This document shows positions 1-64,000 of a stretch of DNA of 64,000 bases, piece after piece. The stretch is from contig JADMKK010000008.1 in assembly GCA_015478895.1 (NCBI GenBank), positions 62,001 through 126,000 on the forward strand, in the 5' to 3' direction. Below the pieces are notes generated by a model that was not told the DNA's origin, did not search any database, and was given only the letters and a program-made list of their open reading frames with translations. Within the stretch, counting starts at the first letter, position 1. Each line of letters begins with the position of its first letter. The DNA is from Comamonas sp. (GTDB taxonomy: Bacteria > Pseudomonadota > Gammaproteobacteria > Burkholderiales > Burkholderiaceae_C). A program made the translations under genes and the position numbers.

Positions 1-161
1 ATGCCTGGGCGCGTGGACAGAAGGTGTCGCTGCACGGCTGGTGCTACAGCCTGAAAAATGGTTTGATCACCAACCTGGAGATGACCGTGCCGGGCGTGGG
101 TGGCCTGCACGAGATTCACCAAGAAGCGGTGAAAAAAGTCGCTGAACGCCAGCGCAGTTGA
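1..161 (+). CDS. can: Beta-carbonic anhydrase, C-terminal end (partial)
   Basis: The window opens inside this gene; an open frame read from base 3 gives 52 residues before TGA at 159-161. The tail contains LHGWCYSLKNGLITNLEM, which resembles the last strand and helix of beta-class carbonic anhydrases of the Can/CynT type, where an LHGW(x)Y-(x)n-GL(L/I) segment closes the fold. The zinc-binding Cys/His residues would lie upstream, outside the window, so activity cannot be judged. These enzymes interconvert CO2 and bicarbonate in the cytoplasm. aceK follows 37 bases later on the same strand. The family call rests on the C-terminal segment alone. Confidence 0.75.
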   Translation, partial: AWARGQKVSLHGWCYSLKNGLITNLEMTVPGVGGLHEIHQEAVKKVAERQRS

Positions 162-198
162 TGCGTCTGTCGAGCCTCTAGGAGCGAAAATTACCGCC

Positions 199-2031
199 AT
201 GTTTCCCCAGCGACTGGATGCTCCGCAGGCTTATGACATTGCCCAGGCCATGATGGAGGGCGTCAACCGCCACTATCAGCTGTTTCGGGCCGCCTCACAG
301 GCGGCAAAAAATCGATTTGAGCAGGCTGACTGGGCGGGCCAGCAGCAGGTGCAACGTGAGCGCATTGCGTTTTATGACCAGCGCGTGCAAGAGTGCGTAG
401 CGCGGCTCACCGAAACATTGGCAGCAGACCGTCAGCCCATGGCGGTGTGGCAGCAGGCCAAGCTGTACTACATAGGCTTGATGGTGGGGCATTTGCAGCC
501 AGAGTTGGCAGAGACCTTCTTCAACTCGGTCACCACCAAAATTTTGCACCGCACGTATTTCCACAACGATTTCATCTTTGTGCGTCCGGTGGTCAGCACC
601 GAATACCTGCAAGCGCCTGACGCCCCCGCTTTTCGTGCTTTTTACCCGGCCACGCTTGATGCTTTGGTGCCCACGCTGCACAGCATCGTGGCGCATTTTG
701 GTCTGCAGACGCCGTTTGAAAATCTGGGCCGCGATGTGGCGCTGTTGGCCGCCCGCATCCGCCAGCGCCTGCAGGGGCTGACACTGCGCGCCAACTTTCA
801 GATTCAGGTGCTCAGCAGTCTGTTTTTTCGCAACAAAGGCGCGTACTTGGTGGGCAAGATCATCACCGGCTACACCGAAGTCGCGCTGGCCGTGCCCATC
901 GTGCATGCCAGCCATGGCCGTGGGCTGGTGCTGCATGCCGCCTTGCTGGATGAGGAAGATCTGCACGGCCTGTTCAGCTTTGCACGGGCTTACTTCATGG
1001 TGGACATGGCCGTGCCCAGCGCTTATGTCGAGTTTCTGCACAGCCTGATGCCGCGCAAGCCACGCGGTGAAATCTATAGCGCGCTGGGTTTGGCCAAACA
1101 AGGAAAAACGCTGTTTTACCGCGATTTTCTGCACCACCTGCAAAACAGCAGCGACCAGTTCCGCATTGCTCCAGGTATCAAGGGCATGGTCATGCTGGTG
1201 TTTGACCTGCCCAGCTTTCCCTACGTATTCAAGCTGATCAAGCACAAGTTTCCGGCCCCCAAGGAAACCACCCGCGAAGAGGTGAAAGCCAAATACTGGC
1301 TGGTCAAACAGCACGACCGTGTGGGGCGCATGGCGGACACCATGGAGTACAGCATGGTGGCTTTTCCGCTGGATCGGTTTCGTGCCGATCTGGTGCAGGA
1401 GTTGCAGGCCGAGGCGGGGCCCTATGTCGAAATCAGTGATCGCGACGGCGATGGGCAGCAAGAGCTGATCATTGAGCAGCTTTACATCGAGCGCCGCCTG
1501 CTGCCGCTCAATGTGTTCTTGCAGGAATGCATGGACGCCGGACTCGACAACGCTGCGCCAAGGGCAGCGCTGGAGCGTGCGGTGCTGGAGTATGGCAACG
1601 CCATCAAAGACTTGGTGGCGGCCAATATCTTTCCCGGCGACATGCTCTGGAAAAACTTTGGCGTCACGCGGGGCGGCAAGGTGGTGTTCTACGACTATGA
1701 CGAGATCGAATACCTGAGCGATTGCAACTTCCGCGCCGTGCCCGCACCCCGTAATGAGCAAGAAGAAATGAGTGGCGAAATCTGGTGGCGCGTCGGGCCC
1801 AAGGATGTGTTTCCCGAGACGTTTGAGCCCTTTTTGCTGGCGCACCCGGCTGTGCGTGATGTGTTTATGCGCTACCACGCCGATTTGCTCACGCCCGCGT
1901 TCTGGAAGGGCCACCAGGCGCGCATTGCGCAAGGCCATGTCCACGATGTTTTTCCCTATGCCCGCAGCCGGCGCTTGCTGCCGGATGTGGTGCATGAGGG
2001 CGGTATGTTGAATGGATTGACAACAATTTAA
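199..2031 (+). CDS. aceK: Isocitrate dehydrogenase kinase/phosphatase AceK
   Basis: This 610-residue protein is slightly longer than E. coli AceK (about 580). AceK phosphorylates and dephosphorylates isocitrate dehydrogenase and so sets the split between the TCA cycle and the glyoxylate shunt. The AceK ATP-binding loop is clear (APGIKGMVMLVFDLPSFPY, about residues 320-340), followed by the kinase-like catalytic region PGDMLWKNFGV (about 477-487) and FYDYDEIEYL (about 498-507). The N-terminal half matches the regulatory domain. ATG at 199 follows a weak purine-rich site (GGAGCG). It ends 17 bases before the thiolase gene, so co-transcription is likely. aceA and aceB are not in the window. Confidence 0.95.
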   Translation: MFPQRLDAPQAYDIAQAMMEGVNRHYQLFRAASQAAKNRFEQADWAGQQQVQRERIAFYDQRVQECVARLTETLAADRQPMAVWQQAKLYYIGLMVGHLQPELAETFFNSVTTKILHRTYFHNDFIFVRPVVSTEYLQAPDAPAFRAFYPATLDALVPTLHSIVAHFGLQTPFENLGRDVALLAARIRQRLQGLTLRANFQIQVLSSLFFRNKGAYLVGKIITGYTEVALAVPIVHASHGRGLVLHAALLDEEDLHGLFSFARAYFMVDMAVPSAYVEFLHSLMPRKPRGEIYSALGLAKQGKTLFYRDFLHHLQNSSDQFRIAPGIKGMVMLVFDLPSFPYVFKLIKHKFPAPKETTREEVKAKYWLVKQHDRVGRMADTMEYSMVAFPLDRFRADLVQELQAEAGPYVEISDRDGDGQQELIIEQLYIERRLLPLNVFLQECMDAGLDNAAPRAALERAVLEYGNAIKDLVAANIFPGDMLWKNFGVTRGGKVVFYDYDEIEYLSDCNFRAVPAPRNEQEEMSGEIWWRVGPKDVFPETFEPFLLAHPAVRDVFMRYHADLLTPAFWKGHQARIAQGHVHDVFPYARSRRLLPDVVHEGGMLNGLTTI

Positions 2032-2048
2032 ACCACAAGGAGACCTGT

Positions 2049-3239
2049 ATGACACAACACCAAGACCCCGTAGTGATCGTGAGCGCAGCACGCACGCCCA
2101 TGGGCGCTTTTCAGGGCGACTTTGCCGATCTGGCCGCGCATGATCTGGGTGGTGCAGCGATCAAGGCCGCCGTCGAGCGCGCCGGCATTGCGCCCGAGAA
2201 GGTGGAAGAAGTGCTGTTTGGCAACTGCCTGATGGCCGGCCAAGGCCAGGCGCCTGCACGCCAGGCGGGTTTCAAAGGCGGACTACCGCAAAGCACGGGC
2301 GCGGTCACTTTGTCCAAAATGTGCGGCGCGGGCATGGAAGCGACCATCCTGGCCCACGACCAGCTGATCGCAGGCAGCCGCGAAGTGATGATTGCAGGCG
2401 GCATGGAAAGCATGACCAATGCCCCGTATCTGCTGAAAAAAGGCCGCGCTGGCTACCGCATGGGCCACGACAAGGTCTACGACCACATGATGCTCGATGG
2501 TCTGGAAGACGCCTATGAAGAAGGCCGCTCCATGGGCACGTTTGGCGAAGACTGCGCTGCCAAATACAGCTTCACGCGCGAGCAGCAAGACGCTTTCGCC
2601 ATTGCCAGCGTGCAGCGCGCACAGGCCGCTGCGCAAAGCGGTGCATTTGACAAAGAAATCACCCCCGTCACCGTCAAAACCCGCAAGGGCGAAGTGACCG
2701 TGAGCGTGGACGAAGGCCCGGCCAAAGCCAAGCTGGACAAGATCAGCAGCCTGCGCTCAGCCTTCAAGAAAGACGGCACGATCACTGCTGCTTCCAGCTC
2801 CAGCATCAACGACGGTGCCGCTGCCATGGTGCTGATGCGCGAGTCCACTGCCAAAGCACTGGGTTGCAAGCCACTGGCCAAGATCGTCGCCCACGGCACC
2901 CACGCCCAAGCGCCCGAATGGTTCACCACCGCCCCCGTCGGCGCCGTGCAAAAAGCGCTGAAAAAAGCTGGCTGGAGCGTTGAAGACGTGGATCTGTGGG
3001 AAGTGAACGAAGCCTTTGCCGTGGTGCCCATGGCGCTGATGGCCGAGCTGAATGTGCCCCACAACAAGGTCAACGTGCACGGTGGCGCTTGCGCCCTGGG
3101 CCACCCCATCGGTGCCAGCGGCGCGCGCATCCTCGTCACGCTGATTCATGCCCTGCAAACGCACGGCAAGAAAAAGGGCGTGGCGACGCTGTGCATTGGC
3201 GGCGGCGAAGGCACAGCCATGGCGATTGAGTTGATGTAA
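2049..3239 (+). CDS. Acetyl-CoA C-acetyltransferase (thiolase)
   Basis: A 396-residue thiolase that condenses two acetyl-CoA to acetoacetyl-CoA or runs the reverse, thiolytic step. The catalytic triad is complete: nucleophile Cys92 in SKMCGAGMEA, His352 in ALGHPIGASG and the proton-transfer Cys382 in CIGGGEG; NEAFA is also present. The length and the C-terminal GGGEG favour the biosynthetic/short-chain acetyltransferase group (AtoB/PhaA type) over FadA, but substrate length cannot be read with certainty. The start is set by AAGGAGACCTGT just before ATG. A perfect hairpin follows the stop, then a broken SDR gene and an acyl-CoA dehydrogenase, which suggests a fatty acyl or branched-chain catabolic setting. 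Confidence 0.9.
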   Translation: MTQHQDPVVIVSAARTPMGAFQGDFADLAAHDLGGAAIKAAVERAGIAPEKVEEVLFGNCLMAGQGQAPARQAGFKGGLPQSTGAVTLSKMCGAGMEATILAHDQLIAGSREVMIAGGMESMTNAPYLLKKGRAGYRMGHDKVYDHMMLDGLEDAYEEGRSMGTFGEDCAAKYSFTREQQDAFAIASVQRAQAAAQSGAFDKEITPVTVKTRKGEVTVSVDEGPAKAKLDKISSLRSAFKKDGTITAASSSSINDGAAAMVLMRESTAKALGCKPLAKIVAHGTHAQAPEWFTTAPVGAVQKALKKAGWSVEDVDLWEVNEAFAVVPMALMAELNVPHNKVNVHGGACALGHPIGASGARILVTLIHALQTHGKKKGVATLCIGGGEGTAMAIELM

Positions 3240-3249
3240 AAAAAGAGAA

Positions 3250-3282
3250 GCAACCAGCCCTTGCTGGACAAGGGCTGGTTGC
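3250..3282 (+). repeat. Class B hairpin repeat (copy B1), terminator-like
   Basis: A perfect 13-bp stem (3250-3262 with 3270-3282) around a 7-base loop starts 10 bases after the thiolase stop. The core AGCCCTT-loop-AAGGGCT is the core of the class B repeat, and the loop GCTGGAC nearly equals the loop of the copy at 35571 read on the other strand. A run of A just upstream would be a T-run on the minus strand; the plus strand lacks a good T-tract, so terminator activity for the thiolase gene is uncertain. Confidence 0.75.
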
Positions 3283-3314
3283 CTAAAAAGCTTCAAAAAC
3301 TGGAGGGCGATTCC

Positions 3315-3490
3315 ATGGCTGTGGTCTTGGTAATTGGTGCTTCACGCGGCATTGGGCGTGGCTTGGTACAAGCGCAAAGATCAGCGTGGAAACTTGCGTG
3401 CAAGGCATGCTGCAAACCGTGGGTAACTTGAAGCCGCAAGACGCGGGCCGCCTGCTGCGCTATGACGGGCTGCGTTGGGAAAGCTGGTAA
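3315..3490 (+). pseudogene. Remnant of a short-chain dehydrogenase/reductase gene
   Basis: Two pieces of an SDR of the CsgA-like group survive. From ATG at 3315 the frame reads MAVVLVIGASRGIGRGLVQ, the classical N-terminal Rossmann strand with its Gly-rich NAD(P) motif. After about 20 residues the reading shifts, and another frame, from about 3374 to TAA at 3490, reads ISVETCVQGMLQTVGNL followed by GRLLRYDGLRWESW. This resembles the usual SDR C-terminus (SV-x-GM ... G-L-x-W). The roughly 170 central residues with the Ser-Tyr-Lys site are missing, so an internal deletion with a frame change is the simplest reading. The fragment cannot be catalytic. A 12-base tandem duplication (AGCTGGTAATTC twice, 3482-3505) overlaps its end. 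Confidence 0.8.
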
Positions 3491-3531
3491 TTCAGCTGGT
3501 AATTCGAGCCGACAAAAACATCTAAATAAAT

Positions 3532-3607
3532 AGCTGCCTGCCCTTGTTAACAAAGTACTTCAAAGTGTTTTGCATATGAAAACAAGCAAACACAAGGGTA
3601 AGCAGCT
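3532..3607 (+). repeat. Class A nested hairpin repeat (copy A1)
   Basis: Outer arms AGCTGCCTGCCCTTGT (3532-3547) and ACAAGGGTAAGCAGCT (3592-3607) pair with one mismatch and enclose about 44 bases carrying a weaker inner pairing (CTTCA ... TGAAA). The inner right side, GAAAACAAGCAAACACAAGG, closely matches the same part of the copy at 47714. It lies just upstream of the acyl-CoA dehydrogenase gene, whose Shine-Dalgarno site (AGGAGA at 3623) is outside the repeat. Confidence 0.8.
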
Positions 3608-3635
3608 CACTTTTTAAAAATGCAGGAGACAAACC

Positions 3636-4766
3636 ATGTTGCTGAGTGAAGACCAAACCATGATCCGCGATGCCTTGCGCAGCTTTGTGCAGGAGCAAAT
3701 CACGCCGCATGCCGCGCGCTGGGACAAAGAGCACCACTTTCCCAAAGATGTACACCAAGGCTTGGCCGCGCTGGGTTGCTATGGCATTTGCGTGCCCGAG
3801 GAATACGGCGGCGCGGCGCTGGACTATGTGAGTCTGGCGCTGGTGCTGGAAGAAATTGCCGCTGGCGACGGCGGCACCAGCACCGTGATCAGCGTGACCA
3901 ATTGCCCGGTCAACGCCATCCTTATGCGTTACGGCAGCGACGCGCAAAAGCAGCAGTGGCTCACACCGCTGGCCAAGGGAGAAATGCTGGGCGCTTTCTG
4001 TTTGACGGAGCCGCATGTGGGCAGCGATGCCTCCGCGCTGCGCACCACGGCCACCAAGGACGGCAATGATTACGTCATCAACGGAGTCAAGCAGTTCATC
4101 ACCAGCGGCAAGAACGGTGATGTGGCCATCGTCATTGCGGTGACCGACAAGGCAGCAGGCAAAAAGGGCATGAGCGCGTTTCTGGTGCCCACCTCCAACC
4201 CCGGTTATATCGTTGCGCGTCTGGAAGAGAAATTAGGCCAGCACAGCAGCGATACGGCACAGATCAACCTGGAAAACTGCCGCATTCCTGCCGCCAACCT
4301 GATTGGCGCGGAAGGCGAGGGCTACAAGATTGCGCTGAGCGCGCTGGAAGGTGGGCGCATCGGCATTGCCGCCCAAAGCGTGGGCATGGCACGTGCAGCG
4401 TTTGAATGCGCGCTGCAATACAGCAAAGAGCGTGAGAGTTTTGGTCAGCCTATCTTCCATCACCAGGCCGTGGGCTTCAGACTGGCCGATTGCGCTACGC
4501 AGATTGAGGCGGCACGCCAGCTGATCTGGCATGCCGCCAGCTTGCGCGATGCGGGCTTGCCTTGCCTGAAAGAAGCCGCCATGGCCAAGCTGTTTGCCAG
4601 CGAAATGGCCGAGCGCGTATGCAGCGCTGCCATCCAGACGCTGGGTGGCTACGGTGTTGTCAATGACTTCCCCGTGGAGCGCATTTACCGCGACGTGCGT
4701 GTGTGCCAGATTTATGAAGGCACGAGCGACGTGCAAAAAATCATCATCCAGCGGGCGTTGGCGTAA
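3636..4766 (+). CDS. Acyl-CoA dehydrogenase
   Basis: A 376-residue FAD flavoenzyme that oxidises an acyl-CoA to the 2-enoyl-CoA and passes electrons to ETF. The family landmarks are in order: an all-alpha N-terminus, the flavin/substrate segment AFCLTEPHVGSDASAL (about 125-140), ITSGKNGDV, the middle beta domain, and the C-terminal YEGTSDVQ with the catalytic Glu at 361 in the position used by short-chain and butyryl-CoA dehydrogenases. The length is typical. ATG follows CAGGAGACAAACC. Chain-length specificity cannot be decided from sequence alone. The upstream neighbours are a thiolase and a decayed SDR, so this may once have been a complete oxidation cassette. Confidence 0.92.
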   Translation: MLLSEDQTMIRDALRSFVQEQITPHAARWDKEHHFPKDVHQGLAALGCYGICVPEEYGGAALDYVSLALVLEEIAAGDGGTSTVISVTNCPVNAILMRYGSDAQKQQWLTPLAKGEMLGAFCLTEPHVGSDASALRTTATKDGNDYVINGVKQFITSGKNGDVAIVIAVTDKAAGKKGMSAFLVPTSNPGYIVARLEEKLGQHSSDTAQINLENCRIPAANLIGAEGEGYKIALSALEGGRIGIAAQSVGMARAAFECALQYSKERESFGQPIFHHQAVGFRLADCATQIEAARQLIWHAASLRDAGLPCLKEAAMAKLFASEMAERVCSAAIQTLGGYGVVNDFPVERIYRDVRVCQIYEGTSDVQKIIIQRALA

Positions 4767-4784
4767 GGGCGAGCAAGGTCTGGG

Positions 4785-5324
4785 TCAGACGTCGTCAAGG
4801 TCAATCGTGAAACCTTGGTACTGGCGTGGCACGGGGCGTGCCAGTACCAGCTGCAACTCGGCCATGCGCTGTTTCACAAACAGTGCCGGTACGGCGAAAG
4901 CATGGGCCAATTCCTCCACATCACGCGCTTGCATGGTGTGAATGGCGTACTGCAAGGCTGGCTCAGGCATGAGCAGGCGCAACGCAAAGTCGTTGGCCTC
5001 GGTCATGTGGCGCTGGGTGAAATCCAGTCGAAAGTCCTGGCTGATGTGAATCGCCTGCGCCATTCCCGGGCGCAGATGGTGCAGCGCCACGTGCGCCAGT
5101 GCGTGGGCCACCACATAGCGCTGGTGGACATGGGGCAATGACTGGCTCAAACGAATCTGGGCTTGGTTGCTGGCACTGATCCTCAGTAGCGCGCAAGCTT
5201 CTAAGCTGGGCTCCAACAGCAGGCGCACGCCCATTTTTTTCACGATGTGCGCCACATTCACGGGAACGGTTTGGTCCCAGTGCAGTTTGAGAATACCTTC
5301 TGCCAAAAGTGCCATACGCGGCAT
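4785..5324 (-). CDS. ImmA/IrrE-like (DUF955) protein lacking the catalytic Glu
   Basis: About 179 residues from ATG at 5324 (alternative ATG at 5315; neither has a strong ribosome site). The fold signature of ImmA/IrrE metallopeptidases is present: an N-terminal segment with VKKMGVRLL, a helix [10 protein letters not shown], and [12 protein letters not shown] about 30 residues later. The zinc motif HExxH reads H74-A-L-A-H78: both histidines remain but the general-base Glu is Ala (GCA codon), while Glu109 of the EAN motif is kept. Peptidase activity is therefore doubtful. No cognate XRE regulator gene sits beside it. It is convergent with the acyl-CoA dehydrogenase gene and divergent from msrP. 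Confidence 0.7.
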
Positions 5325-5408
5325 TATCACCGTGCAGGCGGTGCAATATGTGAGCATAAAGGGGTGTCGCGAGCATTCCCGCACCCTGTGCTGCAACGGA
5401 GACCTTGT

Positions 5409-6371
5409 ATGAACATCAAAGCCAGTGAAATCACTTCCCCTGAAAGCTATGCCGGGCGCAGGCAATGGCTGCAGTGGGCCGCCAGCGGCGTTGCGGGTGC
5501 CGCTCTGGCAACCTGGGCGCAACGCGATGCGCTGGCTAACGCCCCCTCTTCAGCGTGGCCAGCATTGAACCACAGCACGTCCAAGGTGGCTGGGGCCATC
5601 AGCATTGAGGCAGTCACACCCGCCAAGCATGTGACGAGCTACAACAACTTCTACGAGTTTGGTATGGGCAAAGATGATCCGGAGCGTTATGCGCAGCAAT
5701 TGCCTGTTGATCCGTGGTCGGTGGAGGTGGAAGGACTGGTGCACAAGCCAGGTCGATGGGCTTTGGAAAATTTGCTCAAACTCAGCCCGATGGAAGAGCG
5801 CATCTACCGGTTGCGCTGTGTAGAGGGTTGGAGCATGGTGATTCCGTGGGTTGGCTACTCGCTGGCAGAGCTGCTGCGCCGGGTCGAACCAATGGGTAGC
5901 GCCAAATTTGTTGAGTTCGTGACCGTGGCCGATGTGCAGCACATGCGCGGACTGAAGAGCGGGGTGTTGAGTTGGCCTTACACCGAGGGCTTGCGATTGG
6001 ATGAAGCCATGCACCCGCTGACCTTGCTGGCGTTTGGCATGTATGGGCACACCTTGCCCAAGCAAAACGGCGCGCCACTGCGCTTGGTGGTGCCGTGGAA
6101 ATATGGTTTCAAAAGTGCCAAGAGCATTGTCAAAATTCGCCTGGTCGAAGCCATGCCGCAAAGCGCGTGGATGAAGTCAGCGCCGCATGAATATGGCTTT
6201 TACTCCAATGTGAACCCGGATGTGCCGCACCGCCGCTGGAGCCAAGCCACGGAGCGGCGCATTGGTGAGGGCGGTTTGCTGGCACCGAAGCGCAAAACAG
6301 AGCGCTTCAATGGATATGCCGAGCAAGTCGGGCAGCTTTATGCAGGCATGGATCTGCAGCGCAATTTCTGA
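5409..6371 (+). CDS. msrP: Protein-methionine-sulfoxide reductase catalytic subunit MsrP
   Basis: This 320-residue periplasmic molybdoenzyme (YedY) repairs oxidised methionines in envelope proteins. A twin-arginine signal, [18 protein letters not shown] (residues 16-33), directs export through Tat, whose tatABC genes are at 53.9-55.6 kb. The molybdenum-binding Cys is Cys137 in [10 protein letters not shown]. Also present are the oxidoreductase-fold segments [10 protein letters not shown] and ATERRIG near the end. I start it at ATG 5409 (upstream GGAGACCTTGT) because the signal peptide begins there; upstream in-frame starts would add an unrelated arm. Its stop overlaps the msrQ start (TGATG), showing translational coupling. 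Confidence 0.95.
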
Positions 6372-7012
6372 TGGGGTCAGAACGCCACCGTAGGAGTTGG
6401 CCGCAGGCACTCTTGAAACCATTGATCTGGCTGCTGTGTTTGGCGCCAGCGGTGTATTTGCTGCTTCAAATTTTGAGCGATGCACTGGGCGCCAACCCCG
6501 TGGAGGCGCTGATCCGCGCCACCGGGGATTGGACACTGCGCGGCCTGTGCCTAGTGCTGGCGCTGACCCCCATGCAGGTAAGTCTAGGCTGGTCGGTGCT
6601 GGCAAGAGTGCGGCGTCTACTGGGGCTCTTCACCTTTTTTTATGCAGGGCTGCACGTGCTGACCTACGCGTGGCTAGAAATGGCGTGGTCGTGGCGAGAG
6701 ATTGGGGAAGATGTGCTGCAACGCTGGTTTATTGTGGTCGGCGTTGGCGCTTTTTTCGTTTTGTTGTCACTGGCTATCAGTTCACACCATGCCGTCCTGC
6801 GTAGCTTAGGCGGCAAAAACTGGAAGCGCTTACACCAGAGTGTGCATGTGGCCGCCTGGCTGGCGCTGCTGCATTTCTTTTGGATGCGCAGCGGGAAGAG
6901 TGATTTTGCGGAGGTGGCCGTGTATGCCGCCATCATTGCCTTCCTGCAGGCATGGCGCGTGGTACGCCGTATCCGGAATAACCGCCGAAAAACCAGGGCG
7001 CAGAACGCATAG
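6371..7012 (+). CDS. msrQ: Heme-binding membrane subunit MsrQ
   Basis: This 213-residue inner-membrane b-type heme protein (YedZ, ferric-reductase-like fold) feeds electrons from the respiratory chain to MsrP. Several hydrophobic helices are visible, including LLCLAPAVYLLLQIL near the N-terminus, LFTFFYAGLHVLTY and SVHVAAWLALLHFFWM. Histidines in GLHVL, SSHHAV and QSVHV are candidate heme ligands. The ATG overlaps the msrP stop by one base. The gene is followed 47 bases later by the convergent end of lptM, with no obvious terminator between them. Confidence 0.93.
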   Translation: MGSERHRRSWPQALLKPLIWLLCLAPAVYLLLQILSDALGANPVEALIRATGDWTLRGLCLVLALTPMQVSLGWSVLARVRRLLGLFTFFYAGLHVLTYAWLEMAWSWREIGEDVLQRWFIVVGVGAFFVLLSLAISSHHAVLRSLGGKNWKRLHQSVHVAAWLALLHFFWMRSGKSDFAEVAVYAAIIAFLQAWRVVRRIRNNRRKTRAQNA

Positions 7013-7059
7013 CAAGGCCTTAAAGCGTCCCGGCGCTATCTGGATCGCAACGGCGTGAT

Positions 7060-7278
7060 TTAACGCTGTGGAGCAGGCGCTGCGGGCGCTATTGGAGCTA
7101 TGGGAGCACTGCCTCGCGAAGGGAGTGCAGGAAAAACACTATCCGGTAACGAAGCCCGGTCTTGGGCCGCACGTTCTGTCGGCAAATAGAGATCACCGCG
7201 CTGGCCGCAAGCCCCCAGCGCTGCCGTACAAACGGCAAGGGCAAAGCACCTGACTAGAATTTGGGAAGCATTCAACAT
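7060..7278 (-). CDS. lptM: Small lipoprotein LptM (YifL-like)
   Basis: A 72-residue lipoprotein: a short hydrophobic signal peptide ends in the lipobox LGAC with the acylated Cys24, followed at once by GQRGDLYLP, the LptM hallmark (usually GQKGPLYLP). LptM helps LptD mature in the outer-membrane lipopolysaccharide translocon. The rest is a low-complexity Ala/Pro tail ([14 protein letters not shown]). In many proteobacteria lptM is followed by lysA; here it runs instead towards the convergent msrQ gene and lysA is absent. Its start codon lies next to or overlaps the divergent cyaY start at a CATG sequence. No clear Shine-Dalgarno site is visible. Confidence 0.85.
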
Positions 7279-7291
7279 GAGTGGGATTGTA

Positions 7292-7630
7292 ATGACCGAC
7301 CTGGAATATTTAGATAAGGCTGAACAATTGCTATTGGCAGTGGAGCAAGCCTGTGACCGCCTCAATGATGAAACCGATGCTGATATCGACGCGCAGCGTG
7401 TGGGCGGCATGGTGACTTTGGTGTTCGCCAACCGTTCACAAATTGTGGTTAACCAGCAAAGGCCTCTGCATGAGATCTGGATGGCGGCCAAGGCCGGTGG
7501 CTTTCACTATAAATTTGATGGTGAAAAGTGGCTAGACACCAAGGGAAGCGGCGAGTTCTTTGCAAACTTGACAAGTTACGCGAGCCAACAAGCTGGCATC
7601 GCACTGACTTTCACTGCCGCCATGCAATAA
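7292..7630 (+). CDS. cyaY: Iron-sulfur cluster assembly protein CyaY (frataxin)
   Basis: Bacterial frataxin, an iron-binding regulator of Isc cluster assembly. The acidic first helix ([20 protein letters not shown], rich in Asp/Glu) and the sheet with [31 protein letters not shown] and [11 protein letters not shown] are diagnostic. I favour ATG 7292 (112 residues) because family members begin with MTDLEYL and GTGGGATTGTA precedes it. The in-frame ATG at 7277 would overlap the divergent lptM start codon. Either way the two divergent genes have almost no space between them, so promoter elements must lie inside coding sequence. A shared terminator follows. Confidence 0.93.
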
Positions 7631-7667
7631 ACGCTTGCCGTGCTATCCGGCTTAGGTCGGTAAAGAT

Positions 7668-7703
7668 AAAAAAAGCCCGGGGCGTAAGCCACGGGCTTTT
7701 TTC
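7668..7703. terminator. Bidirectional Rho-independent terminator (cyaY/ponA)
   Basis: AAAAAAAGCCCG (7668-7679) pairs with CGGGCTTTTTT (7692-7702), with a small inner GGC/GCC stem around GTAA. An A-run on one side and a T-run on the other let it serve both convergent genes; it abuts the ponA stop codon. Confidence 0.9.
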
Positions 7704-10094
7704 TTAGTCCCTGAACAAGTCAAGTATGCGATTGCGTTCTTCAGGGGCAGGTGCTGGGGTTGAGGCATCGCTGTCAAGGCTGGTGCTCGGTTCGCTCATG
7801 CCTAGCGATGTCACGCCTGCACTTCCGGTGAATTCATCAAAATACCATTCGCCCCCCAGGTTCACGACACCCGGAGGCACTGGGTAGCTTTCGGCCACAG
7901 GTACACCCTTCAAAGCATGCTGCATGAAGTCGATCCAGATAGGCAGGCTCAAGCCGCCGCCGGTTTCACGTGAGCCCAAATTGCGCGGCGTGTCATAACC
8001 AATCCAGGTAACTGCTGCAATAGTGGGTTGGTAGCCAGCAAACCAGGCATCGACCGCATCATTCGTGGTGCCAGTCTTACCGTACAGGTCGGGCCGCTTC
8101 AACGTCGATTGCGCGCGCGCTGCGGTACCGGAGCGTGCGACGTGCTGTAGCAGGCTGTTCATCACAAATGCATTGCGTTCATCAATCGCACGAGGCTGCT
8201 GGGTCAAAAGCTGCGGCTGGTACTCCGATAACACGCGGCCTTTCGGATCGGTGATTTTGGAAATCAGCCAAGGGTTGACGCGGTGTCCGCCATTGGCAAA
8301 CACAGCAAAACCAGCGGCAAGTTGCATGGGCGTGACGGCTCCGGCCCCGAGGGCCATCGTCAAATAGGATGGATGTTTGGCCGCATCAAAACCAAAACGG
8401 CTTACCCATTCCTGACCAAATTTGGGTGTGGTGTGTTCCAGCAAACGAATGGATGGAATGTTCCTGGATTTAGCCAAGGCAGTCCGCACCGTCATCGGGC
8501 CTTCAAAGCGACCATCATAGTTTCTGGGCTGCCAAGGCTGACCGCCGGTCACTGTAGCGCCATAAAAAATAGGTGCGTCATTGACGAGCGTGGCAGGGCT
8601 GACGCCCTTTTCTAGCGCTGCAGAGTAAAGGAAAGGTTTGAAGCTAGAGCCTGGCTGTCTCCAAGCCTGCGTAACGTGATTGAATTTGTTCTTTTGAAAG
8701 TCAAAGCCACCTACCAGCGCGCGTATGGCGCCTGTGCGCGGATCCAGAGCGATAAAAGCGCCTTCGACTTCCGGGAGCTGGGTCGCTGCCCAGGTATCTT
8801 TGCCTGTTTGAATGACGCGTATGACTGCGCCGGCACGGATTTTAATATTGGGAGCGGCTTTGTCACTGAGGCCCGATTCAACAGGTTTGAGGCCTGCGCC
8901 GCTGAGGGTGAGCTTTTCACCATCAGGACGCTGAACAGTCAGTTTGTTCTTCGCTACTTCAAGCACCACTGCGGCCAATACATCACCATTGTCAGGATGT
9001 TGAGCCAGCGTGTCGTCAATCACGTCTTCCAGCGCTTGCCGATCGTTAGGCAAGGCAATGAATTTTTCAGGGCCGCGATAACGTTGGCGGCGCTCATATT
9101 CCATGATGCCTTTGCGCAAAGCGTCGTAAGCAGCTTCTTGCTCACCAGCATTCAATGTGGTGTAGATGTTTAAACCACGCGTATAGGCTTCATCGCCATA
9201 CTGTGCATAGACCAGCTGGCGCGCCATCTCTGCCACGTATTCCGCGTGGGTACCGGCATTGCGGCTTGCAGTGCGAAGCTGCAGAGGTTCTTCACTTGCC
9301 ATGCGCGCTTGCTCATGAGTGATAAATCCATTTTCCGCCATGCGCTCAATAATGTAGAGCTGGCGTATGCGTGCACGCTTAGGATTGCTAATCGGATTGT
9401 AGGCAGAAGGTGCCTTAGGCAGCCCTGCCAACATAGCCGCTTCTGCAATCGTGACATCCTTCAAAGGCTTGCCAAAGTAGACTTCGCTGGCTGCAGCGAA
9501 GCCATAAGCCCGATGTCCTAAGAAGATCTGGTTCATATAGATCTCAAGGATTTTTTCCTTGGTCAGCAAATGTTCCAGCTTGAAAGTGAGCAAAATTTCG
9601 TAAATTTTTCGTGTGTAAGTCTTCTCGCTAGACAGATACACATTCCGGGCTACCTGCATGGTAATGGTGGATGCACCCTGGCTTTTTACCTTGCCCAAGT
9701 TTGCCAAAGCCGCGCGCAGCATGCCTTTGTAATCAACGCCGCCGTGCTCAAAAAAGCGCGTGTCTTCAATAGCCAGAACTGCGTCGACCATCACCTTCGG
9801 TATCTCAGTGATGGGTGTGAGCGTGCGTCGCTCTTCTCCGAACTCACCAATCAGTGCCCCTTCCGCAGAATAGATTCTTAATGGCAGTTTGGGACGGTAG
9901 TCGGCCAGCTCCGAAACATCGGGCAGGTTTGGATACGCCATAGAAAGCGCAACGGCAATCACCATAGTTAGTGCTACAGCGCCGGCGACTATCAAGGCGG
10001 TTAACCATAACAATGCGCGTAAAAGCCAATGCATTCGGGGGGCGGGAGCTCGTTGGGGAGAAGACTTCTCACGAGATTCTGGAGATGTAGGCAT
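7704..10094 (-). CDS. mrcA: Penicillin-binding protein 1A (bifunctional transglycosylase/transpeptidase)
   Basis: A 796-residue class A PBP that polymerises and cross-links peptidoglycan. After a basic cytoplasmic tail a single membrane helix spans about residues 24-52. The GT51 transglycosylase domain carries the catalytic Glu110 in AIEDTRFFEHGGVDYKG and QVARNVYLS. The transpeptidase domain has the SxxK nucleophile Ser483-Lys486 in PGSSFKPF, SRN near IPSIRLLE, and K673-T-G-T. An insert between the domains (about 310-430) fits the OB-like region of PBP1A. The C-terminal tail is Ser/Pro-rich. It is divergent from pilM, the usual ponA-pilM arrangement in proteobacteria. CTCAAAAGGAG lies upstream of its ATG. 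Confidence 0.95.
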   Translation of the reverse strand: MPTSPESREKSSPQRAPAPRMHWLLRALLWLTALIVAGAVALTMVIAVALSMAYPNLPDVSELADYRPKLPLRIYSAEGALIGEFGEERRTLTPITEIPKVMVDAVLAIEDTRFFEHGGVDYKGMLRAALANLGKVKSQGASTITMQVARNVYLSSEKTYTRKIYEILLTFKLEHLLTKEKILEIYMNQIFLGHRAYGFAAASEVYFGKPLKDVTIAEAAMLAGLPKAPSAYNPISNPKRARIRQLYIIERMAENGFITHEQARMASEEPLQLRTASRNAGTHAEYVAEMARQLVYAQYGDEAYTRGLNIYTTLNAGEQEAAYDALRKGIMEYERRQRYRGPEKFIALPNDRQALEDVIDDTLAQHPDNGDVLAAVVLEVAKNKLTVQRPDGEKLTLSGAGLKPVESGLSDKAAPNIKIRAGAVIRVIQTGKDTWAATQLPEVEGAFIALDPRTGAIRALVGGFDFQKNKFNHVTQAWRQPGSSFKPFLYSAALEKGVSPATLVNDAPIFYGATVTGGQPWQPRNYDGRFEGPMTVRTALAKSRNIPSIRLLEHTTPKFGQEWVSRFGFDAAKHPSYLTMALGAGAVTPMQLAAGFAVFANGGHRVNPWLISKITDPKGRVLSEYQPQLLTQQPRAIDERNAFVMNSLLQHVARSGTAARAQSTLKRPDLYGKTGTTNDAVDAWFAGYQPTIAAVTWIGYDTPRNLGSRETGGGLSLPIWIDFMQHALKGVPVAESYPVPPGVVNLGGEWYFDEFTGSAGVTSLGMSEPSTSLDSDASTPAPAPEERNRILDLFRD

Positions 10095-10340
10095 GACGCT
10101 CCACTCAAAAGGAGAAATAGCATTATAGGAATGGTCCTAAACGCATAGCATGAGCAAGGGGAGTGTGGTGCAAAGGAATAGATCAGCGAGCGAGCGCTGA
10201 TGCGGAGCAAATCGTTAGCTTTTCACAACGGCACGCATGAAGCTAACAATACGATCTTTTTGCCGGCTGGAAGTCTATGCTGATAGCATGCTTTTCAGTA
10301 GTAATTTCAACATCAAAATGAAACAGGAAGGGAGGGGCTG
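10095..10340. promoter_or_regulatory. Divergent ponA/pilM intergenic region with inverted repeats
   Basis: These 246 bases must hold the promoters of ponA (leftward) and pilM (rightward). I see a short hairpin ATCAGCG/CGCTGAT (10182-10188, 10195-10201) and an 8-bp perfect inverted repeat GTTAGCTT/AAGCTAAC (10214-10221, 10240-10247) with an 18-base spacer that could be an operator. A GG-N10-GC arrangement (GGCACGCATGAAGC at 10230-10243) resembles a sigma-54 promoter in the -24 half but poorly in the -12 half. The pilM ribosome site, GGAAGGGAGGGG, ends the region. None of these functions can be confirmed by eye. Confidence 0.4.
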
Positions 10341-11420
10341 TTGTTCACTGCAGGATCCCTTTTTAAACGGAAACCAGTGCCTTTGATTGGTCTGGATATC
10401 AGTGCATCTGCTGTCAAGCTTGTCGAGCTTGACCAAGACAGCCAAGGTGGCTGGGTATTAGAGCGCTGCGCCTCTGAACCGCTCGAAATGGAATGGGTGG
10501 TAGATGGCAATATTGAAAAGTTTGACGAAGTCGCAGAGGCGATCAAGCGACTGCTCAAAAAAAGTGGCACCAAAGCCAAGCATGTTGCGTTAGCGTTGCC
10601 GCATTCAGCGGTCATTACAAAGAAGATCATTCTTTCTGGAAGCTTGAGCGAACAAGAACTTGAAGTTCAGGTTGAGTCCGAAGCCAGCCAATACATTCCA
10701 TTTCCCTTGGATGAAGTGAGCTTGGATTTCTGTGTCATTGGCCCCAATGCCAAAAATCCTGGGGATGTAGACGTATTACTGGCTGCTACACGTAAGGAAA
10801 AGGTTGAAGATCGCAATAATTTGGCGGTGCTGGTAGGACTGGCTCCTTTGGTTATGGACGTGGATTCACATGCATCGCGATTGGCTTCGGGGCGATGGCT
10901 GGAAAGCCGTGAAAATCCTGATGACGAACCATTGGTGGCCTTGATCAAAATCGGCGCACGCAACATTAGTTTGCAAGTTATTCGCAATGACGAAGTGTTA
11001 TACGACAGTGAGCAAGGTATTGGCGGCGCTCAATTGACGCAAATGATTGTTCGCCACTACGGATTTACCACTGAAGAGGCAGAACTTAAAAAAAGAATAA
11101 ACGATTTGCCCTCGGATTATTCTGATGCGGTAGTTAAATCTTTCGTGTCAACTCTATCTCAAGAGATTGCTCGAGCCTTGCAGTTCTTTTTTACAAGTAC
11201 TCCCTACAATAAGGTGCAGCACATATTGCTTTTTGGCGGCGGTGCGAATACCGAAGGTTTAGCGCAAGCGGTTCAAGCTCAGATGGAAATTAATACCATG
11301 ATAATAAATCCTTTTGAAGGCATGAGGGTTTCGTCGTCAGTTCATCAAAGTAAGTTGAAAAATGATGCTCCCGCCTATTTGACTGCTTGTGGTTTGGCCA
11401 TGCGGAGGTTTCTGTTGTGA
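10341..11420 (+). CDS. pilM: Type IV pilus assembly ATPase-like protein PilM
   Basis: This 359-residue actin-like cytoplasmic protein binds the PilN N-terminus and links the alignment complex to the pilus motor. Evidence is PLIGLDISASAVKLVEL at the N-terminus (first phosphate-binding loop of the FtsA-like fold), SEASQYIPFPLDEVSLDF, DVDSHASRLA and the late LLFGGGANTEGL loop. The start is TTG at 10341, chosen because a strong GGGAGG site sits 6-8 bases upstream and no ATG fits. Its last codon overlaps the pilN start (GTGA). From here to pilP the DNA is visibly AT-richer than the flanking genes. Confidence 0.93.
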   Translation: MFTAGSLFKRKPVPLIGLDISASAVKLVELDQDSQGGWVLERCASEPLEMEWVVDGNIEKFDEVAEAIKRLLKKSGTKAKHVALALPHSAVITKKIILSGSLSEQELEVQVESEASQYIPFPLDEVSLDFCVIGPNAKNPGDVDVLLAATRKEKVEDRNNLAVLVGLAPLVMDVDSHASRLASGRWLESRENPDDEPLVALIKIGARNISLQVIRNDEVLYDSEQGIGGAQLTQMIVRHYGFTTEEAELKKRINDLPSDYSDAVVKSFVSTLSQEIARALQFFFTSTPYNKVQHILLFGGGANTEGLAQAVQAQMEINTMIINPFEGMRVSSSVHQSKLKNDAPAYLTACGLAMRRFLL

Positions 11421-12019
11421 TTCTGATCAACCTCCTCCCGCACAGAGAGATTGCGAGAAAACGACGTAAAGAGGCTTTTCAGGTAACCTTGTTCATGTCT
11501 CTCCTTGCCGGAATTTTGGCCGCTAGCTTGGTTTATTGGTGGTTTCAGCAAAGAATTGAAGAGCAGGGAAATCGCAACTCTTATCTGAAGTCTCAAATAG
11601 CAGTATTGAATCAGCAGATCAAAGAAATTGAGGGGCTAGAAGGAGAAATTACGTCTCTGAGAGAAAGACAGAAAGCTGTAGAAGATCTTCAGTCCAATAG
11701 AAATTTGCCCGTTCATTTGTTGAATGAATTGGTGCAGCAGTTGCCAGAGGGCGTTTACGTTACTTCTTTAAAACAAACGGGGTTATCGATTGAGATAAGG
11801 GGTGTTGCGCAATCCAACGAGCGGGTTTCTGAAGTGCTGCGTAATTTTTCAGGAAATACCCAATGGTTCAGCAGACCAGAACTGAGAGAAATCGTCGCGG
11901 GAACAGTTGATCTTTCACCTAAAGACCAGCGTAAGGTCGTGAATTTCAGCTTAGGTTTTTCTTTGGTGTTACCAACCGAGGCCGAGAAAAATAAAGGTAC
12001 GGGGGAGGGTCAAGGATGA
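11417..12019 (+). CDS. pilN: Type IV pilus inner-membrane protein PilN
   Basis: A 200-residue bitopic protein of the pilus alignment complex. The short cytoplasmic N-terminus INLLPHRE (residues 3-10 after initiation at GTG 11417) is the conserved peptide that docks into PilM. One membrane helix follows (about 22-42, FMSLLAGILAASLVYWWF), then a coiled coil rich in Glu/Gln/Lys (about 45-90) and a periplasmic ferredoxin-like domain. The GTG start overlaps the pilM stop (GTGA), which fixes it over the upstream in-frame ATG at 11387. The stop overlaps pilO by ATGA. Confidence 0.92.
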   Translation: MILINLLPHREIARKRRKEAFQVTLFMSLLAGILAASLVYWWFQQRIEEQGNRNSYLKSQIAVLNQQIKEIEGLEGEITSLRERQKAVEDLQSNRNLPVHLLNELVQQLPEGVYVTSLKQTGLSIEIRGVAQSNERVSEVLRNFSGNTQWFSRPELREIVAGTVDLSPKDQRKVVNFSLGFSLVLPTEAEKNKGTGEGQG

Positions 12020-12681
12020 AAATCTCCAAGAAAATGCCTTCGATGGACATAGCCGCTTCGCTCGACCACGTTAAACAGCAGTTTCAAAATTTAAATCCCA
12101 ATGATCCCTCCGTCTGGCCGGTCATACCTCGCATTCTTTTATGTGTCGCAATTGCAGTGCTGACTGCAGGCGCTGCTTGGTATTTCTACCTTAGCAATTT
12201 TGAATCCGAGTTGGAGCATGAGCGCGCCCAGGAAGTGGCTTTGCGAAATGAATTTCAGTCCAAACTTTTAAAGTCTGTCAGCTTGGAAGCGCTGAAAAAG
12301 CAACGTGCACAAGTTCAACAATATGTGCTTCAATTAGAGCGCCAGCTCCCTAGTAAAGCTGAAATGGCAGCCTTGCTTTCAGATATTAACCAAGCGGGTT
12401 TAGGGCGAAGCCTGCAATTTGAAATGTTCAAGCCTAGCAATATCGTGGTAAAAGATTTTTATGCGGAGTTGCCCATCACTTTGCGAGTTTCAGGTGGTTT
12501 TCACGATATGGGAGCTTTTGCTGCGGATGTGGCGAATTTATCTCGTATTGTGACTCTGGATGATATTGTAATAAGCCCTCGTGGCGATGATGGTTCCTTG
12601 GTTTTTGATGCCACAGCAAGAACTTACCGATATCTGGATGCTGAAGAAATTACCTCCAAAAGAAAATCGGTGGGTAAATAA
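12016..12681 (+). CDS. pilO: Type IV pilus inner-membrane protein PilO
   Basis: A 221-residue partner of PilN; the two form a periplasmic heterodimer that spans the gap to PilP and the secretin. The layout is a cytoplasmic arm, one membrane helix at about 35-58 (IPRILLCVAIAVLTAGAAWYF), a coiled coil (about 62-115) and a ferredoxin-like domain ending near DIVISPRGDDGSLVF. PilO of this family typically shows KAEMAALLSDINQAGLGRSL, which is visible here. ATG overlaps the pilN stop, and the stop overlaps the pilP start by one base. Confidence 0.92.
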   Translation: MKISKKMPSMDIAASLDHVKQQFQNLNPNDPSVWPVIPRILLCVAIAVLTAGAAWYFYLSNFESELEHERAQEVALRNEFQSKLLKSVSLEALKKQRAQVQQYVLQLERQLPSKAEMAALLSDINQAGLGRSLQFEMFKPSNIVVKDFYAELPITLRVSGGFHDMGAFAADVANLSRIVTLDDIVISPRGDDGSLVFDATARTYRYLDAEEITSKRKSVGK

Positions 12682-13232
12682 TGATTAAATCCAATAATTA
12701 CTTTCATTTTTTATACGGCATATTTTTTTTACTGCTGGTTGGATGTGGTAGTGAAGATCAGCATGATCTAAATCAGTGGGTGCAAGAACAACGAAACGCA
12801 GTGCGGCCCCGTGTGCAAGCGTTGTCAGAACCTTTGGTATTTAAGCCTCAGCCTTATATTTCTGCTAATGGTGTAGAGCCCTTTAGCAAGATTAAGTTAA
12901 CCAAAGTTTTGAGTAAGGAGTCGGCACAAAATTCCTCCAATATAGCGTTGTTACATGCTGAGCAAAACCGCCTAAAGGAAGATCTTGAAAGCTATCCGCT
13001 AGATAGTATTGTCATGGTCGGAAGTCTGAAAAAAGAAGGACAAGACACGGCTTTACTTCGCGTCAATCAACTGATTTATCCCGTTAGACCTGGTAACTAT
13101 CTTGGCCAAAATTACGGTCGAATTACGGAGATCAGCGAACAGAGCATCAAGCTGCGAGAAGTCGTCCAGGACTCAAATGGAGACTGGGCAGAAAGAATAA
13201 CGAAGCTTGATTTGCAAGAGGGGAATAAATAA
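12681..13232 (+). CDS. pilP: Type IV pilus lipoprotein PilP
   Basis: A 183-residue lipoprotein linking PilN/PilO to the PilQ secretin. The signal peptide ends in LVGC with the acylated Cys22. A flexible stretch follows, then the HR-like beta domain with SIVMVGSLKKEGQDTALLRV, YPVRPGNYLGQNYGRI and IKLREVVQDSNGDW, all characteristic of PilP. The start overlaps the pilO stop and the stop overlaps pilQ. Its first 60 bases are among the most AT-rich coding DNA in the window. Confidence 0.93.
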   Translation: MIKSNNYFHFLYGIFFLLLVGCGSEDQHDLNQWVQEQRNAVRPRVQALSEPLVFKPQPYISANGVEPFSKIKLTKVLSKESAQNSSNIALLHAEQNRLKEDLESYPLDSIVMVGSLKKEGQDTALLRVNQLIYPVRPGNYLGQNYGRITEISEQSIKLREVVQDSNGDWAERITKLDLQEGNK

Positions 13233-15355
13233 TGGCATCCACAAAAACATTGAATCCATTGCGCTGGTGCGCTATGTTGGTAGCGACCCTTTCTTCCTCG
13301 TGCTTGTGGGCCGCGAGCATACAAGCTGTCAGCGGCAGTCTGCAGGACGGGACGCAAGTTATTCGGATTGATCTTTCTGAGCCCTTGGCTGCTCCAGTAA
13401 CAGGTTTCGCGATTCAGTCGCCAGCTCGTATTGCCTTGGACTTTCCCGGTACAAGCAGTGGGCTAGACCAACCGCAAGTTGACATTCAACAAGGCAACTT
13501 AACCTCCGTGAATGTGGTTGAGGCTTCTGGTCGCACGAGAGTCGTGCTGAATTTGAAAGCCCCAACTACTTATCGCACCGAGGCATCCGGAAATAGCGTA
13601 TTGGTGTTTTTGGAGTCAGTGCAAGCGGTCTCTTCTGCCATTCAGCCACCTGTTTCCACTTCGAAACGCATGCTGCCTGCCGCATTGGTGGATGGGGGCG
13701 CTTCTCCGCTAAAAGATTTGGATTTTCGCCGTGGTAGTGATAGCGCCGGGCGGATTGTTGTCGATTTAGGCTCACCCACTGTTAGCGCTGATGTTCGTCC
13801 TGATGGAAAGGGGCTGAGGGTTGAGTTCTTGAAGACGAGCTTGCCAGAAGGGTTGCGTCGCCGCCTCGACGTAGTCGACTTTGGGACGCCTGTCCAAACG
13901 ATCACTGCCAGCCAGCAAGGGGAGCGTGTTCGTATGCAGGTTGATATCGATGGGGAGTGGGAGCACAGTGCCTACCAAAGCGATAACCAATTTGTATTGG
14001 AAGTGCGTGCCAAGAAAGTTGATACGACCAAGTTAACCCAAGGCCCGGGCTTTAGTGGTGAACGGTTGTCCCTCAATTTTCAAAATATTGAAGTGCGTTC
14101 ACTGCTTCAAGTGATTGCAGATTTTACGAACTTCAATATTGTGACTTCAGACACGGTGGGCGGTGCCTTGACTCTACGTCTTAAGGATGTTCCGTGGGAT
14201 CAGGCGTTGAACATCATCATGGAGGCTAAAGGCCTCGGCATGAAAAAAAATGGCAATGTGCTGTGGATAGCGCCCAAAGATGAAATTGATGAGCGCACCA
14301 AAAAAGATTTTGAGTCTGCTCGTAGCATTGAACAGTTAGAGCCATTGCGCACGCAGGGCTTCCAAATCAATTACGCCAAGGCAGAGGAGTTGAAGAAGCA
14401 AATTGCGGACAACAGTGGAAGCAGCGAAGCCAGCACGCGCTTTCTTTCCAGCAGGGGTTCTGCGATTGCGGAGCCGCGTACCAACCAGTTGTTCGTTACT
14501 GACACACCCAATAAGCTGGAAGAGATCGCGAACCTGCTCAAGAAATTTGATGTCCCGGTCCGCCAAGTGCTCATTGAGGCGCGCATTGTGGAGGCACGAG
14601 ATACGTTTGGCCGCGCGTTGGGTGTCAAGTTTGGTGCCGGAACAGCTGGGAATTTGTTAGGCCATAACCGCTGGAGTGCGGGTAGCGTGTACCAAGATGT
14701 GGTTGGCGGTGCCGCTGGCGCAGGAAGCGGTTTAGCCGGCCCAGGAACTACCTCCAGTCCTTTCTTTAATCTGCCAGCGACGCTGTCCACCGGTGTGGCT
14801 CCTGCCTCTATCGGGCTGTCCATCTTTAACAGTGCGAACACAAGGTTCTTGGCCTTAGAACTCTCTGCAATGGAGTCTGAAGGGGTCGGAAAAATTGTTT
14901 CCAGCCCGCGTTTGCTCACCGCAGACCAAACACAGGCAGTCATTGAGCAAGGTACGGAGTACCCTTACACGCAAACCGCGCCCAACGGAGCGACAACGGT
15001 TGCTTTCAAGAAAGCCGTGCTCAAACTGGAAGTGGTGCCGCAGATTACGCCCGAAGGCAACATTATTCTGGATCTGGATCTGAACAAAGATTCCCGTGGT
15101 GAGACCACCTTGCAAGGGGTGGCCATTGACACCAAACATATCAAGACCCAGGTGCTGGTGGAAAACGGCGGTACGGTCGTCATTGGTGGTATTTTTGAGA
15201 TGGAAGAAACCAACCAAGTCAATAAAGTGCCGCTACTGGGTGATATTCCTGTGGTGGGCAATCTATTTAAGAACAACACCCGTGAATCAACCAAGCGAGA
15301 AATGCTGGTGTTCATTACTCCGCGGATGGTGACGGATGCGATTGCGCGCAACTAG
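13232..15355 (+). CDS. pilQ: Type IV pilus secretin PilQ
   Basis: A 707-residue outer-membrane secretin through which the pilus exits. A signal peptide ends at about residue 28 (LWAA-SIQ). Two peptidoglycan-binding AMIN domains follow (about 30-115 and 155-260). Next come a secretin/TonB short N-terminal domain (RLSLNFQNIEVRSLLQVIAD, about 283-350), an N1 domain (about 375-460), and the secretin core (about 465-700) with VEARIVEARDTFGRALGVKF, KIVSSPRLLTADQTQAVIEQ and the closing VPLLGDIPVVGNLFKN. The length is normal for PilQ. It completes the pilMNOPQ operon; pilin genes are not in the window. Confidence 0.95.
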   Translation: MASTKTLNPLRWCAMLVATLSSSCLWAASIQAVSGSLQDGTQVIRIDLSEPLAAPVTGFAIQSPARIALDFPGTSSGLDQPQVDIQQGNLTSVNVVEASGRTRVVLNLKAPTTYRTEASGNSVLVFLESVQAVSSAIQPPVSTSKRMLPAALVDGGASPLKDLDFRRGSDSAGRIVVDLGSPTVSADVRPDGKGLRVEFLKTSLPEGLRRRLDVVDFGTPVQTITASQQGERVRMQVDIDGEWEHSAYQSDNQFVLEVRAKKVDTTKLTQGPGFSGERLSLNFQNIEVRSLLQVIADFTNFNIVTSDTVGGALTLRLKDVPWDQALNIIMEAKGLGMKKNGNVLWIAPKDEIDERTKKDFESARSIEQLEPLRTQGFQINYAKAEELKKQIADNSGSSEASTRFLSSRGSAIAEPRTNQLFVTDTPNKLEEIANLLKKFDVPVRQVLIEARIVEARDTFGRALGVKFGAGTAGNLLGHNRWSAGSVYQDVVGGAAGAGSGLAGPGTTSSPFFNLPATLSTGVAPASIGLSIFNSANTRFLALELSAMESEGVGKIVSSPRLLTADQTQAVIEQGTEYPYTQTAPNGATTVAFKKAVLKLEVVPQITPEGNIILDLDLNKDSRGETTLQGVAIDTKHIKTQVLVENGGTVVIGGIFEMEETNQVNKVPLLGDIPVVGNLFKNNTRESTKREMLVFITPRMVTDAIARN

Positions 15356-15372
15356 CTTGTTTTTGCGCTGAC

Positions 15373-15406
15373 AATGCAGGGCCGCTTTGAGCGGCCTTGC
15401 TGCATT
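15373..15406 (+). other. Hairpin between pilQ and aroK
   Basis: Nested pairing AATGCAG/CTGCATT outside GGCCGC/GCGGCC (15380-15385, 15391-15396) around TTTGA. It lacks a clear T-tract, so it may be a weak attenuator or processing site rather than a terminator; it ends 7 bases before the aroK ATG. Confidence 0.5.
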
Positions 15407-15413
15407 AATCCCT

Positions 15414-15989
15414 ATGCCCAAAGATACTGCTTTGCATTTTTCTCTCATCGGCCTGCCAGGCTCTGGTAAATCCACCATAGGGCGGCATTTGTCGCGGGTA
15501 TGGGACATTCCGTTTGTGGACACTGACCATGTGATTGAGCAACGCTTAAGTTGCAGCATCAAAGACTACTTCGCGAGTCACGGAGAAGCGGCGTTTCGTG
15601 ACATGGAGTCTGAAGTGTTGGCGCAATTGCTGGCGCAGCCGCAAAGCTCGGTCATCTCCACCGGCGGTGGCGCGATTTTGCGGGCACAGAACCGTGCGGT
15701 ACTGAAAGCGCACAGCACGGTGTTTTATCTCCAAGCCAGTCCGGAAGATATTGCACGGCGATTGCGCAGCGACACCACACGTCCGCTGCTACAAGGCGAC
15801 GATCCACTCAAGCGTTTGCGTAGTTTGTTCACCATACGCAGTCCCCTTTATCTGGAGACCGCGCACTATGTGATTGATTCGATTCGGCAAAACACGGTCC
15901 AAGTGACTCGGAAAATTTGCATGCAGGCAGAATTGGCGGGTATCTTGCCCTCCAAATGCTGTGGCAAACGCATGAAGGATGTGAATTAG
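15414..15989 (+). CDS. aroK: Shikimate kinase AroK
   Basis: A 191-residue NMP-kinase-fold enzyme phosphorylating shikimate at the 3-hydroxyl in aromatic amino acid synthesis. Walker A is GLPGSGKST (about 13-21), the shikimate-binding Asp lies in DTDHVIEQ, FRDMESEVL has the Arg/Glu pair, STGGGAIL is the substrate loop, and the lid Arg lies in TTRPLLQG. I chose ATG 15414 because the kinase core begins about 7 residues later; a TTG at 15387 would fall inside a hairpin. aroB follows, the common aroK-aroB pairing, here downstream of pilQ as in many gamma- and betaproteobacteria. Confidence 0.95.
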   Translation: MPKDTALHFSLIGLPGSGKSTIGRHLSRVWDIPFVDTDHVIEQRLSCSIKDYFASHGEAAFRDMESEVLAQLLAQPQSSVISTGGGAILRAQNRAVLKAHSTVFYLQASPEDIARRLRSDTTRPLLQGDDPLKRLRSLFTIRSPLYLETAHYVIDSIRQNTVQVTRKICMQAELAGILPSKCCGKRMKDVN

Positions 15990-16034
15990 CCGGTGCTATA
16001 ACTGGGCCAGCTCTTTTGCTGTACCCCTGATTGA

Positions 16035-16060
16035 CAAGGCCGCCTGCGGCCTTGCTTGTT
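16035..16060 (+). terminator. Terminator-like hairpin between aroK and aroB
   Basis: A perfect 8-bp stem CAAGGCCG/CGGCCTTG (16035-16042, 16047-16054) around CCTG, followed by CTTGTTTGT. The T-tract is imperfect, so partial termination or mRNA end formation is more likely than a strict stop. Confidence 0.5.
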
Positions 16061-16076
16061 TGTAAAGACCATTGCC

Positions 16077-17213
16077 GTGACCGAATCCGAACAGTGCCAG
16101 ACCGTCCACATTGACTTGGGCGAACGTTCCTACCCCATCGTGATTGCTGCGGGCTTGATCGAACAAGCTGCGACGTTCGCTGCATGCCCCAACGCGGCGC
16201 AGGCGGTGATTGTGACCAACACCACAGTGCAGCCTCTGTATGCGGCACAACTGAAGGCTGCGTTGCAAAGCAAATATGGGCAGGTCCATACCGTGGTGCT
16301 GCCCGATGGAGAAGCACACAAAGATTGGGTCACGCTGAATCTGATATTTGACGGGATGCTGGCCAACGGCTGTGATCGCAAGACGGTGCTATTTGCCTTG
16401 GGCGGGGGCGTGATTGGTGACATGACCGGTTTTGCCGCAGCCAGCTATATGCGCGGCGTGCCCTTTGTGCAGGTGCCTACCACCCTGCTGTCGCAGGTCG
16501 ATTCCAGCGTAGGCGGTAAAACGGCCATCAATCACCCGTTGGGCAAGAACATGATCGGTGCCTTCTACCAGCCGCAATTGGTGGTGTGTGATGTGGCTTC
16601 ACTTAATACCTTGCCTGCACGTGAAATAGCTGCCGGTCTGGGTGAAATCATCAAATACGGCCCGATTGCGGATATGAATTTCTTCACCTGGCTGGAAGAG
16701 CATGTCGATGCTCTGCGCCAACGTGACCGGGGCGCGCTGATGCATGCGGTGCAGCGCAGCGTGGAGATCAAAGCCTGGGTGGTGGGGCAGGACGAAAAAG
16801 AAGCCGGGCTGCGCGCCATCTTGAACTTTGGCCACACCTTTGGCCATGCCATTGAAGCCGGCATGGGCTATGGCAATTGGCTGCATGGCGAAGGTGTGGC
16901 GGCCGGCATGGTGATGGCGGCCCACCTGTCCCAGCGCTTGGGGCTGGTCGATGTGGAGTTCGTGCAGCGTTTGACGCGATTGATTGAACGTGCGGGCCTG
17001 CCAACGCGTGGCGCGGTACTGGACGCCGCTGACAATGCGGGCGCTTACCTGGAACACATGCGCGTGGACAAAAAAGCGGAGGCCGGTGCCATTCGCTTTG
17101 TTTTGATTGATGGCCCCGGCAAAGCCGTGGTGCGCTCCGCGCCTGATGCGCTGGTGCGTGAGGTGATTGACCTGTGCTGCTCGCAAGGTGTGGGCATTCA
17201 GGTTGCTGAGTGA
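16077..17213 (+). CDS. aroB: 3-dehydroquinate synthase AroB
   Basis: A 378-residue NAD- and metal-dependent enzyme converting DAHP to 3-dehydroquinate, step two of the shikimate pathway. Hallmarks are [50 protein letters not shown] and the metal-binding histidines in [10 protein letters not shown] and NWLHGEGV. The start is uncertain. GTG at 16077 gives [20 protein letters not shown], in line with family N-termini; TTG at 16056 would lie directly on the preceding hairpin with no ribosome site. Confidence 0.94.
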
Positions 17214-17216
17214 AAG

Positions 17217-17262
17217 CATAGCTATAAGACCTTGTGTGTAAAGGGCTTGAGGCTGTTTTAGC
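17217..17262 (+). repeat. Class B hairpin repeat, degenerate (copy B2)
   Basis: CATAGCTATAAGACCTTG ... AAGGGCTTGAGGCTGTTTTA follows the class B layout (CATAGCT, CCTTG, loop, AAGGGC, GAGGC, T-rich tail), but the pairing of the arms is partly lost. It lies between aroB and the dGTPase gene. Confidence 0.5.
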
Positions 17263-17283
17263 TTAAATATTGAAGGGCTTGCT

Positions 17284-18456
17284 GTGCTGCCATTGCTATC
17301 GTCTTGGGCATGTCCTGTGGATCAAACCCGTGGGCGGCGGTTTGCTGAAACGCCAGCACCTACGCGCACGGAGCACCAGCGTGATCGCGACCGCATCGTG
17401 CACTCCAGCGCCTTTCGCCGCTTGGTCTATAAAACGCAGGTTTTCGTCAACCACGAGGGGGATCTGTTTCGCACCCGCCTGACGCATTCCCTGGAGGTGG
17501 CGCAGCTGGGCCGCTCCATTGCACGGCCATTGGGGCTGAACGAAGACCTGGTGGAGGCTATTTGTCTGGCGCACGATTTGGGGCACACCCCGTTTGGACA
17601 CGCCGGGCAAGATGCGCTCAATACCTGCATGCAAGGCTTCGGTGGGTTTGAACACAACCTGCAAAGCTTGCGCGTGGTGGATACGCTGGAGGAGCGTTAT
17701 CCGCAATTTGATGGCCTTAACCTCACGTTTGAGACGCGTGAAGGCATCTTGAAGCACTGCTCGCGCGCAAATGCTCTCAGGCTGGAAGCCCAGGAACCAG
17801 GCGGCGTTGCAGCGCGGTTTTTGACGGGCCATCAAACCTCGCTGGAAGGGCAGCTCGCCAATCTGGCCGATGCGATTGCCTACAACGCACACGATGTGGA
17901 CGACGGTGTGCGCTCAGGCTTGATCAGTGTCGAGCAACTGCAAACCGTGCCTTTGTTTGCCCATTTTTATGCGCAGACGCTGGCAGACTTTCCGCAGCTG
18001 GCGCAAGCCGCCACGCAGCGGCGTTTGCTGTACGAAACGATTCGGCGCATGCTCAGTGAGCAGGTCTACGACGTCATCGCCACGACGCGCCAGCGCATTG
18101 ACCAAGCGGGTGTGCACAGCGTTGATGATGTGCGCACATGCGGGCAGCGTCTGGTCAGCTTTAGCGATGGCATGCAAACGCAATCGCAAGCACTCAAGCA
18201 TTTCTTGTTTCACCAGCTTTACCGTCATCCCCAAGTCATGCACACCATGGATGCTGCGCAGCAAATCGTGCAAGAGCTTTTTGCTGCTTACACCCAGCAG
18301 CCGACGATGATGAAAGCGCGCTATGCATTGCGTGCGCAGCAGGCGCAAAGTGAGGCGGGCGTGGCACGGGTGGTGGCAGATTTTGTGGCGGGCATGACGG
18401 ATCGCTACGCCGCCAAAGAGCATGAACGCCTTACGGGGCAGCGCTTGCTGCCTTGA
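17284..18456 (+). CDS. Deoxyguanosinetriphosphate triphosphohydrolase-like HD protein
   Basis: A 390-residue HD-domain dNTPase that splits dNTPs into deoxynucleoside and triphosphate, affecting nucleotide pools. The metal and active-site residues are intact: RDRIVHSSAFRRLVYKTQVF, H68 in TRLTHSLEVAQ, H97-D98 in LAHDLGHTPFGHAGQD, and a later Asp in LADAIAYNAHDVDD. The length and spacing match the Dgt-like type 2 subfamily of betaproteobacteria. The start is GTG 17284, with AAGGG six bases upstream; ATG codons further in would remove conserved N-terminal sequence. Confidence 0.9.
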   Translation: MLPLLSSWACPVDQTRGRRFAETPAPTRTEHQRDRDRIVHSSAFRRLVYKTQVFVNHEGDLFRTRLTHSLEVAQLGRSIARPLGLNEDLVEAICLAHDLGHTPFGHAGQDALNTCMQGFGGFEHNLQSLRVVDTLEERYPQFDGLNLTFETREGILKHCSRANALRLEAQEPGGVAARFLTGHQTSLEGQLANLADAIAYNAHDVDDGVRSGLISVEQLQTVPLFAHFYAQTLADFPQLAQAATQRRLLYETIRRMLSEQVYDVIATTRQRIDQAGVHSVDDVRTCGQRLVSFSDGMQTQSQALKHFLFHQLYRHPQVMHTMDAAQQIVQELFAAYTQQPTMMKARYALRAQQAQSEAGVARVVADFVAGMTDRYAAKEHERLTGQRLLP

Positions 18457-18589
18457 CGAACTCGCTGAGAACTTGTACCAAGGCAACAGCCAATCACCGC
18501 GTACCAGCAGCAATGGCAGTGCATGGCTAAAATTTGCAGCACAACACAAGGGGGGCGCTGGGCCTCCCATTTGTTTTTGAGGCCGACAC

Positions 18590-19210
18590 ATGACCGATAC
18601 CACCACAGAACTTTCCTTTCCTGAAGACATCGTGATCGCAGATACGGTGCGCTGGTTAGAGAAGGCCGTGATCGGCCTGAACCTTTGCCCGTTTGCCAAG
18701 AGCGTGCACGTTAAAGGCCAGATCCACTATGTGGTCAGCCAGGCGAGCGACGCTGAAGGCGTAGCGACGGACCTGCACCGTGAGCTGGAAGCACTGGCGG
18801 AAAGTTCGCCTGAAAAACGTGACACCACGCTGCTGATCTTGCCGCAGGCGCTGCAAGAGTTTCTCGATTTCAACGATTTCACCGAACTGGCCGACGACTT
18901 GGTCGAAGAGCTGGACTTGGGCGGCATTTTGCAAGTGGCTTCGTTCCACCCGCTGTTCCAGTTTGAAGGTACGGATGTCGATGACGTGACCAACTGCACC
19001 AACCGCGCGCCTTACCCCATCTTGCATTTGCTGCGTGAAGACAGCATCGACAAAGCGGTCGACGCCTTCCCGGAAGCGGAAATGATTTACGAGCGCAACA
19101 TGCAAGTGCTGGGTGAGATGGGCATTGAGGGCTGGCTGGATCTGGACCTGACGGCACGCTGCCCCGTGGCGCACCGCGCTGTGGATGCAGCACCTGCAGA
19201 CAAGCAATAA
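18590..19210 (+). CDS. DUF1415 family protein
   Basis: A 206-residue cytoplasmic protein of the uncharacterised DUF1415 family. The conserved opening is present: TVRWLEKAVIGLNLCPFAK, a motif with Cys33 in the LCPFA context. Later come LQVASFHPLFQFEGTDVDD and NRAPYPILHLLRE. No signal peptide or membrane segment is seen. Function is unknown. It sits 31 bases before a methyltransferase gene on the same strand, so the two may be co-transcribed. No homologue-based role should be inferred from the neighbour alone. Confidence 0.88.
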   Translation: MTDTTTELSFPEDIVIADTVRWLEKAVIGLNLCPFAKSVHVKGQIHYVVSQASDAEGVATDLHRELEALAESSPEKRDTTLLILPQALQEFLDFNDFTELADDLVEELDLGGILQVASFHPLFQFEGTDVDDVTNCTNRAPYPILHLLREDSIDKAVDAFPEAEMIYERNMQVLGEMGIEGWLDLDLTARCPVAHRAVDAAPADKQ

Positions 19211-19217
19211 AGACGTG

Positions 19218-19239
19218 AAGAAGTAAAGAAGTAAAGAAG
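19218..19239 (+). repeat. Short tandem repeat before the methyltransferase start
   Basis: AAGAAGTA is repeated about 2.75 times (19218-19225, 19226-19233, 19234-19239) and ends 2 bases before ATG 19242. The GAAG units are the only purine-rich ribosome-site candidates, so copy number would change the spacing to the start codon. Confidence 0.7.
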
Positions 19240-19241
19240 CG

Positions 19242-20153
19242 ATGAGTAAGCACCACCAGGCTGCAAAAGGCCAGACTGCAGCCGCCAAGCCTGCGCAAGA
19301 TATTGCGGCGCAGCTGGATTTGAAACCCGGGCAAAGCATTGATTTGCTCAAAGCGCTGCACATTCTGACGCGCGACGGCAAGCTCAACCAGGACTCGCGC
19401 CGCAAACTCAAGCAGGTCTACCACCTGTACCAATTCATTGAGCCGATCTTGCAAGAGCTGGGCAAAGACGGCCACGCCGTCACGCTGGCCGACCACGGCG
19501 CAGGTAAGTCGTACCTGGGCTTTATCTTGTATGACTTGTATTTCAAGCAGCAAGGCCTGGGCAGTATTTACGGCATCGAAACGCGCGCACCGTTGGTGGA
19601 AGCTTCGCAAAAGCTGGCAGCGGAACTTGCGTTTGAGCGCATGCATTTCTTGAACATGTCGGTGGCGGAGTCGACGCAAGCTGACTTTATGCCAGAGCGG
19701 TTTGACGTAGTCACCGCCTTGCACGCCTGCGACACTGCAACCGATGACGCGATAACTTTTGGGCTGGAAAAGAAGGCCAAGGCCATGGTGCTGGTGCCTT
19801 GCTGCCAGGCGGAAGTTGCCGCGTGCTTGCGCCAAACCAAGGCCATGAGCCTGACCCGCACGCCGCTGGCTGAACTGTGGCGCCACCCGATTCACACGCG
19901 CGAGATGGGCAGCCAGATCACCAATGTGCTGCGCTGTCTGTTCCTGGAAGCTTCAGGCTACCAAGTGACGGTGACAGAGCTGGTGGGCTGGGAGCACAGC
20001 ATGAAAAACGAGCTGATTGTGGCGCGTTATACCGGCCACAAAAAGCGTACTGCTGCAGAACGTTTGCAGCAATTGTTGACGGAGTTTGGCCTGGAGAAGC
20101 TGGCGCACACACGTTTCAAATTGCCTGAATCGGTGACTGATATTTCGCAATAA
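19242..20153 (+). CDS. SAM-dependent methyltransferase (Methyltransf_32-like)
   Basis: A 303-residue Rossmann-fold methyltransferase. The SAM-binding motif I is LADHGAGKSYLGFILYDL (about 83-100), with the acidic motif II near GIETRAPLVEAS, then FDVVTALHACDTATDDAI and VLVPCCQAEVA, as in proteins with the Methyltransf_32 domain. The N-terminus is basic and Ala/Lys-rich. The C-terminal region (SMKNELIVARYTGHKKR) is basic and may bind RNA, but this is only suggestive. The substrate is unknown. The ribosome site is formed by the AAGAAGTA tandem repeat. A class A hairpin repeat lies just downstream. Confidence 0.8.
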   Translation: MSKHHQAAKGQTAAAKPAQDIAAQLDLKPGQSIDLLKALHILTRDGKLNQDSRRKLKQVYHLYQFIEPILQELGKDGHAVTLADHGAGKSYLGFILYDLYFKQQGLGSIYGIETRAPLVEASQKLAAELAFERMHFLNMSVAESTQADFMPERFDVVTALHACDTATDDAITFGLEKKAKAMVLVPCCQAEVAACLRQTKAMSLTRTPLAELWRHPIHTREMGSQITNVLRCLFLEASGYQVTVTELVGWEHSMKNELIVARYTGHKKRTAAERLQQLLTEFGLEKLAHTRFKLPESVTDISQ

Positions 20154-20162
20154 GTGTAAAAA

Positions 20163-20244
20163 TATAGCTACTGGCCGTTGATTTATCACGATTTTGCATA
20201 GTTTTGATGCTGAAATCTAATAAAGCCAATGGCTGGCTGCTATA
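20163..20244 (+). repeat. Class A nested hairpin repeat (copy A2)
   Basis: Outer arms TATAGCTACTGGCCGTTG (20163-20180) and CAATGGCTGGCTGCTATA (20227-20244) pair with a few mismatches; the inner part holds GCAT ... ATGC. It lies between the convergent methyltransferase and Bug-receptor genes. Confidence 0.65.
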
Positions 20245-20329
20245 CAAAAAAAGCGCCGAAGGCACAAAGCACTTCGACGCTATCAAAGAGGAGACAACTG
20301 CAGCAACGACTTGCTGCCGCGCCCGACGC

Positions 20330-21325
20330 TTACACCTCTGCGCCAGACTCTTTCACAACCTTGCCCCACTTGGCCGCTTCGCCGCGAATGAAGGCTTCAA
20401 ACTGGGCGGGCGTGTCGATGGTGATGGAGCCACCTTGATCGCCAATTTTCTTGACCACCGCCGGGTCTTTGAGCACCTTGCTCAGCGACGCGTGCAGCTT
20501 GTCCAGAATCGGCTGGGGTGTGCCTGCGACGGTCCACAGACCAAACCAGGACATGGCTTCGTAACCTGGCACGCCGGCTTCGGCAATCGTCGGCACATCA
20601 GGCAGCTCGGGCGAGCGCTGGGCAGACGTCACAGCAATCGGGCGTAGCTTGCCTGAGCGCACGTGCTGGATGGCCGAGGGCATGTTGTCAAACATCACGG
20701 CAATCTGGTTGCCCAGTAAATCCGAAATGGCAGGCGCGCTGCCCTTGTAAGGGATGTGCGTGATTTCGGCACCCGTCATGCTCTGGAACAGCGCGCCCGA
20801 TACGTGGGGCGATGCGCCCGAGCCGGGCGAGCCATACGTCACATCACCGGGGTGGGCTTTGGCGTAGGTAATCATTTCCTGCACCGTCTTGTAAGGACGG
20901 CTGGGGTGGGCCACCAGCAAGTTGGGCACATTGGCTACACGGCTCAAAGGCGCGAAGCTTTTGATGGGGTCATAAGGCAGGTTCTTGTACAGCGACTGGT
21001 TGATGGCATGCGTGCCTACAGTGCCCATGAACAAGGTGTAGCCATCGGCTTTGGCGCGCGAGGCTTGCTGCGCCCCAATGTTGCCGCCAGCGCCGGGCTT
21101 GTTCTCAATGATGATGGTCTCACCCAGCTCTTGGCTCAAGGCCTGGCCAACGATGCGCGCCAGGATGTCGGTGGTGCCACCAGCGGAGAACGGCACGATC
21201 ATGGTGATCGCTTTATTCGGGTACGCATCGGCCATGGCTGAGCCCATGCCGGCTACGGTCAGTGCTGCGGCGGCCAATGCTTTGAGGCCGGTGCGGCGCG
21301 AGAAATTCTGTACGGAAGCAAACAT
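20330..21325 (-). CDS. Tripartite tricarboxylate transporter-type (Bug family) solute receptor
   Basis: A 331-residue periplasmic binding protein of the TctC/Bug family, which captures carboxylates or aromatic acids. The N-terminus SRRTGLKALAAAALTVAG (about 9-26) resembles a twin-arginine signal (SRRxxLK) followed by an AMA-DA cleavage site. Bug motifs are IVPFSAGGTTDILAR, GAGGNIGAQ, YGSPGSGASPH, HIPYKGSAPA and GVPGYEAMSWFGLW. The start at 21325 is supported by TAAGGAGACACAG. It is the last gene of the minus-strand pca block, so an aromatic or dicarboxylic acid is a plausible ligand. No TctA/TctB membrane partners are nearby, as is common for orphan Bug receptors in this order. Confidence 0.9.
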   Translation of the reverse strand: MFASVQNFSRRTGLKALAAAALTVAGMGSAMADAYPNKAITMIVPFSAGGTTDILARIVGQALSQELGETIIIENKPGAGGNIGAQQASRAKADGYTLFMGTVGTHAINQSLYKNLPYDPIKSFAPLSRVANVPNLLVAHPSRPYKTVQEMITYAKAHPGDVTYGSPGSGASPHVSGALFQSMTGAEITHIPYKGSAPAISDLLGNQIAVMFDNMPSAIQHVRSGKLRPIAVTSAQRSPELPDVPTIAEAGVPGYEAMSWFGLWTVAGTPQPILDKLHASLSKVLKDPAVVKKIGDQGGSITIDTPAQFEAFIRGEAAKWGKVVKESGAEV

Positions 21326-21433
21326 CTGTGTCTCCTTAGGATTCGATGTGTGAAATGGGGGGGACGTGGTGACCGCACATACGTGGATACGTGGCGCGGT
21401 CATCCGAGAGAAAAAGCCAGCGATGAAGGGCGC

Positions 21434-22645
21434 TTAGACCTTTTCCAGAATCACGGCAATGCCTTGGCCCACGCCGATGCACATGGTGCACAGCGCGTAG
21501 CGCCCGCCCAGGGTGTGCAGCTGGTTGACCGCAGTGGTGGCCAGTCGGGCACCGGAAGCACCCAGTGGGTGACCCAACGCAATCGCGCCGCCCCATTGGT
21601 TGACGCGGGCGTCGTCGTCGGCAATACCCAGGTCACGCAGCACGGCCAGGCCTTGCGCGGCAAAGGCTTCGTTGAGCTCAATCACGTCCATGTCGGCCAG
21701 TGTCAAACCGGTTTGTGCCAACACTTTGCGCACGGCAGGCGCAGGGCCAAAGCCCATGATGCGCGGTGCCACACCTGCAGTGGCCATGCCCACCACGCGA
21801 GCGCGGGGCACCAGGTTGTATTGCGCAGCCGCTTCGGCGTTGGCCAGCAACAGGGCGCAGGCACCGTCGTTCACGCCCGAGGCATTGCCTGCGGTCACGG
21901 AGCCATCAGCGCGCACCACGCCTTTGAGCTTGGCCAGCGCTTCAAGGGTAGTGGCACGAGGGTGTTCGTCTTGGCTGACGATGATGGCGTCGCCCTTTTT
22001 CTGGGCAATGCTCACGTTCACGATTTCCTTGGCCAGATAACCGGCAGCAATCGCGGCAGCGGCTTTTTGCTGTGAAGCCAGCGCCATGCGGTCTTGCGCG
22101 GCGCGCTCAATCTTGAAATCGTCGGCCACGTTCTCTGCGGTCTCGGGCATGGAATCCACGCCGTACTGCGCCTTCATCAGCTTGTTGATAAAGCGCCAGC
22201 CGATGGTGGTGTCGTACACGGCGTTGTTGCGGCTGAAGGCGGTTTCGGCCTTGGGCATCACAAACGGTGCGCGGCTCATGGATTCCACACCACCGGCAAT
22301 CATCAAGCGTGCTTCACCCGACTTGATGGCGCGGGCCGCAGAACCCACAGCGTCCAGACCCGAACCGCACAGACGATTGAGCGTGCCACCGGGCACTTCC
22401 AGGGGCAGGCCAGCCAGCAGGGCCGACATGCGGGCCACATTGCGGTTGTCTTCACCGGCCTGGTTGGCGCAGCCGTACAGCACATCATCCACAGCCTTCC
22501 AGTCGACCTGGGGGTTGCGTTCCATCAATGCCTTGATGGGCAATGCGCCCAAATCGTCGGTGCGCACGCTGGATAGGGCGCCACCGTAACGGCCAAAGGG
22601 CGTGCGGATGGCGTCGCAAATGAAGGCTTCGGGTGCTGTGCTCAT
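21434..22645 (-). CDS. pcaF: 3-oxoadipyl-CoA thiolase PcaF
   Basis: A 403-residue thiolase cleaving 3-oxoadipyl-CoA to acetyl-CoA and succinyl-CoA, the last step of the beta-ketoadipate pathway for protocatechuate/catechol. The catalytic residues are Cys93 in NRLCGSGLDA, His359 in ALGHPLGASG and Cys389 in CTMCIGVGQG. The N-terminus AFICDAIRTPFGRYGGAL and PAVRKVLAQTGL are typical of PcaF/PaaJ-type enzymes. The ribosome site GGAGACAC precedes ATG. It lies downstream of pcaIJ, which supports the assignment over PaaJ. A class B hairpin repeat sits between pcaJ and pcaF. Confidence 0.92.
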   Translation of the reverse strand: MSTAPEAFICDAIRTPFGRYGGALSSVRTDDLGALPIKALMERNPQVDWKAVDDVLYGCANQAGEDNRNVARMSALLAGLPLEVPGGTLNRLCGSGLDAVGSAARAIKSGEARLMIAGGVESMSRAPFVMPKAETAFSRNNAVYDTTIGWRFINKLMKAQYGVDSMPETAENVADDFKIERAAQDRMALASQQKAAAAIAAGYLAKEIVNVSIAQKKGDAIIVSQDEHPRATTLEALAKLKGVVRADGSVTAGNASGVNDGACALLLANAEAAAQYNLVPRARVVGMATAGVAPRIMGFGPAPAVRKVLAQTGLTLADMDVIELNEAFAAQGLAVLRDLGIADDDARVNQWGGAIALGHPLGASGARLATTAVNQLHTLGGRYALCTMCIGVGQGIAVILEKV

Positions 22646-22696
22646 GGTGTGTCTCCGTATCTCAAGTGGCGTGTGGTTGCCAGAGTTTTTTAAAAA

Positions 22697-22739
22697 GAGA
22701 GCTGCTTGCCCTTGTGGGATAAGGGCAAAGTGGCAATTT
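22697..22739. repeat. Class B hairpin repeat (copy B3)
   Basis: AGAGCTGCTTGCCCTTG, loop, AAGGGCAAAGTGGCAATTT; the core TTGCCCTT/AAGGGCAA pairs perfectly (22706-22713, 22721-22728). It lies between pcaJ and pcaF inside the minus-strand operon, so it should be transcribed. Confidence 0.75.
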
Positions 22740-22742
22740 CAC

Positions 22743-23408
22743 TTAAATTTTTGCAGTGCTGGCGGTCGGTGCAATCGGTAAACCGACAATGGCTTCCAGC
22801 GCGGCGTGGCTCAGGCCGTCGACAACGTCGATCAGGCGCAGCCCCTGGGCTGTGCATTCCAGCGTGCACAGTTCGGTGTAGATGCGCTTGACGCAGGCCA
22901 AGCCGGTCAGCGGATAGGTACAGGCTTTCACCACCTTGCTCTCGCCCGTTTTGGTGAGCAAATCCATCATCACCCACGTGCTCTTGGCGCCCACGGCCAG
23001 GTCCATCGCACCGCCTACGGCAGGAATGGCACCCGGCTCGCCGGTGCTCCAGTTGGCCAAGTCGCCCGTGGCCGAAACTTGGAAGGCGCCCAGCACACAG
23101 ATGTCCAGATGGCCGCCGCGCATCATGGCAAAGCTGTCAGCGTGGTGGAAATAGCTGCCGCCGGGCAGCAGCGTCACGGGCTGTTTGCCGGCGTTGGTCA
23201 GGTCATAGTCTTCCAGACCTGCAGCAGGGGCTGGGCCCATGCCGAGGATGCCGTTTTCCGACTGCAGCACGATCTCGCGGTCGGTGGGGATGTGGTTGGC
23301 CACCTTGGTGGGCATGCCAATCCCGAGGTTCACATAGGAGCCATCGGGAATGTCTTGGGCAATGCGCTGGGCCAGTTCGTCTTTGCTTCGTTTTTGGTAG
23401 TTGCTCAC
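22743..23408 (-). CDS. pcaJ: 3-oxoacid CoA-transferase subunit B PcaJ
   Basis: The 221-residue beta subunit of 3-oxoadipate:succinyl-CoA CoA-transferase, which activates 3-oxoadipate for PcaF. The catalytic Glu lies in SENGILGMGPAP. Other hallmarks are YVNLGIGMPTKVANHIP, LPGGSYFHHADSFAMMRGGH and GAMDLAVGAKSTWVMMD. Start GTG 23408 (MSNYQKRSKDELAQRIA) is chosen because CCAGGAGATACCAGC precedes it and the family begins there; an upstream in-frame ATG would run into pcaI. It is 28 bases downstream of pcaI on the same strand. Confidence 0.93.
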   Translation of the reverse strand: MSNYQKRSKDELAQRIAQDIPDGSYVNLGIGMPTKVANHIPTDREIVLQSENGILGMGPAPAAGLEDYDLTNAGKQPVTLLPGGSYFHHADSFAMMRGGHLDICVLGAFQVSATGDLANWSTGEPGAIPAVGGAMDLAVGAKSTWVMMDLLTKTGESKVVKACTYPLTGLACVKRIYTELCTLECTAQGLRLIDVVDGLSHAALEAIVGLPIAPTASTAKI

Positions 23409-23436
23409 GCTGGTATCTCCTGGGCTTGACCGTGTT

Positions 23437-24138
23437 TTAGGCAGATTTTTTAAAGCCGCCAGCTTGTGTGGCAACCCGTTCAATCGGCACTACCTTGCTC
23501 ACAAAGATGCCGGGGGTAACGATGGCTTCGGGGTCAAGCGCGCCCAACTCCACCACTTCATGCACGGTGGCAATGGTGAATTTGGCGGCGGTGGCCATCA
23601 CGGGGCCAAAGTTGCGCGCCGACATGCGGTAAGTCAGGTTGCCCCAGCGGTCGCCTTTTTCGGCTTTGATGAGCGCCACGTCGCCGTAAATCGGGTACTC
23701 CAGCACATAGTGCTTGCCGTTGATCTCGCGCGTTTCCTTGCCTGCAGCCAGCTCGGTGCCGTAGGCCGTGGGGCAAAAGAAAGCCCCAATCCCAGCCCCG
23801 GCAGCGCGCATGCGCTCGGCGAGATTGCCCTGGGGCACCAGCTCCAGTTCAATCTTGCCGCTGCGGTACAGCTCATCAAACACCCAGCTGTCCACCTGGC
23901 GGGGAAAGCTGCAGATGATCTTGCGCACCTGGCCGCTCTTGAGCAGCGCAGCCAGGCCACTATCGCCATTGCCTGCGTTGTTGTTAACAATGGTCAGGTC
24001 ACGCGCACCGTGGGCAATCAGGCCATCAATCAATTCGACGGGGTTGCCCGAGGTACCAAAGCCGCCAATGAGCACGGTGGCACCGTCTTGGATGCCCGAC
24101 ATTGCCTGGGCAATGGTGTCAGTGATTTTGTTGATCAT
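23437..24138 (-). CDS. pcaI: 3-oxoacid CoA-transferase subunit A PcaI
   Basis: The 233-residue alpha subunit pairing with PcaJ. The family motif GATVLIGGFGTSGNPVELI is near the N-terminus, followed by LTIVNNNAGNGDSGLAALL, IICSFPRQVDSWVFD and FFCPTAYGTELAAGKE. The length fits the two-subunit PcaIJ/ScoAB enzymes; the pcaF neighbour and the IclR regulator point to 3-oxoadipate rather than acetoacetate. It is the first gene of the minus-strand operon and faces the IclR gene across a 91-base region with a palindrome. Confidence 0.92.
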   Translation of the reverse strand: MINKITDTIAQAMSGIQDGATVLIGGFGTSGNPVELIDGLIAHGARDLTIVNNNAGNGDSGLAALLKSGQVRKIICSFPRQVDSWVFDELYRSGKIELELVPQGNLAERMRAAGAGIGAFFCPTAYGTELAAGKETREINGKHYVLEYPIYGDVALIKAEKGDRWGNLTYRMSARNFGPVMATAAKFTIATVHEVVELGALDPEAIVTPGIFVSKVVPIERVATQAGGFKKSA

Positions 24139-24189
24139 TTGCTGGTTTTCTCTGCAGTGCGGGAGTTACAAAGCATGGAGCTTGGTTAG

Positions 24190-24217
24190 AATGTTCGTTA
24201 TAAGAACATTTGTTCGC
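24190..24217. promoter_or_regulatory. Palindromic operator candidate between pcaI and the IclR gene
   Basis: AATGTTC (24190-24196) and GAACATT (24204-24210) form a perfect 7-bp inverted repeat with spacer GTTATAA, and a further half-site TGTTCGC follows at 24211-24217. Known operators of PcaU/PobR-type IclR regulators combine a palindrome with an extra direct half-site, which this resembles. It ends 13 bases before the regulator ATG. Confidence 0.6.
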
Positions 24218-24229
24218 TGAAAGAATTAT

Positions 24230-25087
24230 ATGAACGAGAAAAATAAAAAAACGTCTGTAGAACTACGACTAGGGAAAACCCCAATCATCGAAAAAGCGGT
24301 GCAGCCATCGGCAGATAACAAGCCAGGAGACAGCTACGTGCAGTCTTTTGCACGTGGCTTGGAGGTGATCCGCTCCTTCAACTCAGAGGCGGCGTCGCAA
24401 ACGCTCAGTGAAGTGGCGGCCAAGACCGGCCTGACGCGTGCGGGGGCACGCCGCATCTTGCTGACGCTGCAAACACTCGGCTATGTAGAGAGCGACGGCA
24501 AGTACTTTGCGCTGACGCCGCGCATTCTGGATCTGGGCTTTGCGTACCTCAGTTCACAGCCTTTATGGAATTTGGCGACGCCGGCAATGGAAACGCTGGC
24601 CGAGGCGGTGCAGGAGTCATGTTCAACCGGTGTGCTCGATGGCTTGGATGTGGTGTATGTGGCGCGGGTGCACACCCACAAAATCATGAGCACCAATCTG
24701 GGTGTGGGCTCGCGTTTGCCCGCGTTTTGGACTTCCATGGGGCGTGTGCTGCTGGCAGGGCAATCGGAAGCCAAAGTTCAGAGCCTGCTTGCCAGCTGCC
24801 CGCGAGAGGCTTACACCCGCTACACGTTGCTCACGGATGACGATTTACTGCACGCCATTCGCCAGGTACGCCAGCAAGGCTGGGCGCTGATGAACCAGGA
24901 GCTGGAAGAAGGGCTGATCTCCGTTGCCGCACCCATCTTTAATGCGCGGGGAGAGATTGCGGCGGCCATCAATGTCTCAGGACAAGCCAACCGCACCAAC
25001 GCGCAAGAGATGCAGTCGCGCATCGTGCCGCACTTGCTGCAAGGCGCCCAGAAAATTTCTCAATTGCTGCGCACTGCCAAGCGTTAA
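24230..25087 (+). CDS. IclR-family transcriptional regulator (PcaR/PobR-like)
   Basis: A 285-residue regulator: a 35-residue variable, Lys-rich N-terminal arm, a winged HTH (TLSEVAAKTGLTRAGARRIL, about 58-77), and an IclR ligand-binding domain with LPAFWTSMGRVLLAG, LEEGLISVAAPIFN and INVSGQANR. IclR members of the Pca/Pob group activate or repress aromatic catabolic genes on binding a pathway acid. It is divergent from pcaIJF, so control of that operon and of itself is likely. ATG 24230 is just after the palindrome. The exact inducer cannot be read from sequence. Confidence 0.88.
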   Translation: MNEKNKKTSVELRLGKTPIIEKAVQPSADNKPGDSYVQSFARGLEVIRSFNSEAASQTLSEVAAKTGLTRAGARRILLTLQTLGYVESDGKYFALTPRILDLGFAYLSSQPLWNLATPAMETLAEAVQESCSTGVLDGLDVVYVARVHTHKIMSTNLGVGSRLPAFWTSMGRVLLAGQSEAKVQSLLASCPREAYTRYTLLTDDDLLHAIRQVRQQGWALMNQELEEGLISVAAPIFNARGEIAAAINVSGQANRTNAQEMQSRIVPHLLQGAQKISQLLRTAKR

Positions 25088-25112
25088 ACGTCCAGCGCGC
25101 CAATAATTGCCC

Positions 25113-25805
25113 ATGGCCCGTTTACCTCGTCTTAGTTTGCCCGGTCAGCCTCATTACGTGGTGCAGCGTGGCAACAACCTGCAGCCCATCTTTATGGATG
25201 TGCAGGATTACGCCAGCATGAAAGCCTTGCTGCGCGAGATGGGACGGCGCTTTGGTGTGGAGTTGCACGCCTTCATTTTGCTGCCCAATCAACTCCACTT
25301 GCTGGTCACGCCCGAAGCTGCAGACAGCCTGCCGCAGTTCATGCAGTCGGTCGGGCGAACTTATGTACGTACTTTCAATAATCGCCATGCTCGCACGGGC
25401 ACGCTGTGGGAAGGGCGCTACCGCGCCACCGTGCTGGAACCCCAGGCCTGGATGCTGCCTGCCATGGTGGTGCTGGAGAGCCAGGCGGTAGCGCAAGGGG
25501 TGGCGAGCCGCGCTGTGGACTATGTGTGGAGCAGCGCCCGCCACAACGCAGGCGCGCAGGTCGATGGCATGCTGCGCCTGCACCCGGCTTACTGGCGCTT
25601 GGGCGATACGCCCTTTGCCCGTGAAGCAGCCTATGCCTTGATGCTGGATCGCGGCGTGAGCGAAGAAGTCACTGAGGTCGTGTTGGGTGCCGCCATGAAA
25701 GGCTGGGTGCTGGGCGGCGAGAGCTTTGTGCAGAGCTTGCAGCAACGTACCGAGCGCCGTCTGGCACGACAAAGAGCAGGGCGGCCAGTCACGACCAAGG
25801 CCTAG
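25113..25805 (+). CDS. REP-associated tyrosine transposase-like (RAYT, Y1_Tnp) protein with altered HUH motif
   Basis: About 230 residues from ATG 25113. The N-terminus MARLPRLSLPGQPHYVVQRG is that of IS200-like/RAYT proteins. In catalytic members an HUH motif (usually N-H-x-H-L-L) holds the metal; here it reads NQLHLL, so the first His is Gln60 while His62 remains. The tyrosine helix is kept: QSVGRTYVRTFNNR with candidate nucleophile Tyr84, then RTGTLWEGRY. Downstream, the usual LNPVRA-like segment has diverged, although YVWSSARHN is still recognisable. The C-terminus is basic (RRLARQRAGRP). No terminal repeats flank it, and it is followed by its own terminator, then gltB. It may be a domesticated or inactive member. 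Confidence 0.85.
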   Translation: MARLPRLSLPGQPHYVVQRGNNLQPIFMDVQDYASMKALLREMGRRFGVELHAFILLPNQLHLLVTPEAADSLPQFMQSVGRTYVRTFNNRHARTGTLWEGRYRATVLEPQAWMLPAMVVLESQAVAQGVASRAVDYVWSSARHNAGAQVDGMLRLHPAYWRLGDTPFAREAAYALMLDRGVSEEVTEVVLGAAMKGWVLGGESFVQSLQQRTERRLARQRAGRPVTTKA

Positions 25806-25829
25806 AAGTCACACAGCGCCCTCAGCTTT

Positions 25830-25857
25830 AAGCACCATGATGGTGCTTTTCTTTTTT
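25830..25857 (+). terminator. Rho-independent terminator after the RAYT-like gene
   Basis: Perfect 8-bp stem AAGCACCA/TGGTGCTT (25830-25837, 25841-25848) with loop TGA, followed by TTCTTTTTTG. Confidence 0.85.
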
Positions 25858-26028
25858 GTTTTATTAATTTCTTTGTTTTTATTGAATATTTTTAATATGT
25901 CCCTAATTTTTTCAATGCTTGAATTTGGTGCATTTAAATTAGTATCTGACCCTAATTAAATTTTCTTGCATAGGTTCATGCATAGACGTAATCTCCGCTT
26001 CCCTGCGATAACAATGAGGAATAGCGCC
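25858..26028 (+). promoter_or_regulatory. AT-rich leader upstream of gltB
   Basis: This 171-base region is strikingly AT-rich up to about 25970 and probably carries the gltB promoter, though I cannot fix -35 and -10 boxes. It contains an inverted repeat AATTAG ... CTAATT (25937-25942, 25952-25957) around TATCTGACC. The gltB ribosome site GAGGA lies 8 bases before ATG. Confidence 0.4.
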
Positions 26029-29000
26029 ATGACTACGGCTGCCGAGATTGCCTACCTCCAAGAACACGGTTTGTACGCCAAGAGCAATGAGCACGATGCG
26101 TGCGGTTTGGGCTTTGTGGCCCACATCAAGGGCGAAAAACGCCACGACATCGTCTTGGGCGCACTCAAAATCCTCGAAAACATCGACCACCGCGGTGCGG
26201 TGGGTGCCGACCCATTGATGGGTGACGGCGCAGGTATCCTGATTCAAATCCCAGACCAGCTCTACCGCGAAGAGATGGCCAAGCAGGGCGTCGAGCTGCC
26301 TCCGGCTGGCGAATACGGCGTGGGCATGGTGTTCTTGCCCAAGGAACATGCCTCGCGTCTGGCGTGCGAGCAGGAGATGGAGCGTGCCATCAAGGCCGAA
26401 GGCCAGGTGCTGCTAGGTTGGCGTGATGTGCCGGTGAACCGCGACATGCCCATGTCGCCCACCGTGCGCGAAAAAGAACCCATCTTGCGCCAGGTGTTCA
26501 TTGGCCGTGGCAACGATGTGATCGTGCAGGATGCGCTGGAGCGCAAGTTGTACGTGATCCGCAAAACCGCCAGTGGTGCGATACAGAATCTCGGCCTGAA
26601 GCACAGCAAAGAGTATTACGTGCCCAGCATGAGCAGCCGTACCGTGGTGTACAAGGGCTTGCTGTTGGCAGATCAAGTGGGTGTTTACTACAAAGATTTG
26701 GCTGATGAACGCTGTGTTTCAGCCATTGGATTGGTGCACCAACGCTTCTCGACCAATACTTTCCCTGAGTGGCCATTGGCTCACCCTTACCGCTACGTAG
26801 CGCACAACGGTGAAATCAACACCGTGCGTGGCAACTACAACTGGATGGTGGCGCGTGAAGGTGTGATGGCTTCGCCCGTGCTGGGCGAAGATCTGCAAAA
26901 GCTCTACCCCATCAGCTTTGCAGGCCAGTCCGACACCGCCACCTTCGACAACTGCCTGGAACTGCTGACCATGGCGGGCTACCCCATTAGCCAAGCCGTG
27001 ATGATGATGATCCCCGAGCCGTGGGAGCAGCACGAAGGCATGGACGAACGACGCCGTGCGTTCTATGAATACCACGCCGCCATGATGGAGCCGTGGGACG
27101 GCCCCGCCTCGCTGGTGTTTACCGATGGCCGCCAGATTGGTGCCACGCTGGATCGCAACGGCCTGCGCCCTTCGCGCTATGTGGTCACCGAAGACGATCT
27201 GGTGATCTTGGCCTCCGAAGCCGGTGTGCTGCCTGTGCCGGACAGCAAAATTGTGCGCAAGTGGCGTCTGCAGCCGGGCAAGATGCTGCTGATCGATCTG
27301 GAACAAGGCCGCATGATTGAAGACGATGAGCTCAAGGCCAACGTCGTCAACACCAAGCCTTACAAGCAGTGGATTGAGAACCTGCGCATCAAGCTCGACC
27401 AAGTCGAGGTGCCCGCCGATTTCGTCGCCCCAGCCAAGCCTGAAATGACGCTGCTGCAGCGCCAGCAAGCTTTTGGTTTCACGCAAGAAGACATCAAGTT
27501 CTTGCTGGCTCCCATGGCCAAAAATGGCGAAGAAGGCGTGGGTTCGATGGGCAACGACAGCCCCTTGGCTGTGCTGTCGGACAAGAACAAACCGCTGTAC
27601 AACTACTTCCGCCAGATGTTCGCGCAGGTGACCAACCCGCCGATCGACCCGATTCGCGAAGCGATTGTGATGTCGCTGGTGTCCTTCGTGGGCCCCAAGC
27701 CCAACCTGCTGGACATCAACCAGGTCAACCCGCCGATGCGTCTGGAGTTGCAGCAGCCCATCCTCGACTTCGAGGGCATGGCCAAGCTGCGCCAGATTGA
27801 AAAGACCACCCATGGCAAGTTCAAGAGCGCAACCATCGACATCACCTACCCACTGAGTTGGGGTCGTGAAGGCGTGGAAGCCAAACTGGCTTCGCTGTGT
27901 GCGCAGGCCGTGGACGAGATCAAGGGCGGCGCCAACATCCTGATCGTCAGTGACCGCAATGTGAGTGCTACGCAAGTGGCCATACCTGCACTGCTGGCCA
28001 TGTCTGCCATCCACCAGCATTTGGTGCGTGAAGGTCTGCGTACGACGACTGGCTTGGTGGTGGAAACCGGTACTGCCCGTGAAATCCACCACTTTGCGGT
28101 GCTGGCTGGTTACGGTGCCGAGGCGGTGCACCCGTACCTGGCCTTGGAAACCCTGGCTGAAATGCACCAGGAACTGGGTCCCGACCTGTCTGCCGACAAA
28201 GCCATCTACCACTACGTCAAGGCGATTGGTAAGGGCCTGTCCAAGATCATGTCCAAGATGGGTGTGTCTACCTACATGTCGTATTGCGGCGCGCAGCTGT
28301 TTGAAGCCGTGGGCTTGAACACCGTTACCGTGGACAAGTACTTCACGGGCACAGCCAGCCGCGTTGAAGGTATCGGCGTGTTTGAGATTGCGCAAGAAAC
28401 CATCCGCAACCACGTCGCGGCATTCAGTGACGACCCTGTGTTGGCCACCATGCTGGAGACCGGCGGTGAGTACGCGTGGCGTGCTCGTGGTGAAGAGCAC
28501 ATGTGGACGCCGGACGTGATTGCCAAGCTGCAGCACTCCACCCGCGCCAACAACTTCAGCACGTACAAGGAATACGCTCAACTGGTCAACGACCAGACCA
28601 AACGCCACATGACGCTGCGCGGCCTGTTTGAGTTCAAGAGCGACCCCGCCACTGCCATTGCTGTGGATGAGGTCGAGTCCGCCGCTGACATCGTCAAGCG
28701 TTTCGCCACCGGTGCGATGTCCTTGGGCTCGATCTCCACTGAAGCCCACGCTACCTTGGCTGTGGCCATGAACCGCATTGGCGGCAAGAGCAACACGGGC
28801 GAAGGTGGTGAAGATCCCAAGCGCTACCGCAATGAATTGAAGGGCATCCCGATCAAGCAGGGTGAGACACTGGCTTCCATCATTGGTAAGGCACAGGTTG
28901 AGTCTGACATTGAGCTGCGTGAAGGTGACAGCCTGCGCTCGCGCATCAAGCAGGTGGCCTCGGGCCGCTTTGGTGTGACCGCAGAGTACTTGGTGTCGTC

Positions 29001-30762
29001 CGACCAAATCCAGATCAAGATGGCCCAGGGTGCCAAGCCCGGTGAAGGTGGTCAGCTGCCCGGTGGCAAGGTGTCTGAGTACATTGGTATGCAGCGTTAC
29101 TCCGTGCCAGGCGTGGGTCTGATTTCGCCACCTCCGCACCACGATATTTATTCGATCGAAGACTTGGCCCAGCTGATTCACGATCTGAAGAACGTAGCGC
29201 CGCATGCCGATATTTCCGTCAAGCTGGTGTCGGAAGCCGGTGTCGGTACGGTGGCTGCAGGTGTTGCCAAGTGCAAGAGCGACCACGTAGTGATCGCGGG
29301 CCACGACGGCGGCACCGGTGCATCGCCCCTGTCCTCCATCAAGCATGCCGGTGGCCCTTGGGAAATCGGTTTGGCCGAAACCCAGCAAACCTTGGTGCTG
29401 AACCGCCTGCGTGGCCGTATCCGTGTACAGGCCGACGGTCAGATGAAGACCGGTCGTGACGTAGTGATTGGCGCGTTGCTGGGCGCGGATGAGTTTGGCT
29501 TTGCTACCGCACCGCTGGTGGTGGAAGGCTGCATCATGATGCGCAAATGCCACCTGAATACCTGCCCCGTGGGCGTGGCCACGCAAGACCCTGTCTTGCG
29601 CGCCAAGTTCACCGGCAAGCCTGAGCATGTAGTGAACTATTTCTTCTTCATCGCCGAAGAAGTGCGCCAGATCATGGCCCAGCTGGGAATCCGCAAGTTT
29701 GACGACATGATTGGCCGCACCGATTTGCTGGACACCCGCAAAGGTGTGGAGCACTGGAAGGCGCAGGGCCTGGACTTCAGCCGTCTGTTTGCCCAAGCCC
29801 CGGTGCCTGCCGATGTACCGCGCTTCCATGTGGCGACGCAAGACCACTTGCTGGACAAGGCGCTGGACGTGAAGCTGATCGAGCGTTGCCAGCCCGCCAT
29901 CCACGGCGGCGAGAAGGTGCGCATCATGGAAGTGGCCAAGAACGTGAACCGCTCCGTCGGTGCCATGCTCTCAGGCGCTGTCACCAAGGTGCACCCCGAA
30001 GGCTTGCCGGATGACTCCATCCGTATCCACTTTGAAGGCACGGGCGGCCAGTCGTTTGGCGCCTTCCTGTGCAAGGGCGTGACGCTGAACCTGACCGGCG
30101 AGTCCAACGACTACACCGGCAAGGGCCTGTCGGGCGGCCGCATCATCGTGCGCCCCAGCCATGAGTTCCGCGGTGCCTCCAACACCAACACCATCGTCGG
30201 CAACACCGTGATGTTCGGTGCCACACGCGGCGAGGCCTTCTTCAGCGGTGTGGCGGGCGAGCGCTTTGCGGTGCGCCTGTCGGGCGCCACGGCGGTGGTC
30301 GAAGGCGTGGGCGACCACGGCTGCGAATACATGACCGGCGGCACCGTGGTGGTGCTGGGCAAGACCGGGCGCAACTTTGCTGCCGGCATGAGCGGTGGCG
30401 TGGCCTATGTCTATGACGAAGACGGTAAGTTTGCCCAGCGCTGCAACACGGCCAGCGTGCGCATTGAGCCCGTGCTGACGCACGAGGTCTTCAGCGCCAG
30501 CGTGGCGCGCGGCATCTGGCACAACGACCAGAGCGATGACCAGCAGCTGCGTGCCCTGGTTGAAGCGCACAGCCGCTGGACCGGCTCCAAGCGTGCCCGC
30601 GAGCTGTTGGATAACTGGGGCGCTGCGCGCGCCAAGTTCGTCAAGGTGTTCCCGACCGAGTACCAGCGTGCGCTGGGCGAAATCTATGAACGTAAACAAA
30701 AGGAAAAGCAAGCAGCGCAAGCGCCAGCAGCTCCTCAAATTGAAGCAGTAGCCGCGCAGTAA
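26029..30762 (+). CDS. gltB: Glutamate synthase (NADPH) large subunit GltB
   Basis: This 1577-residue protein forms glutamate from glutamine and 2-oxoglutarate with GltD. I start it at ATG 26029 (GAGGA upstream); a 24-residue propeptide would be removed to expose Cys25 of [12 protein letters not shown], the class II amidotransferase nucleophile. The glutaminase domain covers about 25-430 ([28 protein letters not shown]), a central domain follows, then the FMN/synthase barrel (about 840-1200; [50 protein letters not shown]). The Fe-S cysteines lie in [19 protein letters not shown]. The C-terminal Gly-rich beta-helix (about 1270-1520) ends in an Ala/Gln-rich tail. Together with GltD this is the ammonia-assimilation GOGAT. 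Confidence 0.97.
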
Positions 30763-30852
30763 TCACAGCCCACGGCGGTGGCGCAGCCCCGGTTGGAGCC
30801 GGCCCGCCACCGCACTGCTCTCAGCGAACACAGATTTCAAGGAAACCACATC

Positions 30853-32328
30853 ATGGGAAAGACCACCGGCTTCATGGAGTACGACCGCATCGAAGAGGGC
30901 TATCTGCCCGTTGCGGAACGTGTGAAGAACTACCAGGAATTCGTCATTGCATTGACGCCCGAGCAAGCCAAGATCCAGGGCGCGCGCTGCATGGACTGCG
31001 GCACGCCGTTTTGCAACAACGGCTGCCCGGTCAACAACATCATTCCGGATTTCAACGATCTGGTGTACCGCGGCGACTGGGCCAATGCCATCCAGGTGCT
31101 GCACAGCACCAACAACTTCCCCGAGTTCACCGGCCGCATCTGCCCCGCGCCGTGCGAAGCGGCTTGCGTGGCCAATCTCAATGGCGACGCCATCGGCATC
31201 AAGTCGATCGAGCACGCCATCATCGACCGCGCCTGGGACGAGGGCTGGGTCAAGCCCCAACTGCCCAAGACCTTGACTGGCAAGAAGGTGGCCGTGGTCG
31301 GCGCCGGCCCGGCGGGCTTGGCTGCGGCCCAGCAACTGGTGCGTGCGGGCCATGACGTGACCTTGTTTGAAAAGAACGACCAAGTCGGCGGCCTGCTGCG
31401 CTACGGCATTCCCGACTTCAAGCTCAACAAGTCCAACATCGACCGCCGCGTGGAACAACTGGTGGCCGAAGGCCTGAAGATCCGCACCGGCGTGCTGGTG
31501 GCGGGCAAGGACGGTCTGGGCAAGGACAGCAAGGTGACCAACTGGGCCACCGAAACCATCGCCCCCGAAACCCTGATGGCCGAATTTGACGCCGTGCTGC
31601 TGAGCGGCGGCGCCGAGCAGTCGCGCGACCTGCCCGTGCCCGGCCGCGAGCTCAAGGGCGTGCACTTTGCCATGGAGTTCCTGCCCCAGCAAAACAAGGT
31701 GACGCGCGACGGCAAGTTCAAGGGACAGATTCGCGCCGATGGCAAGCACGTCGTCGTCATTGGCGGCGGCGACACCGGCTCTGACTGCGTAGGCACTTCC
31801 AACCGCCATGGTGCAGTCAAGGTCACACAGTTTGAGCTGATGCCCATGCCGCCAGAAAAAGAAGACAAACCGATGGTGTGGCCTTACTGGCCGCTGAAGC
31901 TGCGCACTTCGTCCAGCCACCAGGAAGGCTGCGAGCGCGAGTTTGCGATTGCCACCAAGGAATTTATCGGCGAGAAGGGCCAACTGACCGCGGTGAAGAC
32001 CGTGCGTCTGGAGTGGCAAGGCGGCAAGATGACCGAAGTGCCCGGCTCCGAGCAGATCATCAAGGCCGATCTGGCCTTCCTGGCGATGGGTTTTGTCTCG
32101 CCCGTGCAGAGCGTGCTCGATGCCTTTGGTGTCGAAAAAGACCAGCGCGGCAACGTTAAGGCCACGACCGACTTCACCGGTGGCTACGCCACCAATGTGC
32201 CCAAGCTGTTTGCAGCGGGCGACGCGCGCCGTGGCCAAAGTTTGGTGGTGTGGGCCATCCGTGAAGGTCGCCAGGCCGCGCGTGCGGTGGACGAGTTCCT
32301 GATGGGCGCCAGCGCACTGCCGCGTTAA
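30853..32328 (+). CDS. gltD: Glutamate synthase small subunit GltD
   Basis: A 491-residue NADPH-oxidising subunit that passes electrons through FAD and Fe-S centres to GltB. N-terminal ferredoxin-like cysteines occur in [15 protein letters not shown] and [18 protein letters not shown]. The FAD-binding [13 protein letters not shown] is near residue 150 and the NADPH-binding GGGDTGSDC near 305; [17 protein letters not shown] closes the FAD site. ATG 30853 (AAGGAAACCACATC) matches the family N-terminus [12 protein letters not shown]; upstream in-frame codons are unlikely. It follows gltB by 90 bases and ends before a strong terminator. Confidence 0.97.
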
Positions 32329-32356
32329 GTTGAAAACTGGAGTGGCTTCAACGAGC

Positions 32357-32381
32357 AGGGCGCCTTCGGGTGCCCTTTTTT
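32357..32381 (+). terminator. Rho-independent terminator after gltBD
   Basis: AGGGCGCC/GGTGCCCT (32357-32364, 32369-32376) closed by a TTCG tetraloop, followed by TTTTT. Confidence 0.92.
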
Positions 32382-32413
32382 ATATTCATATTTAAATTCA
32401 TATTTAAAAAAGG

Positions 32414-32489
32414 AGCTACTTGCCTTTGTGAAACAGGCGTTTCAGATAGAAAAGTATCTGAAATTGTTGATTAACCAAGGCAAGCAGCT
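32414..32489. repeat. Class A nested hairpin repeat (copy A3)
   Basis: Outer arms AGCTACTTGCCTTTG (32414-32428) and CAAGGCAAGCAGCT (32476-32489) with a perfect 9-bp inner hairpin TTTCAGATA/TATCTGAAA (32440-32448, 32455-32463). It lies between the gltD terminator and the convergent DUF3293 gene. A direct repeat TTCATATTTAAA occurs just upstream. Confidence 0.85.
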
Positions 32490-32559
32490 ATCTTTTTATT
32501 TGATTTAAATAGTAGTAACGCAAGCTTTGGTTGGGCTTGGATAGAAGACAGTGGCTGGA

Positions 32560-32982
32560 TCAGCGCAGTAGCACCAGCTGCGGCACCATGTCTGCACCGA
32601 TATGCAGCACCGCATTCTGGCTCCATTGCTGGCCCCAGGCGCGCGCGGTGCTTTCGCCCATGCCCCAGACCAGCACGCTGTCTTCGGCGGGCCAGTCGCC
32701 GTCAGGATCGTGCCCTTGCCCGTTCAACCATGACCAGCCCGCACGCTGCAGGGCCTGGCGCAGTTGGGCCATGCGGCGGGCATTCAAATGGTCGGGCAGC
32801 AGCTCGCCCAGGGGATTGCAGGCCGTCAGATAAGCGGCGCATTGCACGGCGTGGCGCTGGTAATACGCAGCCAGTGCTGGCTGTGGCTGGCCGAGTTGCA
32901 AGTGCCAGTCACAGGCTTCAATGCCGTAGTGGGTCGAGTAGTAAGCCTGCAGCAGCGGCGCGGGTAAAACAGTGTCAGCCAT
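32560..32982 (-). CDS. DUF3293 family protein
   Basis: A 140-residue soluble protein matching the uncharacterised DUF3293 family: CAAYLTACNPLGELLPDHLN near the middle, then a Gly/Asp-rich turn (GHDPDGDWPAEDSVLVWG) and a C-terminal GQQWSQNAVLHI, the order seen in family members. No signal peptide or membrane span. The role is unknown. It stands alone on the minus strand between gltD and the amino acid ABC transporter genes, divergent from the latter. ATG 32982 matches the natural N-terminus length. Confidence 0.8.
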   Translation of the reverse strand: MADTVLPAPLLQAYYSTHYGIEACDWHLQLGQPQPALAAYYQRHAVQCAAYLTACNPLGELLPDHLNARRMAQLRQALQRAGWSWLNGQGHDPDGDWPAEDSVLVWGMGESTARAWGQQWSQNAVLHIGADMVPQLVLLR

Positions 32983-33171
32983 GGCAGGAGTTCAAATTTT
33001 TTACGCAGGCATGTGGTTTGCATGCGTGGTTATGGCCCAGACAGGTAGCAACCGGGTCTTGTCTGCGCGACAATAACGGATTCGGCCATTGCGGCATACA
33101 GGACTGCGGGTTTCCCCGTATCACTCCTGCTGGCGCGGCCTACCCGGTTTTTCCACCTCAACTTTGAAGCC

Positions 33172-33978
33172 ATGAAAAAACGTACCCTTCTCGCCACCTT
33201 GGCAGTGACAGCCATCCTCGCCGCCTGCGGCAAGACTGAGCCTGCAGCCACCGCCCAAGCACCTGAGGCTGCACCCGCACCTGCTGCGGTCACCAAAATT
33301 GTGGTGGGCCTGGATGACAATTTCCCTCCCATGGGTTTCCGCGACGAGAAGAACGAGTTGGTCGGCTTTGACATCGACATGGCCCGTGAAGCCACCAAGC
33401 GTTTGGGCATTGAAGTGCAATTCAAGCCCATCGACTGGAGCGCCAAGGAAGCCGAGTTGAACGGCAAGCGCATCGACGTGCTGTGGAACGGTTTGACCAT
33501 TCTGGAATCGCGCAAGCAGCACATTGCTTTTACCGATCCCTACATGGCCAACCACCAGATCATCATCGTGAAGGCCGGCTCGGACATCACCGACAAGGCC
33601 GGCTTGGCTGACAAGGTGGTCGGCGTTCAGGAAGCTTCTTCCGCAGTGGATGCGATGAAGAAGGAAGAAGCAGTTTTCAACTCCTTCAAGGAATTCAAGC
33701 AGTTTGGTGACAACATCACTGCGCTGATGGATCTGGAAACAGGCCGTCTGGATGCCGTGGTGGTGGACGAAGTGGTGGGCCGCTTCCACGTGGCCAAGAA
33801 GGCTGACACTTACAAGGTGCTGGAAGACAACTTCGGCACCGAAGACTACGGCGTGGGCTTTCGCAAGGATGAACCTGAGTTGCTGGGCAAGTTCAACCAA
33901 GTGTTGAGAGACATGAAGGCCGACGGTGCTGCTGCCGAAATTTCCAAGAAATGGTTCGGTGAAAACATTGTCAAGTAA
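33172..33978 (+). CDS. Polar amino acid ABC transporter substrate-binding lipoprotein
   Basis: A 268-residue family 3 extracellular solute-binding protein. The signal peptide ends in a lipobox LAAC with Cys19, followed by an Ala/Pro linker. The family features are VVGLDDNFPPMGFRDEKNEL, LVGFDIDMAREATKRLGI, IDVLWNGLTILESRK and AFTDPYMANHQIIIV. The ligand is probably a polar amino acid; which one cannot be stated. It begins a three-gene ABC system and is separated from the permease by a hairpin, which often gives the binding protein higher expression. The ribosome site before ATG is weak. Confidence 0.92.
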   Translation: MKKRTLLATLAVTAILAACGKTEPAATAQAPEAAPAPAAVTKIVVGLDDNFPPMGFRDEKNELVGFDIDMAREATKRLGIEVQFKPIDWSAKEAELNGKRIDVLWNGLTILESRKQHIAFTDPYMANHQIIIVKAGSDITDKAGLADKVVGVQEASSAVDAMKKEEAVFNSFKEFKQFGDNITALMDLETGRLDAVVVDEVVGRFHVAKKADTYKVLEDNFGTEDYGVGFRKDEPELLGKFNQVLRDMKADGAAAEISKKWFGENIVK

Positions 33979-33995
33979 GCTTCGCGCTTGACCAC

Positions 33996-34033
33996 ACACC
34001 GGCGTGGCCCGCCTTGGCCCGCCGGTGTTTTTT
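33996..34033 (+). terminator. Terminator/attenuator hairpin between binding protein and permease genes
   Basis: Perfect 8-bp stem ACACCGGC/GCCGGTGT (33996-34003, 34021-34028) with an inner GGCC-rich loop and TTTTTT after it. It lies between co-directional genes of one transporter, so partial termination is likely. Confidence 0.8.
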
Positions 34034-34119
34034 GTTGGTGCAGCACTTTTTGCTGTGCAGCGGGGCTCTTTTTTGTGCCAGCGACACCCGTTCAAGCGGT
34101 CGCGCTGAAGGCTAGTTTC

Positions 34120-34773
34120 ATGGATTACGTTATTTCCCTCTTGGGGCCGCTGTCGCAAGGCGCAGTTGTCACCCTCAAGCTTTTTGCCATTACGTTGGCG
34201 TTATCGATTCCTTTGGGATTGGTGCTGGCGCTCGCGCGCTTGTCGCGCTTTGCGGGCCTGCGTGCGTTTGTGGGCGGCTATATCTGGCTCATGCGTGGCA
34301 CGCCGCTGATGCTGCAGATGCTGTTCATCTACTTTGCGCTGCCTTTTGTGCCGGTCATTGGCGTGCGCTTTGATGACTTTCCCGCCGCCATCGTTGCCTT
34401 CACGCTGAACTACGCGGCTTACTTCGCCGAGATTTTCCGTGCCGGTATCCAGTCGATTGACCGGGGCCAGTACGAAGGTGCCAAGGTGTTGGGCATGTCG
34501 TATGCCCAGACCATGCGCCGCATTGTGATTCCCCAGGTGTGGCCACGCATTTTGCCGCCGCTGTCCAACGAAACCATCACCCTGGTCAAGGACACTTCGC
34601 TGATTTACGTGCTGGCGCTGAACGACTTGCTGCGTGCTGCGCGTGGCATTGTCCAGCGCGACTTCACGACCACGCCTTTTATCGTGGCTGCCTGCTTCTA
34701 TTTAGTGATGACCCTGGTGCTGACCTGGGGCTTCCAGTATCTTGAGAAACGTTATGCCAAGTACGACGCCTGA
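34120..34773 (+). CDS. Polar amino acid ABC transporter permease
   Basis: A 217-residue HisM/GlnP-type membrane subunit. Start ATG 34120 gives [20 protein letters not shown], the usual N-terminus; an upstream start would translate through the terminator hairpin. Several hydrophobic helices are visible ([39 protein letters not shown]). The EAA loop that contacts the ATPase is [20 protein letters not shown]. Typical [17 protein letters not shown] is present. It overlaps the ATPase gene by 20 bases. Confidence 0.93.
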
Positions 34774-35530
34774 TGTGATGATTTCCGCACAGGCCATTCA
34801 CAAGGCCTTTGGCGATAACGAAGTGCTGCGCGGCGTGTCTCTGGATCTGCTGCGCGGTGAGGTGGTGGCGGTGATTGGACCCTCGGGCTCGGGCAAGAGC
34901 ACTTTCTTGCGCTGCCTGAATCACCTGGAGACGATTGACCGCGGCACCATCTTGGTCGAAGGTGAGGTTCTGGCGCGCTCTGAGGGCCAGGCCAAAGCCC
35001 ACTACGTGGCTGAAAGCGAGATTCGCCGCATCGGTCACAAGATGGGCATGGTGTTCCAGTCTTTCAATCTGTTCCCGCATTTGACGGTGTTGGAGAACAT
35101 TATTGAAGCGCCCATGCTGGTCAAGAAGCTCAAACGCGAGGCGATTGTCCCCAAGGCCGAAGCGCTGCTGAAAAAAGTGGGCTTGCTGGAAAAGCGCGAT
35201 GCGTATCCCAATCGCTTGTCCGGAGGCCAAAAGCAGCGCGTGGCGATTGCTCGCGCCTTGGCCATGGACCCGGACATCATGTTGTTTGACGAGCCGACCT
35301 CAGCGCTCGACCCCGAACTGACCGGTGAAGTGCTGCGCACCATGCGCGAATTGGCAAACGATCGCATGACCATGCTGGTGGTCACCCATGAGATGGGCTT
35401 TGCCCGCGAAGTGGCCAACCGCGTGATATTTATGGATGGTGGCCATATCGTGGAGCAAGCGGAATCGGCCGCTTTCTTTGCCCAGCCCCAGCACGAACGC
35501 ACCAAAGCCTTTCTGCAAAATATGTTGTAA
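34754..35530 (+). CDS. Polar amino acid ABC transporter ATP-binding protein
   Basis: A 258-residue GlnQ/HisP-type ATPase. Walker [11 protein letters not shown]-loop [17 protein letters not shown], signature RLSGGQKQR, Walker [14 protein letters not shown] and the H-loop VVTHEMGFA are all present. Start ATG 34754 ([20 protein letters not shown]) overlaps the permease gene; ATG 34778 is an alternative. It completes the uptake system started at 33172 and is followed by a class B hairpin repeat. Confidence 0.94.
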
Positions 35531-35570
35531 AAAAGCAGCCGGCTCGGCTGAGTTCTTACATATGAAATAG

Positions 35571-35603
35571 GCTTCTAGCCCTTGTCCAGTAAGGGCTAGA
35601 AGC
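35571..35603 (-). repeat. Class B hairpin repeat (copy B4), inverted orientation
   Basis: A perfect 13-bp stem GCTTCTAGCCCTT/AAGGGCTAGAAGC (35571-35583, 35591-35603) with a 7-base loop. Read on the minus strand it gives ATAGCTTCTAGCCCTT ... AAGGGCTAGAAGCCTATTTC, the class B consensus. It may also terminate the ABC transporter transcript (T-rich TATATTTTTAT follows). Confidence 0.85.
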
Positions 35604-35625
35604 TATATTTTTATATTTTTGAGCT

Positions 35626-35675
35626 GACCCGTAGACCGAGAGAAACATACAGCCATGTATGTGTGTCTTTGGGTC
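35626..35675. other. Two-level inverted repeat upstream of mlaF
   Basis: Inner ACATAC/GTATGT (35645-35650, 35657-35662) lies inside an outer GACCC/GGGTC pair (35626-35630, 35671-35675), about 60 bases before the mlaF start. It could be an operator or leader structure; it does not match either repeat class. Confidence 0.45.
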
Positions 35676-35738
35676 GAGATCACGGCCTGCACAGCTTGTC
35701 TGCACAATAGCGCTTTTCCTACATTCCCCGAATCCTGA

Positions 35739-36548
35739 ATGAGCACTCCCCCCGCCCCCCTTGTCGAGCTGCGCAACGTCAGCTTTGGCTATGGCGAACG
35801 CACCATCTTGAGCGATCTTTCGCTGCAAGTGCCTCGCGGCAAAGTCACTGCCTTGATGGGTGCCTCTGGCGGCGGTAAAACTACCGTGCTGCGCTTGATT
35901 GGTGGGCAGTACCGTGTGCAGCAGGGCCAAGTTCTGGTCAATGGCCAGGATGTCGCGCAGATGAGTGAGCCGCAGCGCTACGCCATGCGCCGGCGCATGG
36001 GAATGCTGTTTCAGTTTGGTGCGCTGTTTACCGACATGAGTGTGCTGGATAACGTGGCTTTTCCATTGCGCGAGCACACCGATTTGTCAGAAGACATGAT
36101 CCGAGACATCGTGCTCATGAAGCTGCATGCGGTGGGCCTGCGTGGCGCGCGCGACTTGATGCCCAGCCAAATTTCGGGCGGCATGGCGCGTCGCGTGGCG
36201 CTGGCGCGTGCGATTGCGCTGGACCCCGAACTCATCATGTATGACGAGCCTTTCGCAGGGCTGGACCCCATCTCGCTGGGGACGGCAGCAAGGCTGATTC
36301 GCACCCTCAACGACACCATGGGCCTGACCAGCATCCTGGTGTCGCATGACCTGGAAGAAACTTTCCATGTGGCCGATCACGTGGTGATTCTGGGCGCTGG
36401 CGGCATTGCTGCACAAGGTACGCCCGATGAGGTGCGCAGTAATCCAGACCCCTTGGTGCAGCAATTCATTCACGCGCTGCCGACAGGCCCCGTGCCTTTT
36501 CATTACCCCGCACCGAGCCTGGAACAAGACTTTGGAGGCCAGGTATGA
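35739..36548 (+). CDS. mlaF: Phospholipid ABC transporter ATP-binding protein MlaF
   Basis: The 269-residue ATPase of the Mla system, which moves mislocalised phospholipids from the outer membrane. Walker A GASGGGKTT, Q-loop LFQFGALFTDMSVLDNVAFP (typical of MlaF), signature QISGGMARR, Walker B IMYDEPFAGLDP and H-loop VSHDLEET are visible. The C-terminal HALPTGPVPFHYPAPS extension resembles the MlaF tail that contacts a neighbouring subunit. It heads the six-gene mlaFEDACB operon; its stop overlaps mlaE. Confidence 0.95.
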   Translation: MSTPPAPLVELRNVSFGYGERTILSDLSLQVPRGKVTALMGASGGGKTTVLRLIGGQYRVQQGQVLVNGQDVAQMSEPQRYAMRRRMGMLFQFGALFTDMSVLDNVAFPLREHTDLSEDMIRDIVLMKLHAVGLRGARDLMPSQISGGMARRVALARAIALDPELIMYDEPFAGLDPISLGTAARLIRTLNDTMGLTSILVSHDLEETFHVADHVVILGAGGIAAQGTPDEVRSNPDPLVQQFIHALPTGPVPFHYPAPSLEQDFGGQV

Positions 36549-37321
36549 AAGCAGTGGCCGCGTTGGGGCTGGGTGTTCGCAGGCAAATTGCTGCCTTGGG
36601 GCAAGCGGCCCAACTGTTTGTGCGCTTGCTGGCCATGCTGCCGGCAACCTTGGCACGCTTTCGCTTGCTGAGTGACCAAATTCATTTCCTGGGCAATTAC
36701 TCGCTGGCCATCATTGCAGTGTCTGGCCTGTTTGTCGGCTTTGTGCTGGGCTTGCAGGGCTACTACACGCTGCAACGCTACGGCTCTTCCGAGGCACTGG
36801 GGCTGCTGGTTGCTTTGTCCTTGCTGCGTGAATTGGGGCCTGTGGTTACGGCCTTGCTGTTTGCCGGGCGCGCAGGGACTGCGCTGACAGCAGAAATTGG
36901 CCTGATGAAGGCGGGTGAGCAGCTTTCGGCCATGGAAATGATGGCGGTAGACCCGGTCAAGCGCATTCTGGCTCCACGCTTTTGGGCGGGCTTTGTCGCC
37001 ATGCCATTACTGGCTGCAGTATTTAGTGCGGTGGGCATCATGGGTGGCTGGCTGGTGGGCGTGGTCATGCTGGGCGTGGACAGCGGCGCTTTTTGGGGGC
37101 AGATGCAGTCCGGCGTCGATTGGTGGAATGACTTGGGCAATGGCGTCATCAAAAGCTTCGTCTTTGGCGTGGCCGTGACCTTTGTGGCGCTCTACCAAGG
37201 CTTTACGGCCAAGCCCACGCCCGAGGGCGTTTCGCGCGCCACGACACGCACCGTCGTGATGGCCTCGCTGGCCGTGCTGGCGTTGGACTTCTTGCTCACC
37301 GCTTCGATGTTTAGCATCTGA
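36545..37321 (+). CDS. mlaE: Phospholipid ABC transporter permease MlaE
   Basis: A 258-residue membrane permease of the MlaE/YrbE family. An amphipathic N-terminal part is followed by about five to six hydrophobic segments. Diagnostic are FVGFVLGLQGYYTLQRYG, LSLLRELGPVVTALLFAGRAGTAL and GLMKAGEQLSAMEMMAVDPV, the coupling region next to MlaF. GGAGGCC upstream supports ATG 36545, which overlaps the mlaF stop (ATGA). Confidence 0.95.
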   Translation: MKAVAALGLGVRRQIAALGQAAQLFVRLLAMLPATLARFRLLSDQIHFLGNYSLAIIAVSGLFVGFVLGLQGYYTLQRYGSSEALGLLVALSLLRELGPVVTALLFAGRAGTALTAEIGLMKAGEQLSAMEMMAVDPVKRILAPRFWAGFVAMPLLAAVFSAVGIMGGWLVGVVMLGVDSGAFWGQMQSGVDWWNDLGNGVIKSFVFGVAVTFVALYQGFTAKPTPEGVSRATTRTVVMASLAVLALDFLLTASMFSI

Positions 37322-37351
37322 AGCGCAAAGATTCATAAGGAATAGTTAGTT

Positions 37352-37831
37352 ATGCAGGCATCTAAAAACGATGTATGGGTCGGCCTCTTTGTACTCATAG
37401 GTGCGGTTGCTTTGGCCTTTTTGGCGCTGCAATCGGCCAATTTGTTGAGCCTTAGCTTTCAGGACAGCTACCAAGTCACCGCACGGTTTGACAATATTGG
37501 CGGTCTGAAGCCCAGGGCGGCGGTGAAAAGCGCAGGCGTTGTCGTAGGCCGGGTGGATAGCATCACATTTGATGACACCACTTTCCAAGCCACCGTACAC
37601 ATGGCGATGGAAAATCGCTACGCCTTCCCCAAGGACAGTTCGCTGAAAATCTTGACCAGTGGCTTGCTGGGTGATCAATATATCGGCATTGAGGCAGGCG
37701 CCGAGGAAGTGAATTTGGCAGAGGGCGATCGCATTGTTTCGACCCAGTCTGCGGTGGTCCTTGAGAACTTGATTGGTCAATTTCTCTATAGCAAAGCCGA
37801 AGATGGCGGTGCAGGTGCGCCTTCCAATTGA
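37352..37831 (+). CDS. mlaD: Phospholipid-binding MCE protein MlaD
   Basis: A 159-residue protein with one N-terminal membrane helix (GLFVLIGAVALAFLALQSA) and a periplasmic MCE domain (FDNIGGLKPRAAVKSAGVVV, about 50-70; DSSLKILTSGLLGDQYIGIE, about 92-111). MlaD hexamers form the lipid channel on top of MlaFEB. The length is that of a short single-MCE protein. AAGGAATAGTTAGTT precedes ATG. Confidence 0.95.
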   Translation: MQASKNDVWVGLFVLIGAVALAFLALQSANLLSLSFQDSYQVTARFDNIGGLKPRAAVKSAGVVVGRVDSITFDDTTFQATVHMAMENRYAFPKDSSLKILTSGLLGDQYIGIEAGAEEVNLAEGDRIVSTQSAVVLENLIGQFLYSKAEDGGAGAPSN

Positions 37832-37853
37832 CCCGACCTGAGCAGGTAACACG

Positions 37854-38600
37854 ATGAAAAAAACAGCTTTCTCTTCCTTGAATCTGCGCGTGCTGGGTAC
37901 GGGTGCAGCACTGGCTGCCAGTGTGGCGCTGGTGGGTTGCGCGAGCACCCAAGCCACGCATCCACAAGATCCCTATGAGGGTTACAACCGCTCGATGACC
38001 CGGTTCAACGATGCGGTCGATGATGCGTTGCTCAAACCTGTGGCCACGGCCTATAAAACCGTGACTCCCCAACCGGTGCGTACCGGGGTGACCAACTTCT
38101 TTGGCAATATTGGCGATCTGTGGTCCATGGTGAACCACGCCCTCCAAGGCAATGGCGAGCAAACCTATAACCATATGGTGCGCTTTACCACCAATACGGT
38201 TTTGGGCATTGGCGGGGTGCTGGATATTGCGACAGAGATGCAAGTGCCGCGGAACAAGCAGGACTTTGGCCTCACCCTGGCTAACTGGGGCGTGCAGTCT
38301 GGCCCTTATCTGGTACTGCCGCTTTTGGGGCCTTCCACCGTGCGTGACACCGTTGCTCTGCCTGTGGACTGGCAAGCCAATGTGCTGGGAGATCTCAAGC
38401 CCATATCGCACCGCAATAGCCTGACGGGTCTGCGGCTCGTCAATACCCGTGCGAACTTGCTCAATGCCACCAATGTTTTGGATGGCGCATCCCTAGATCG
38501 CTATGCGCTGATACGGGATTTTTATTTGAAACAGCGCGATCCTGCGAGCCGCTTGCAAAATGATGACAACGCTGGTCGCGTAGAGAGCTACGAAGACTGA
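37854..38600 (+). CDS. mlaA: Outer-membrane lipoprotein MlaA (VacJ)
   Basis: A 248-residue lipoprotein: signal peptide ending LVGC with Cys29, then DPYEGYNRSMTRFNDAVDDA, the MlaA opening. The body includes FFGNIGDLWSMVNHALQG, RFTTNTVLGIGGVLDIATEM and DFGLTLANWGVQSGPYLVLP. MlaA forms a ring in the outer membrane that removes phospholipids from the outer leaflet and passes them to MlaC. In E. coli mlaA lies apart from the other mla genes; here it is inside the operon, as is usual in Burkholderiales. Confidence 0.95.
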   Translation: MKKTAFSSLNLRVLGTGAALAASVALVGCASTQATHPQDPYEGYNRSMTRFNDAVDDALLKPVATAYKTVTPQPVRTGVTNFFGNIGDLWSMVNHALQGNGEQTYNHMVRFTTNTVLGIGGVLDIATEMQVPRNKQDFGLTLANWGVQSGPYLVLPLLGPSTVRDTVALPVDWQANVLGDLKPISHRNSLTGLRLVNTRANLLNATNVLDGASLDRYALIRDFYLKQRDPASRLQNDDNAGRVESYED

Positions 38601-38648
38601 GCCCCCAAACCAAGGCACTTCATGGCCTTGGTTGTACAAGGAATACCC

Positions 38649-39287
38649 ATGATTCAACGCCGAACTTTAGCTGGTCTGTTGGCTGCCAGCGCTGCCCTTT
38701 GGATGGCTGCCCCAGTATGGGCGCAAGCCACCGTAGAAGCGCCCGATGCGCTGGTCAAACGTCTGTCTGCTGACTTGCTGGACACCATCAAGAACGAGCC
38801 AGCATTGCGCAGCGGCAATATTGCGCGCATTTCTCAGGTGGTGGATACCACGGTCATGCCGCATGTGAATTTTCGCCGCATGACATCGGCGGCTGTGGGG
38901 CCACAGTGGCGGCAAGCCACCCCCTCGCAGCGCGAGCGTCTGCAGCAAGAGTTCAAGCTGATGCTGATTCGTACCTATGCCGGTGCCTTGAAGCAGGTGA
39001 GCGACCAGCGCGTGGTGATCAAACCCCTGCGCGCCGCAGCGGACGATAAGGATGTGCTGGTTCGCACCGAAGTGTTGGGCAAAGGCGAGCCGGTGCAACT
39101 GGACTTTCGCTTGGAAAACGGCGATGGCAAGGGCTGGAAAATCTACAACTTGAACGTGCTGGGCGTATGGATGGTGGAAACCTATCGCACCCAGTTTGCG
39201 CAAGAGTTGAACAAGGGCGGCATTGACGGCCTGATTAGTGCCTTGTCTAGCCGCACCATGGCGGCAGACGCCAAGTCGGTCCAGTAA
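38649..39287 (+). CDS. mlaC: Periplasmic phospholipid shuttle MlaC
   Basis: A 212-residue secreted protein with signal peptide RRTLAGLLAASAALWMAAPV cleaved near VWAQA. The MlaC/Ttg2D fold is indicated by VDTTVMPHVNFRRMTSAAVG, RERLQQEFKLMLIRTYAGAL and DGKGWKIYNLNVLGVWMVET. It ferries lipids between MlaA and MlaFEDB. Start ATG 38649 follows AAGGAATACCC; an in-frame ATG at 38622 would add residues without a ribosome site. Confidence 0.94.
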   Translation: MIQRRTLAGLLAASAALWMAAPVWAQATVEAPDALVKRLSADLLDTIKNEPALRSGNIARISQVVDTTVMPHVNFRRMTSAAVGPQWRQATPSQRERLQQEFKLMLIRTYAGALKQVSDQRVVIKPLRAAADDKDVLVRTEVLGKGEPVQLDFRLENGDGKGWKIYNLNVLGVWMVETYRTQFAQELNKGGIDGLISALSSRTMAADAKSVQ

Positions 39288-39303
39288 AGCTATTCCCATT
39301 CCC

Positions 39304-39600
39304 ATGAATACATCGATTGCACTTCCCGCCGTCATGACTGCAGACATTGCGGTGCGTGCCAAAGCTCAGTTGCTGCAAAGCATGCAAGCCTTGCCACGTG
39401 GTCAAGAGGTGGTGCTGGAGGCTTCCGGTGTGCAATCGTTTGACTCCGCAGGCCTTGCTCTGCTGTTGGCTTGCCGCCGTGCAGCAGTGGCGCAGGGCCG
39501 TAGTTTGACGGTCGTGCAATGGCCTGCCAGCCTGCGGGCGCTGGCGCAGATGTACGGTATCCTGCCCCTGCTCGATCCACAGGCTGCGTTGCAGCCCTGA
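39304..39600 (+). CDS. mlaB: STAS-domain protein MlaB
   Basis: A 98-residue single STAS domain, the cytoplasmic subunit that stabilises MlaF. The conserved loop FDSAGLALL (Asp47-Ser48-Ala-Gly) is in the position of the STAS phosphorylatable Ser/Thr, although in MlaB it is structural. The preceding strand EVVLEASGV and the final helix SLRALAQMYGI fit. ATG 39304 gives a clean domain start. It completes mlaFEDACB. Confidence 0.9.
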   Translation: MNTSIALPAVMTADIAVRAKAQLLQSMQALPRGQEVVLEASGVQSFDSAGLALLLACRRAAVAQGRSLTVVQWPASLRALAQMYGILPLLDPQAALQP

Positions 39601-39660
39601 TTCATCACCAAGCCCCCACTGCAGCGGGGCAAAGCCAGGGCCTTAGAATGTCAGGCTGTC

Positions 39661-40566
39661 ATGCCCGCTGTCTCGATTCAATCCCTCTCCAAAACCTATA
39701 CAACTTCCAAAGGTGGTTTTCAGGCACTCAAGAATGTGAGCCTGGATATTGCTGAAGGGGAGTTTTTTGGTCTGCTTGGCCCCAATGGGGCCGGTAAAAC
39801 TACGCTCATCAGCATGCTGGCAGGGCTGGTCAAGCCCACCTCTGGGCGCATCCAGGTCATGGGCCATGATGTACAGGCAGACTTTGCCGCTGCCCGCAAA
39901 CAACTGGGTGTGGTGCCCCAGGAGCTGGTGTTTGACCCGTTCTTCAATGTTCGTGAGACCTTGCGCCTGCAGTCAGGCTATTTTGGGGTCAAGAACAATG
40001 ACGCGTGGATTGACGAGTTGCTCGAAAGCCTGGGGCTGGCTGACAAGGCCGATGCCAATATGCGCCAGCTCTCGGGTGGCATGAAGCGCCGCGTGCTGGT
40101 GGCGCAAGCGTTGGTCCACAAGCCGCCGATCATTGTTTTGGACGAACCTACCGCTGGGGTGGATGTGGAGCTGCGCCAAGCGCTGTGGCACTTTGTCTCC
40201 AAGCTCAACAAGCAAGGTCATACGGTGCTGCTGACCACGCATTACCTGGAAGAGGCTGAGGCGCTGTGCAACCGCATTGCCATGCTCAAGCAAGGGCAGG
40301 TGGTGGCTTTGGATGACACCTCCAATTTGCTGAAAACAGCGGCGTCGAATGTGTTGCAGTTCAAAACCGACAGCGTGCTGCCAGCCTCGCTGGCACCGGT
40401 GGCGCGCGTCACGGGCCGTGTGGTGCAGCTGCCCGCGCAAGGCTCCCACGATATCGAACGCTTTCTGGCGACGCTGCGCGAGGCCGAGGTGGTGATGGAA
40501 GACATGGAAATTCGCCGTGCGGACCTGGAAGATGTATTCCTGCAAGTCATGAAGGGGGCCGCGTGA
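39661..40566 (+). CDS. ABC-2 type exporter ATP-binding protein (YadG-like)
   Basis: A 301-residue ATPase of the ABC-2/DRA group. Walker A GPNGAGKTTL, Q-loop VVPQELVFDPFFNVRETL, signature QLSGGMKRR, Walker B IIVLDEPTAGVDVELRQ and H-loop LTTHYLEEAE are present, with a C-terminal regulatory part (about 220-301) as in YadG. It pairs with the permease gene through a TGATG overlap. The substrate is unknown; the position after mla is conserved in relatives as far as I recall, so envelope export is possible but unproven. Confidence 0.92.
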   Translation: MPAVSIQSLSKTYTTSKGGFQALKNVSLDIAEGEFFGLLGPNGAGKTTLISMLAGLVKPTSGRIQVMGHDVQADFAAARKQLGVVPQELVFDPFFNVRETLRLQSGYFGVKNNDAWIDELLESLGLADKADANMRQLSGGMKRRVLVAQALVHKPPIIVLDEPTAGVDVELRQALWHFVSKLNKQGHTVLLTTHYLEEAEALCNRIAMLKQGQVVALDDTSNLLKTAASNVLQFKTDSVLPASLAPVARVTGRVVQLPAQGSHDIERFLATLREAEVVMEDMEIRRADLEDVFLQVMKGAA

Positions 40567-41333
40567 TGTTTCCGCACATGCAAGGCTGGACCTCGCTGTT
40601 CTACAAAGAAATTTTGCGGTTCTGGAAGGTCAGCTTCCAGACCGTGGCTGCGCCGGTGATTACGGCGGTGCTGTATCTGCTGATTTTTGGCCATGTGCTG
40701 GAAGACCATGTACAGGTCTTCGAAGGTGTGGGTTACAGCGCCTTCCTGGTGCCTGGCTTGGTGATGATGAGCGTGCTGCAAAACGCGTTTGCCAATAGCT
40801 CGTCCAGTCTGGTGCAAAGCAAGATCATGGGCAGCGTGGTGTTCATTTTGCTGACGCCGCTGTCGCACTGGTCGTGGTTTGCAGCGTATGTGGGCTCGTC
40901 CATCGTGCGCGGTCTGGTGGTAGGGCTGGGCGTTTATATCGTGACCCTGTTCTTTACGCCGCCGGTTGCCTTTGCACCCTTGTGGATGCTGGCTTTTGCC
41001 ATTTTGGGTGCTGGATTGCTCGGTACGCTGGGGCTGATTGCAGGTCTGTGGGCCGATAAGTTTGACCAGATGGCGGCGTTCCAGAACTTTCTGATCATGC
41101 CCATGACGTTTCTATCTGGCGTGTTCTATTCCATTCAAACTTTGCCGCCTTTTTGGCAGCAAGTGAGCCACCTGAACCCGTTTTTCTACATGATTGACGG
41201 GTTTCGGTACGGATTTTTTGGTCAAAGCGATGTCTCGCCGTGGATGAGCCTGGCGGTCGTTGGCTGTGCATGGTTGCTGGTCGGCGCGCTGGCGATTCAC
41301 TTGCTGCGCATTGGCTACAAAATTCGCCATTGA
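40566..41333 (+). CDS. ABC-2 type exporter permease (YadH-like)
   Basis: A 255-residue membrane protein with about six hydrophobic helices. Features of the ABC-2 permease family are FYKEILRFWKVSFQTVAAPV at the N-terminus, SAFLVPGLVMMSVLQNAFANS, and FLIMPMTFLSGVFYSIQTLP followed by HLNPFFYMIDGFRYGF. The start at 40566 overlaps the ATPase stop (TGATG). It forms the membrane half of the exporter. Confidence 0.92.
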   Translation: MFPHMQGWTSLFYKEILRFWKVSFQTVAAPVITAVLYLLIFGHVLEDHVQVFEGVGYSAFLVPGLVMMSVLQNAFANSSSSLVQSKIMGSVVFILLTPLSHWSWFAAYVGSSIVRGLVVGLGVYIVTLFFTPPVAFAPLWMLAFAILGAGLLGTLGLIAGLWADKFDQMAAFQNFLIMPMTFLSGVFYSIQTLPPFWQQVSHLNPFFYMIDGFRYGFFGQSDVSPWMSLAVVGCAWLLVGALAIHLLRIGYKIRH

Positions 41334-41419
41334 CCCCGTGGGCGGCCGCTCGCTGATGCTGGCCGCTTTGCCTGTTGATTGCGGTGCTTGCACCGCAGAC
41401 CCTGAAATTTTCAAGACCT

Positions 41420-41662
41420 ATGACCGCAGACCAACTCCAAGCCATCATTGCCGAAGGCCTGCCATGTGAACACCTGGCCTTGGAAGGCGATGGCCGCCAT
41501 TGGTACGCCACCATTGTGTCGGCAGCGTTTGAAGGCCAGCGTTTGATTGCGCGCCAGCGCTTGGTGTATGCCACGTTGGGGGAGCGCATCAAGAAGGACG
41601 AAGTGCACGCTTTGTCCATGAAAACTTACACGCCCTCAGAATGGGCGAGTAAAGCGGCGTAA
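41420..41662 (+). CDS. ibaG: BolA/IbaG family protein
   Basis: An 80-residue BolA-fold protein. MTADQLQAIIAEGLPCEHLAL followed by DGRHWYATIVSAAFEGQ and KKDEVHALSMKTYTP match the IbaG (YrbA) branch, which lies beside mla and murA in many proteobacteria. BolA proteins bind Fe-S clusters with monothiol glutaredoxins; IbaG is linked to acid resistance and envelope upkeep. Start ATG 41420 gives the usual length. Confidence 0.92.
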   Translation: MTADQLQAIIAEGLPCEHLALEGDGRHWYATIVSAAFEGQRLIARQRLVYATLGERIKKDEVHALSMKTYTPSEWASKAA

Positions 41663-41675
41663 GCCCCTAAAAATT

Positions 41676-41719
41676 CATAGCTTCTAGCCGTTGATAGATA
41701 AGGGCTAGAGGCCTATTTC
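41676..41719 (+). repeat. Class B hairpin repeat (copy B5)
   Basis: CATAGCTTCTAGCCGTTG, loop ATAGAT, AAGGGCTAGAGGCCTATTTC; the arms pair with single mismatches. It lies between ibaG and murA, 31 bases before the murA ATG. Confidence 0.85.
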
Positions 41720-41749
41720 ACTCTTATTTAGATTCAAGGCTCCAACGCC

Positions 41750-43015
41750 ATGGACAAACTTTTGATTCGCGGTGGCCGTCCTTTGCATGGCGAAGTCGTC
41801 ATCTCTGGTGCCAAAAATGCGGCTTTGCCCGAGCTGTGCGCAGCGTTGCTGTCGGCAGAACCTGTCACTTTGCACAACGTACCCCGTCTGCAAGACGTGG
41901 CCACCATGCTCAAGCTGATTCGCAACATGGGTGTGACCGCGGAGCGTGACGACCATGGCACCGTGGTGCTGGATGCCGGTGCGCTGGATAAACCTGAAGC
42001 CCCTTACGAGCTGGTCAAGACCATGCGCGCTTCGGTGCTGGCGCTGGGCCCGTTGCTGGCACGCTTTGGCCACGCCAAAGTGTCGCTGCCCGGTGGTTGC
42101 GCGATTGGCTCGCGCCCTGTCGATCAGCACATCAAGGGCTTGCAGGCCATGGGTGCCCTCATCACGGTGGAAAACGGCTACATGAATGCCAGCCTGCCTG
42201 AGGGATGGAGCCGCCTGAAGGGCACGCGCATCACCACCGACATGGTGACGGTGACGGGTACCGAGAACTTCATGATGGCTGCCGCGTTGGCCGAGGGCGA
42301 AACCGTGCTCGAAAACGCTGCCATGGAGCCTGAGATCAGCGATCTGGCAGAAATGCTCATCAAGATGGGCGCCAAAATTTCGGGCCACGGCACAAGCCGC
42401 ATCGTCATTGAGGGTGTGCAAGCGCTGCGCGGCTGCGAACACGCTGTGGTGGCTGACCGTATTGAAGCCGGTACTTTCCTGTGCGCCGTCGCGGCCACGG
42501 GCGGTGAAGCCTTCTTGCGCCATGGCCGTGCCGACCATCTGGGTGCCGTGATCGACAAGCTGGTGGAAGCGGGTGCACAGGTGCAGGCCGAGGAGGGTGG
42601 CATTCGCGTGCACAGCCAGGGCCGTTTGAAGGCGCAGAGCTTTCGTACTACCGAATACCCCGGTTTCCCGACCGACATGCAGGCGCAGTTCATGGCGTTG
42701 AATTTGGTGGCAGAAGGCGCGAGCATTGTGACCGAAACCATCTTTGAAAACCGCTTCATGCACGTCAACGAGATGCTGCGCCTGGGCGCGCAAATCACCA
42801 CCGATGGCCGCATTGCCACGGTGCAGGGCGGCAAGCCTTTGTCCGGTGCGAAGGTGATGGCGACCGACTTGCGCGCCTCGGCCAGCCTGGTGATTGCAGG
42901 GCTGGTGGCGCAAGGCGAGACCTTGGTGGACCGGATTTACCACCTGGATCGCGGCTACGATCGCATGGAAGCCAAGCTGCGTGGTTTGGGCGCTGATATT
43001 GAGAGAGTTTCCTGA
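41750..43015 (+). CDS. murA: UDP-N-acetylglucosamine 1-carboxyvinyltransferase MurA
   Basis: A 421-residue enzyme catalysing the first committed step of peptidoglycan synthesis. The conserved Lys22 (SGAKNAALP) and the fosfomycin-target Cys117 ([15 protein letters not shown]) are intact. [17 protein letters not shown] and the double inside-out barrel repeats fit MurA. Its stop directly abuts the hisG ATG, so the his genes may be co-transcribed with murA. AAGG upstream of ATG is distant, making the ribosome site weak. Confidence 0.97.
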
Positions 43016-43666
43016 ATGAGCATCACCATTGCCCTGTCCAAGGGCCGCATCTTTGAAGAAACCGTGCCCCTGCTGGCGGCTGCAGGCATTGAAGTCACAG
43101 AAGACGTTGAAAAATCACGCAAGCTGATTTTTGATACCACCAACCCCGACGTGCGCGTGGTGCTGGTGCGCGCCTCGGACGTGCCCGTGTACGTGCAGTA
43201 CGGCGGCGCGGACTTGGGCGTCTCGGGTTCGGACTCACTGATCGAGCACGGTGGCCAGGGCCTGTACCAGCCGCTGGACTTGCAGATCGCCAAATGCCGC
43301 GTCAGTGTGGCCGTGCGCAATGGTTTTGACTACCAGCACGCCGTCAAGCAGGGTGCGCGACTGAAGGTGGCGACCAAGTACACCACCATCGCCCGCGATT
43401 TCTTCGCCCAAAAAGGCGTGCACGTGGACATGATCAAGCTGTACGGCTCCATGGAGCTGGCACCGCTGACCGGCATGGCCGATGCCATCGTGGACTTGGT
43501 CTCAACCGGTAACACGCTGCGCGCCAACGACTTGGTGGAGGTCGAACAGATCATCGATATCAGCTCGCGCCTGGTGGTCAACCAGGCCTCGCTCAAACTC
43601 AAGCAAAAGCCGCTGCGCTACATCATTGATGCGTTCGCACAGGCTGTAGCTGCCAAGCACAACTAG
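43016..43666 (+). CDS. hisG: ATP phosphoribosyltransferase, short form, HisG
   Basis: The 216-residue catalytic subunit for the first step of histidine synthesis. [20 protein letters not shown] opens the protein, and [16 protein letters not shown] and [18 protein letters not shown] are signature segments. The short form lacks the C-terminal regulatory domain and needs HisZ as partner; hisZ is not in this window. It starts on the base after the murA stop and heads the his run. Confidence 0.95.
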
Positions 43667-43699
43667 TTTTCTTTTCCCAGCGTTGAAGCAGTAAGTACT

Positions 43700-45016
43700 A
43701 TGGAAATCGCAGCACAACCCCTACGTCTGTCCACGGCGGATGCCAATTTCGAACATGATTTTGCGCAGCGTCTGCATTGGTCGGCCGACACGGACGCTGC
43801 GATCGAGCAGCGCGTGGCCGACATCCTGGCCGATGTGCAGGCGCGCGGCGATGTGGCCGTGCTGGAGTACACCGCACGCTTTGACCATCTGGATGTGCCC
43901 GGCATGCAGGCACTGGAGTTGACGCAGGCGGAACTCAAAGCGGCCTTTGACAGCTTGGGCGCAGCCCAAAAGCACGCGCTGGAAGCCGCCGCAAAGCGCG
44001 TGCGCACCTACCATGAGGCGCAAAAGAAGGCCAACGGCGAAAGCTGGAGCTACCGCGACGAAGACGGCACGCTGCTGGGCCAAAAAGTTACGCCGCTGGA
44101 CCGTGTCGGCATCTATGTGCCCGGCGGCAAGGCTGCGTATCCCTCCAGCGTGTTGATGAATGCCATTCCCGCCCATGTGGCAGGCGTGCCGGAAATCATC
44201 ATGGTCGTGCCCACCCCCAAGGGTGAGAAGAACCCGCTGGTGCTGGCGGCTGCCTATGTGGCTGGCGTCACGCGTGCCTTTACGGTGGGTGGGGCGCAGG
44301 CCGTCGCAGCGCTGGCTTACGGCACCGCGACCATCCCCAAAGTGGACAAGATCACCGGCCCCGGCAATGCCTATGTGGCCAGCGCCAAGAAGCGCGTATT
44401 TGGCATGGTCGGCATCGACATGATCGCCGGCCCCTCTGAAATTCTGGTGCTGGCCGATGGCACTACACCGCCGGACTGGGTGGCCATGGACTTGTTCAGC
44501 CAGGCTGAGCACGACGAGCTGGCGCAATCCATCTTGCTGTGCCCTGATGCCGCGTACATCGACGCCGTGCAGGCATCCATTGACCGCCTGCTGCCCGAAA
44601 TGCCGCGCAAAGACATCATTGCCAAAAGCCTGAACGGCCGCGGCGCATTGATCTTGACGCGCGACATGGAAGAGGCCTGTGCGATTTCCAACCGCATTGC
44701 ACCCGAGCACCTGGAAGTCTCGAGCAACGACCCGCACAAGTGGGAGCCCTTGCTCAAGCACGCCGGTGCCATATTCCTGGGTGCCTACACCAGCGAATCG
44801 CTGGGCGACTACTGTGCTGGCCCCAATCACGTGCTGCCCACCAGCGGCACGGCCCGCTTTTCCTCGCCACTGGGGGTCTATGACTTCCAGAAGCGCTCCA
44901 GCATCATTGAAGTCAGCGAAGCCGGCGCGCAGGTGCTGGGCAAGATTGCGGCCGAGCTGGCCTATGGCGAAGGCCTGCAAGGCCATGCACGTGCGGCGGA
45001 GATGCGCCTGAAATAA
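43700..45016 (+). CDS. hisD: Histidinol dehydrogenase HisD
   Basis: A 438-residue zinc enzyme that oxidises histidinol to histidine through the aldehyde. Landmarks are [60 protein letters not shown] and [12 protein letters not shown], holding zinc ligands, plus the late [15 protein letters not shown]. The length is normal. It ends 25 bases before a strong terminator, which is unusual in the middle of a his operon and coincides with the vapBC insertion. Confidence 0.96.
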
Positions 45017-45041
45017 GCTGCGCTTCCAATCTCCAGGCCAC

Positions 45042-45075
45042 AACCGCTGTGCTCGAAAGAGCCAGCGGTTTTTTT
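45042..45075 (+). terminator. Rho-independent terminator after hisD
   Basis: AACCGCTG/CAGCGGTT (45042-45049, 45063-45070) outside a GCTC-GAAA-GAGC inner hairpin, then TTTTTTT. It would stop transcription between hisD and vapB/hisC. Confidence 0.9.
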
Positions 45076-45127
45076 AATGCCCAAAAAGAGCGCTGGCATC
45101 GCACACCAAGATGACACGAAATCAGTG

Positions 45128-45146
45128 CTACACGAATTTCGTGTAG
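45128..45146. promoter_or_regulatory. Palindromic operator candidate before the toxin-antitoxin genes
   Basis: CTACACGA/TCGTGTAG (45128-45135, 45139-45146) is a perfect 8-bp inverted repeat with spacer ATT, ending 10 bases before the antitoxin ATG; an imperfect copy GACACGAAAT lies just upstream. This is the expected place for autorepression by an antitoxin or TA complex. Confidence 0.65.
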
Positions 45147-45156
45147 ACTGGCTTGC

Positions 45157-45438
45157 ATGAAGAACGTCACCATTACCGTCGAAGACAGCGTGCTGGAGTG
45201 GGCGCGCATCGAGGCGGCGCGCCGGGGCAGCAGTGTCTCGCGCATGCTGGGTGACTTTATGGCCGAGATGCAGCGCCGCGAGGACACCTACGAGCGTGCT
45301 TACCTCGCCTGGCGCACGGACGAGCGCACCTGGCAAGCCACCCCGGCTGCCACCAAGAGCAATAAAAAAGTAGCGCGTAGCCCAAGTGGAACAAGGGCTG
45401 GAGGCCAAAAAGGCTCTAAGTCTGGGAGTGCAGCATGA
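45157..45438 (+). CDS. Ribbon-helix-helix antitoxin (VapB-like)
   Basis: A 93-residue protein. MKNVTITVEDSVLEWARIEAARRGSSVSRML is a ribbon-helix-helix DNA-binding domain (about 1-40). A middle helix with EMQRREDTYERAYLAW (about 44-59) probably holds the toxin-wrapping part. The tail is basic and low-complexity (SNKKVARSPSGTRAGGQK), which is longer than usual. It overlaps the PIN gene by 4 bases (ATGA), the normal antitoxin-first order. It has its own palindrome upstream and sits between hisD and hisC. Confidence 0.82.
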   Translation: MKNVTITVEDSVLEWARIEAARRGSSVSRMLGDFMAEMQRREDTYERAYLAWRTDERTWQATPAATKSNKKVARSPSGTRAGGQKGSKSGSAA

Positions 45439-45866
45439 ATCCCGTGTTTGTCGATACCTCGGTGCTGATTGCCGCGGAAGACACCGGCAACGCCGCGCTG
45501 TACCAGGCCGTGCTGGACTGGCTCGATGCGCTGTGGACACGCCGCGCAGGTCGCACCGGCAACCAGGCGCTGGTGGAGTTTTATGAGCAAGTGACCACGG
45601 CCCAGGTGCCCATGCCGCAAGGCGATGCGCGCGCCGCCATTCGTCGTTACCAGACTTGGAACCCTTGGAAGACCGACGCCGCCACGCTGGAAACCGCGTG
45701 GGCCGTACAAGCGCGCCATGAGCTGCCGTTTGCCGATTGCCTGGCCGTGGCGTGTGCCCAGCACAGCGGTTGCGAGCACATGCTGACCTTGCACCTGCCG
45801 CATGGTGCGCAGTACGGCGGGGTGACGATGGTGCATCCACAGCAGCAAGCACCCCAAACCGAATAG
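45435..45866 (+). CDS. PIN-domain toxin (VapC-like ribonuclease)
   Basis: A 143-residue PIN nuclease. The acidic residues that bind metal are in place: Asp7 in VFVDTSVLIAA, Glu48 in QALVEFYEQ, Asp101 in PFADCLAVACA. VapC toxins cleave RNA, often tRNA or rRNA, and are held inactive by their antitoxin; the target here is unknown. It is coupled to the antitoxin gene by ATGA. It ends 65 bases before hisC, and no terminator is seen there, so hisC may depend on transcription through this pair. Confidence 0.88.
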   Translation: MNPVFVDTSVLIAAEDTGNAALYQAVLDWLDALWTRRAGRTGNQALVEFYEQVTTAQVPMPQGDARAAIRRYQTWNPWKTDAATLETAWAVQARHELPFADCLAVACAQHSGCEHMLTLHLPHGAQYGGVTMVHPQQQAPQTE

Positions 45867-45931
45867 GAAAGCGCCTGAGCACGGTGTCGCCAGTCGCGAG
45901 TTAGCGTAAAAAATTGGAAAGTGTGAACCCC

Positions 45932-47068
45932 ATGTCTGTAGCCCCCTCCACCCAAGAACGTGCTTTGCAACGCATCCGCGCCGATGTGCGCGCCATGCAT
46001 GCCTACCATGTGCAGCCTTCGCAAGGCCTGTTGAAGATGGACACGATGGAAAATCCTTTCCGCCTGCCCGCTGCGCTGCAACAGGCGCTGGGCGAGCGTC
46101 TGGGTGCGCTGGAGATCAACCGCTACCCCGGTGAGCGGCTGGAAGTGCTCAAGCAAATGCTCAAGGACTACGCCGGTGCGCCTGAGGGTAGCGCCGTCAT
46201 TCTGGGCAATGGCTCAGACGAAATCATTACGCTGCTGGCATTGGCGACGGCGCAGCCCAGCGCAGCAGGCCGCGCCTTACCTGGCCGGGCCAAAATGCTG
46301 GCGCCCATGCCTGGTTTTGTGATGTACCCCATGAGTGCGCAGTTGCAAGGTCTGGACTTTGTGGGCGTGCAACTGACTGAAGATTTTGATCTGGATGTTC
46401 CTGCCATGCAGGCAGCGATTGCCGAGCACCAGCCTGCCGTGAACTACATTGCCTACCCCAACAACCCGACAGCAACGCTGTGGGCCGAAGACAAGGTGCA
46501 GGCCGTGATTGACGCCGTGGGCGCCGTTGGTGGTTTGGTGGTGATGGATGAGGCCTACCAGCCTTTTGCCAGCCGCAGCTGGATCACGCAGATGCAGGCG
46601 CAGCCTGAGCGCAATGCTCATGTGCTGCTGATGCGCACCTTGAGCAAGTTTGGTCTGGCCGGTGCGCGCCTGGGCTATTTGATTGGCCCTGCAGCCATCG
46701 TGAACGAGCTGGACAAGGTGCGCCCGCCGTACAACATCAGCGTGCTGAACTGCGAAACCGCGATTTTTGCGCTGGAGCATGAAGCGCTGTACGCCGAACA
46801 GGCCGCCGCCATCCGCGCCGAGCGTCAGCCGCTGATCGATGCTTTGACTGCTTTGGAAGGTGTGGAAAAAGTCTGGCCTTCCGAAGCCAATATGGTGCTG
46901 CTGCGCGTGCGCGATGCAGGCGCCGCCCAGGCGGCCATGAAAGCCCGTGGCGTGCTGGTCAAAAATGTCTCGGCCATGCACCCGTTGCTGGTCAATTGCC
47001 TGCGGTTGACCGTGGGTACCCGTGAAGAAAATGCCCAAATGTTGGCAGCCTTGAAGGAATCGCTATGA
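45932..47068 (+). CDS. hisC: Histidinol-phosphate aminotransferase HisC
   Basis: A 378-residue PLP enzyme converting imidazole-acetol phosphate to histidinol phosphate. The PLP lysine is Lys239 in [15 protein letters not shown]. Other class II aminotransferase marks are [22 protein letters not shown] and [11 protein letters not shown]. Start ATG 45932 is preceded by GGAAAGTGTGAACCCC; a TTG at 45914 is less likely. It overlaps hisB by ATGA, so hisCB are coupled, while the vapBC insert separates them from hisGD. Confidence 0.95.
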
Positions 47069-47706
47069 GCAATGCACTCGTTACCTCCACCGCTTCTGCC
47101 CCTGCGGAATGCAGCACCGCCCGCGTGGCCGAGGTGCAGCGCAATACCGCTGAAACCCGCGTGCACGTGCGCGTTGATCTGGATGGCACAGGCAAGGCTC
47201 GCCTGGCCTCGGGCATTGGTTTTCTGGATCACATGCTGGACCAGATTGCCCGCCACGGCCTGATTGACTTGAATGTCGATTGCGAAGGCGATCTGCACAT
47301 TGACGGCCACCACACGGTGGAAGACATCGGCATCACCATCGGCCAGGCATTTGCCAAGGCGGTGGGCGACAAGAAAGGCATTCGCCGCTACGGCCATGCC
47401 TACGTGCCGCTGGATGAAGCGCTGAGCCGCGTGGTCATTGATTTTTCGGGCCGCCCAGGCTTGCACATGGACTGCAAGTTCACCGCAGGCCGCATTGGTG
47501 AGCTGGATACGCAACTGGTGTTTGAGTTCTTCCAGGGCTTTGTGAACCATGCCGGCGTGACGCTGCACATTGACAACATCAAGGGCTTTAACGCCCACCA
47601 CCAGTGCGAAACCATCTTCAAGGCGTTTGCCCGTGCGCTGCGTTTTGCGCTGGAGCGTGATGAGCGCATGGCAGGCGTCATCCCTTCGACCAAAGGCAGC
47701 CTGTAA
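47065..47706 (+). CDS. hisB: Imidazoleglycerol-phosphate dehydratase HisB
   Basis: A 213-residue monofunctional dehydratase (no phosphatase domain). The metal-binding histidines are visible in [42 protein letters not shown] and [15 protein letters not shown]. The start overlaps the hisC stop. An N-terminal arm of about 25 residues (Ala/Thr-rich) precedes the domain. A class A hairpin repeat lies directly after it. Confidence 0.96.
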
Positions 47707-47713
47707 TCCAATA

Positions 47714-47796
47714 AGAGAGCGCAAAGCCGTTGCAGGCATTCAACTTGCAAATGTTTTGGTAGCGAAAGCAAGCAAATACAAAGGCACTCTGCTATG
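47714..47796 (+). repeat. Class A hairpin repeat, diverged (copy A4), overlapping the hisH start
   Basis: AGAGAGCGCAAAGCCGTTG ... CAAATACAAAGGCACTCTGC is a class A copy. Its right half, GAAAGCAAGCAAATACAAAG, aligns with GAAAACAAGCAAACACAAGG of the copy at 3532. Arm pairing is imperfect. Its AAAGG box is the only visible Shine-Dalgarno site for hisH, and its right end runs into that ATG. Confidence 0.6.
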
Positions 47797-48462
47797 AGTT
47801 CTATTAGCAATACGGTGGCGGTGGTCGATTACGAGATGGGCAATCTGCGCTCCGTCTCGCAGGCGGTGAAGACTGCTGCTGAAGGTACGGACGTGCGCGT
47901 CATCGTCACGCAAGACCCGGCCGAAGTGCGTGCGGCCAGCCGCATCGTGCTGCCCGGTCAAGGCGCCATGCGCGATTGCATGGCTGCGCTCAAGGCATCC
48001 GGCCTGCAAGAAGCGGTGCTGGAAGCCGCCGCCACCAAGCCGCTGTTCGGCGTGTGCGTGGGCATGCAAATGCTGCTGGACCACAGCGAAGAGGCCGACA
48101 CGCCATCGCTGGGGCTGATTCCCGGCGTGGTCAAGCGCTTTGATCTGGCGGGCCGTACGCAGCCCGATGGCAGCCGCTTCAAAGTGCCGCAGATGGGCTG
48201 GAACCAGGTGCAGCCCAGGGTGCACCACGGCCAGCGCCATGCCATGTGGGACGGAATTGCCGACGGTGCCTACTTCTACTTTGTCCACAGCTTTTATGCG
48301 GCCCCGGCGAATGCGGCGCATTGCGCATCGGAGACAGATTACGGCGAGCTGTTTGCATCGGCCATTGCACGCGATAATATTTTTGCGACCCAGTTTCACC
48401 CAGAGAAAAGTTCCGAGCAGGGCTTGCGCCTGTACCGCAACTTTTTGCACTGGCAACCCTGA
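47794..48462 (+). CDS. hisH: Imidazole glycerol phosphate synthase glutaminase HisH
   Basis: A 222-residue class I amidotransferase that supplies ammonia to HisF. The triad is Cys88 in [10 protein letters not shown], His202 and Glu204 in [26 protein letters not shown] opens the protein. The ribosome site (AAAGG, 9 bases before ATG) belongs to the repeat between hisB and hisH. Confidence 0.96.
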
Positions 48463-48536
48463 GTCGTTGCTTCATTTTCTTCAACCCTTGGCCCCCTGCA
48501 ACCCAGGCCAAATTTAGGCAAAGCCTTTCGCCCATC

Positions 48537-49304
48537 ATGCTGCTGATCCCCGCCATCGATCTGAAAGACGGTCAATGCGTTCGCCTGAAACAAGGTGATA
48601 TGGACCAATCCACCACTTTTGGTGATCCCGCCGAGATGGCGCGCCGCTGGCTGGATGCCGGCGCACGCCGCCTGCATCTGGTTGATTTGAATGGCGCTTT
48701 TGCAGGCAAACCTAAAAACTTGGCTGCCATCAAAGCCATTTTGAAAGAAGTAGACGGTCAAATCCCCGTGCAATTGGGCGGTGGTATCCGTGATCTGGAC
48801 ACGATTGAGCGCTACATCGATGCGGGTCTGGAATACGTCATCATCGGCACCGCTGCGGTCAAGAACCCTGGCTTTTTGCAAGATGCATGCACCGCATTTG
48901 CCGGCCATGTCATCGTGGGGCTGGACGCCAAAGACGGCAAAGTTGCTGTGGACGGCTGGAGCAAGCTGACGGGCCAGGACGTGATCCCCACCGCCAAGCG
49001 CTTTGAAGACTGGGGCGTGGACTCCATCATCTATACCGACATTGGCCGCGACGGCATGCTCTCGGGCATCAACATCGAAGCCACCGTCAAACTGGCGCAA
49101 GCGGTGCGTATTCCCGTTATCGCTTCGGGCGGTCTGGCCAGCATCAAAGACATTGAAGCACTGTGCGCCGTCGAGAGCGAAGGCATTGAAGGCGTGATCT
49201 GCGGCCGCGCCATCTACAGCGGCGACCTGGACTTTGCCCAAGGCCAAAAGCTGGCCGACCAGTTGGGCGGCGACGGCGACGAAGTCGTCACCAAAGTCCT
49301 CTGA
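48537..49304 (+). CDS. hisA: Phosphoribosyl isomerase HisA
   Basis: A 255-residue beta/alpha barrel that isomerises ProFAR to PRFAR. Asp8 in [17 protein letters not shown] and the later Asp in [14 protein letters not shown] are the acid/base pair; [16 protein letters not shown] and [14 protein letters not shown] are phosphate-binding loops. The gap of 74 bases after hisH contains a small TTGGCC/GGCCAA inverted repeat (48488-48493, 48506-48511). The stop overlaps the mutarotase start. Confidence 0.96.
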
Positions 49305-50155
49305 TGAAACAGCCCCAAGCCACGCGTGAAGTCTGGCGTGGCCTTGCCTGCACGCTGATCGACTTGCCCAATGGCGACAGTGTGCGCGTCTCTGACTTTG
49401 GCGCCCAGGTGCTGTCGTGGAACGCACGCGGGCAATGGCGCATGTTTTTGTCGGAACGCGCGGTGCTGGATGGCACAGCCGCCGTACGTGGCGGTGTGCC
49501 GGTGTGCTTTCCGCAGTTCAATGCCCGGGGCCCTTTGCCCAAGCATGGCCTGGCGCGTCGCACCACTTGGCAATGGCTCCATGCGCAGGTAGACGGCAAT
49601 GCCATCACGGCGCGGTGGTGCTGGGACGCGCCAGCCCCTTTGCATGCTGAATTTCCGCACGGGCTGCGTGCCGAGCTGGCAGTGACGCTGTCGCCCGATA
49701 CGCTCCGCGTGCAGCTGTCTGCCACCAACACCGGCAGCAACGCCTTGGCCTTTACCGGCGCGCTGCACACCTATTTGGCGGTGCAGGGTGCGGACATTGC
49801 GGCTTTGAATGGTTTGGAAGGTGCAGCGTTCTGGGACGCTGCAAAGCATTTTTCACCAGCGATCCAGCACGGCCCGGTGCTGCTGGGTGAAGAGATTGAC
49901 CGCGTCTATGCCCGTTCAGCCCAGCCGCTGCAGCTGCGCGATGCTGCAGGCACACTGCAGATCAGCCAGGATGCCGCATGGCCTGAAACCGTGGTCTGGA
50001 ACCCCGGACCTGCGCTGTGCGCCACCTTGCCCGATATGCAGGGCGCAGACTGGATGCGCATGCTGTGCGTAGAAGCGGCAGCCATCAACCAGCCTGTGGC
50101 CTTACAGCCGGGCCAGCACTGGCAGGCGGCGCAAACTTTGCAGGTGGTGGGTTAA
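49304..50155 (+). CDS. D-hexose-6-phosphate mutarotase-like (YeaD family) protein
   Basis: A 283-residue galactose mutarotase-fold protein. [21 protein letters not shown] gives the family signature with catalytic His81 (KHGLARR), then [10 protein letters not shown] with the second His and ETVVWNP near the C-terminus, as in glucose-6-phosphate 1-epimerases. It interconverts sugar-phosphate anomers; the true substrate is unknown. It starts within the hisA stop (TGATG) and lies before hisF, so it is transcribed and translated with the his genes although no histidine step needs it. Confidence 0.85.
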
Positions 50156-50204
50156 TTCACCCATTGCCAGTGTTCGATGTTCAACCGATAGAGAACTTTT
50201 TTTC

Positions 50205-51005
50205 ATGCTCGCCAAACGCATCATTCCCTGTCTCGACGTCACCGGTGGCCGCGTGGTCAAAGGCGTCAATTTTCTGGAACTGCGCGATGCGGGCGATCCG
50301 GTGGAAATCGCCGCACGCTACAACGCACAGGGCGCGGACGAGTTGACGTTTCTGGACATCACCGCCACCAGTGATGGCCGCGATCTGATCCTGCCGATCA
50401 TTGAGGCCGTGGCCTCTCAAGTCTTCATTCCGCTGACTGTGGGCGGCGGTGTGCGCACGGTGGAAGATGTGCGCCGTTTGCTCAACGCCGGTGCGGACAA
50501 GACCAGCTTTAACTCGGCAGCGATTGCCAACCCCGACACCATCAACGCCTGCAGCGACAAGTACGGCGCGCAGTGCATTGTGGTGGCCATTGATGCCAAG
50601 CGCCGCACGCCCGAGGACGAGCAACGCACCGGCCCCGGCGGCACGCCGATGGGGCCAGGCTGGGATGTGTACAGCCACGGCGGTCGCAAAAATGTGGGCC
50701 TGGACGTGGTGCGCTGGGCCGCCGAAATGGCGCAGCGCGGCGCGGGCGAAATTTTGCTCACCAGCATGGACAAAGACGGCACCAAGAGCGGCTTTGATCT
50801 GGCGCTGACCCGTGCGGTGGCCGATGCGGTGAGCGTGCCGGTGATTGCTTCCGGCGGTGTGGGCAACCTCGACCATCTGGCCGATGGTGTGCAGCAAGGC
50901 GGTGCCGACGCGGTGCTGGCTGCCAGCATCTTTCACTATGGGGAATACACCGTGCAGCAGGCCAAGCAACGCATGCGCGAGCGTGGTATTCCTGTACGTT
51001 TATAA
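50205..51005 (+). CDS. hisF: Imidazole glycerol phosphate synthase cyclase HisF
   Basis: A 266-residue barrel that makes imidazole glycerol phosphate and AICAR using ammonia from HisH. Catalytic Asp11 lies in [15 protein letters not shown] and the second Asp in [21 protein letters not shown] and [14 protein letters not shown] form phosphate sites. The upstream region has only a weak purine box and a T-run. A class A hairpin repeat lies between it and hisI. Confidence 0.97.
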
Positions 51006-51012
51006 AAAAAAT

Positions 51013-51092
51013 GGAGCAGCTTGCCTGCATGAATACTCGGTTTCAGTGTGATAGAGCACGCAAAGCTAGTAATTTCTAGGGCATGCTGCTCC
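51013..51092 (+). repeat. Class A hairpin repeat (copy A5) between hisF and hisI
   Basis: Outer arms GGAGCAGCTTGCCT (51013-51026) and AGGGCATGCTGCTCC (51078-51092) pair with a small mismatch; an A-run precedes and a T-rich CTTATTTT follows. The inner part is more diverged than in other copies. It is inside the his operon. Confidence 0.75.
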
Positions 51093-51110
51093 TTATTTTG
51101 AAGGTTAACC

Positions 51111-51500
51111 ATGAACTGGCTCAATCAAGTCAAGTGGGACGCGCAGGGCCTGGTGCCCGTCATCGCGCAAGAGCACAGCACCGGCGATGTGGTGATGTTT
51201 GCCTGGATGAACCGTGAGGCGCTGGAGAAAACTGCCGAGCTGGGCCGCGCCGTGTACTTCAGTCGCTCGCGCAAAAAGCTGTGGTTCAAGGGCGAAGAGT
51301 CCGGCCATGTGCAGACCGTGCACGAGATGCGCATTGATTGCGACAACGATGTCATCTTGCTCAAAATTACCCAGGAAGGGCACGAACCGGGGATTGCCTG
51401 CCATACCGGTCGCCACTCTTGTTTCTATAGCGTTTTCAAGGACGGACAGTGGACTGCTGTGGAGCCGGTCTTGAAAGATCCCGCATCCATCTACAAATAA
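51111..51500 (+). CDS. hisI: Phosphoribosyl-AMP cyclohydrolase HisI
   Basis: A 129-residue zinc enzyme opening the adenine ring of [52 protein letters not shown], and the cysteines in [10 protein letters not shown] and [13 protein letters not shown] match. HisI and HisE are separate genes here. GAAGG lies 6 bases before ATG. Confidence 0.96.
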
Positions 51501-51505
51501 CCACC

Positions 51506-51901
51506 ATGTCTGAACACAACACCGCCTCGGTGGAAGGCGCGCTGGCCCGTCTTGCCGCTGTCATTGAAAGTCGCAAAACCATCAACGGCGGCGATCCGGA
51601 GAAAAGCTATGTGGCCCGCTTGCTACATAAAGGCCCTGATGCTTTTCTGAAAAAGATTGGCGAAGAGGCGACCGAAGTGGTCATGGCTGCCAAAGACGTT
51701 GACCACGGCGCTGACAAAGGAAAAATCCTTTATGAAGTGGCGGATTTGTGGTTCCACTCCATGATTGCGCTGTCGCACTACGGGCTTACGCCTGCAGAAG
51801 TGGTTGCCGAGCTGGAGCGCCGTGAAGGCACCAGTGGTCTGGAAGAAAAAGCATTGCGCAAAGCCAAAGATCGGGCTGCGCAGGAAGGAAAACCTGAGTG
51901 A
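51506..51901 (+). CDS. hisE: Phosphoribosyl-ATP pyrophosphatase HisE
   Basis: A 131-residue MazG-like pyrophosphatase, step two of the pathway. [40 protein letters not shown] and [10 protein letters not shown] with its Glu-rich metal site, then [17 protein letters not shown], are diagnostic. Start ATG 51506, six bases after hisI, is better than an upstream in-frame start inside hisI. The stop overlaps the next gene (GTGA). It is the last his gene of the run. Confidence 0.95.
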
Positions 51902-52290
51902 ACGATGACATTGTCGAAGTCCGCGCGGTAGACAAAGCCACCCTGGATGGTCTCAAGGCCTGGGGCTGGTTCAGCTATATCTTGCACTTGATCGTCGCAG
52001 TCACTGCCGTGCTGCCAGGCGCACAGGTCAGCATTGCGGTGCTGCTGATTGCGCTGGTCATCGACCTGGTCAAGCGCTCCGATGCCAAAGGCACCTGGCA
52101 CGAATCCCACTTTTCATGGCGCCTGCGCAGCATGATCTGGGCCGGTATTTTGTATATCGTGACCGCGCCGCTGTGGTTGCTGTTCCTCATCCCGGGCTGG
52201 ATTGCCTGGTGCGTAATCTCCATCTGGTTCCTCTACCGCATCGTGCGCGGTATGGTGGCCATGAACAAGCAGCAAGCGTTGCCTGCCTAA
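51898..52290 (+). CDS. Small membrane protein (DUF4870-like)
   Basis: A 130-residue membrane protein with three hydrophobic segments ([52 protein letters not shown] running into a further helix). The loop [15 protein letters not shown] resembles DUF4870/YtfI-like proteins. The function is unknown. The GTG start overlaps the hisE stop, so it is translationally coupled to the his operon. Confidence 0.7.
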
Positions 52291-52319
52291 TCCTGCTTTC
52301 ACCCAAGGAAACCCCATTG

Positions 52320-53357
52320 ATGACGCACACCCCAGCATCTCCACAAGGCCTGAATTTGGCGCTTCAAGGTGGAGGTTCTCATGGGGCTTTTACTTGGGGT
52401 GTGCTGGATGCGCTGCTCGAAGACGGTGGTTTCAAATTTCCTGGCATCAGCGGCACCAGCGCCGGGGCCATGAACGCTGTGGCGGTTGCCCATGGTTTTG
52501 CCATGGGTGCCGCGCAAACTCCGCAAGACCCTGCCGCAGCGCACCGCGAAGCTTGCGAGATAGCGCGCGCAACGTTGCGCCAGCTCTGGGAAGGTGTAGG
52601 CGCCATGGGCAGCTTCACCTTGGGGGTGGCTGTCATGAGCAACCCGCTGATGGGCCTGATGTCGCAGTTCCTCTCGCCCTATCAGACGAATCCGCTGGAC
52701 ATCAATCCGCTGCGTCAGCTGCTGGAGCGCACAGTGGATTTTGAGCTGCTGGGCCAGGCACTCCACCACGATGGCATGCCCAAGCTGTTTATCTGCGCTA
52801 CCAATGTGCGCACCGGCAAAGGCGAAATCTTCAGTGATGCCCGGGTGAGTGCCGATGCCGTGATGGCTTCGGCATGCTTGCCGCAGCTGTACAAAGCGGT
52901 GGAAATTAACGGCCAGTTCTATTGGGATGGCGGTTTTTCCGGCAATCCTGCGCTGTACCCGCTGATCTACCGCACCCAGTGCAGCGACATGCTGCTGGTG
53001 CAAATCAACCCGATTGAGCATGACGATTTGCCCGGCACGGCCAGTGACATTGCCGAGCGCACCAATGAGATCATGTTCAACGCCGGTTTGCTGGGTGAGC
53101 TGCGTGCGATTGATTTTGTGCGCCGCTTGCTGGCCGAAGGCAAACTGGACCCCGACCGCTACAAAAGCGTGCTGATGCACCAGATTGATGGCGGCGCGGC
53201 CCTCAGCCGCTTTGGTGCAGCCAGCAAGTCGCGGGTAGATATGGCCTTCTTGCTCAGATTGTTTGAACTGGGGCGCAAAGAAGGTCTGCAATGGGTGCAT
53301 GATCACCGCAACGATGTCGGGGTGCGCCAGACCTTGCAGATTGTGGACAATGCCTAA
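52320..53357 (+). CDS. Patatin-like phospholipase
   Basis: A 345-residue patatin-domain protein. The oxyanion loop LQGGGSHGAFTWGVLD (residues 15-30), the nucleophile Ser47 in GTSAGAM (GxSxG) and the catalytic Asp203 in WDGGFSGNP are complete, so Ser-Asp dyad hydrolase activity is likely. No signal peptide is seen. Family members hydrolyse phospholipids or acyl esters. Start ATG 52320 follows AAGGAAACCCCATTG; an upstream extension would overlap the membrane protein gene in another frame. Confidence 0.92.
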   Translation: MTHTPASPQGLNLALQGGGSHGAFTWGVLDALLEDGGFKFPGISGTSAGAMNAVAVAHGFAMGAAQTPQDPAAAHREACEIARATLRQLWEGVGAMGSFTLGVAVMSNPLMGLMSQFLSPYQTNPLDINPLRQLLERTVDFELLGQALHHDGMPKLFICATNVRTGKGEIFSDARVSADAVMASACLPQLYKAVEINGQFYWDGGFSGNPALYPLIYRTQCSDMLLVQINPIEHDDLPGTASDIAERTNEIMFNAGLLGELRAIDFVRRLLAEGKLDPDRYKSVLMHQIDGGAALSRFGAASKSRVDMAFLLRLFELGRKEGLQWVHDHRNDVGVRQTLQIVDNA

Positions 53358-53413
53358 GACAAGACCTAGCGAACGCCCCGTCAGCTACTGAACACAACGA
53401 TTTTGCCTCTGCC

Positions 53414-53791
53414 ATGACCGAACACGCACACATTGCGCACGACCCCGATTGCCTGTTTTGCAAGATTGCTGCAGGCCACATTCCCAGCCGCAAGGTGTAT
53501 GAAGATGAAGAAGTTTTCGCCTTTCACGACATTCACCCCGCTGCGCCCGTGCATTTTTTGATCGTGCCTAAAAAGCACATCGTCTCGATGGCCCACACGA
53601 CACCGGCGGATGAAGCTTTGCTGGGAAAAGTCATGGTGCTAGCCCCGAAGTTGGCGCTTGAACAAGGCTGCCAGCCGTACCCCGAGGGTGGTTTTCGCAT
53701 CGTGCTCAACACTGGCGCGCAAGGCGGGCAGGAGATTCACCACCTGCATGTGCATGTAATGGGCGGGCCTCGCCCCTGGAAACACGGCTGA
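53414..53791 (+). CDS. hinT: HIT family nucleotide hydrolase HinT
   Basis: A 125-residue histidine-triad protein, an AMP-lysine/purine nucleoside phosphoramidase type. CLFCKIAAGHIPSRKVYEDE begins the domain and the triad is IHHLHVHVMGG near the C-terminus. The order hisE ... hinT-tatABC is common in betaproteobacteria. ATG 53414 is plausible though its ribosome site is weak. Confidence 0.94.
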   Translation: MTEHAHIAHDPDCLFCKIAAGHIPSRKVYEDEEVFAFHDIHPAAPVHFLIVPKKHIVSMAHTTPADEALLGKVMVLAPKLALEQGCQPYPEGGFRIVLNTGAQGGQEIHHLHVHVMGGPRPWKHG

Positions 53792-53894
53792 GCACAGTGC
53801 TTGGCTTGCGTGGTTGTGACAGACATAAGGCCATAGACGGTCTGATGCGCTGGCAGCACGTCTAAAATGACCTGTATTCGTTAGGAGAAATCTC

Positions 53895-54131
53895 ATGGGA
53901 ACGTTTTCCGTTTGGCACTGGTTGATCGTGCTGTTGATCGTGGTTTTGGTGTTTGGTACCAAAAAGCTCAAGAACTTGGGTGGCGACCTCGGCGGCGCCG
54001 TCAAGGGCTTTAAGGACGGTATGAAAGAAGGCGGCACCACCGCTGACTCCGTGGCTGAAAAGAGCGCGGTGGCCGACCAAAGCAAGGCTGACAAGACCAC
54101 GATCGACGTGGACGCAAAGCAAAAGAGCTAA
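53895..54131 (+). CDS. tatA: Sec-independent translocase protein TatA
   Basis: A 78-residue protein: short N-terminal membrane helix ([15 protein letters not shown], about 7-21), the FG hinge, amphipathic helix [20 protein letters not shown], then an acidic/basic tail. TatA rings form the pore for folded twin-arginine proteins such as MsrP (5409). TTAGGAGAAATCTC precedes ATG. tatB follows after 40 bases. Confidence 0.95.
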
Positions 54132-54171
54132 AGCATGCGCATGGCAGCTCGCACGGCAAAGGGCTTGATGC

Positions 54172-54678
54172 ATGATTGACATTGGTTTGTCCAAAATGGC
54201 GCTGATCGGCGCGGTGGCCCTGGTGGTCATTGGCCCCGAAAAGCTGCCGCGCGTAGCGCGCACACTGGGGGCGCTGATCGGCAAGGCGCAACGCTATGTG
54301 TCGGATGTCAAGGCTGAGGTGAACCGCTCCATGGAGCTCGATGAGCTCAAGAAGATGAAAGAGTCGATGGAGACGGCGGTGCACGATGTTGAAAAGTCGG
54401 TGCATGCCACGTCGAACGATCTGGAGAAGGACTGGCGCGAGGCCACCGACTTTGGCTCCAGCTACGACAGTGGTGCCAGCAGCACTTCAGCCAGTAGTTA
54501 CGACAGCTATGACAGTTACGACAGCTCCAGCACCGTAGCCCCTGCGTACCGCAACCCCGACAAAAACTTTCGCCTCAAGCGTGGCGCGGTTCCGCGGTGG
54601 TACAAAGCCCGAACGGGCATGCGCACGCACGTGCAATCGGGTGCAGCGCGTGTGGCACGCTTTCGCCCCAAACGCTAA
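54172..54678 (+). CDS. tatB: Sec-independent translocase protein TatB
   Basis: A 168-residue protein: membrane helix [20 protein letters not shown], then an amphipathic helix and acidic coiled region (about 40-85). The C-terminal half is unusual: a Ser/Tyr/Asp tract with [10 protein letters not shown] (about 105-116), then a basic Arg/Lys/Pro tail. TatB with TatC recognises the signal peptide. The repetitive tract is encoded by near-identical 9-base units and could vary in length between strains. Confidence 0.93.
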
Positions 54679-54789
54679 AGCGAAGCTTCCTAGCGTTTCC
54701 AGCTCCAGCACAGGCTGCCTCAGTGGTGGTGTGTGCTGGCGCTTTCTTATTGATTAGCAGGGCCGGTTGGCCCGGTTCTTTTTTCGACC

Positions 54790-55578
54790 ATGTCCAACAA
54801 ACCCACATCACAAGACGAGCTGGCCGGCAGTGAGCAGCCCTTTGTGCAGCACCTGATGGAGCTGCGCGACCGACTGCTTTATTGCATCTACGGCATTGCT
54901 GTGGCGGTGGCCTTGCTGGCTTTTTGGCCCGGCCCGAATGGGCTGATTGACTTTATTGCCCAGCCCATCAAGGCGCACATGCCGCCGGATGCCAAATTGA
55001 TTGCCGTGGGCGTTTTCACCCCGTTTTTTGTACCGCTGAAGGTGCTGATGATGGTGGGCATCCTGGCGGTATTGCCCTGGATCATGTACCAGCTGTGGGC
55101 CTTTGTGGCTCCAGGACTGTACACCCATGAAAAGCGTTTTGCATTGCCGTTGATTACCTTTGGCAGCTTCCTGGCCTATACCGGCATTGCATTTGTGCAG
55201 TTTTTTGTGCTGGACAAGATGTTTGGCTTCATTCAAGGCTTTACGCCGGACAGTGTGGCCGCCACACCGGATATTGCCTCGTACGTAGAAGCGATTCTGT
55301 CGCTGTATCTGGCGTTTGGATTGGCGTTCCAGGTACCGATTGTGGTGATGCTGCTGGTGCGCATGGGCATGGTGGAGATTGCCAAGCTCAAGAGCTTTCG
55401 CGGCTATTTCGTCGTGCTGGCGTTTGTCGTTGCTGCGGTGGTCACGCCGCCTGATGTGATCTCACAACTGGCGCTGGCCATCCCGATGTGTATCTTGTAT
55501 GAGGTTGGTATCCTGGCCGCAGGATGGTTTGTCAAGAGTTCCAAAAAGCCGGAAGACACCGAGGCGGAACAAACCTAA
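54790..55578 (+). CDS. tatC: Sec-independent translocase protein TatC
   Basis: A 262-residue polytopic receptor for twin-arginine signals. FVQHLMELRDRLLYCIYGIA with the conserved Glu, FVAPGLYTHEKRF, and six hydrophobic helices are visible; the C-terminus is charged (SSKKPEDTEAEQT). The gap of 111 bases from tatB holds no gene. A strong bidirectional terminator follows. Confidence 0.96.
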   Translation: MSNKPTSQDELAGSEQPFVQHLMELRDRLLYCIYGIAVAVALLAFWPGPNGLIDFIAQPIKAHMPPDAKLIAVGVFTPFFVPLKVLMMVGILAVLPWIMYQLWAFVAPGLYTHEKRFALPLITFGSFLAYTGIAFVQFFVLDKMFGFIQGFTPDSVAATPDIASYVEAILSLYLAFGLAFQVPIVVMLLVRMGMVEIAKLKSFRGYFVVLAFVVAAVVTPPDVISQLALAIPMCILYEVGILAAGWFVKSSKKPEDTEAEQT

Positions 55579-55609
55579 AAGCAGCGATTGCGCGCAGTGC
55601 TTGTCCATC

Positions 55610-55649
55610 AAAAAACCCCGCCAGCTTTCGATAGCTGGCGGGGTTTTTT
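55610..55649. terminator. Bidirectional Rho-independent terminator after tatC
   Basis: AAAAAACCCCGCCAGCT/AGCTGGCGGGGTTTTTT (55610-55626, 55633-55649), a perfect 17-bp stem with a 6-base loop, serving tatC and possibly the convergent protease gene. Confidence 0.95.
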
Positions 55650-55681
55650 GTTGCCTGAACGGCGGAGCGCAGTATCAGAAA

Positions 55682-55762
55682 AGGAGCTGCTTGCCGTGTC
55701 AATTCAAGCACTTCAGCATGGTTTGAGTCTGAAATGCTTGTTCTGCCACGGCGGGCAGCTCT
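55682..55762. repeat. Class A nested hairpin repeat (copy A6)
   Basis: Outer arms AGGAGCTGCTTGCCGTG (55682-55698) and CACGGCGGGCAGCTCT (55747-55762); inner arms CAAGCACTTCAG (55705-55716) and CTGAAATGCTTG (55729-55740), the clearest nested pair of the family. It lies between the tatC terminator and the protease stop codon. Confidence 0.88.
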
Positions 55763-55788
55763 CTTTTTTGACGCTTAGATGCATTGCA

Positions 55789-56937
55789 TTAACGCTGGCG
55801 CATGCGCTGCGCCGTGGGGCGTGTGGCTGGGGTGATATCCAGCGTCAAGCTGTCTGCGCCGCGCTGCACCGTAAACACCGAAGCCGTGCCAGGCTGCAGC
55901 GCAGCCACAGCGGTCATCATCTCGGCCACGTTGCGCACCGACTGCTCGTCAATTTGCACAATCACGTCGCCAGGCAGCATGCCAGCCCGCGCGGCAGGGC
56001 CAGCCTGCAGCACGCCGGTGATGATGACGCCCTGGTTGGCTTTGACACCAAAGGTCTCCGCCAGCTCGGGCGAGAGTTCATTGGGCTCCACACCAATCCA
56101 GCCGCGGGTGACTTTGCCGTCTTTGACCAAACCATCCATCACGATCTTGGCGGTCGAGACGGGAATGGCAAAGCCAATGCCCATGCTGCCGCCCGAGCGC
56201 GAATAGATGGCGGTGTTGATGCCCAGCAGGTTGCCCTCCACATCCACCAGCGCGCCGCCGGAGTTGCCCGGGTTGATGGCGGCATCGGTCTGGATGAAGT
56301 TCTCAAACGTGTTGATGCCCAGCTCACTGCGGCCCAAGGCGCTGACAATGCCGCTGGTCACCGTCTGGCCCACGCCAAAGGGGTTGCCAATGGCCAGCAC
56401 GGTGTCGCCCACCACCGCATGGTCGGAATTGCCGATCACGATGACCGGCAGCTTGTCCAGCTCAATTTTGAGCACGGCCAAGTCGGTTTCGGGGTCGGTG
56501 CCAATGGTGCGGGCGCTGGCCTGGCGGCCATCGGCCAGGGTCACTTCAATTTGATCGGCACCTTCCACCACGTGGTTGTTGGTGAGGATGTAGCCGTCAG
56601 GGCTGACGATCACACCGCTTCCTAAGCCGCTTTGCTGCTGCGGGCCGAACTGGTCACCAAAGAAAAACTGGAACCACGGATCATTGCTGCGCGGGTGGCG
56701 CACTTCTTTGCTGGTGGTGATGCTGACCACCGCCGGCATCGCCTTTTGTGCTGCGGCAGCCAGGCTGCCCGGAGCAAATTCTGCGCGGGGTTCGGAGGGC
56801 GCTTCCAGCAAGGAAATGCCAGCGCGGCTGTACGTGGCACCGCGTTTGAGCCAGCTGGGCTGCAAAGTGGCGACGACGAAGTAAGCAGCCAGCAAGATGG
56901 TGACTGCTTGAGAAAACAAAAGCCAGTAGCGCTTCAT
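55789..56937 (-). CDS. Membrane-anchored trypsin-like serine protease with one PDZ domain (DegS-like)
   Basis: A 382-residue HtrA-family protease. Start ATG 56937 gives MKRYWLLFSQAVTILLAAYF, an uncleaved-looking signal anchor. The catalytic triad is His122 (LTNNHVV), Asp152 (TDLAVLKIE) and Ser226 (NPGNSGGAL). A single PDZ domain follows (about 275-375; GVIITGVLQAGPAARAGMLP). One PDZ and an anchor fit DegS/HhoB-like rather than DegP. In E. coli DegS cuts RseA; no rseA or rpoE gene is here, so the substrate is open. Minus strand, convergent with tatC. Confidence 0.9.
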   Translation of the reverse strand: MKRYWLLFSQAVTILLAAYFVVATLQPSWLKRGATYSRAGISLLEAPSEPRAEFAPGSLAAAAQKAMPAVVSITTSKEVRHPRSNDPWFQFFFGDQFGPQQQSGLGSGVIVSPDGYILTNNHVVEGADQIEVTLADGRQASARTIGTDPETDLAVLKIELDKLPVIVIGNSDHAVVGDTVLAIGNPFGVGQTVTSGIVSALGRSELGINTFENFIQTDAAINPGNSGGALVDVEGNLLGINTAIYSRSGGSMGIGFAIPVSTAKIVMDGLVKDGKVTRGWIGVEPNELSPELAETFGVKANQGVIITGVLQAGPAARAGMLPGDVIVQIDEQSVRNVAEMMTAVAALQPGTASVFTVQRGADSLTLDITPATRPTAQRMRQR

Positions 56938-57314
56938 AGAAAAAATGGGGTGGGTGCAAAAAAGGGCAACAGCCTCCAAGCGTACGCGCAAATTTATCCC
57001 CGCGCAGGTGAGGCTGCGGCCAAGCATCTTTAGTCCGCAGAAGGCATCGTGAAAGAAGATGGGTTTGGTTTATTTGAAGAAAACGCATCGCATTCGGCGA
57101 TGTTGGGCTAAACCCTATGAGTGCTAACCCTAGAATATTTCTTTGACTGCGCCACACTGTGTTCGCTCGTAGTTGCACACATCCGTGCTGCTAGGAAACC
57201 CTCAGGGTTGCATTACCGTGCTGCCTCGAAGAACAGTCCAGTCTAGCCCTGACGCACTTATCCGTTGCCACGGCGCTCGCGCTGTCTGACCTTTGTGATT
57301 GGAAAGACATCCCC
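56938..57314. promoter_or_regulatory. Divergent region between the protease and MFS genes
   Basis: These 377 bases hold no gene I can support. Three AACCCT boxes occur: CTAAACCCTATGAG (57109-57122), CTAACCCTAGAAT (57123-57135) and a palindrome AACCCT-C-AGGGTT (57197-57209). They may be sites for a regulator of the divergent transporter gene. No tRNA or convincing promoter boxes were recognised. Confidence 0.35.
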
Positions 57315-58643
57315 ATGAGTAAGCATCCGAATGCACAAGCCCACCAGGTGGCGGGCGGTGCACACCATCGTCCTTTGAACCGCGACGATTACAAGACGTT
57401 GAGCCTGTCTGCCCTGGGTGGCACGCTGGAGTTCTACGACTTCGTCGTTTTCGTCTTCTTTGCCAACGTGCTGGGCGCGTTGTTTTTCCCCTCTGACATG
57501 CCCGACTGGCTGCGTCAGCTGCAAACGCTGGGCATCTTCGCGGCCGGTTATCTGGCGCGCCCCATTGGCGGCATCATCATTGCGCACTACGGCGACAAGA
57601 TTGGCCGCAAGAAGATGTTCACGTTGTCGATCTTCTTGATGGCCGTGCCTACGCTGGTGATTGGCTTGCTGCCCACCTATGAAGCCATTGGCATTGCCGC
57701 ACCTTTGCTGCTGCTGCTGATGCGCGTGCTGCAAGGCGCAGCCATTGGTGGCGAGATGCCCGGCGCTTGGGTGTTTGTGGCGGAACACTCGCCCGCCAAG
57801 CACTATGGCTTTGCGATTGGCTCGCTGACCTCGGGTATCACCGGCGGCATTTTCCTGGGCTCGATCTTTGGCGTGTGGCTCAACAGCACCTACAGCCAGG
57901 CAGAAATTCATGACTGGGCATGGCGCATGCCGTTCATCGTGGGTGGGGTGTTTGGTCTGGTGTCGGTGTACCTGCGCAAGTTTTTGCAAGAAACCCCGCT
58001 GTTCCAAGACATGCAAAAGCGCAAGGCTGCCGATGTGGAATTGCCTTTGAAGACCATTCTGCGTGACCACAAGCAAGCCTGCTGGCTGGTGGCGCTGATG
58101 ACCTGGGTGCTGTCGACCGCCATCGTGGTGGTGGTGCTGTTCACCCCGGCATATTTACAAAAGGTGTTCCACATCCTGCCTGCTGATGCCATGAAGGCCA
58201 ACGCCGTGGCGACGGTGACGCTGACCATTGGTTGCGTGTTCTGGGGCTGGCTCAACGACCAGATCGGCACCAAGTGGACCATGGTGCTGGGCTGGGGTGG
58301 CATGACGGTTACAGCCTACCTGTTCTACCTGGGCTTGCCTGGGCAAGAAACGCTGATCGCACGCTATGCGCTGGTGGGCTTTTTTGTGGGTTCCATCTCG
58401 CTGCTGCCAATTGTGGGTGTGCGCGCTTTCCCGGTGGCGGTGCGTTTTACCGGTCTGTCCTTTGCCTACAACATGGCCTACGCAGTGTTCGGTGGCCTGA
58501 CCCCCATGCTGGTGTCGATGTGGCAGCAAGTGGACGTGATGGCCCCTGCTCATTACGTCGCGGCCATGGGCGTGCTGGGTGCGGCGATTGGTTTTTTCTG
58601 GCCGATGGCATCCAGGGGCTGGCAGCCCAAGGTGACGAAGTAA
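57315..58643 (+). CDS. MFS transporter, metabolite:proton symporter family
   Basis: A 442-residue membrane protein with about 12 helices. LSLSALGGTLEFYDFVVFVF at the first helix, the loop GDKIGRKKMF (the MFS DRxGRR-type motif between helices 2 and 3) and RVLQGAAIGGEMPGAWVFVAE are characteristic of the MHS family (ProP, ShiA, KgtP, PcaT types). The substrate is unknown, probably a carboxylate or compatible solute. GGAAAGACATCCCC precedes ATG. A terminator follows. Confidence 0.9.
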   Translation: MSKHPNAQAHQVAGGAHHRPLNRDDYKTLSLSALGGTLEFYDFVVFVFFANVLGALFFPSDMPDWLRQLQTLGIFAAGYLARPIGGIIIAHYGDKIGRKKMFTLSIFLMAVPTLVIGLLPTYEAIGIAAPLLLLLMRVLQGAAIGGEMPGAWVFVAEHSPAKHYGFAIGSLTSGITGGIFLGSIFGVWLNSTYSQAEIHDWAWRMPFIVGGVFGLVSVYLRKFLQETPLFQDMQKRKAADVELPLKTILRDHKQACWLVALMTWVLSTAIVVVVLFTPAYLQKVFHILPADAMKANAVATVTLTIGCVFWGWLNDQIGTKWTMVLGWGGMTVTAYLFYLGLPGQETLIARYALVGFFVGSISLLPIVGVRAFPVAVRFTGLSFAYNMAYAVFGGLTPMLVSMWQQVDVMAPAHYVAAMGVLGAAIGFFWPMASRGWQPKVTK

Positions 58644-58665
58644 TTCGTTCGCGGAGCAAAACCTG

Positions 58666-58693
58666 AAAAGGGTAGCTGCGGCTGCCCTTTTTT
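58666..58693 (+). terminator. Rho-independent terminator after the MFS gene
   Basis: AAAAGGGTAGC/GCTGCCCTTTT (58666-58676, 58681-58691) with loop TGCG and one G-T pair, then a T-run ending TTTTTT. Confidence 0.88.
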
Positions 58694-58740
58694 GTGCCCG
58701 CGTGCTTTGTGGATGTGTGGGGCTTGGCACAATCGGTCCC

Positions 58741-59490
58741 ATGATCCAGCGCCAAGACCTTCTTTCTCATTTCGACGCCTTGCTGCAGCCCGAGCGCTTC
58801 AAAGACTACGGCCCTAACGGTCTGCAAGTCGAAGGCAAAGCCGCAATTGGCCACATCGTCAGCGGCGTGACGGCCAGCCGCGCCTTGATTGAAGCGGCCA
58901 TTGCCGATAAGGCCGATGCCATCTTTGTGCACCACGGCCTGTTCTGGAAAGGCATGGATGGTCGGATCACTGGCTGGATGAAAGAGCGCATTCGCCTGCT
59001 GCTGGCGCACGATATCAACCTATTTGCCTACCACTTGCCGCTGGATGCGCACCCAGAACTGGGCAACAACGCCCAGTTGGGCACCCAGCTGGGCGTGCAG
59101 TGGGATACCACCTTTGGCGAGCAAGCACTGGGCATGATCGGTCACGCCAGCTTTGCGAATGCCGAGGCCTTGGCCGCCCATGTGCAGCAGGTGCTGGGCC
59201 GCAGCGTCACTTGTGTCAGTGGCGCTGAAGGTCAACCTATACGTCGTCTGGCATGGTGTACGGGCGGTGCGCAGGGCTTTTATGAAAGCGCTTTGGCCGC
59301 AGGTGCCGATGCCTTCATCACCGGAGAGATCTCTGAGCCCCAAGCCCACTTGGCGCGCGAAACCGGCACCACCTTTATTGCGGCCGGTCACCACGCCACT
59401 GAGCGTTATGGTGCGCCCGCAGTGGCCGCGCAAGTGGCACAGCAGCTGGGGCTGAGTCACCGCTTTATTGAAATCGATAACCCCGCTTAA
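58741..59490 (+). CDS. Nif3-like dinuclear metal center protein (YbgI family)
   Basis: A 249-residue protein of the Nif3/YbgI (GTP cyclohydrolase I type 2 homologue) family. The metal-binding histidines are in FVHHGLFWKG and AYHLPLDAHPELGNN, and near the C-terminus in AAGHHATERYG with its Glu; GADAFITGEIS is also conserved. The protein forms hexameric rings with a two-metal site; its cellular role is not settled. Start ATG 58741 matches the family N-terminus. pdxA lies 48 bases downstream with a hairpin repeat between. Confidence 0.93.
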   Translation: MIQRQDLLSHFDALLQPERFKDYGPNGLQVEGKAAIGHIVSGVTASRALIEAAIADKADAIFVHHGLFWKGMDGRITGWMKERIRLLLAHDINLFAYHLPLDAHPELGNNAQLGTQLGVQWDTTFGEQALGMIGHASFANAEALAAHVQQVLGRSVTCVSGAEGQPIRRLAWCTGGAQGFYESALAAGADAFITGEISEPQAHLARETGTTFIAAGHHATERYGAPAVAAQVAQQLGLSHRFIEIDNPA

Positions 59491-59494
59491 CTTT

Positions 59495-59538
59495 CATAGC
59501 TGTTAGCCCTTGGTGCAAAAGGGCTAGAGGCCAATTTC
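59495..59538 (+). repeat. Class B hairpin repeat (copy B6) directly before pdxA
   Basis: CATAGCTGTTAGCCCTTG, loop GTGCA, AAAGGGCTAGAGGCCAATTTC. Its right end touches the pdxA ATG, and its AGAGG lies 8 bases before that ATG as the apparent Shine-Dalgarno site. Confidence 0.88.
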
Positions 59539-60582
59539 ATGCATAAACAAAAAGCGATCGCCATCACCCAGGGCGATTCAGCGGGTATCGGTCCAGAAAT
59601 TATTGCCAAGGCGTTTCGCGATCAGCCCCAGTTGATGCAAGGCTGCTTTGTGGTGGGCGATGTGGCCACCCTGCGCCGGGGCGCACAGGCCATCTTTGCC
59701 TCGGGTGATGCACACCTGCCGGTGGCACAGCTGGAGTCTGTGCCGGAAGTTTGGGACATGCCTGCACGCTGCATTCCTGTATGGCAACTACCGCACATCC
59801 CTGGGCCCGCACCTTGGGGGAAGATCAGTGCAGATGCGGGTTGCGCCGCAGCCATGAGTGTGCAGTGGGCCGCGCGTGCTGCCTTGCGCGGCGAGATTGC
59901 CGCCCTGGTGACCGCACCCCTGCACAAAGAAGCCTTGCACGCCGCTGGTGTGGCATACCCCGGCCACACCGAATTGCTGCAAGCCGAAGCAGCGCAGCAT
60001 TGCGGCGTGGCCCTGTCTGCAATGCCCGTGCGCATGATGCTGGCGAACCGCCAACTGCGCACGGTGTTGGTGAGTATTCATGTATCGCTGCGCCAAGCCA
60101 TTGAAGCGGTCACGCACGACAATATTGTTCAAACCTTGCGCATTACGCACGAAGCTTTGCAGCGCGTGCTAGGCCGCAGGCCGCGGATTGGCGTTGCGGG
60201 TCTTAATCCGCACGCGGGCGAGGGGGGGCTGTTTGGCAGTGAAGAGATCACCATCATTGCGCCTGCAGTGCAGACCGCGCAAACGCAAGGCATTGATGCC
60301 CATGGCCCGTTTGCGCCCGACACCATCTTCATGCGCGCAAGGGATGTTGAGAGCCGAGCAGGGGAATTCGACGTTGTGTTGGCGATGTACCACGACCAAG
60401 GGTTGATCCCAGTCAAATACTTGGGTGTCGAGGACGGAGTCAACGTCACCTTGGGCTTGCCGCTGGTGCGTACCAGTCCCGATCACGGCACCGCCTTTGA
60501 TATCGCAGGCCAAGGTATTGCTGATGCATCCAGCATGATGGAGGCTGTGCGCATGGCTCAAGAACTCGCGCTGGACCGCTGA
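59539..60582 (+). CDS. pdxA: 4-hydroxythreonine-4-phosphate dehydrogenase PdxA
   Basis: A 347-residue NAD- and metal-dependent dehydrogenase of pyridoxal 5'-phosphate synthesis. ITQGDSAGIGPEIIAKAF at the N-terminus, VTAPLHKEALHAAGVAYPGH with metal-ligand histidines, VAGLNPHAGEGGLFGSEE and YHDQGLIPVKYLG are diagnostic. The ribosome site is contributed by the preceding class B repeat. A bidirectional terminator lies after the stop. Confidence 0.96.
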   Translation: MHKQKAIAITQGDSAGIGPEIIAKAFRDQPQLMQGCFVVGDVATLRRGAQAIFASGDAHLPVAQLESVPEVWDMPARCIPVWQLPHIPGPAPWGKISADAGCAAAMSVQWAARAALRGEIAALVTAPLHKEALHAAGVAYPGHTELLQAEAAQHCGVALSAMPVRMMLANRQLRTVLVSIHVSLRQAIEAVTHDNIVQTLRITHEALQRVLGRRPRIGVAGLNPHAGEGGLFGSEEITIIAPAVQTAQTQGIDAHGPFAPDTIFMRARDVESRAGEFDVVLAMYHDQGLIPVKYLGVEDGVNVTLGLPLVRTSPDHGTAFDIAGQGIADASSMMEAVRMAQELALDR

Positions 60583-60603
60583 TTTTTGACGCACCGTAAA
60601 AGC

Positions 60604-60633
60604 AAAAAGCCGCAGACTTTGTCGCGGCTTTTT
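60604..60633. terminator. Bidirectional Rho-independent terminator between pdxA and mscL
   Basis: AAAAAGCCGC/GCGGCTTTTT (60604-60613, 60624-60633) with an inner GAC/GTC extension around TTT. Confidence 0.92.
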
Positions 60634-60679
60634 TGTTGCTGAACCACTTTGTCAGCTTACAAATAGCGTGAGGTGAGGC

Positions 60680-61102
60680 TTAACGGCGTAGCTGATCGCG
60701 AATTTCACGCAGCAGTAAAACTTCTTCCGAAGTGATTACCGCAGGGGGTGGGGCAGTTGGGGTTTCGCGCTTTAATCGATTGATTTGCTTGATCATTATG
60801 AAAATGATGAAGGCCAAGATTACAAAATTCACTGCAACGGTGATGAAGTTGCCATAGGCGAAAACGGGCACTTCGGCTTCCTGTAAAGCGGTCAGTGTGC
60901 GCGGTGTTCTCTCTGGAACAGGGCCCAAGGTGACGAACAAATTCGAAAAATCGAGCCTGCCAAACACCATCCCGACCAACGGTATGAGCAAGTCGCGGAC
61001 GACGGAATCCACGATTTTGCCGAATGCCCCGCCGATGATCACCCCCACTGCCAAGTCGATCACATTGCTTTTAACGGCAAACTCGCGGAACTCTTGCACC
61101 AT
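60680..61102 (-). CDS. mscL: Large-conductance mechanosensitive channel MscL
   Basis: A 140-residue channel that opens under hypo-osmotic membrane tension. The N-terminal amphipathic helix and pore helix read [20 protein letters not shown], with [15 protein letters not shown] next; the second helix is [20 protein letters not shown], and the C-terminal bundle is [15 protein letters not shown]. The length is normal. Minus strand, convergent with pdxA and divergent from petA. Confidence 0.97.
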
Positions 61103-61181
61103 GCCTATGTGGTTGCCTCACGCATTAATTGAGTTACGTCATATTGCATGATTTAAAGCAAGTGCTGTGTCAGGCGTGTGC

Positions 61182-61211
61182 TTGGTTTCTGGATTTTCGC
61201 TCCGCTACAAT
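61182..61211 (+). promoter_or_regulatory. Sigma-70-type promoter candidate for petABC
   Basis: TTGGTT (61182-61187) and TACAAT (61206-61211) with an 18-base spacer lie about 45 bases before the petA ATG. Confidence 0.45.
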
Positions 61212-61256
61212 TTCGCGATTGTCCTTATACCTAGCGATGTTTTATCGAGGATCCCC

Positions 61257-61853
61257 ATGAGCGAAACTCCTGTCGACTCCAGCAAACGGACGTGGATCAT
61301 CACGTCGGCTTGCGCTGGTGCGGTAGGCGGCGTGGCAGCCGCTGTCCCTTTTGTGAGTACCTTCCAGCCTTCTGAGAAAGCCAAGGCCGCAGGTGCAGCG
61401 GTGGAAGTGGATATTTCCGCCCTTCAGCCTGGCGGGAAAGTCACGGTGGAGTGGCGTGGCAAACCCGTCTGGATCATCCGCCGCACCAAAGAGCAATTGG
61501 CAGAGCTGGCTGGCTTGGATTCCCAGTTGGCGGATCCTGACTCCAAACGCAATCCTGCGGAATTTACGCCGGTCTACGCCCGTAATACCTGGCGTTCGAT
61601 CAAGGAAGAAATCCTGGTCTGCGTCGGTATCTGCACACACTTGGGTTGCTCGCCAGTCGATAAGCTGGTGCCCGGACCCCAGCCTTCGTTGCCTGCTGAT
61701 TGGAAGGGTGGCTTTCTGTGCCCTTGTCATGGTTCAACCTTTGACATGGCGGGCCGCGTATTCAAGAACAAGCCCGCTCCAGACAATCTGGAAGTGCCAC
61801 CTCACATGTACCTGTCGGAGACCAAGCTCCTGATCGGTGAAGACAAGGCTTGA
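61257..61853 (+). CDS. petA: Ubiquinol-cytochrome c reductase Rieske iron-sulfur subunit
   Basis: The 198-residue Rieske protein of the bc1 complex. An N-terminal segment SKRTWIITSACAGAVGGVAA (about 9-28) is the membrane anchor. The [2Fe-2S] ligands are in CTHLGC and CPCHGS, with the usual spacing. Start ATG 61257 (CGAGGATCCCC upstream) matches the family. It heads petABC. Confidence 0.96.
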   Translation: MSETPVDSSKRTWIITSACAGAVGGVAAAVPFVSTFQPSEKAKAAGAAVEVDISALQPGGKVTVEWRGKPVWIIRRTKEQLAELAGLDSQLADPDSKRNPAEFTPVYARNTWRSIKEEILVCVGICTHLGCSPVDKLVPGPQPSLPADWKGGFLCPCHGSTFDMAGRVFKNKPAPDNLEVPPHMYLSETKLLIGEDKA

Positions 61854-61867
61854 GGGAGTTAAACAAC

Positions 61868-63283
61868 ATGGCCCACGAATTCAAAGAACTCGACCCGAAC
61901 GCCCCGACTGGCGCGAAGGTGACGAACTGGTTTGAAAATCGTTTTCCTTCGGCGTTCGCTGGCTACAAGCAGCACATGTCGGAGTATTACGCACCCAAGA
62001 ATTTCAACTTCTGGTACATCTTCGGCTCACTGGCTTTGCTGGTACTGGTAATCCAGATTGTGACCGGCATTTTCCTGGTCATGCACTACAAGCCAGACGC
62101 TGAAAAAGCGTTTGCCTCTGTGGAATACATCATGCGTGATGTGCCTTGGGGTTGGTTGATTCGCTACATGCATTCAACGGGCGCTTCAGCGTTCTTTGTG
62201 GTGGTGTATCTGCACATGTTTCGCGGTCTTTTGTATGGTTCTTACCGCAAACCGCGCGAACTGGTATGGATCTTTGGCTGCGCCATCTTCTTGGCGCTGA
62301 TGGCGGAAGCCTTCATGGGCTATCTGCTGCCATGGGGTCAGATGTCGTACTGGGGCGCTCAGGTGATCGTGAATTTGTTTGCTGCAGTGCCTTTCGTAGG
62401 CCCTGATCTGGCACTCTTGATTCGTGGTGACTATGTCGTGGGTGATGCGACGCTGAATCGCTTCTTCAGCTTCCACGTGATTGCAGTACCACTGGTGTTG
62501 CTGGGCCTGGTGGTTGCGCACTTGTTGGCACTGCATGACGTAGGCTCCAACAACCCGGACGGTGTGGAAATCAAAGCACCGAGCGCACCTAAAGATGCCG
62601 AGGGGAATCCGCTGGATGGCATTCCCTTCCACCCTTACTACACCGTGCATGACATCTTCGGTGTAGGCATTTTTCTGTTTCTGTTCTCCGCCGTGGTATT
62701 TTTTGCCCCGGAATTTGGCGGCTACTTCTTGGAGTACAACAACTTCATTCCTGCTGACCCGCTAAAGACACCCGCGCACATTGCACCGGTCTGGTACTTC
62801 ACACCGTTCTATTCCATGCTGCGTGCGATCACCACGGAGATGATGTATGTACTGGTCGCCTGCGTAGCCTTGGCTGCAGCGTTTGCGGTGTTGAAAACCA
62901 AGATGGCTGGCTTATTCAAGGTCGTAATTTTGGGTGGCGCATTGGTCGCAGTTGCTGCGATGCTGCTGTTTGATGCCAAGTTCTGGGGTGTGGTCGTTAT
63001 GGGTGGCGCCGTTGTCATCTTGTTTGGCCTGCCATGGTTTGACCTGAGCCCAGTGAAGTCGATCCGCTACCGTCCAAGCTGGCACAAGTATGTATACGCG
63101 GTATTCGTGGTGAATTTCCTGATTCTGGGTTATCTGGGTGTGCAGGCGCCGTCCCCTATTGGCGAGCGCGTTTCTCAGGTGGGAACCTTGTTCTACTTCG
63201 GCTTTTTCTTGCTGATGCCTTGGTGGAGCCAGTTAGGGACACCTAAGCCTGTGCCTGACCGCGTGACTTTCAAGCCTCACTGA
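61868..63283 (+). CDS. petB: Cytochrome b subunit of the bc1 complex
   Basis: A 471-residue polytopic protein carrying the two b hemes and both quinone sites. RYMHSTGASAFFVVVYLHMF and FSFHVIAVPLVLLGLVVAHL hold the heme-ligand histidines; GYLLPWGQMSYWGA and the PEWY-like segment APVWYFTPFYSML lie at the Qo site. Length indicates the full (not split b6/IV) form. GGGAGTTAAACAAC precedes ATG 61868. Confidence 0.97.
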   Translation: MAHEFKELDPNAPTGAKVTNWFENRFPSAFAGYKQHMSEYYAPKNFNFWYIFGSLALLVLVIQIVTGIFLVMHYKPDAEKAFASVEYIMRDVPWGWLIRYMHSTGASAFFVVVYLHMFRGLLYGSYRKPRELVWIFGCAIFLALMAEAFMGYLLPWGQMSYWGAQVIVNLFAAVPFVGPDLALLIRGDYVVGDATLNRFFSFHVIAVPLVLLGLVVAHLLALHDVGSNNPDGVEIKAPSAPKDAEGNPLDGIPFHPYYTVHDIFGVGIFLFLFSAVVFFAPEFGGYFLEYNNFIPADPLKTPAHIAPVWYFTPFYSMLRAITTEMMYVLVACVALAAAFAVLKTKMAGLFKVVILGGALVAVAAMLLFDAKFWGVVVMGGAVVILFGLPWFDLSPVKSIRYRPSWHKYVYAVFVVNFLILGYLGVQAPSPIGERVSQVGTLFYFGFFLLMPWWSQLGTPKPVPDRVTFKPH

Positions 63284-63303
63284 GCTAGTAGGAGAGAACA
63301 ACA

Positions 63304-64000
63304 ATGAAAAAACTGATTCTCACGTTGGTGGCTGCTCTGGGTATCGTGGGCGGCGCCCATGCTGCTGGAGCTGGCTTGGTGCCTTTGGACAAGGCACCCG
63401 TAGATACAACCAATCAAGCGTCGCTGCAAAACGGTGCCAAGCTTTTTGTGAACTATTGCTTGAGCTGCCACTCTGCGGCATTCATGCGCTACAACCGCTT
63501 GCAAGACATTGGTCTGTCGGAGCAAGAGATCAAAGACAACCTGTTATTCACCACTTCCAAAGTTGGTGACACGATGGTGGCTGCGATTGATCCCAAGCAA
63601 GCAGCGAGCTGGTTTGGTGGTAATCCGCCTGACCTCACTGTGATTGCGCGTTCACGTGCAGGCGGTGGGGGATCCGGGGCTGACTATCTCTACACTTTTT
63701 TGCGTACTTTCTACCGTGACGAAAGCAAGGCAACAGGCTGGAATAACTTGGCTTTTCCTTCTGTAGGCATGCCCCATGTTTTATGGCAACTGCAAGGCGA
63801 GCGTCGTGCGCTGTTTGATGAAGTGCTGGTGGACGGTCAAAACACCCAAGTGTTTAAGGGCTGGGAACCTACCACACAAGGCACTATGAGCGCACAGGAG
63901 TACGATCAAGCAGTTGGTGATTTGGTGAACTATCTGCAATGGATGGGCGAACCAGCACAAAATACACGTATTCGCGTCGGTGTTGGCGTTCTGATCTTCT
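63304..64000 (+). CDS. petC: Cytochrome c1 (partial, cut by the window end)
   Basis: An open frame from ATG 63304 (AGGAGAGAACAACA upstream) runs off the right edge; 232 residues are visible. Signal peptide KKLILTLVAALGIVGGAHAA is followed by the heme-binding motif CLSCH in VNYCLSCHSAAFMRYN and by VGMPHVLWQLQGERR, as in bc1 cytochrome c1 proteins. The C-terminal membrane anchor begins near the edge (IRVGVGVLIF). It completes petABC, passing electrons from the Rieske centre to soluble cytochrome c. Confidence 0.95.
   Translation, partial: MKKLILTLVAALGIVGGAHAAGAGLVPLDKAPVDTTNQASLQNGAKLFVNYCLSCHSAAFMRYNRLQDIGLSEQEIKDNLLFTTSKVGDTMVAAIDPKQAASWFGGNPPDLTVIARSRAGGGGSGADYLYTFLRTFYRDESKATGWNNLAFPSVGMPHVLWQLQGERRALFDEVLVDGQNTQVFKGWEPTTQGTMSAQEYDQAVGDLVNYLQWMGEPAQNTRIRVGVGVLIF

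Follow-up and report, generated by a model that had tools for sequence, protein, structure and literature searches.

Two rigidly spaced classes of palindromic repeats near gene ends in a Comamonas genome, candidate sites of a sequence-specific factor

Palindromes outside genes tend to be interpreted as mobile elements or as terminators, and it is not settled what maintains them in a genome. In a 64,000-nucleotide stretch of a Comamonas genome (hereafter, the window), two related classes of intergenic hairpin repeats, A and B, with six copies each, had been proposed on the basis of the sequence. All twelve copies exist, with sequences as described, and each matches the covariance model built for its class (R1 for class A, R2 for class B); moreover, all twelve lie outside the genes called by our own script. 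The two size classes were likewise upheld, and the lengths first given (about 45 and 75–90 bases for B and A, respectively) have to be corrected to 35 and 76 bp, measured from the outer AGC to the outer GCT. The elements of the window are the following; G010, G044, G051 and G052 are genomes of relatives, and no strand is assigned to class A.

3249–3283, + strand: class B element, 35 bp (R2 E 4.8e-9)
3532–3607: class A element, 76 bp, intergenic (R1 match 3522–3617, E 1.2e-15); the orthologous site of G052 has an element with a G..C core
17220–17254, + strand: class B element (R2 E 9.2e-11)
20166–20241: class A element, 12 nt 3' of a stop codon (R1 E 6e-13); the orthologous site of G052 has no element
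22700–22734, + strand: class B element (R2 E 2e-13); elements with a G..C core at the orthologous sites of G052 and G051
32414–32489: class A element with convergent called genes on either side (R1 E 1.8e-20); elements at the orthologous sites of G052 and G010
35570–35604, - strand: class B element, nearly symmetric (R2 E 1.1e-13 on the - strand, 4.8e-6 on the + strand)
41679–41713, + strand: class B element (R2 E 8.7e-16)
45372–45406, + strand: weak additional class B element, within the weakly scoring called gene 45157–45438 (R2 E 4e-5)
47718–47793: class A element immediately 5' of the start codon at 47794 (R1 match from 47708, E 5.1e-4, the weakest among the twelve proposed copies); elements at the orthologous sites of G052, G010, G051 and G044
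51015–51090: class A element with co-directional genes on either side (R1 E 3.1e-14); orthologues with a G..C core, e.g., in G052 and G051
55685–55760: class A element in a convergent gap that also holds an ordinary terminator-like hairpin (R1 E 3.5e-17)
59498–59532, + strand: class B element (R2 E 3.2e-13)

Both orientations had been claimed for the copies; in class B, this applies to the 35571 copy, which scores best on the - strand, while the other five score best on the + strand. No Rfam family matched the window at the gathering score. The window's initial 24 kb, searched against plasmids, gave 76 records, and the eight listed all match positions 21428–22633 or part of them, which, where annotated in those records, correspond to a pcaF-type gene.

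Since the models were trained partly on the proposed copies themselves (five of six for class A, four of six for class B), the independent evidence for the two families comes from genome-wide counts against reversed patterns. The R1 alignment took 21 of the 22 candidates left after two of 24 had been discarded by eye as false, and the R2 alignment 31 of 77 pattern rows, many of which were the two strands of one place. Throughout the genome, the class A arm (up to two mismatches) gave 139 forward and 151 reverse matches, and the class B pattern (up to three mismatches) 119 and 129, far above the reversed-pattern controls (0 + 2 and 1 + 1, respectively), bearing in mind that one palindromic place may score on both strands. 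A sample covering 22% of the genome harbors 65 places of class A and 56 of class B, which extrapolates to about 290 and 250 per genome; called genes contain none of the former and six of the latter. In 713,672 bases, a scan using the conserved class A positions alone retrieved 61 places with a length of 76 bp, all but one intergenic; the reversed sequence yielded none.

The original prediction that the classes share an arm is borne out, as either class consists of one half-site, AGC-N5-GCC-N-T (AGC-N5-GCS-N-T if either core base is admitted), present twice in inverted orientation, and the AGC at the hairpin foot is invariant in both alignments. When intergenic inverted pairs were collected with up to one mismatch per half, 226 were obtained, 62 of which have a length of 76 and 34 a length of 35, with no other length exceeding five; direct pairs, used as a control, totaled 140, with at most six at any single length. 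The two spacings differ by 41 bp, i.e., about four turns of DNA. The paired changes suggested for both classes, and with them the idea of selection on structure, hold for class A: in 60 copies picked by conserved positions alone, a set free of the bias toward pairing of R1-found copies, the variable positions of one half pair with those of the other more often than in shuffles. In class B, pairing did not exceed shuffles. About half of the mid-zone positions are unpaired, and the mean folding z is -4.95 for class A and -2.66 for class B. A position tally on 62 of the 65 class A copies revealed that position 12, beside core position 11, is split (C in 27, G in 25), and the majority of the other positions vary both among copies and within orthologous pairs.

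The comparison with relatives revealed that class A elements are kept in place. An element was recognized (at least 13 of 16 conserved positions for A, 12 of 14 for B) at 13 of 14 orthologous class A sites in G052 and 11 of 12 in G010 (24 of 26 together), and at three of three in both G051 and G044. DNA identity with these relatives is about 80%, and most of the element sequence has been replaced with the invariant bases retained: in the 24 comparisons to G052 and G010, identity is complete at positions 1–3, 29, 67 and 74–76, 92–96% at positions 10, 28, 48 and 49, 8% at position 11 and zero at position 66. Class B is less persistent, being recognizable at nine of 13 sites in G052 and five of 15 in G010. 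In G050, nearly all the sites tested have been lost, with one of ten class A and none of seven class B sites retained, all 17 being taken from one 116-kb stretch. Genome-wide, R1 found eight class A matches in G050, the model having been trained on a different species, and at least 79 in each of G000 (the genome under study), G010, G051, G052 and G044; such genome match counts include both strands, are lower bounds at their maximum, and do not represent copy numbers.

Positions 11 and 66 form the core base pair, and its change in nearly all copies had not been remarked upon in the original prediction. In the orthologous class A comparisons, the core is G..C in 31 of 31 elements of the relatives and C..G in 29 of 31 here; in the sample of the genome under study it is C..G in 60 of 62 class A and 54 of 55 class B copies; one of the genome's own copies, at C8:155158, has G..G. 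This tally, which took class A copies only at length 96 and class B copies only at length 60, gave for relatives G..C in all 32 class A copies from 19 genomes and a less uniform class B core (18 copies: ten G..C, six G..G, one G..T and one C..G). According to one-mismatch matches, in which mixed cores count for both patterns, C..G and G..C number 41 and 3 here, compared to 0 and 31 in G051, 0 and 21 in G052, 0 and 8 in G044, and 0 and 4 in G010. Among 250 genomes of the family, no other one had more than ten C..G-pattern matches, and those ten were mixed cores. Avoidance of restriction at GCGC or AGCGCT was rejected as the cause of the change, the genome-wide observed/expected ratios being 1.10 and 0.90, respectively.

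These data suggest, with a probability that we put at roughly one half, that the elements are sites of a putative sequence-specific factor acting on DNA as a boundary near the 3' ends of genes. In this scenario, one half-site, inverted and set in two fixed-length arrangements, would be read by a trans-acting factor, which would most likely handle the elements as DNA, that is, as a dyad-symmetric, hairpin-capable site, and might separate transcription units as a road-block, a supercoil sink or both. Somewhat more tentatively, and at slightly less than even odds, we propose that this is a recognition system of the Comamonadaceae with several hundred sites and two rigid geometries, whose reader would have changed specificity in the lineage studied here, both halves of nearly every site following in place. 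The putative factor was probably lost in the sister lineage G050, where the sites would have decayed.

The placement of the elements bears both on this reading and on its strongest competitor, i.e., that they are RNA hairpins at the 3' ends of transcripts, either bidirectional intrinsic terminators or stabilizers of mRNA 3' ends, recognized by a nuclease or RNA-binding protein with sequence specificity. In the sample, both classes are located close to the ends of genes and hardly ever between divergent ones; in co-directional gaps, the element lies mostly less than 60 nt past the stop codon, and 41 of the 72 convergent gaps of at least 60 nt contain one. The T fraction past the stem is 0.56 for class A and 0.42 and 0.44 for class B, against a background of 0.25. 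All this would suit an RNA hairpin, which the covariation of class A and the low folding energies fit equally well. Nevertheless, the A/T flanks of class A in co-directional gaps are symmetric between strands (T 0.55 downstream versus 0.52 on the opposite strand upstream, p 0.74, n 33), whereas those of 139 other hairpins are directional (0.34 versus 0.24, p 3e-5; 22 to 2 among the 25 T-rich ones). The pairing of an A run with a U run could yield some of this symmetry, which is therefore not decisive. Furthermore, the next start codon is less than 60 nt away in 16 of 33 co-directional class A copies, and terminators need neither an exact length nor a fixed core base. On balance, we consider an RNA-level role unlikely, although the best placed of the alternatives.

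A second, rather improbable, alternative is that the elements serve as signals for DNA uptake in natural transformation, in which case a changed uptake receptor, together with recombination, would have brought about the change of the core in place. Dialects of the DNA uptake sequence (DUS), often as inverted pairs at terminators, occur in Neisseriaceae (PMC3630211), and such a drive would be expected to produce both the change in place and a lineage-wide decay. Single arms of the genome's own dialect are somewhat enriched in genes: 17 for class A (60 shuffles: mean 6.0, sd 4.0, maximum 18) and nine for class B (mean 3.0, sd 1.9, maximum 7), compared to 12 (shuffles 9.3, sd 5.0) and four (3.9, sd 2.5) for the other dialect. 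Outside elements, 16 (A) and seven (B) own-dialect arms remain, and part of the excess may stem from the six class B elements located within called genes. Also counted in favor is the class B pattern in six stretches of viral contigs, where the strict class A pattern was found in none. On the other hand, the single-arm excess amounts to a handful in about 0.6 Mb of genes, and uptake does not need an exact spacing. Moreover, ComEC does not track the elements: it is present in 52 of 53 genomes of the genus, including 14 of the 15 that have no class A match, and in G010 its match is split across about 7 kb, yet the class A elements are kept. An uptake function is not supported, and the small single-arm excess remains unexplained.

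Copying by a hairpin-recognizing enzyme, as originally suggested, would make the elements mobile palindromes of the REP/REPIN type, with a RAYT as the agent of their spread, and we regard this as very improbable. The genome does contain hundreds of extragenic palindromes, and its only RAYT-like Y1_Tnp match (PF01797, E 1e-3 or better) lies within the window, at 25107–25805. The encoded protein, read by eye, has NQLHLL in place of the HuH motif and no tyrosine at the expected site, and no R1 or R2 match occurs between 22749 and 32402, leaving the nearest element about 2.4 kb from the gene. Neither the presence of the gene in 53 genomes nor its motifs, as we read them in 42 translated copies, tracks the repeats: no PF01797 match at E 1e-3 was obtained in four element-rich genomes, G044, G005, G012 and G059 (completeness 85% for G005 and 87% for G059), and zero or one class A match was found in each of six genomes with an apparently intact RAYT-like copy. 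The lost residues, the lack of flanking repeats and this mismatch of genome profiles, together with the occupation of orthologous sites by class A, led us to reject it. Equally implausible is homogenization of the copies by gene conversion with no trans-acting factor: a core common to nearly all copies would agree with it, but the split at position 12 and the divergence of most other positions among copies and orthologous pairs would reduce the conversion tract to one or two bases, and the decay in G050 would be left unexplained.

The boundary-factor reading, if true, would make the change of one base pair across several hundred sites an unusual record of a whole recognition system changing specificity. 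Among close relatives, the same sites are found in three natural conditions (core G..C, core changed, or site decayed), which provides a sharp pattern for testing any candidate factor.

We did not find this palindrome family described in the open-licence literature searched, and, according to word searches, Comamonadaceae and related terms do not occur in PMC3733652 and PMC12306157. Among known systems, the beta-proteobacterial repeat element (BRE) is comparable in being about 90 bp long, usually intergenic and reported in Comamonadaceae among others; judging from its description (PMC3110155), it is set apart by its copy number, which ranges from 1 to 29 in the genomes listed, and by a mean GC content of 69% in Bordetella, where it occurs in tandem in varying numbers, whereas nearly all class A matches have 31–50%. 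The Bor repeats of Bordetella are also short palindromes close to coding regions of a beta-proteobacterium, but the description in PMC1590033 gives 26–30 bp, compared to 76 and 35 bp here, and likens them to E. coli REP. Intrinsic terminators share the hairpin, the T-rich flank and the proximity to the stop codon; the elements differ in that their flanks are symmetric whatever the direction of transcription, their lengths and core bases are fixed, and about half of the co-directional class A copies are followed by the next start at a distance below 60 nt. The DUS dialects of Neisseriaceae are, likewise, lineage-specific forms of one genome-wide motif with inverted pairs near gene ends, but the elements have an exact spacing, single arms enriched slightly at most, and no tracking by ComEC, the one competence gene tested. 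REP sequences of E. coli are placed near gene ends and rarely between divergent genes. Together with BIMEs and REPINs, they resemble our elements as hundreds of extragenic palindromes located by gene ends and rare between divergent genes. The tag at the foot of the REP hairpin is GTAG/GTGG or CGTC (described in part in PMC3733652); it was not found in the elements, which have an AGC foot and two exact lengths, and an intact RAYT was not detected in this genome. Finally, compared to REPs and REPINs, class A is stable at orthologous places, with one core base pair changed in nearly all of its copies.

All twelve copies named in the original prediction were found in place and match the covariance models of the two classes of inverted-repeat elements, class A (76 bp) and class B (35 bp); a weak additional class B copy was retrieved with the covariance model at 45372-45406 of the window. 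The window represents bases 62001-126000 of contig 8, in a genome of 3,198,149 bases and 61 contigs. The genus is Comamonas: relatives from the genus share their match coordinates with genomes reached by named loci, from which G052 would be C. kerstersii CCUG 15333, G046 C. composti DSM 21721, G047 C. denitrificans and G024 a Comamonas MAG. In the whole genome, where one palindromic place may score on both strands, the B pattern (up to three mismatches) gave 119 forward and 129 reverse matches, and the A arm (up to two mismatches) 139 and 151, versus 1 + 1 and 0 + 2 for the respective reversed patterns. In a sample of 713,672 bases of this genome, the window among them, model matches to E 0.05, merged into places, amounted to 65 for class A and 56 for class B; by extrapolation, the whole genome would have some 290 and 250, respectively.

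The two classes have in common the half-site AGC-N5-GCC-N-T, arranged in inverted pairs. Allowing at most one mismatch in each half and a distance within about 170 bases, 226 intergenic pairs were counted, 62 with a total length of 76 and 34 with a length of 35 (a difference of 41 bp), every other length occurring five times or fewer; the 54 pairs without mismatch include 46 of length 76 and 4 of length 35. T28, T29, A48 and A49 (numbered from the outer AGC to the outer GCT) are conserved in class A, together with a T-rich centre, and A-rich and T-rich flanks lie outside it; class B is asymmetric, its 3' flank containing ATTT. Class B arms often contain CTAG, despite the scarcity of this tetranucleotide in the sample (808 occurrences versus 1409 expected, both strands).

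Syntenic stretches from five relatives (G052, G010, G051, G044 and G050), whose long aligned blocks mostly share 70-86% identity (about 80% across 40-60 kb of the window), were compared at the orthologous sites. Class A was recognisable at 13 of 14 sites in G052, 11 of 12 in G010, 3 of 3 in both G051 and G044, and 1 of 10 in G050; the corresponding values for class B were 9 of 13, 5 of 15, 1 of 4, 1 of 2 and 0 of 7. Retention in G052 and G010 differs from that in G050 (class A, p = 5e-6; class B, p = 0.03). In G051 (L142), around 1501-1596, a class A copy is enclosed by a palindrome that is perfect over some 120 bp and may be an artefact, this assembly being fragmented. Among 24 class A pairs of the genome studied with G052 and G010, positions 1-3, 29, 67 and 74-76 are identical in all, positions 10, 28, 48 and 49 in 92-96%, and positions 9, 13, 30, 31, 50 and 68 in 71-88%; the remaining ones are 21-67% identical, except for 11 (8%) and 66 (0%). 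Therefore, much of the sequence has been replaced, single bases and length being retained.

In class A, positions 11 and 66 form the core. Where orthologous class A sites were compared (31 cases), the copy of the relative always carries G..C, whereas the genome studied carries C..G in 29 and G..G in 2; in the sample, C..G occurs in 60 of 62 class A and 54 of 55 class B copies. Remnants with the G..C core persist at some sites of G050, and G..C is the core in 32 of 32 class A copies, each of length 96, taken from 19 relatives. The relatives' class B cores are less uniform (n = 18: G..C 10, G..G 6, G..T 1, C..G 1). At one mismatch, with mixed cores scoring for both patterns, the genome studied gave 41 C..G and 3 G..C matches, versus 31, 21, 20 and 18 G..C matches in G051, G052, G016 and G066, each without any C..G. 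Among 250 family genomes, none besides the one studied exceeds 10 C..G-pattern matches, the 10 of G300 being all mixed cores. When named genomes were scanned, 67 stretches emerged (50 G..C, 16 G..G and one C..G); they belong to Acidovorax, Comamonas, Simplicispira, Giesbergeria, Extensimonas, Paenacidovorax and Rhodoferax, and to MAGs that carry the name of a higher rank, in one case Gammaproteobacteria. The mixed G..G core is a mismatch within the stem, which speaks for the two halves being read separately.

The original prediction had also proposed paired changes in the arms and selection on structure, a proposal that the class A copies support. For 60 intergenic class A copies, picked on conserved positions alone, Watson-Crick pairs numbered 4.53 of 8 at the outer variable positions, 6.15 of 12 in the mid zone and 3.63 of 7 in the inner zone, versus 3.82 (sd 0.14), 4.47 (sd 0.23) and 2.89 (sd 0.15) after shuffling the 3' halves; in no zone did any of 3000 shuffles reach the observed pairing. 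The relatives' orthologous copies (n = 30) follow the same trend (0, 0 and 9 of 3000 shuffles, respectively), the inner zone being weaker in G052 alone (170 of 3000 as high). In the class B alignment, 81.6% of the cells are paired versus 81.0% after shuffling, with 112 of 500 shuffles as high, that is, no excess.

According to gene calls from our own script, the 65 class A places comprise 30 convergent, 33 co-directional and 2 divergent gaps, with none inside genes; the 56 of class B comprise 11, 36 and 2, plus 6 inside genes and one at an edge. Compared with intergenic bases, class A is scarcer between divergent genes (p = 5e-7) and commoner between convergent ones (p = 1e-8); class B is scarcer between divergent genes (p = 7e-5), its convergent share showing no departure (p = 0.24). 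One element is present in 41 of the 72 convergent gaps of at least 60 nt. Two terminator-like hairpins with T runs, at 55578-55684 and 32328-32400 of the window, each share a convergent gap with an adjoining class A copy.

The idea that the elements themselves act as terminators is weakened by their flanks. The T fraction beyond the stem is 0.56 for class A and 0.42 and 0.44 for class B (background 0.25), with no directional bias in co-directional gaps: downstream 0.55 versus 0.52 upstream on the opposite strand for class A (p = 0.74), and 0.42 versus 0.41 for class B (p = 0.75). In contrast, a direction is evident for the 139 other hairpins located between co-directional genes (0.34 versus 0.24, p = 3e-5), and their T-rich subset (n = 25) splits 22 to 2. 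The symmetry only weakens a terminator role, because an A run pairing with a U run can also produce it.

As for what might read the elements, transposases of the RAYT kind carry an HuH motif and a tyrosine. This genome has a single Y1_Tnp match, at 25107-25805 (+) of the window: a RAYT-like protein of 232 aa scoring 28.6 bits with Pfam (cut-off 23) and 43.7 bits with NCBIfam REP_Tyr_transpos, below the cut-off of 80; its gene adjoins one for a PcaR/PcaU-family regulator. The protein has NQLHLL in place of HuH (motif as in PMC6006769) and lacks the tyrosine. PF01797 matches occur in 47 of 53 genus genomes, some of IS200 type, and the window protein is related to a gene that is mostly single-copy in the genus; it appears to be a conserved version without catalytic function.

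Class A matches occur in 38 of the same 53 genomes (29 with at least 50, the count being capped at 79, 9 with 1 to 40, 15 with none) and class B matches in 23 of 41 genomes, the genome studied included, although low counts elsewhere can partly mean divergence, the models having been trained on that genome. None of 16 genomes from other families of the order has a class B match; in a set of 20 genomes picked because they match class B, class A matches occur in 19, in numbers from 2 to the cap. Across the genus, the presence of neither the Y1_Tnp gene nor the competence gene ComEC tracks the repeats. On contig 15 of G010 (397546-405285), some 7 kb separate the matches to ComEC domains, as though the gene were interrupted. 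Since neither gene tracks the repeats, we infer that some other factor reads the elements. The exact spacing and the symmetric flanks favour a factor acting on DNA, and the pairing of the halves favours a folded form as its target; duplex DNA, a cruciform or RNA may each be what this putative factor recognises.
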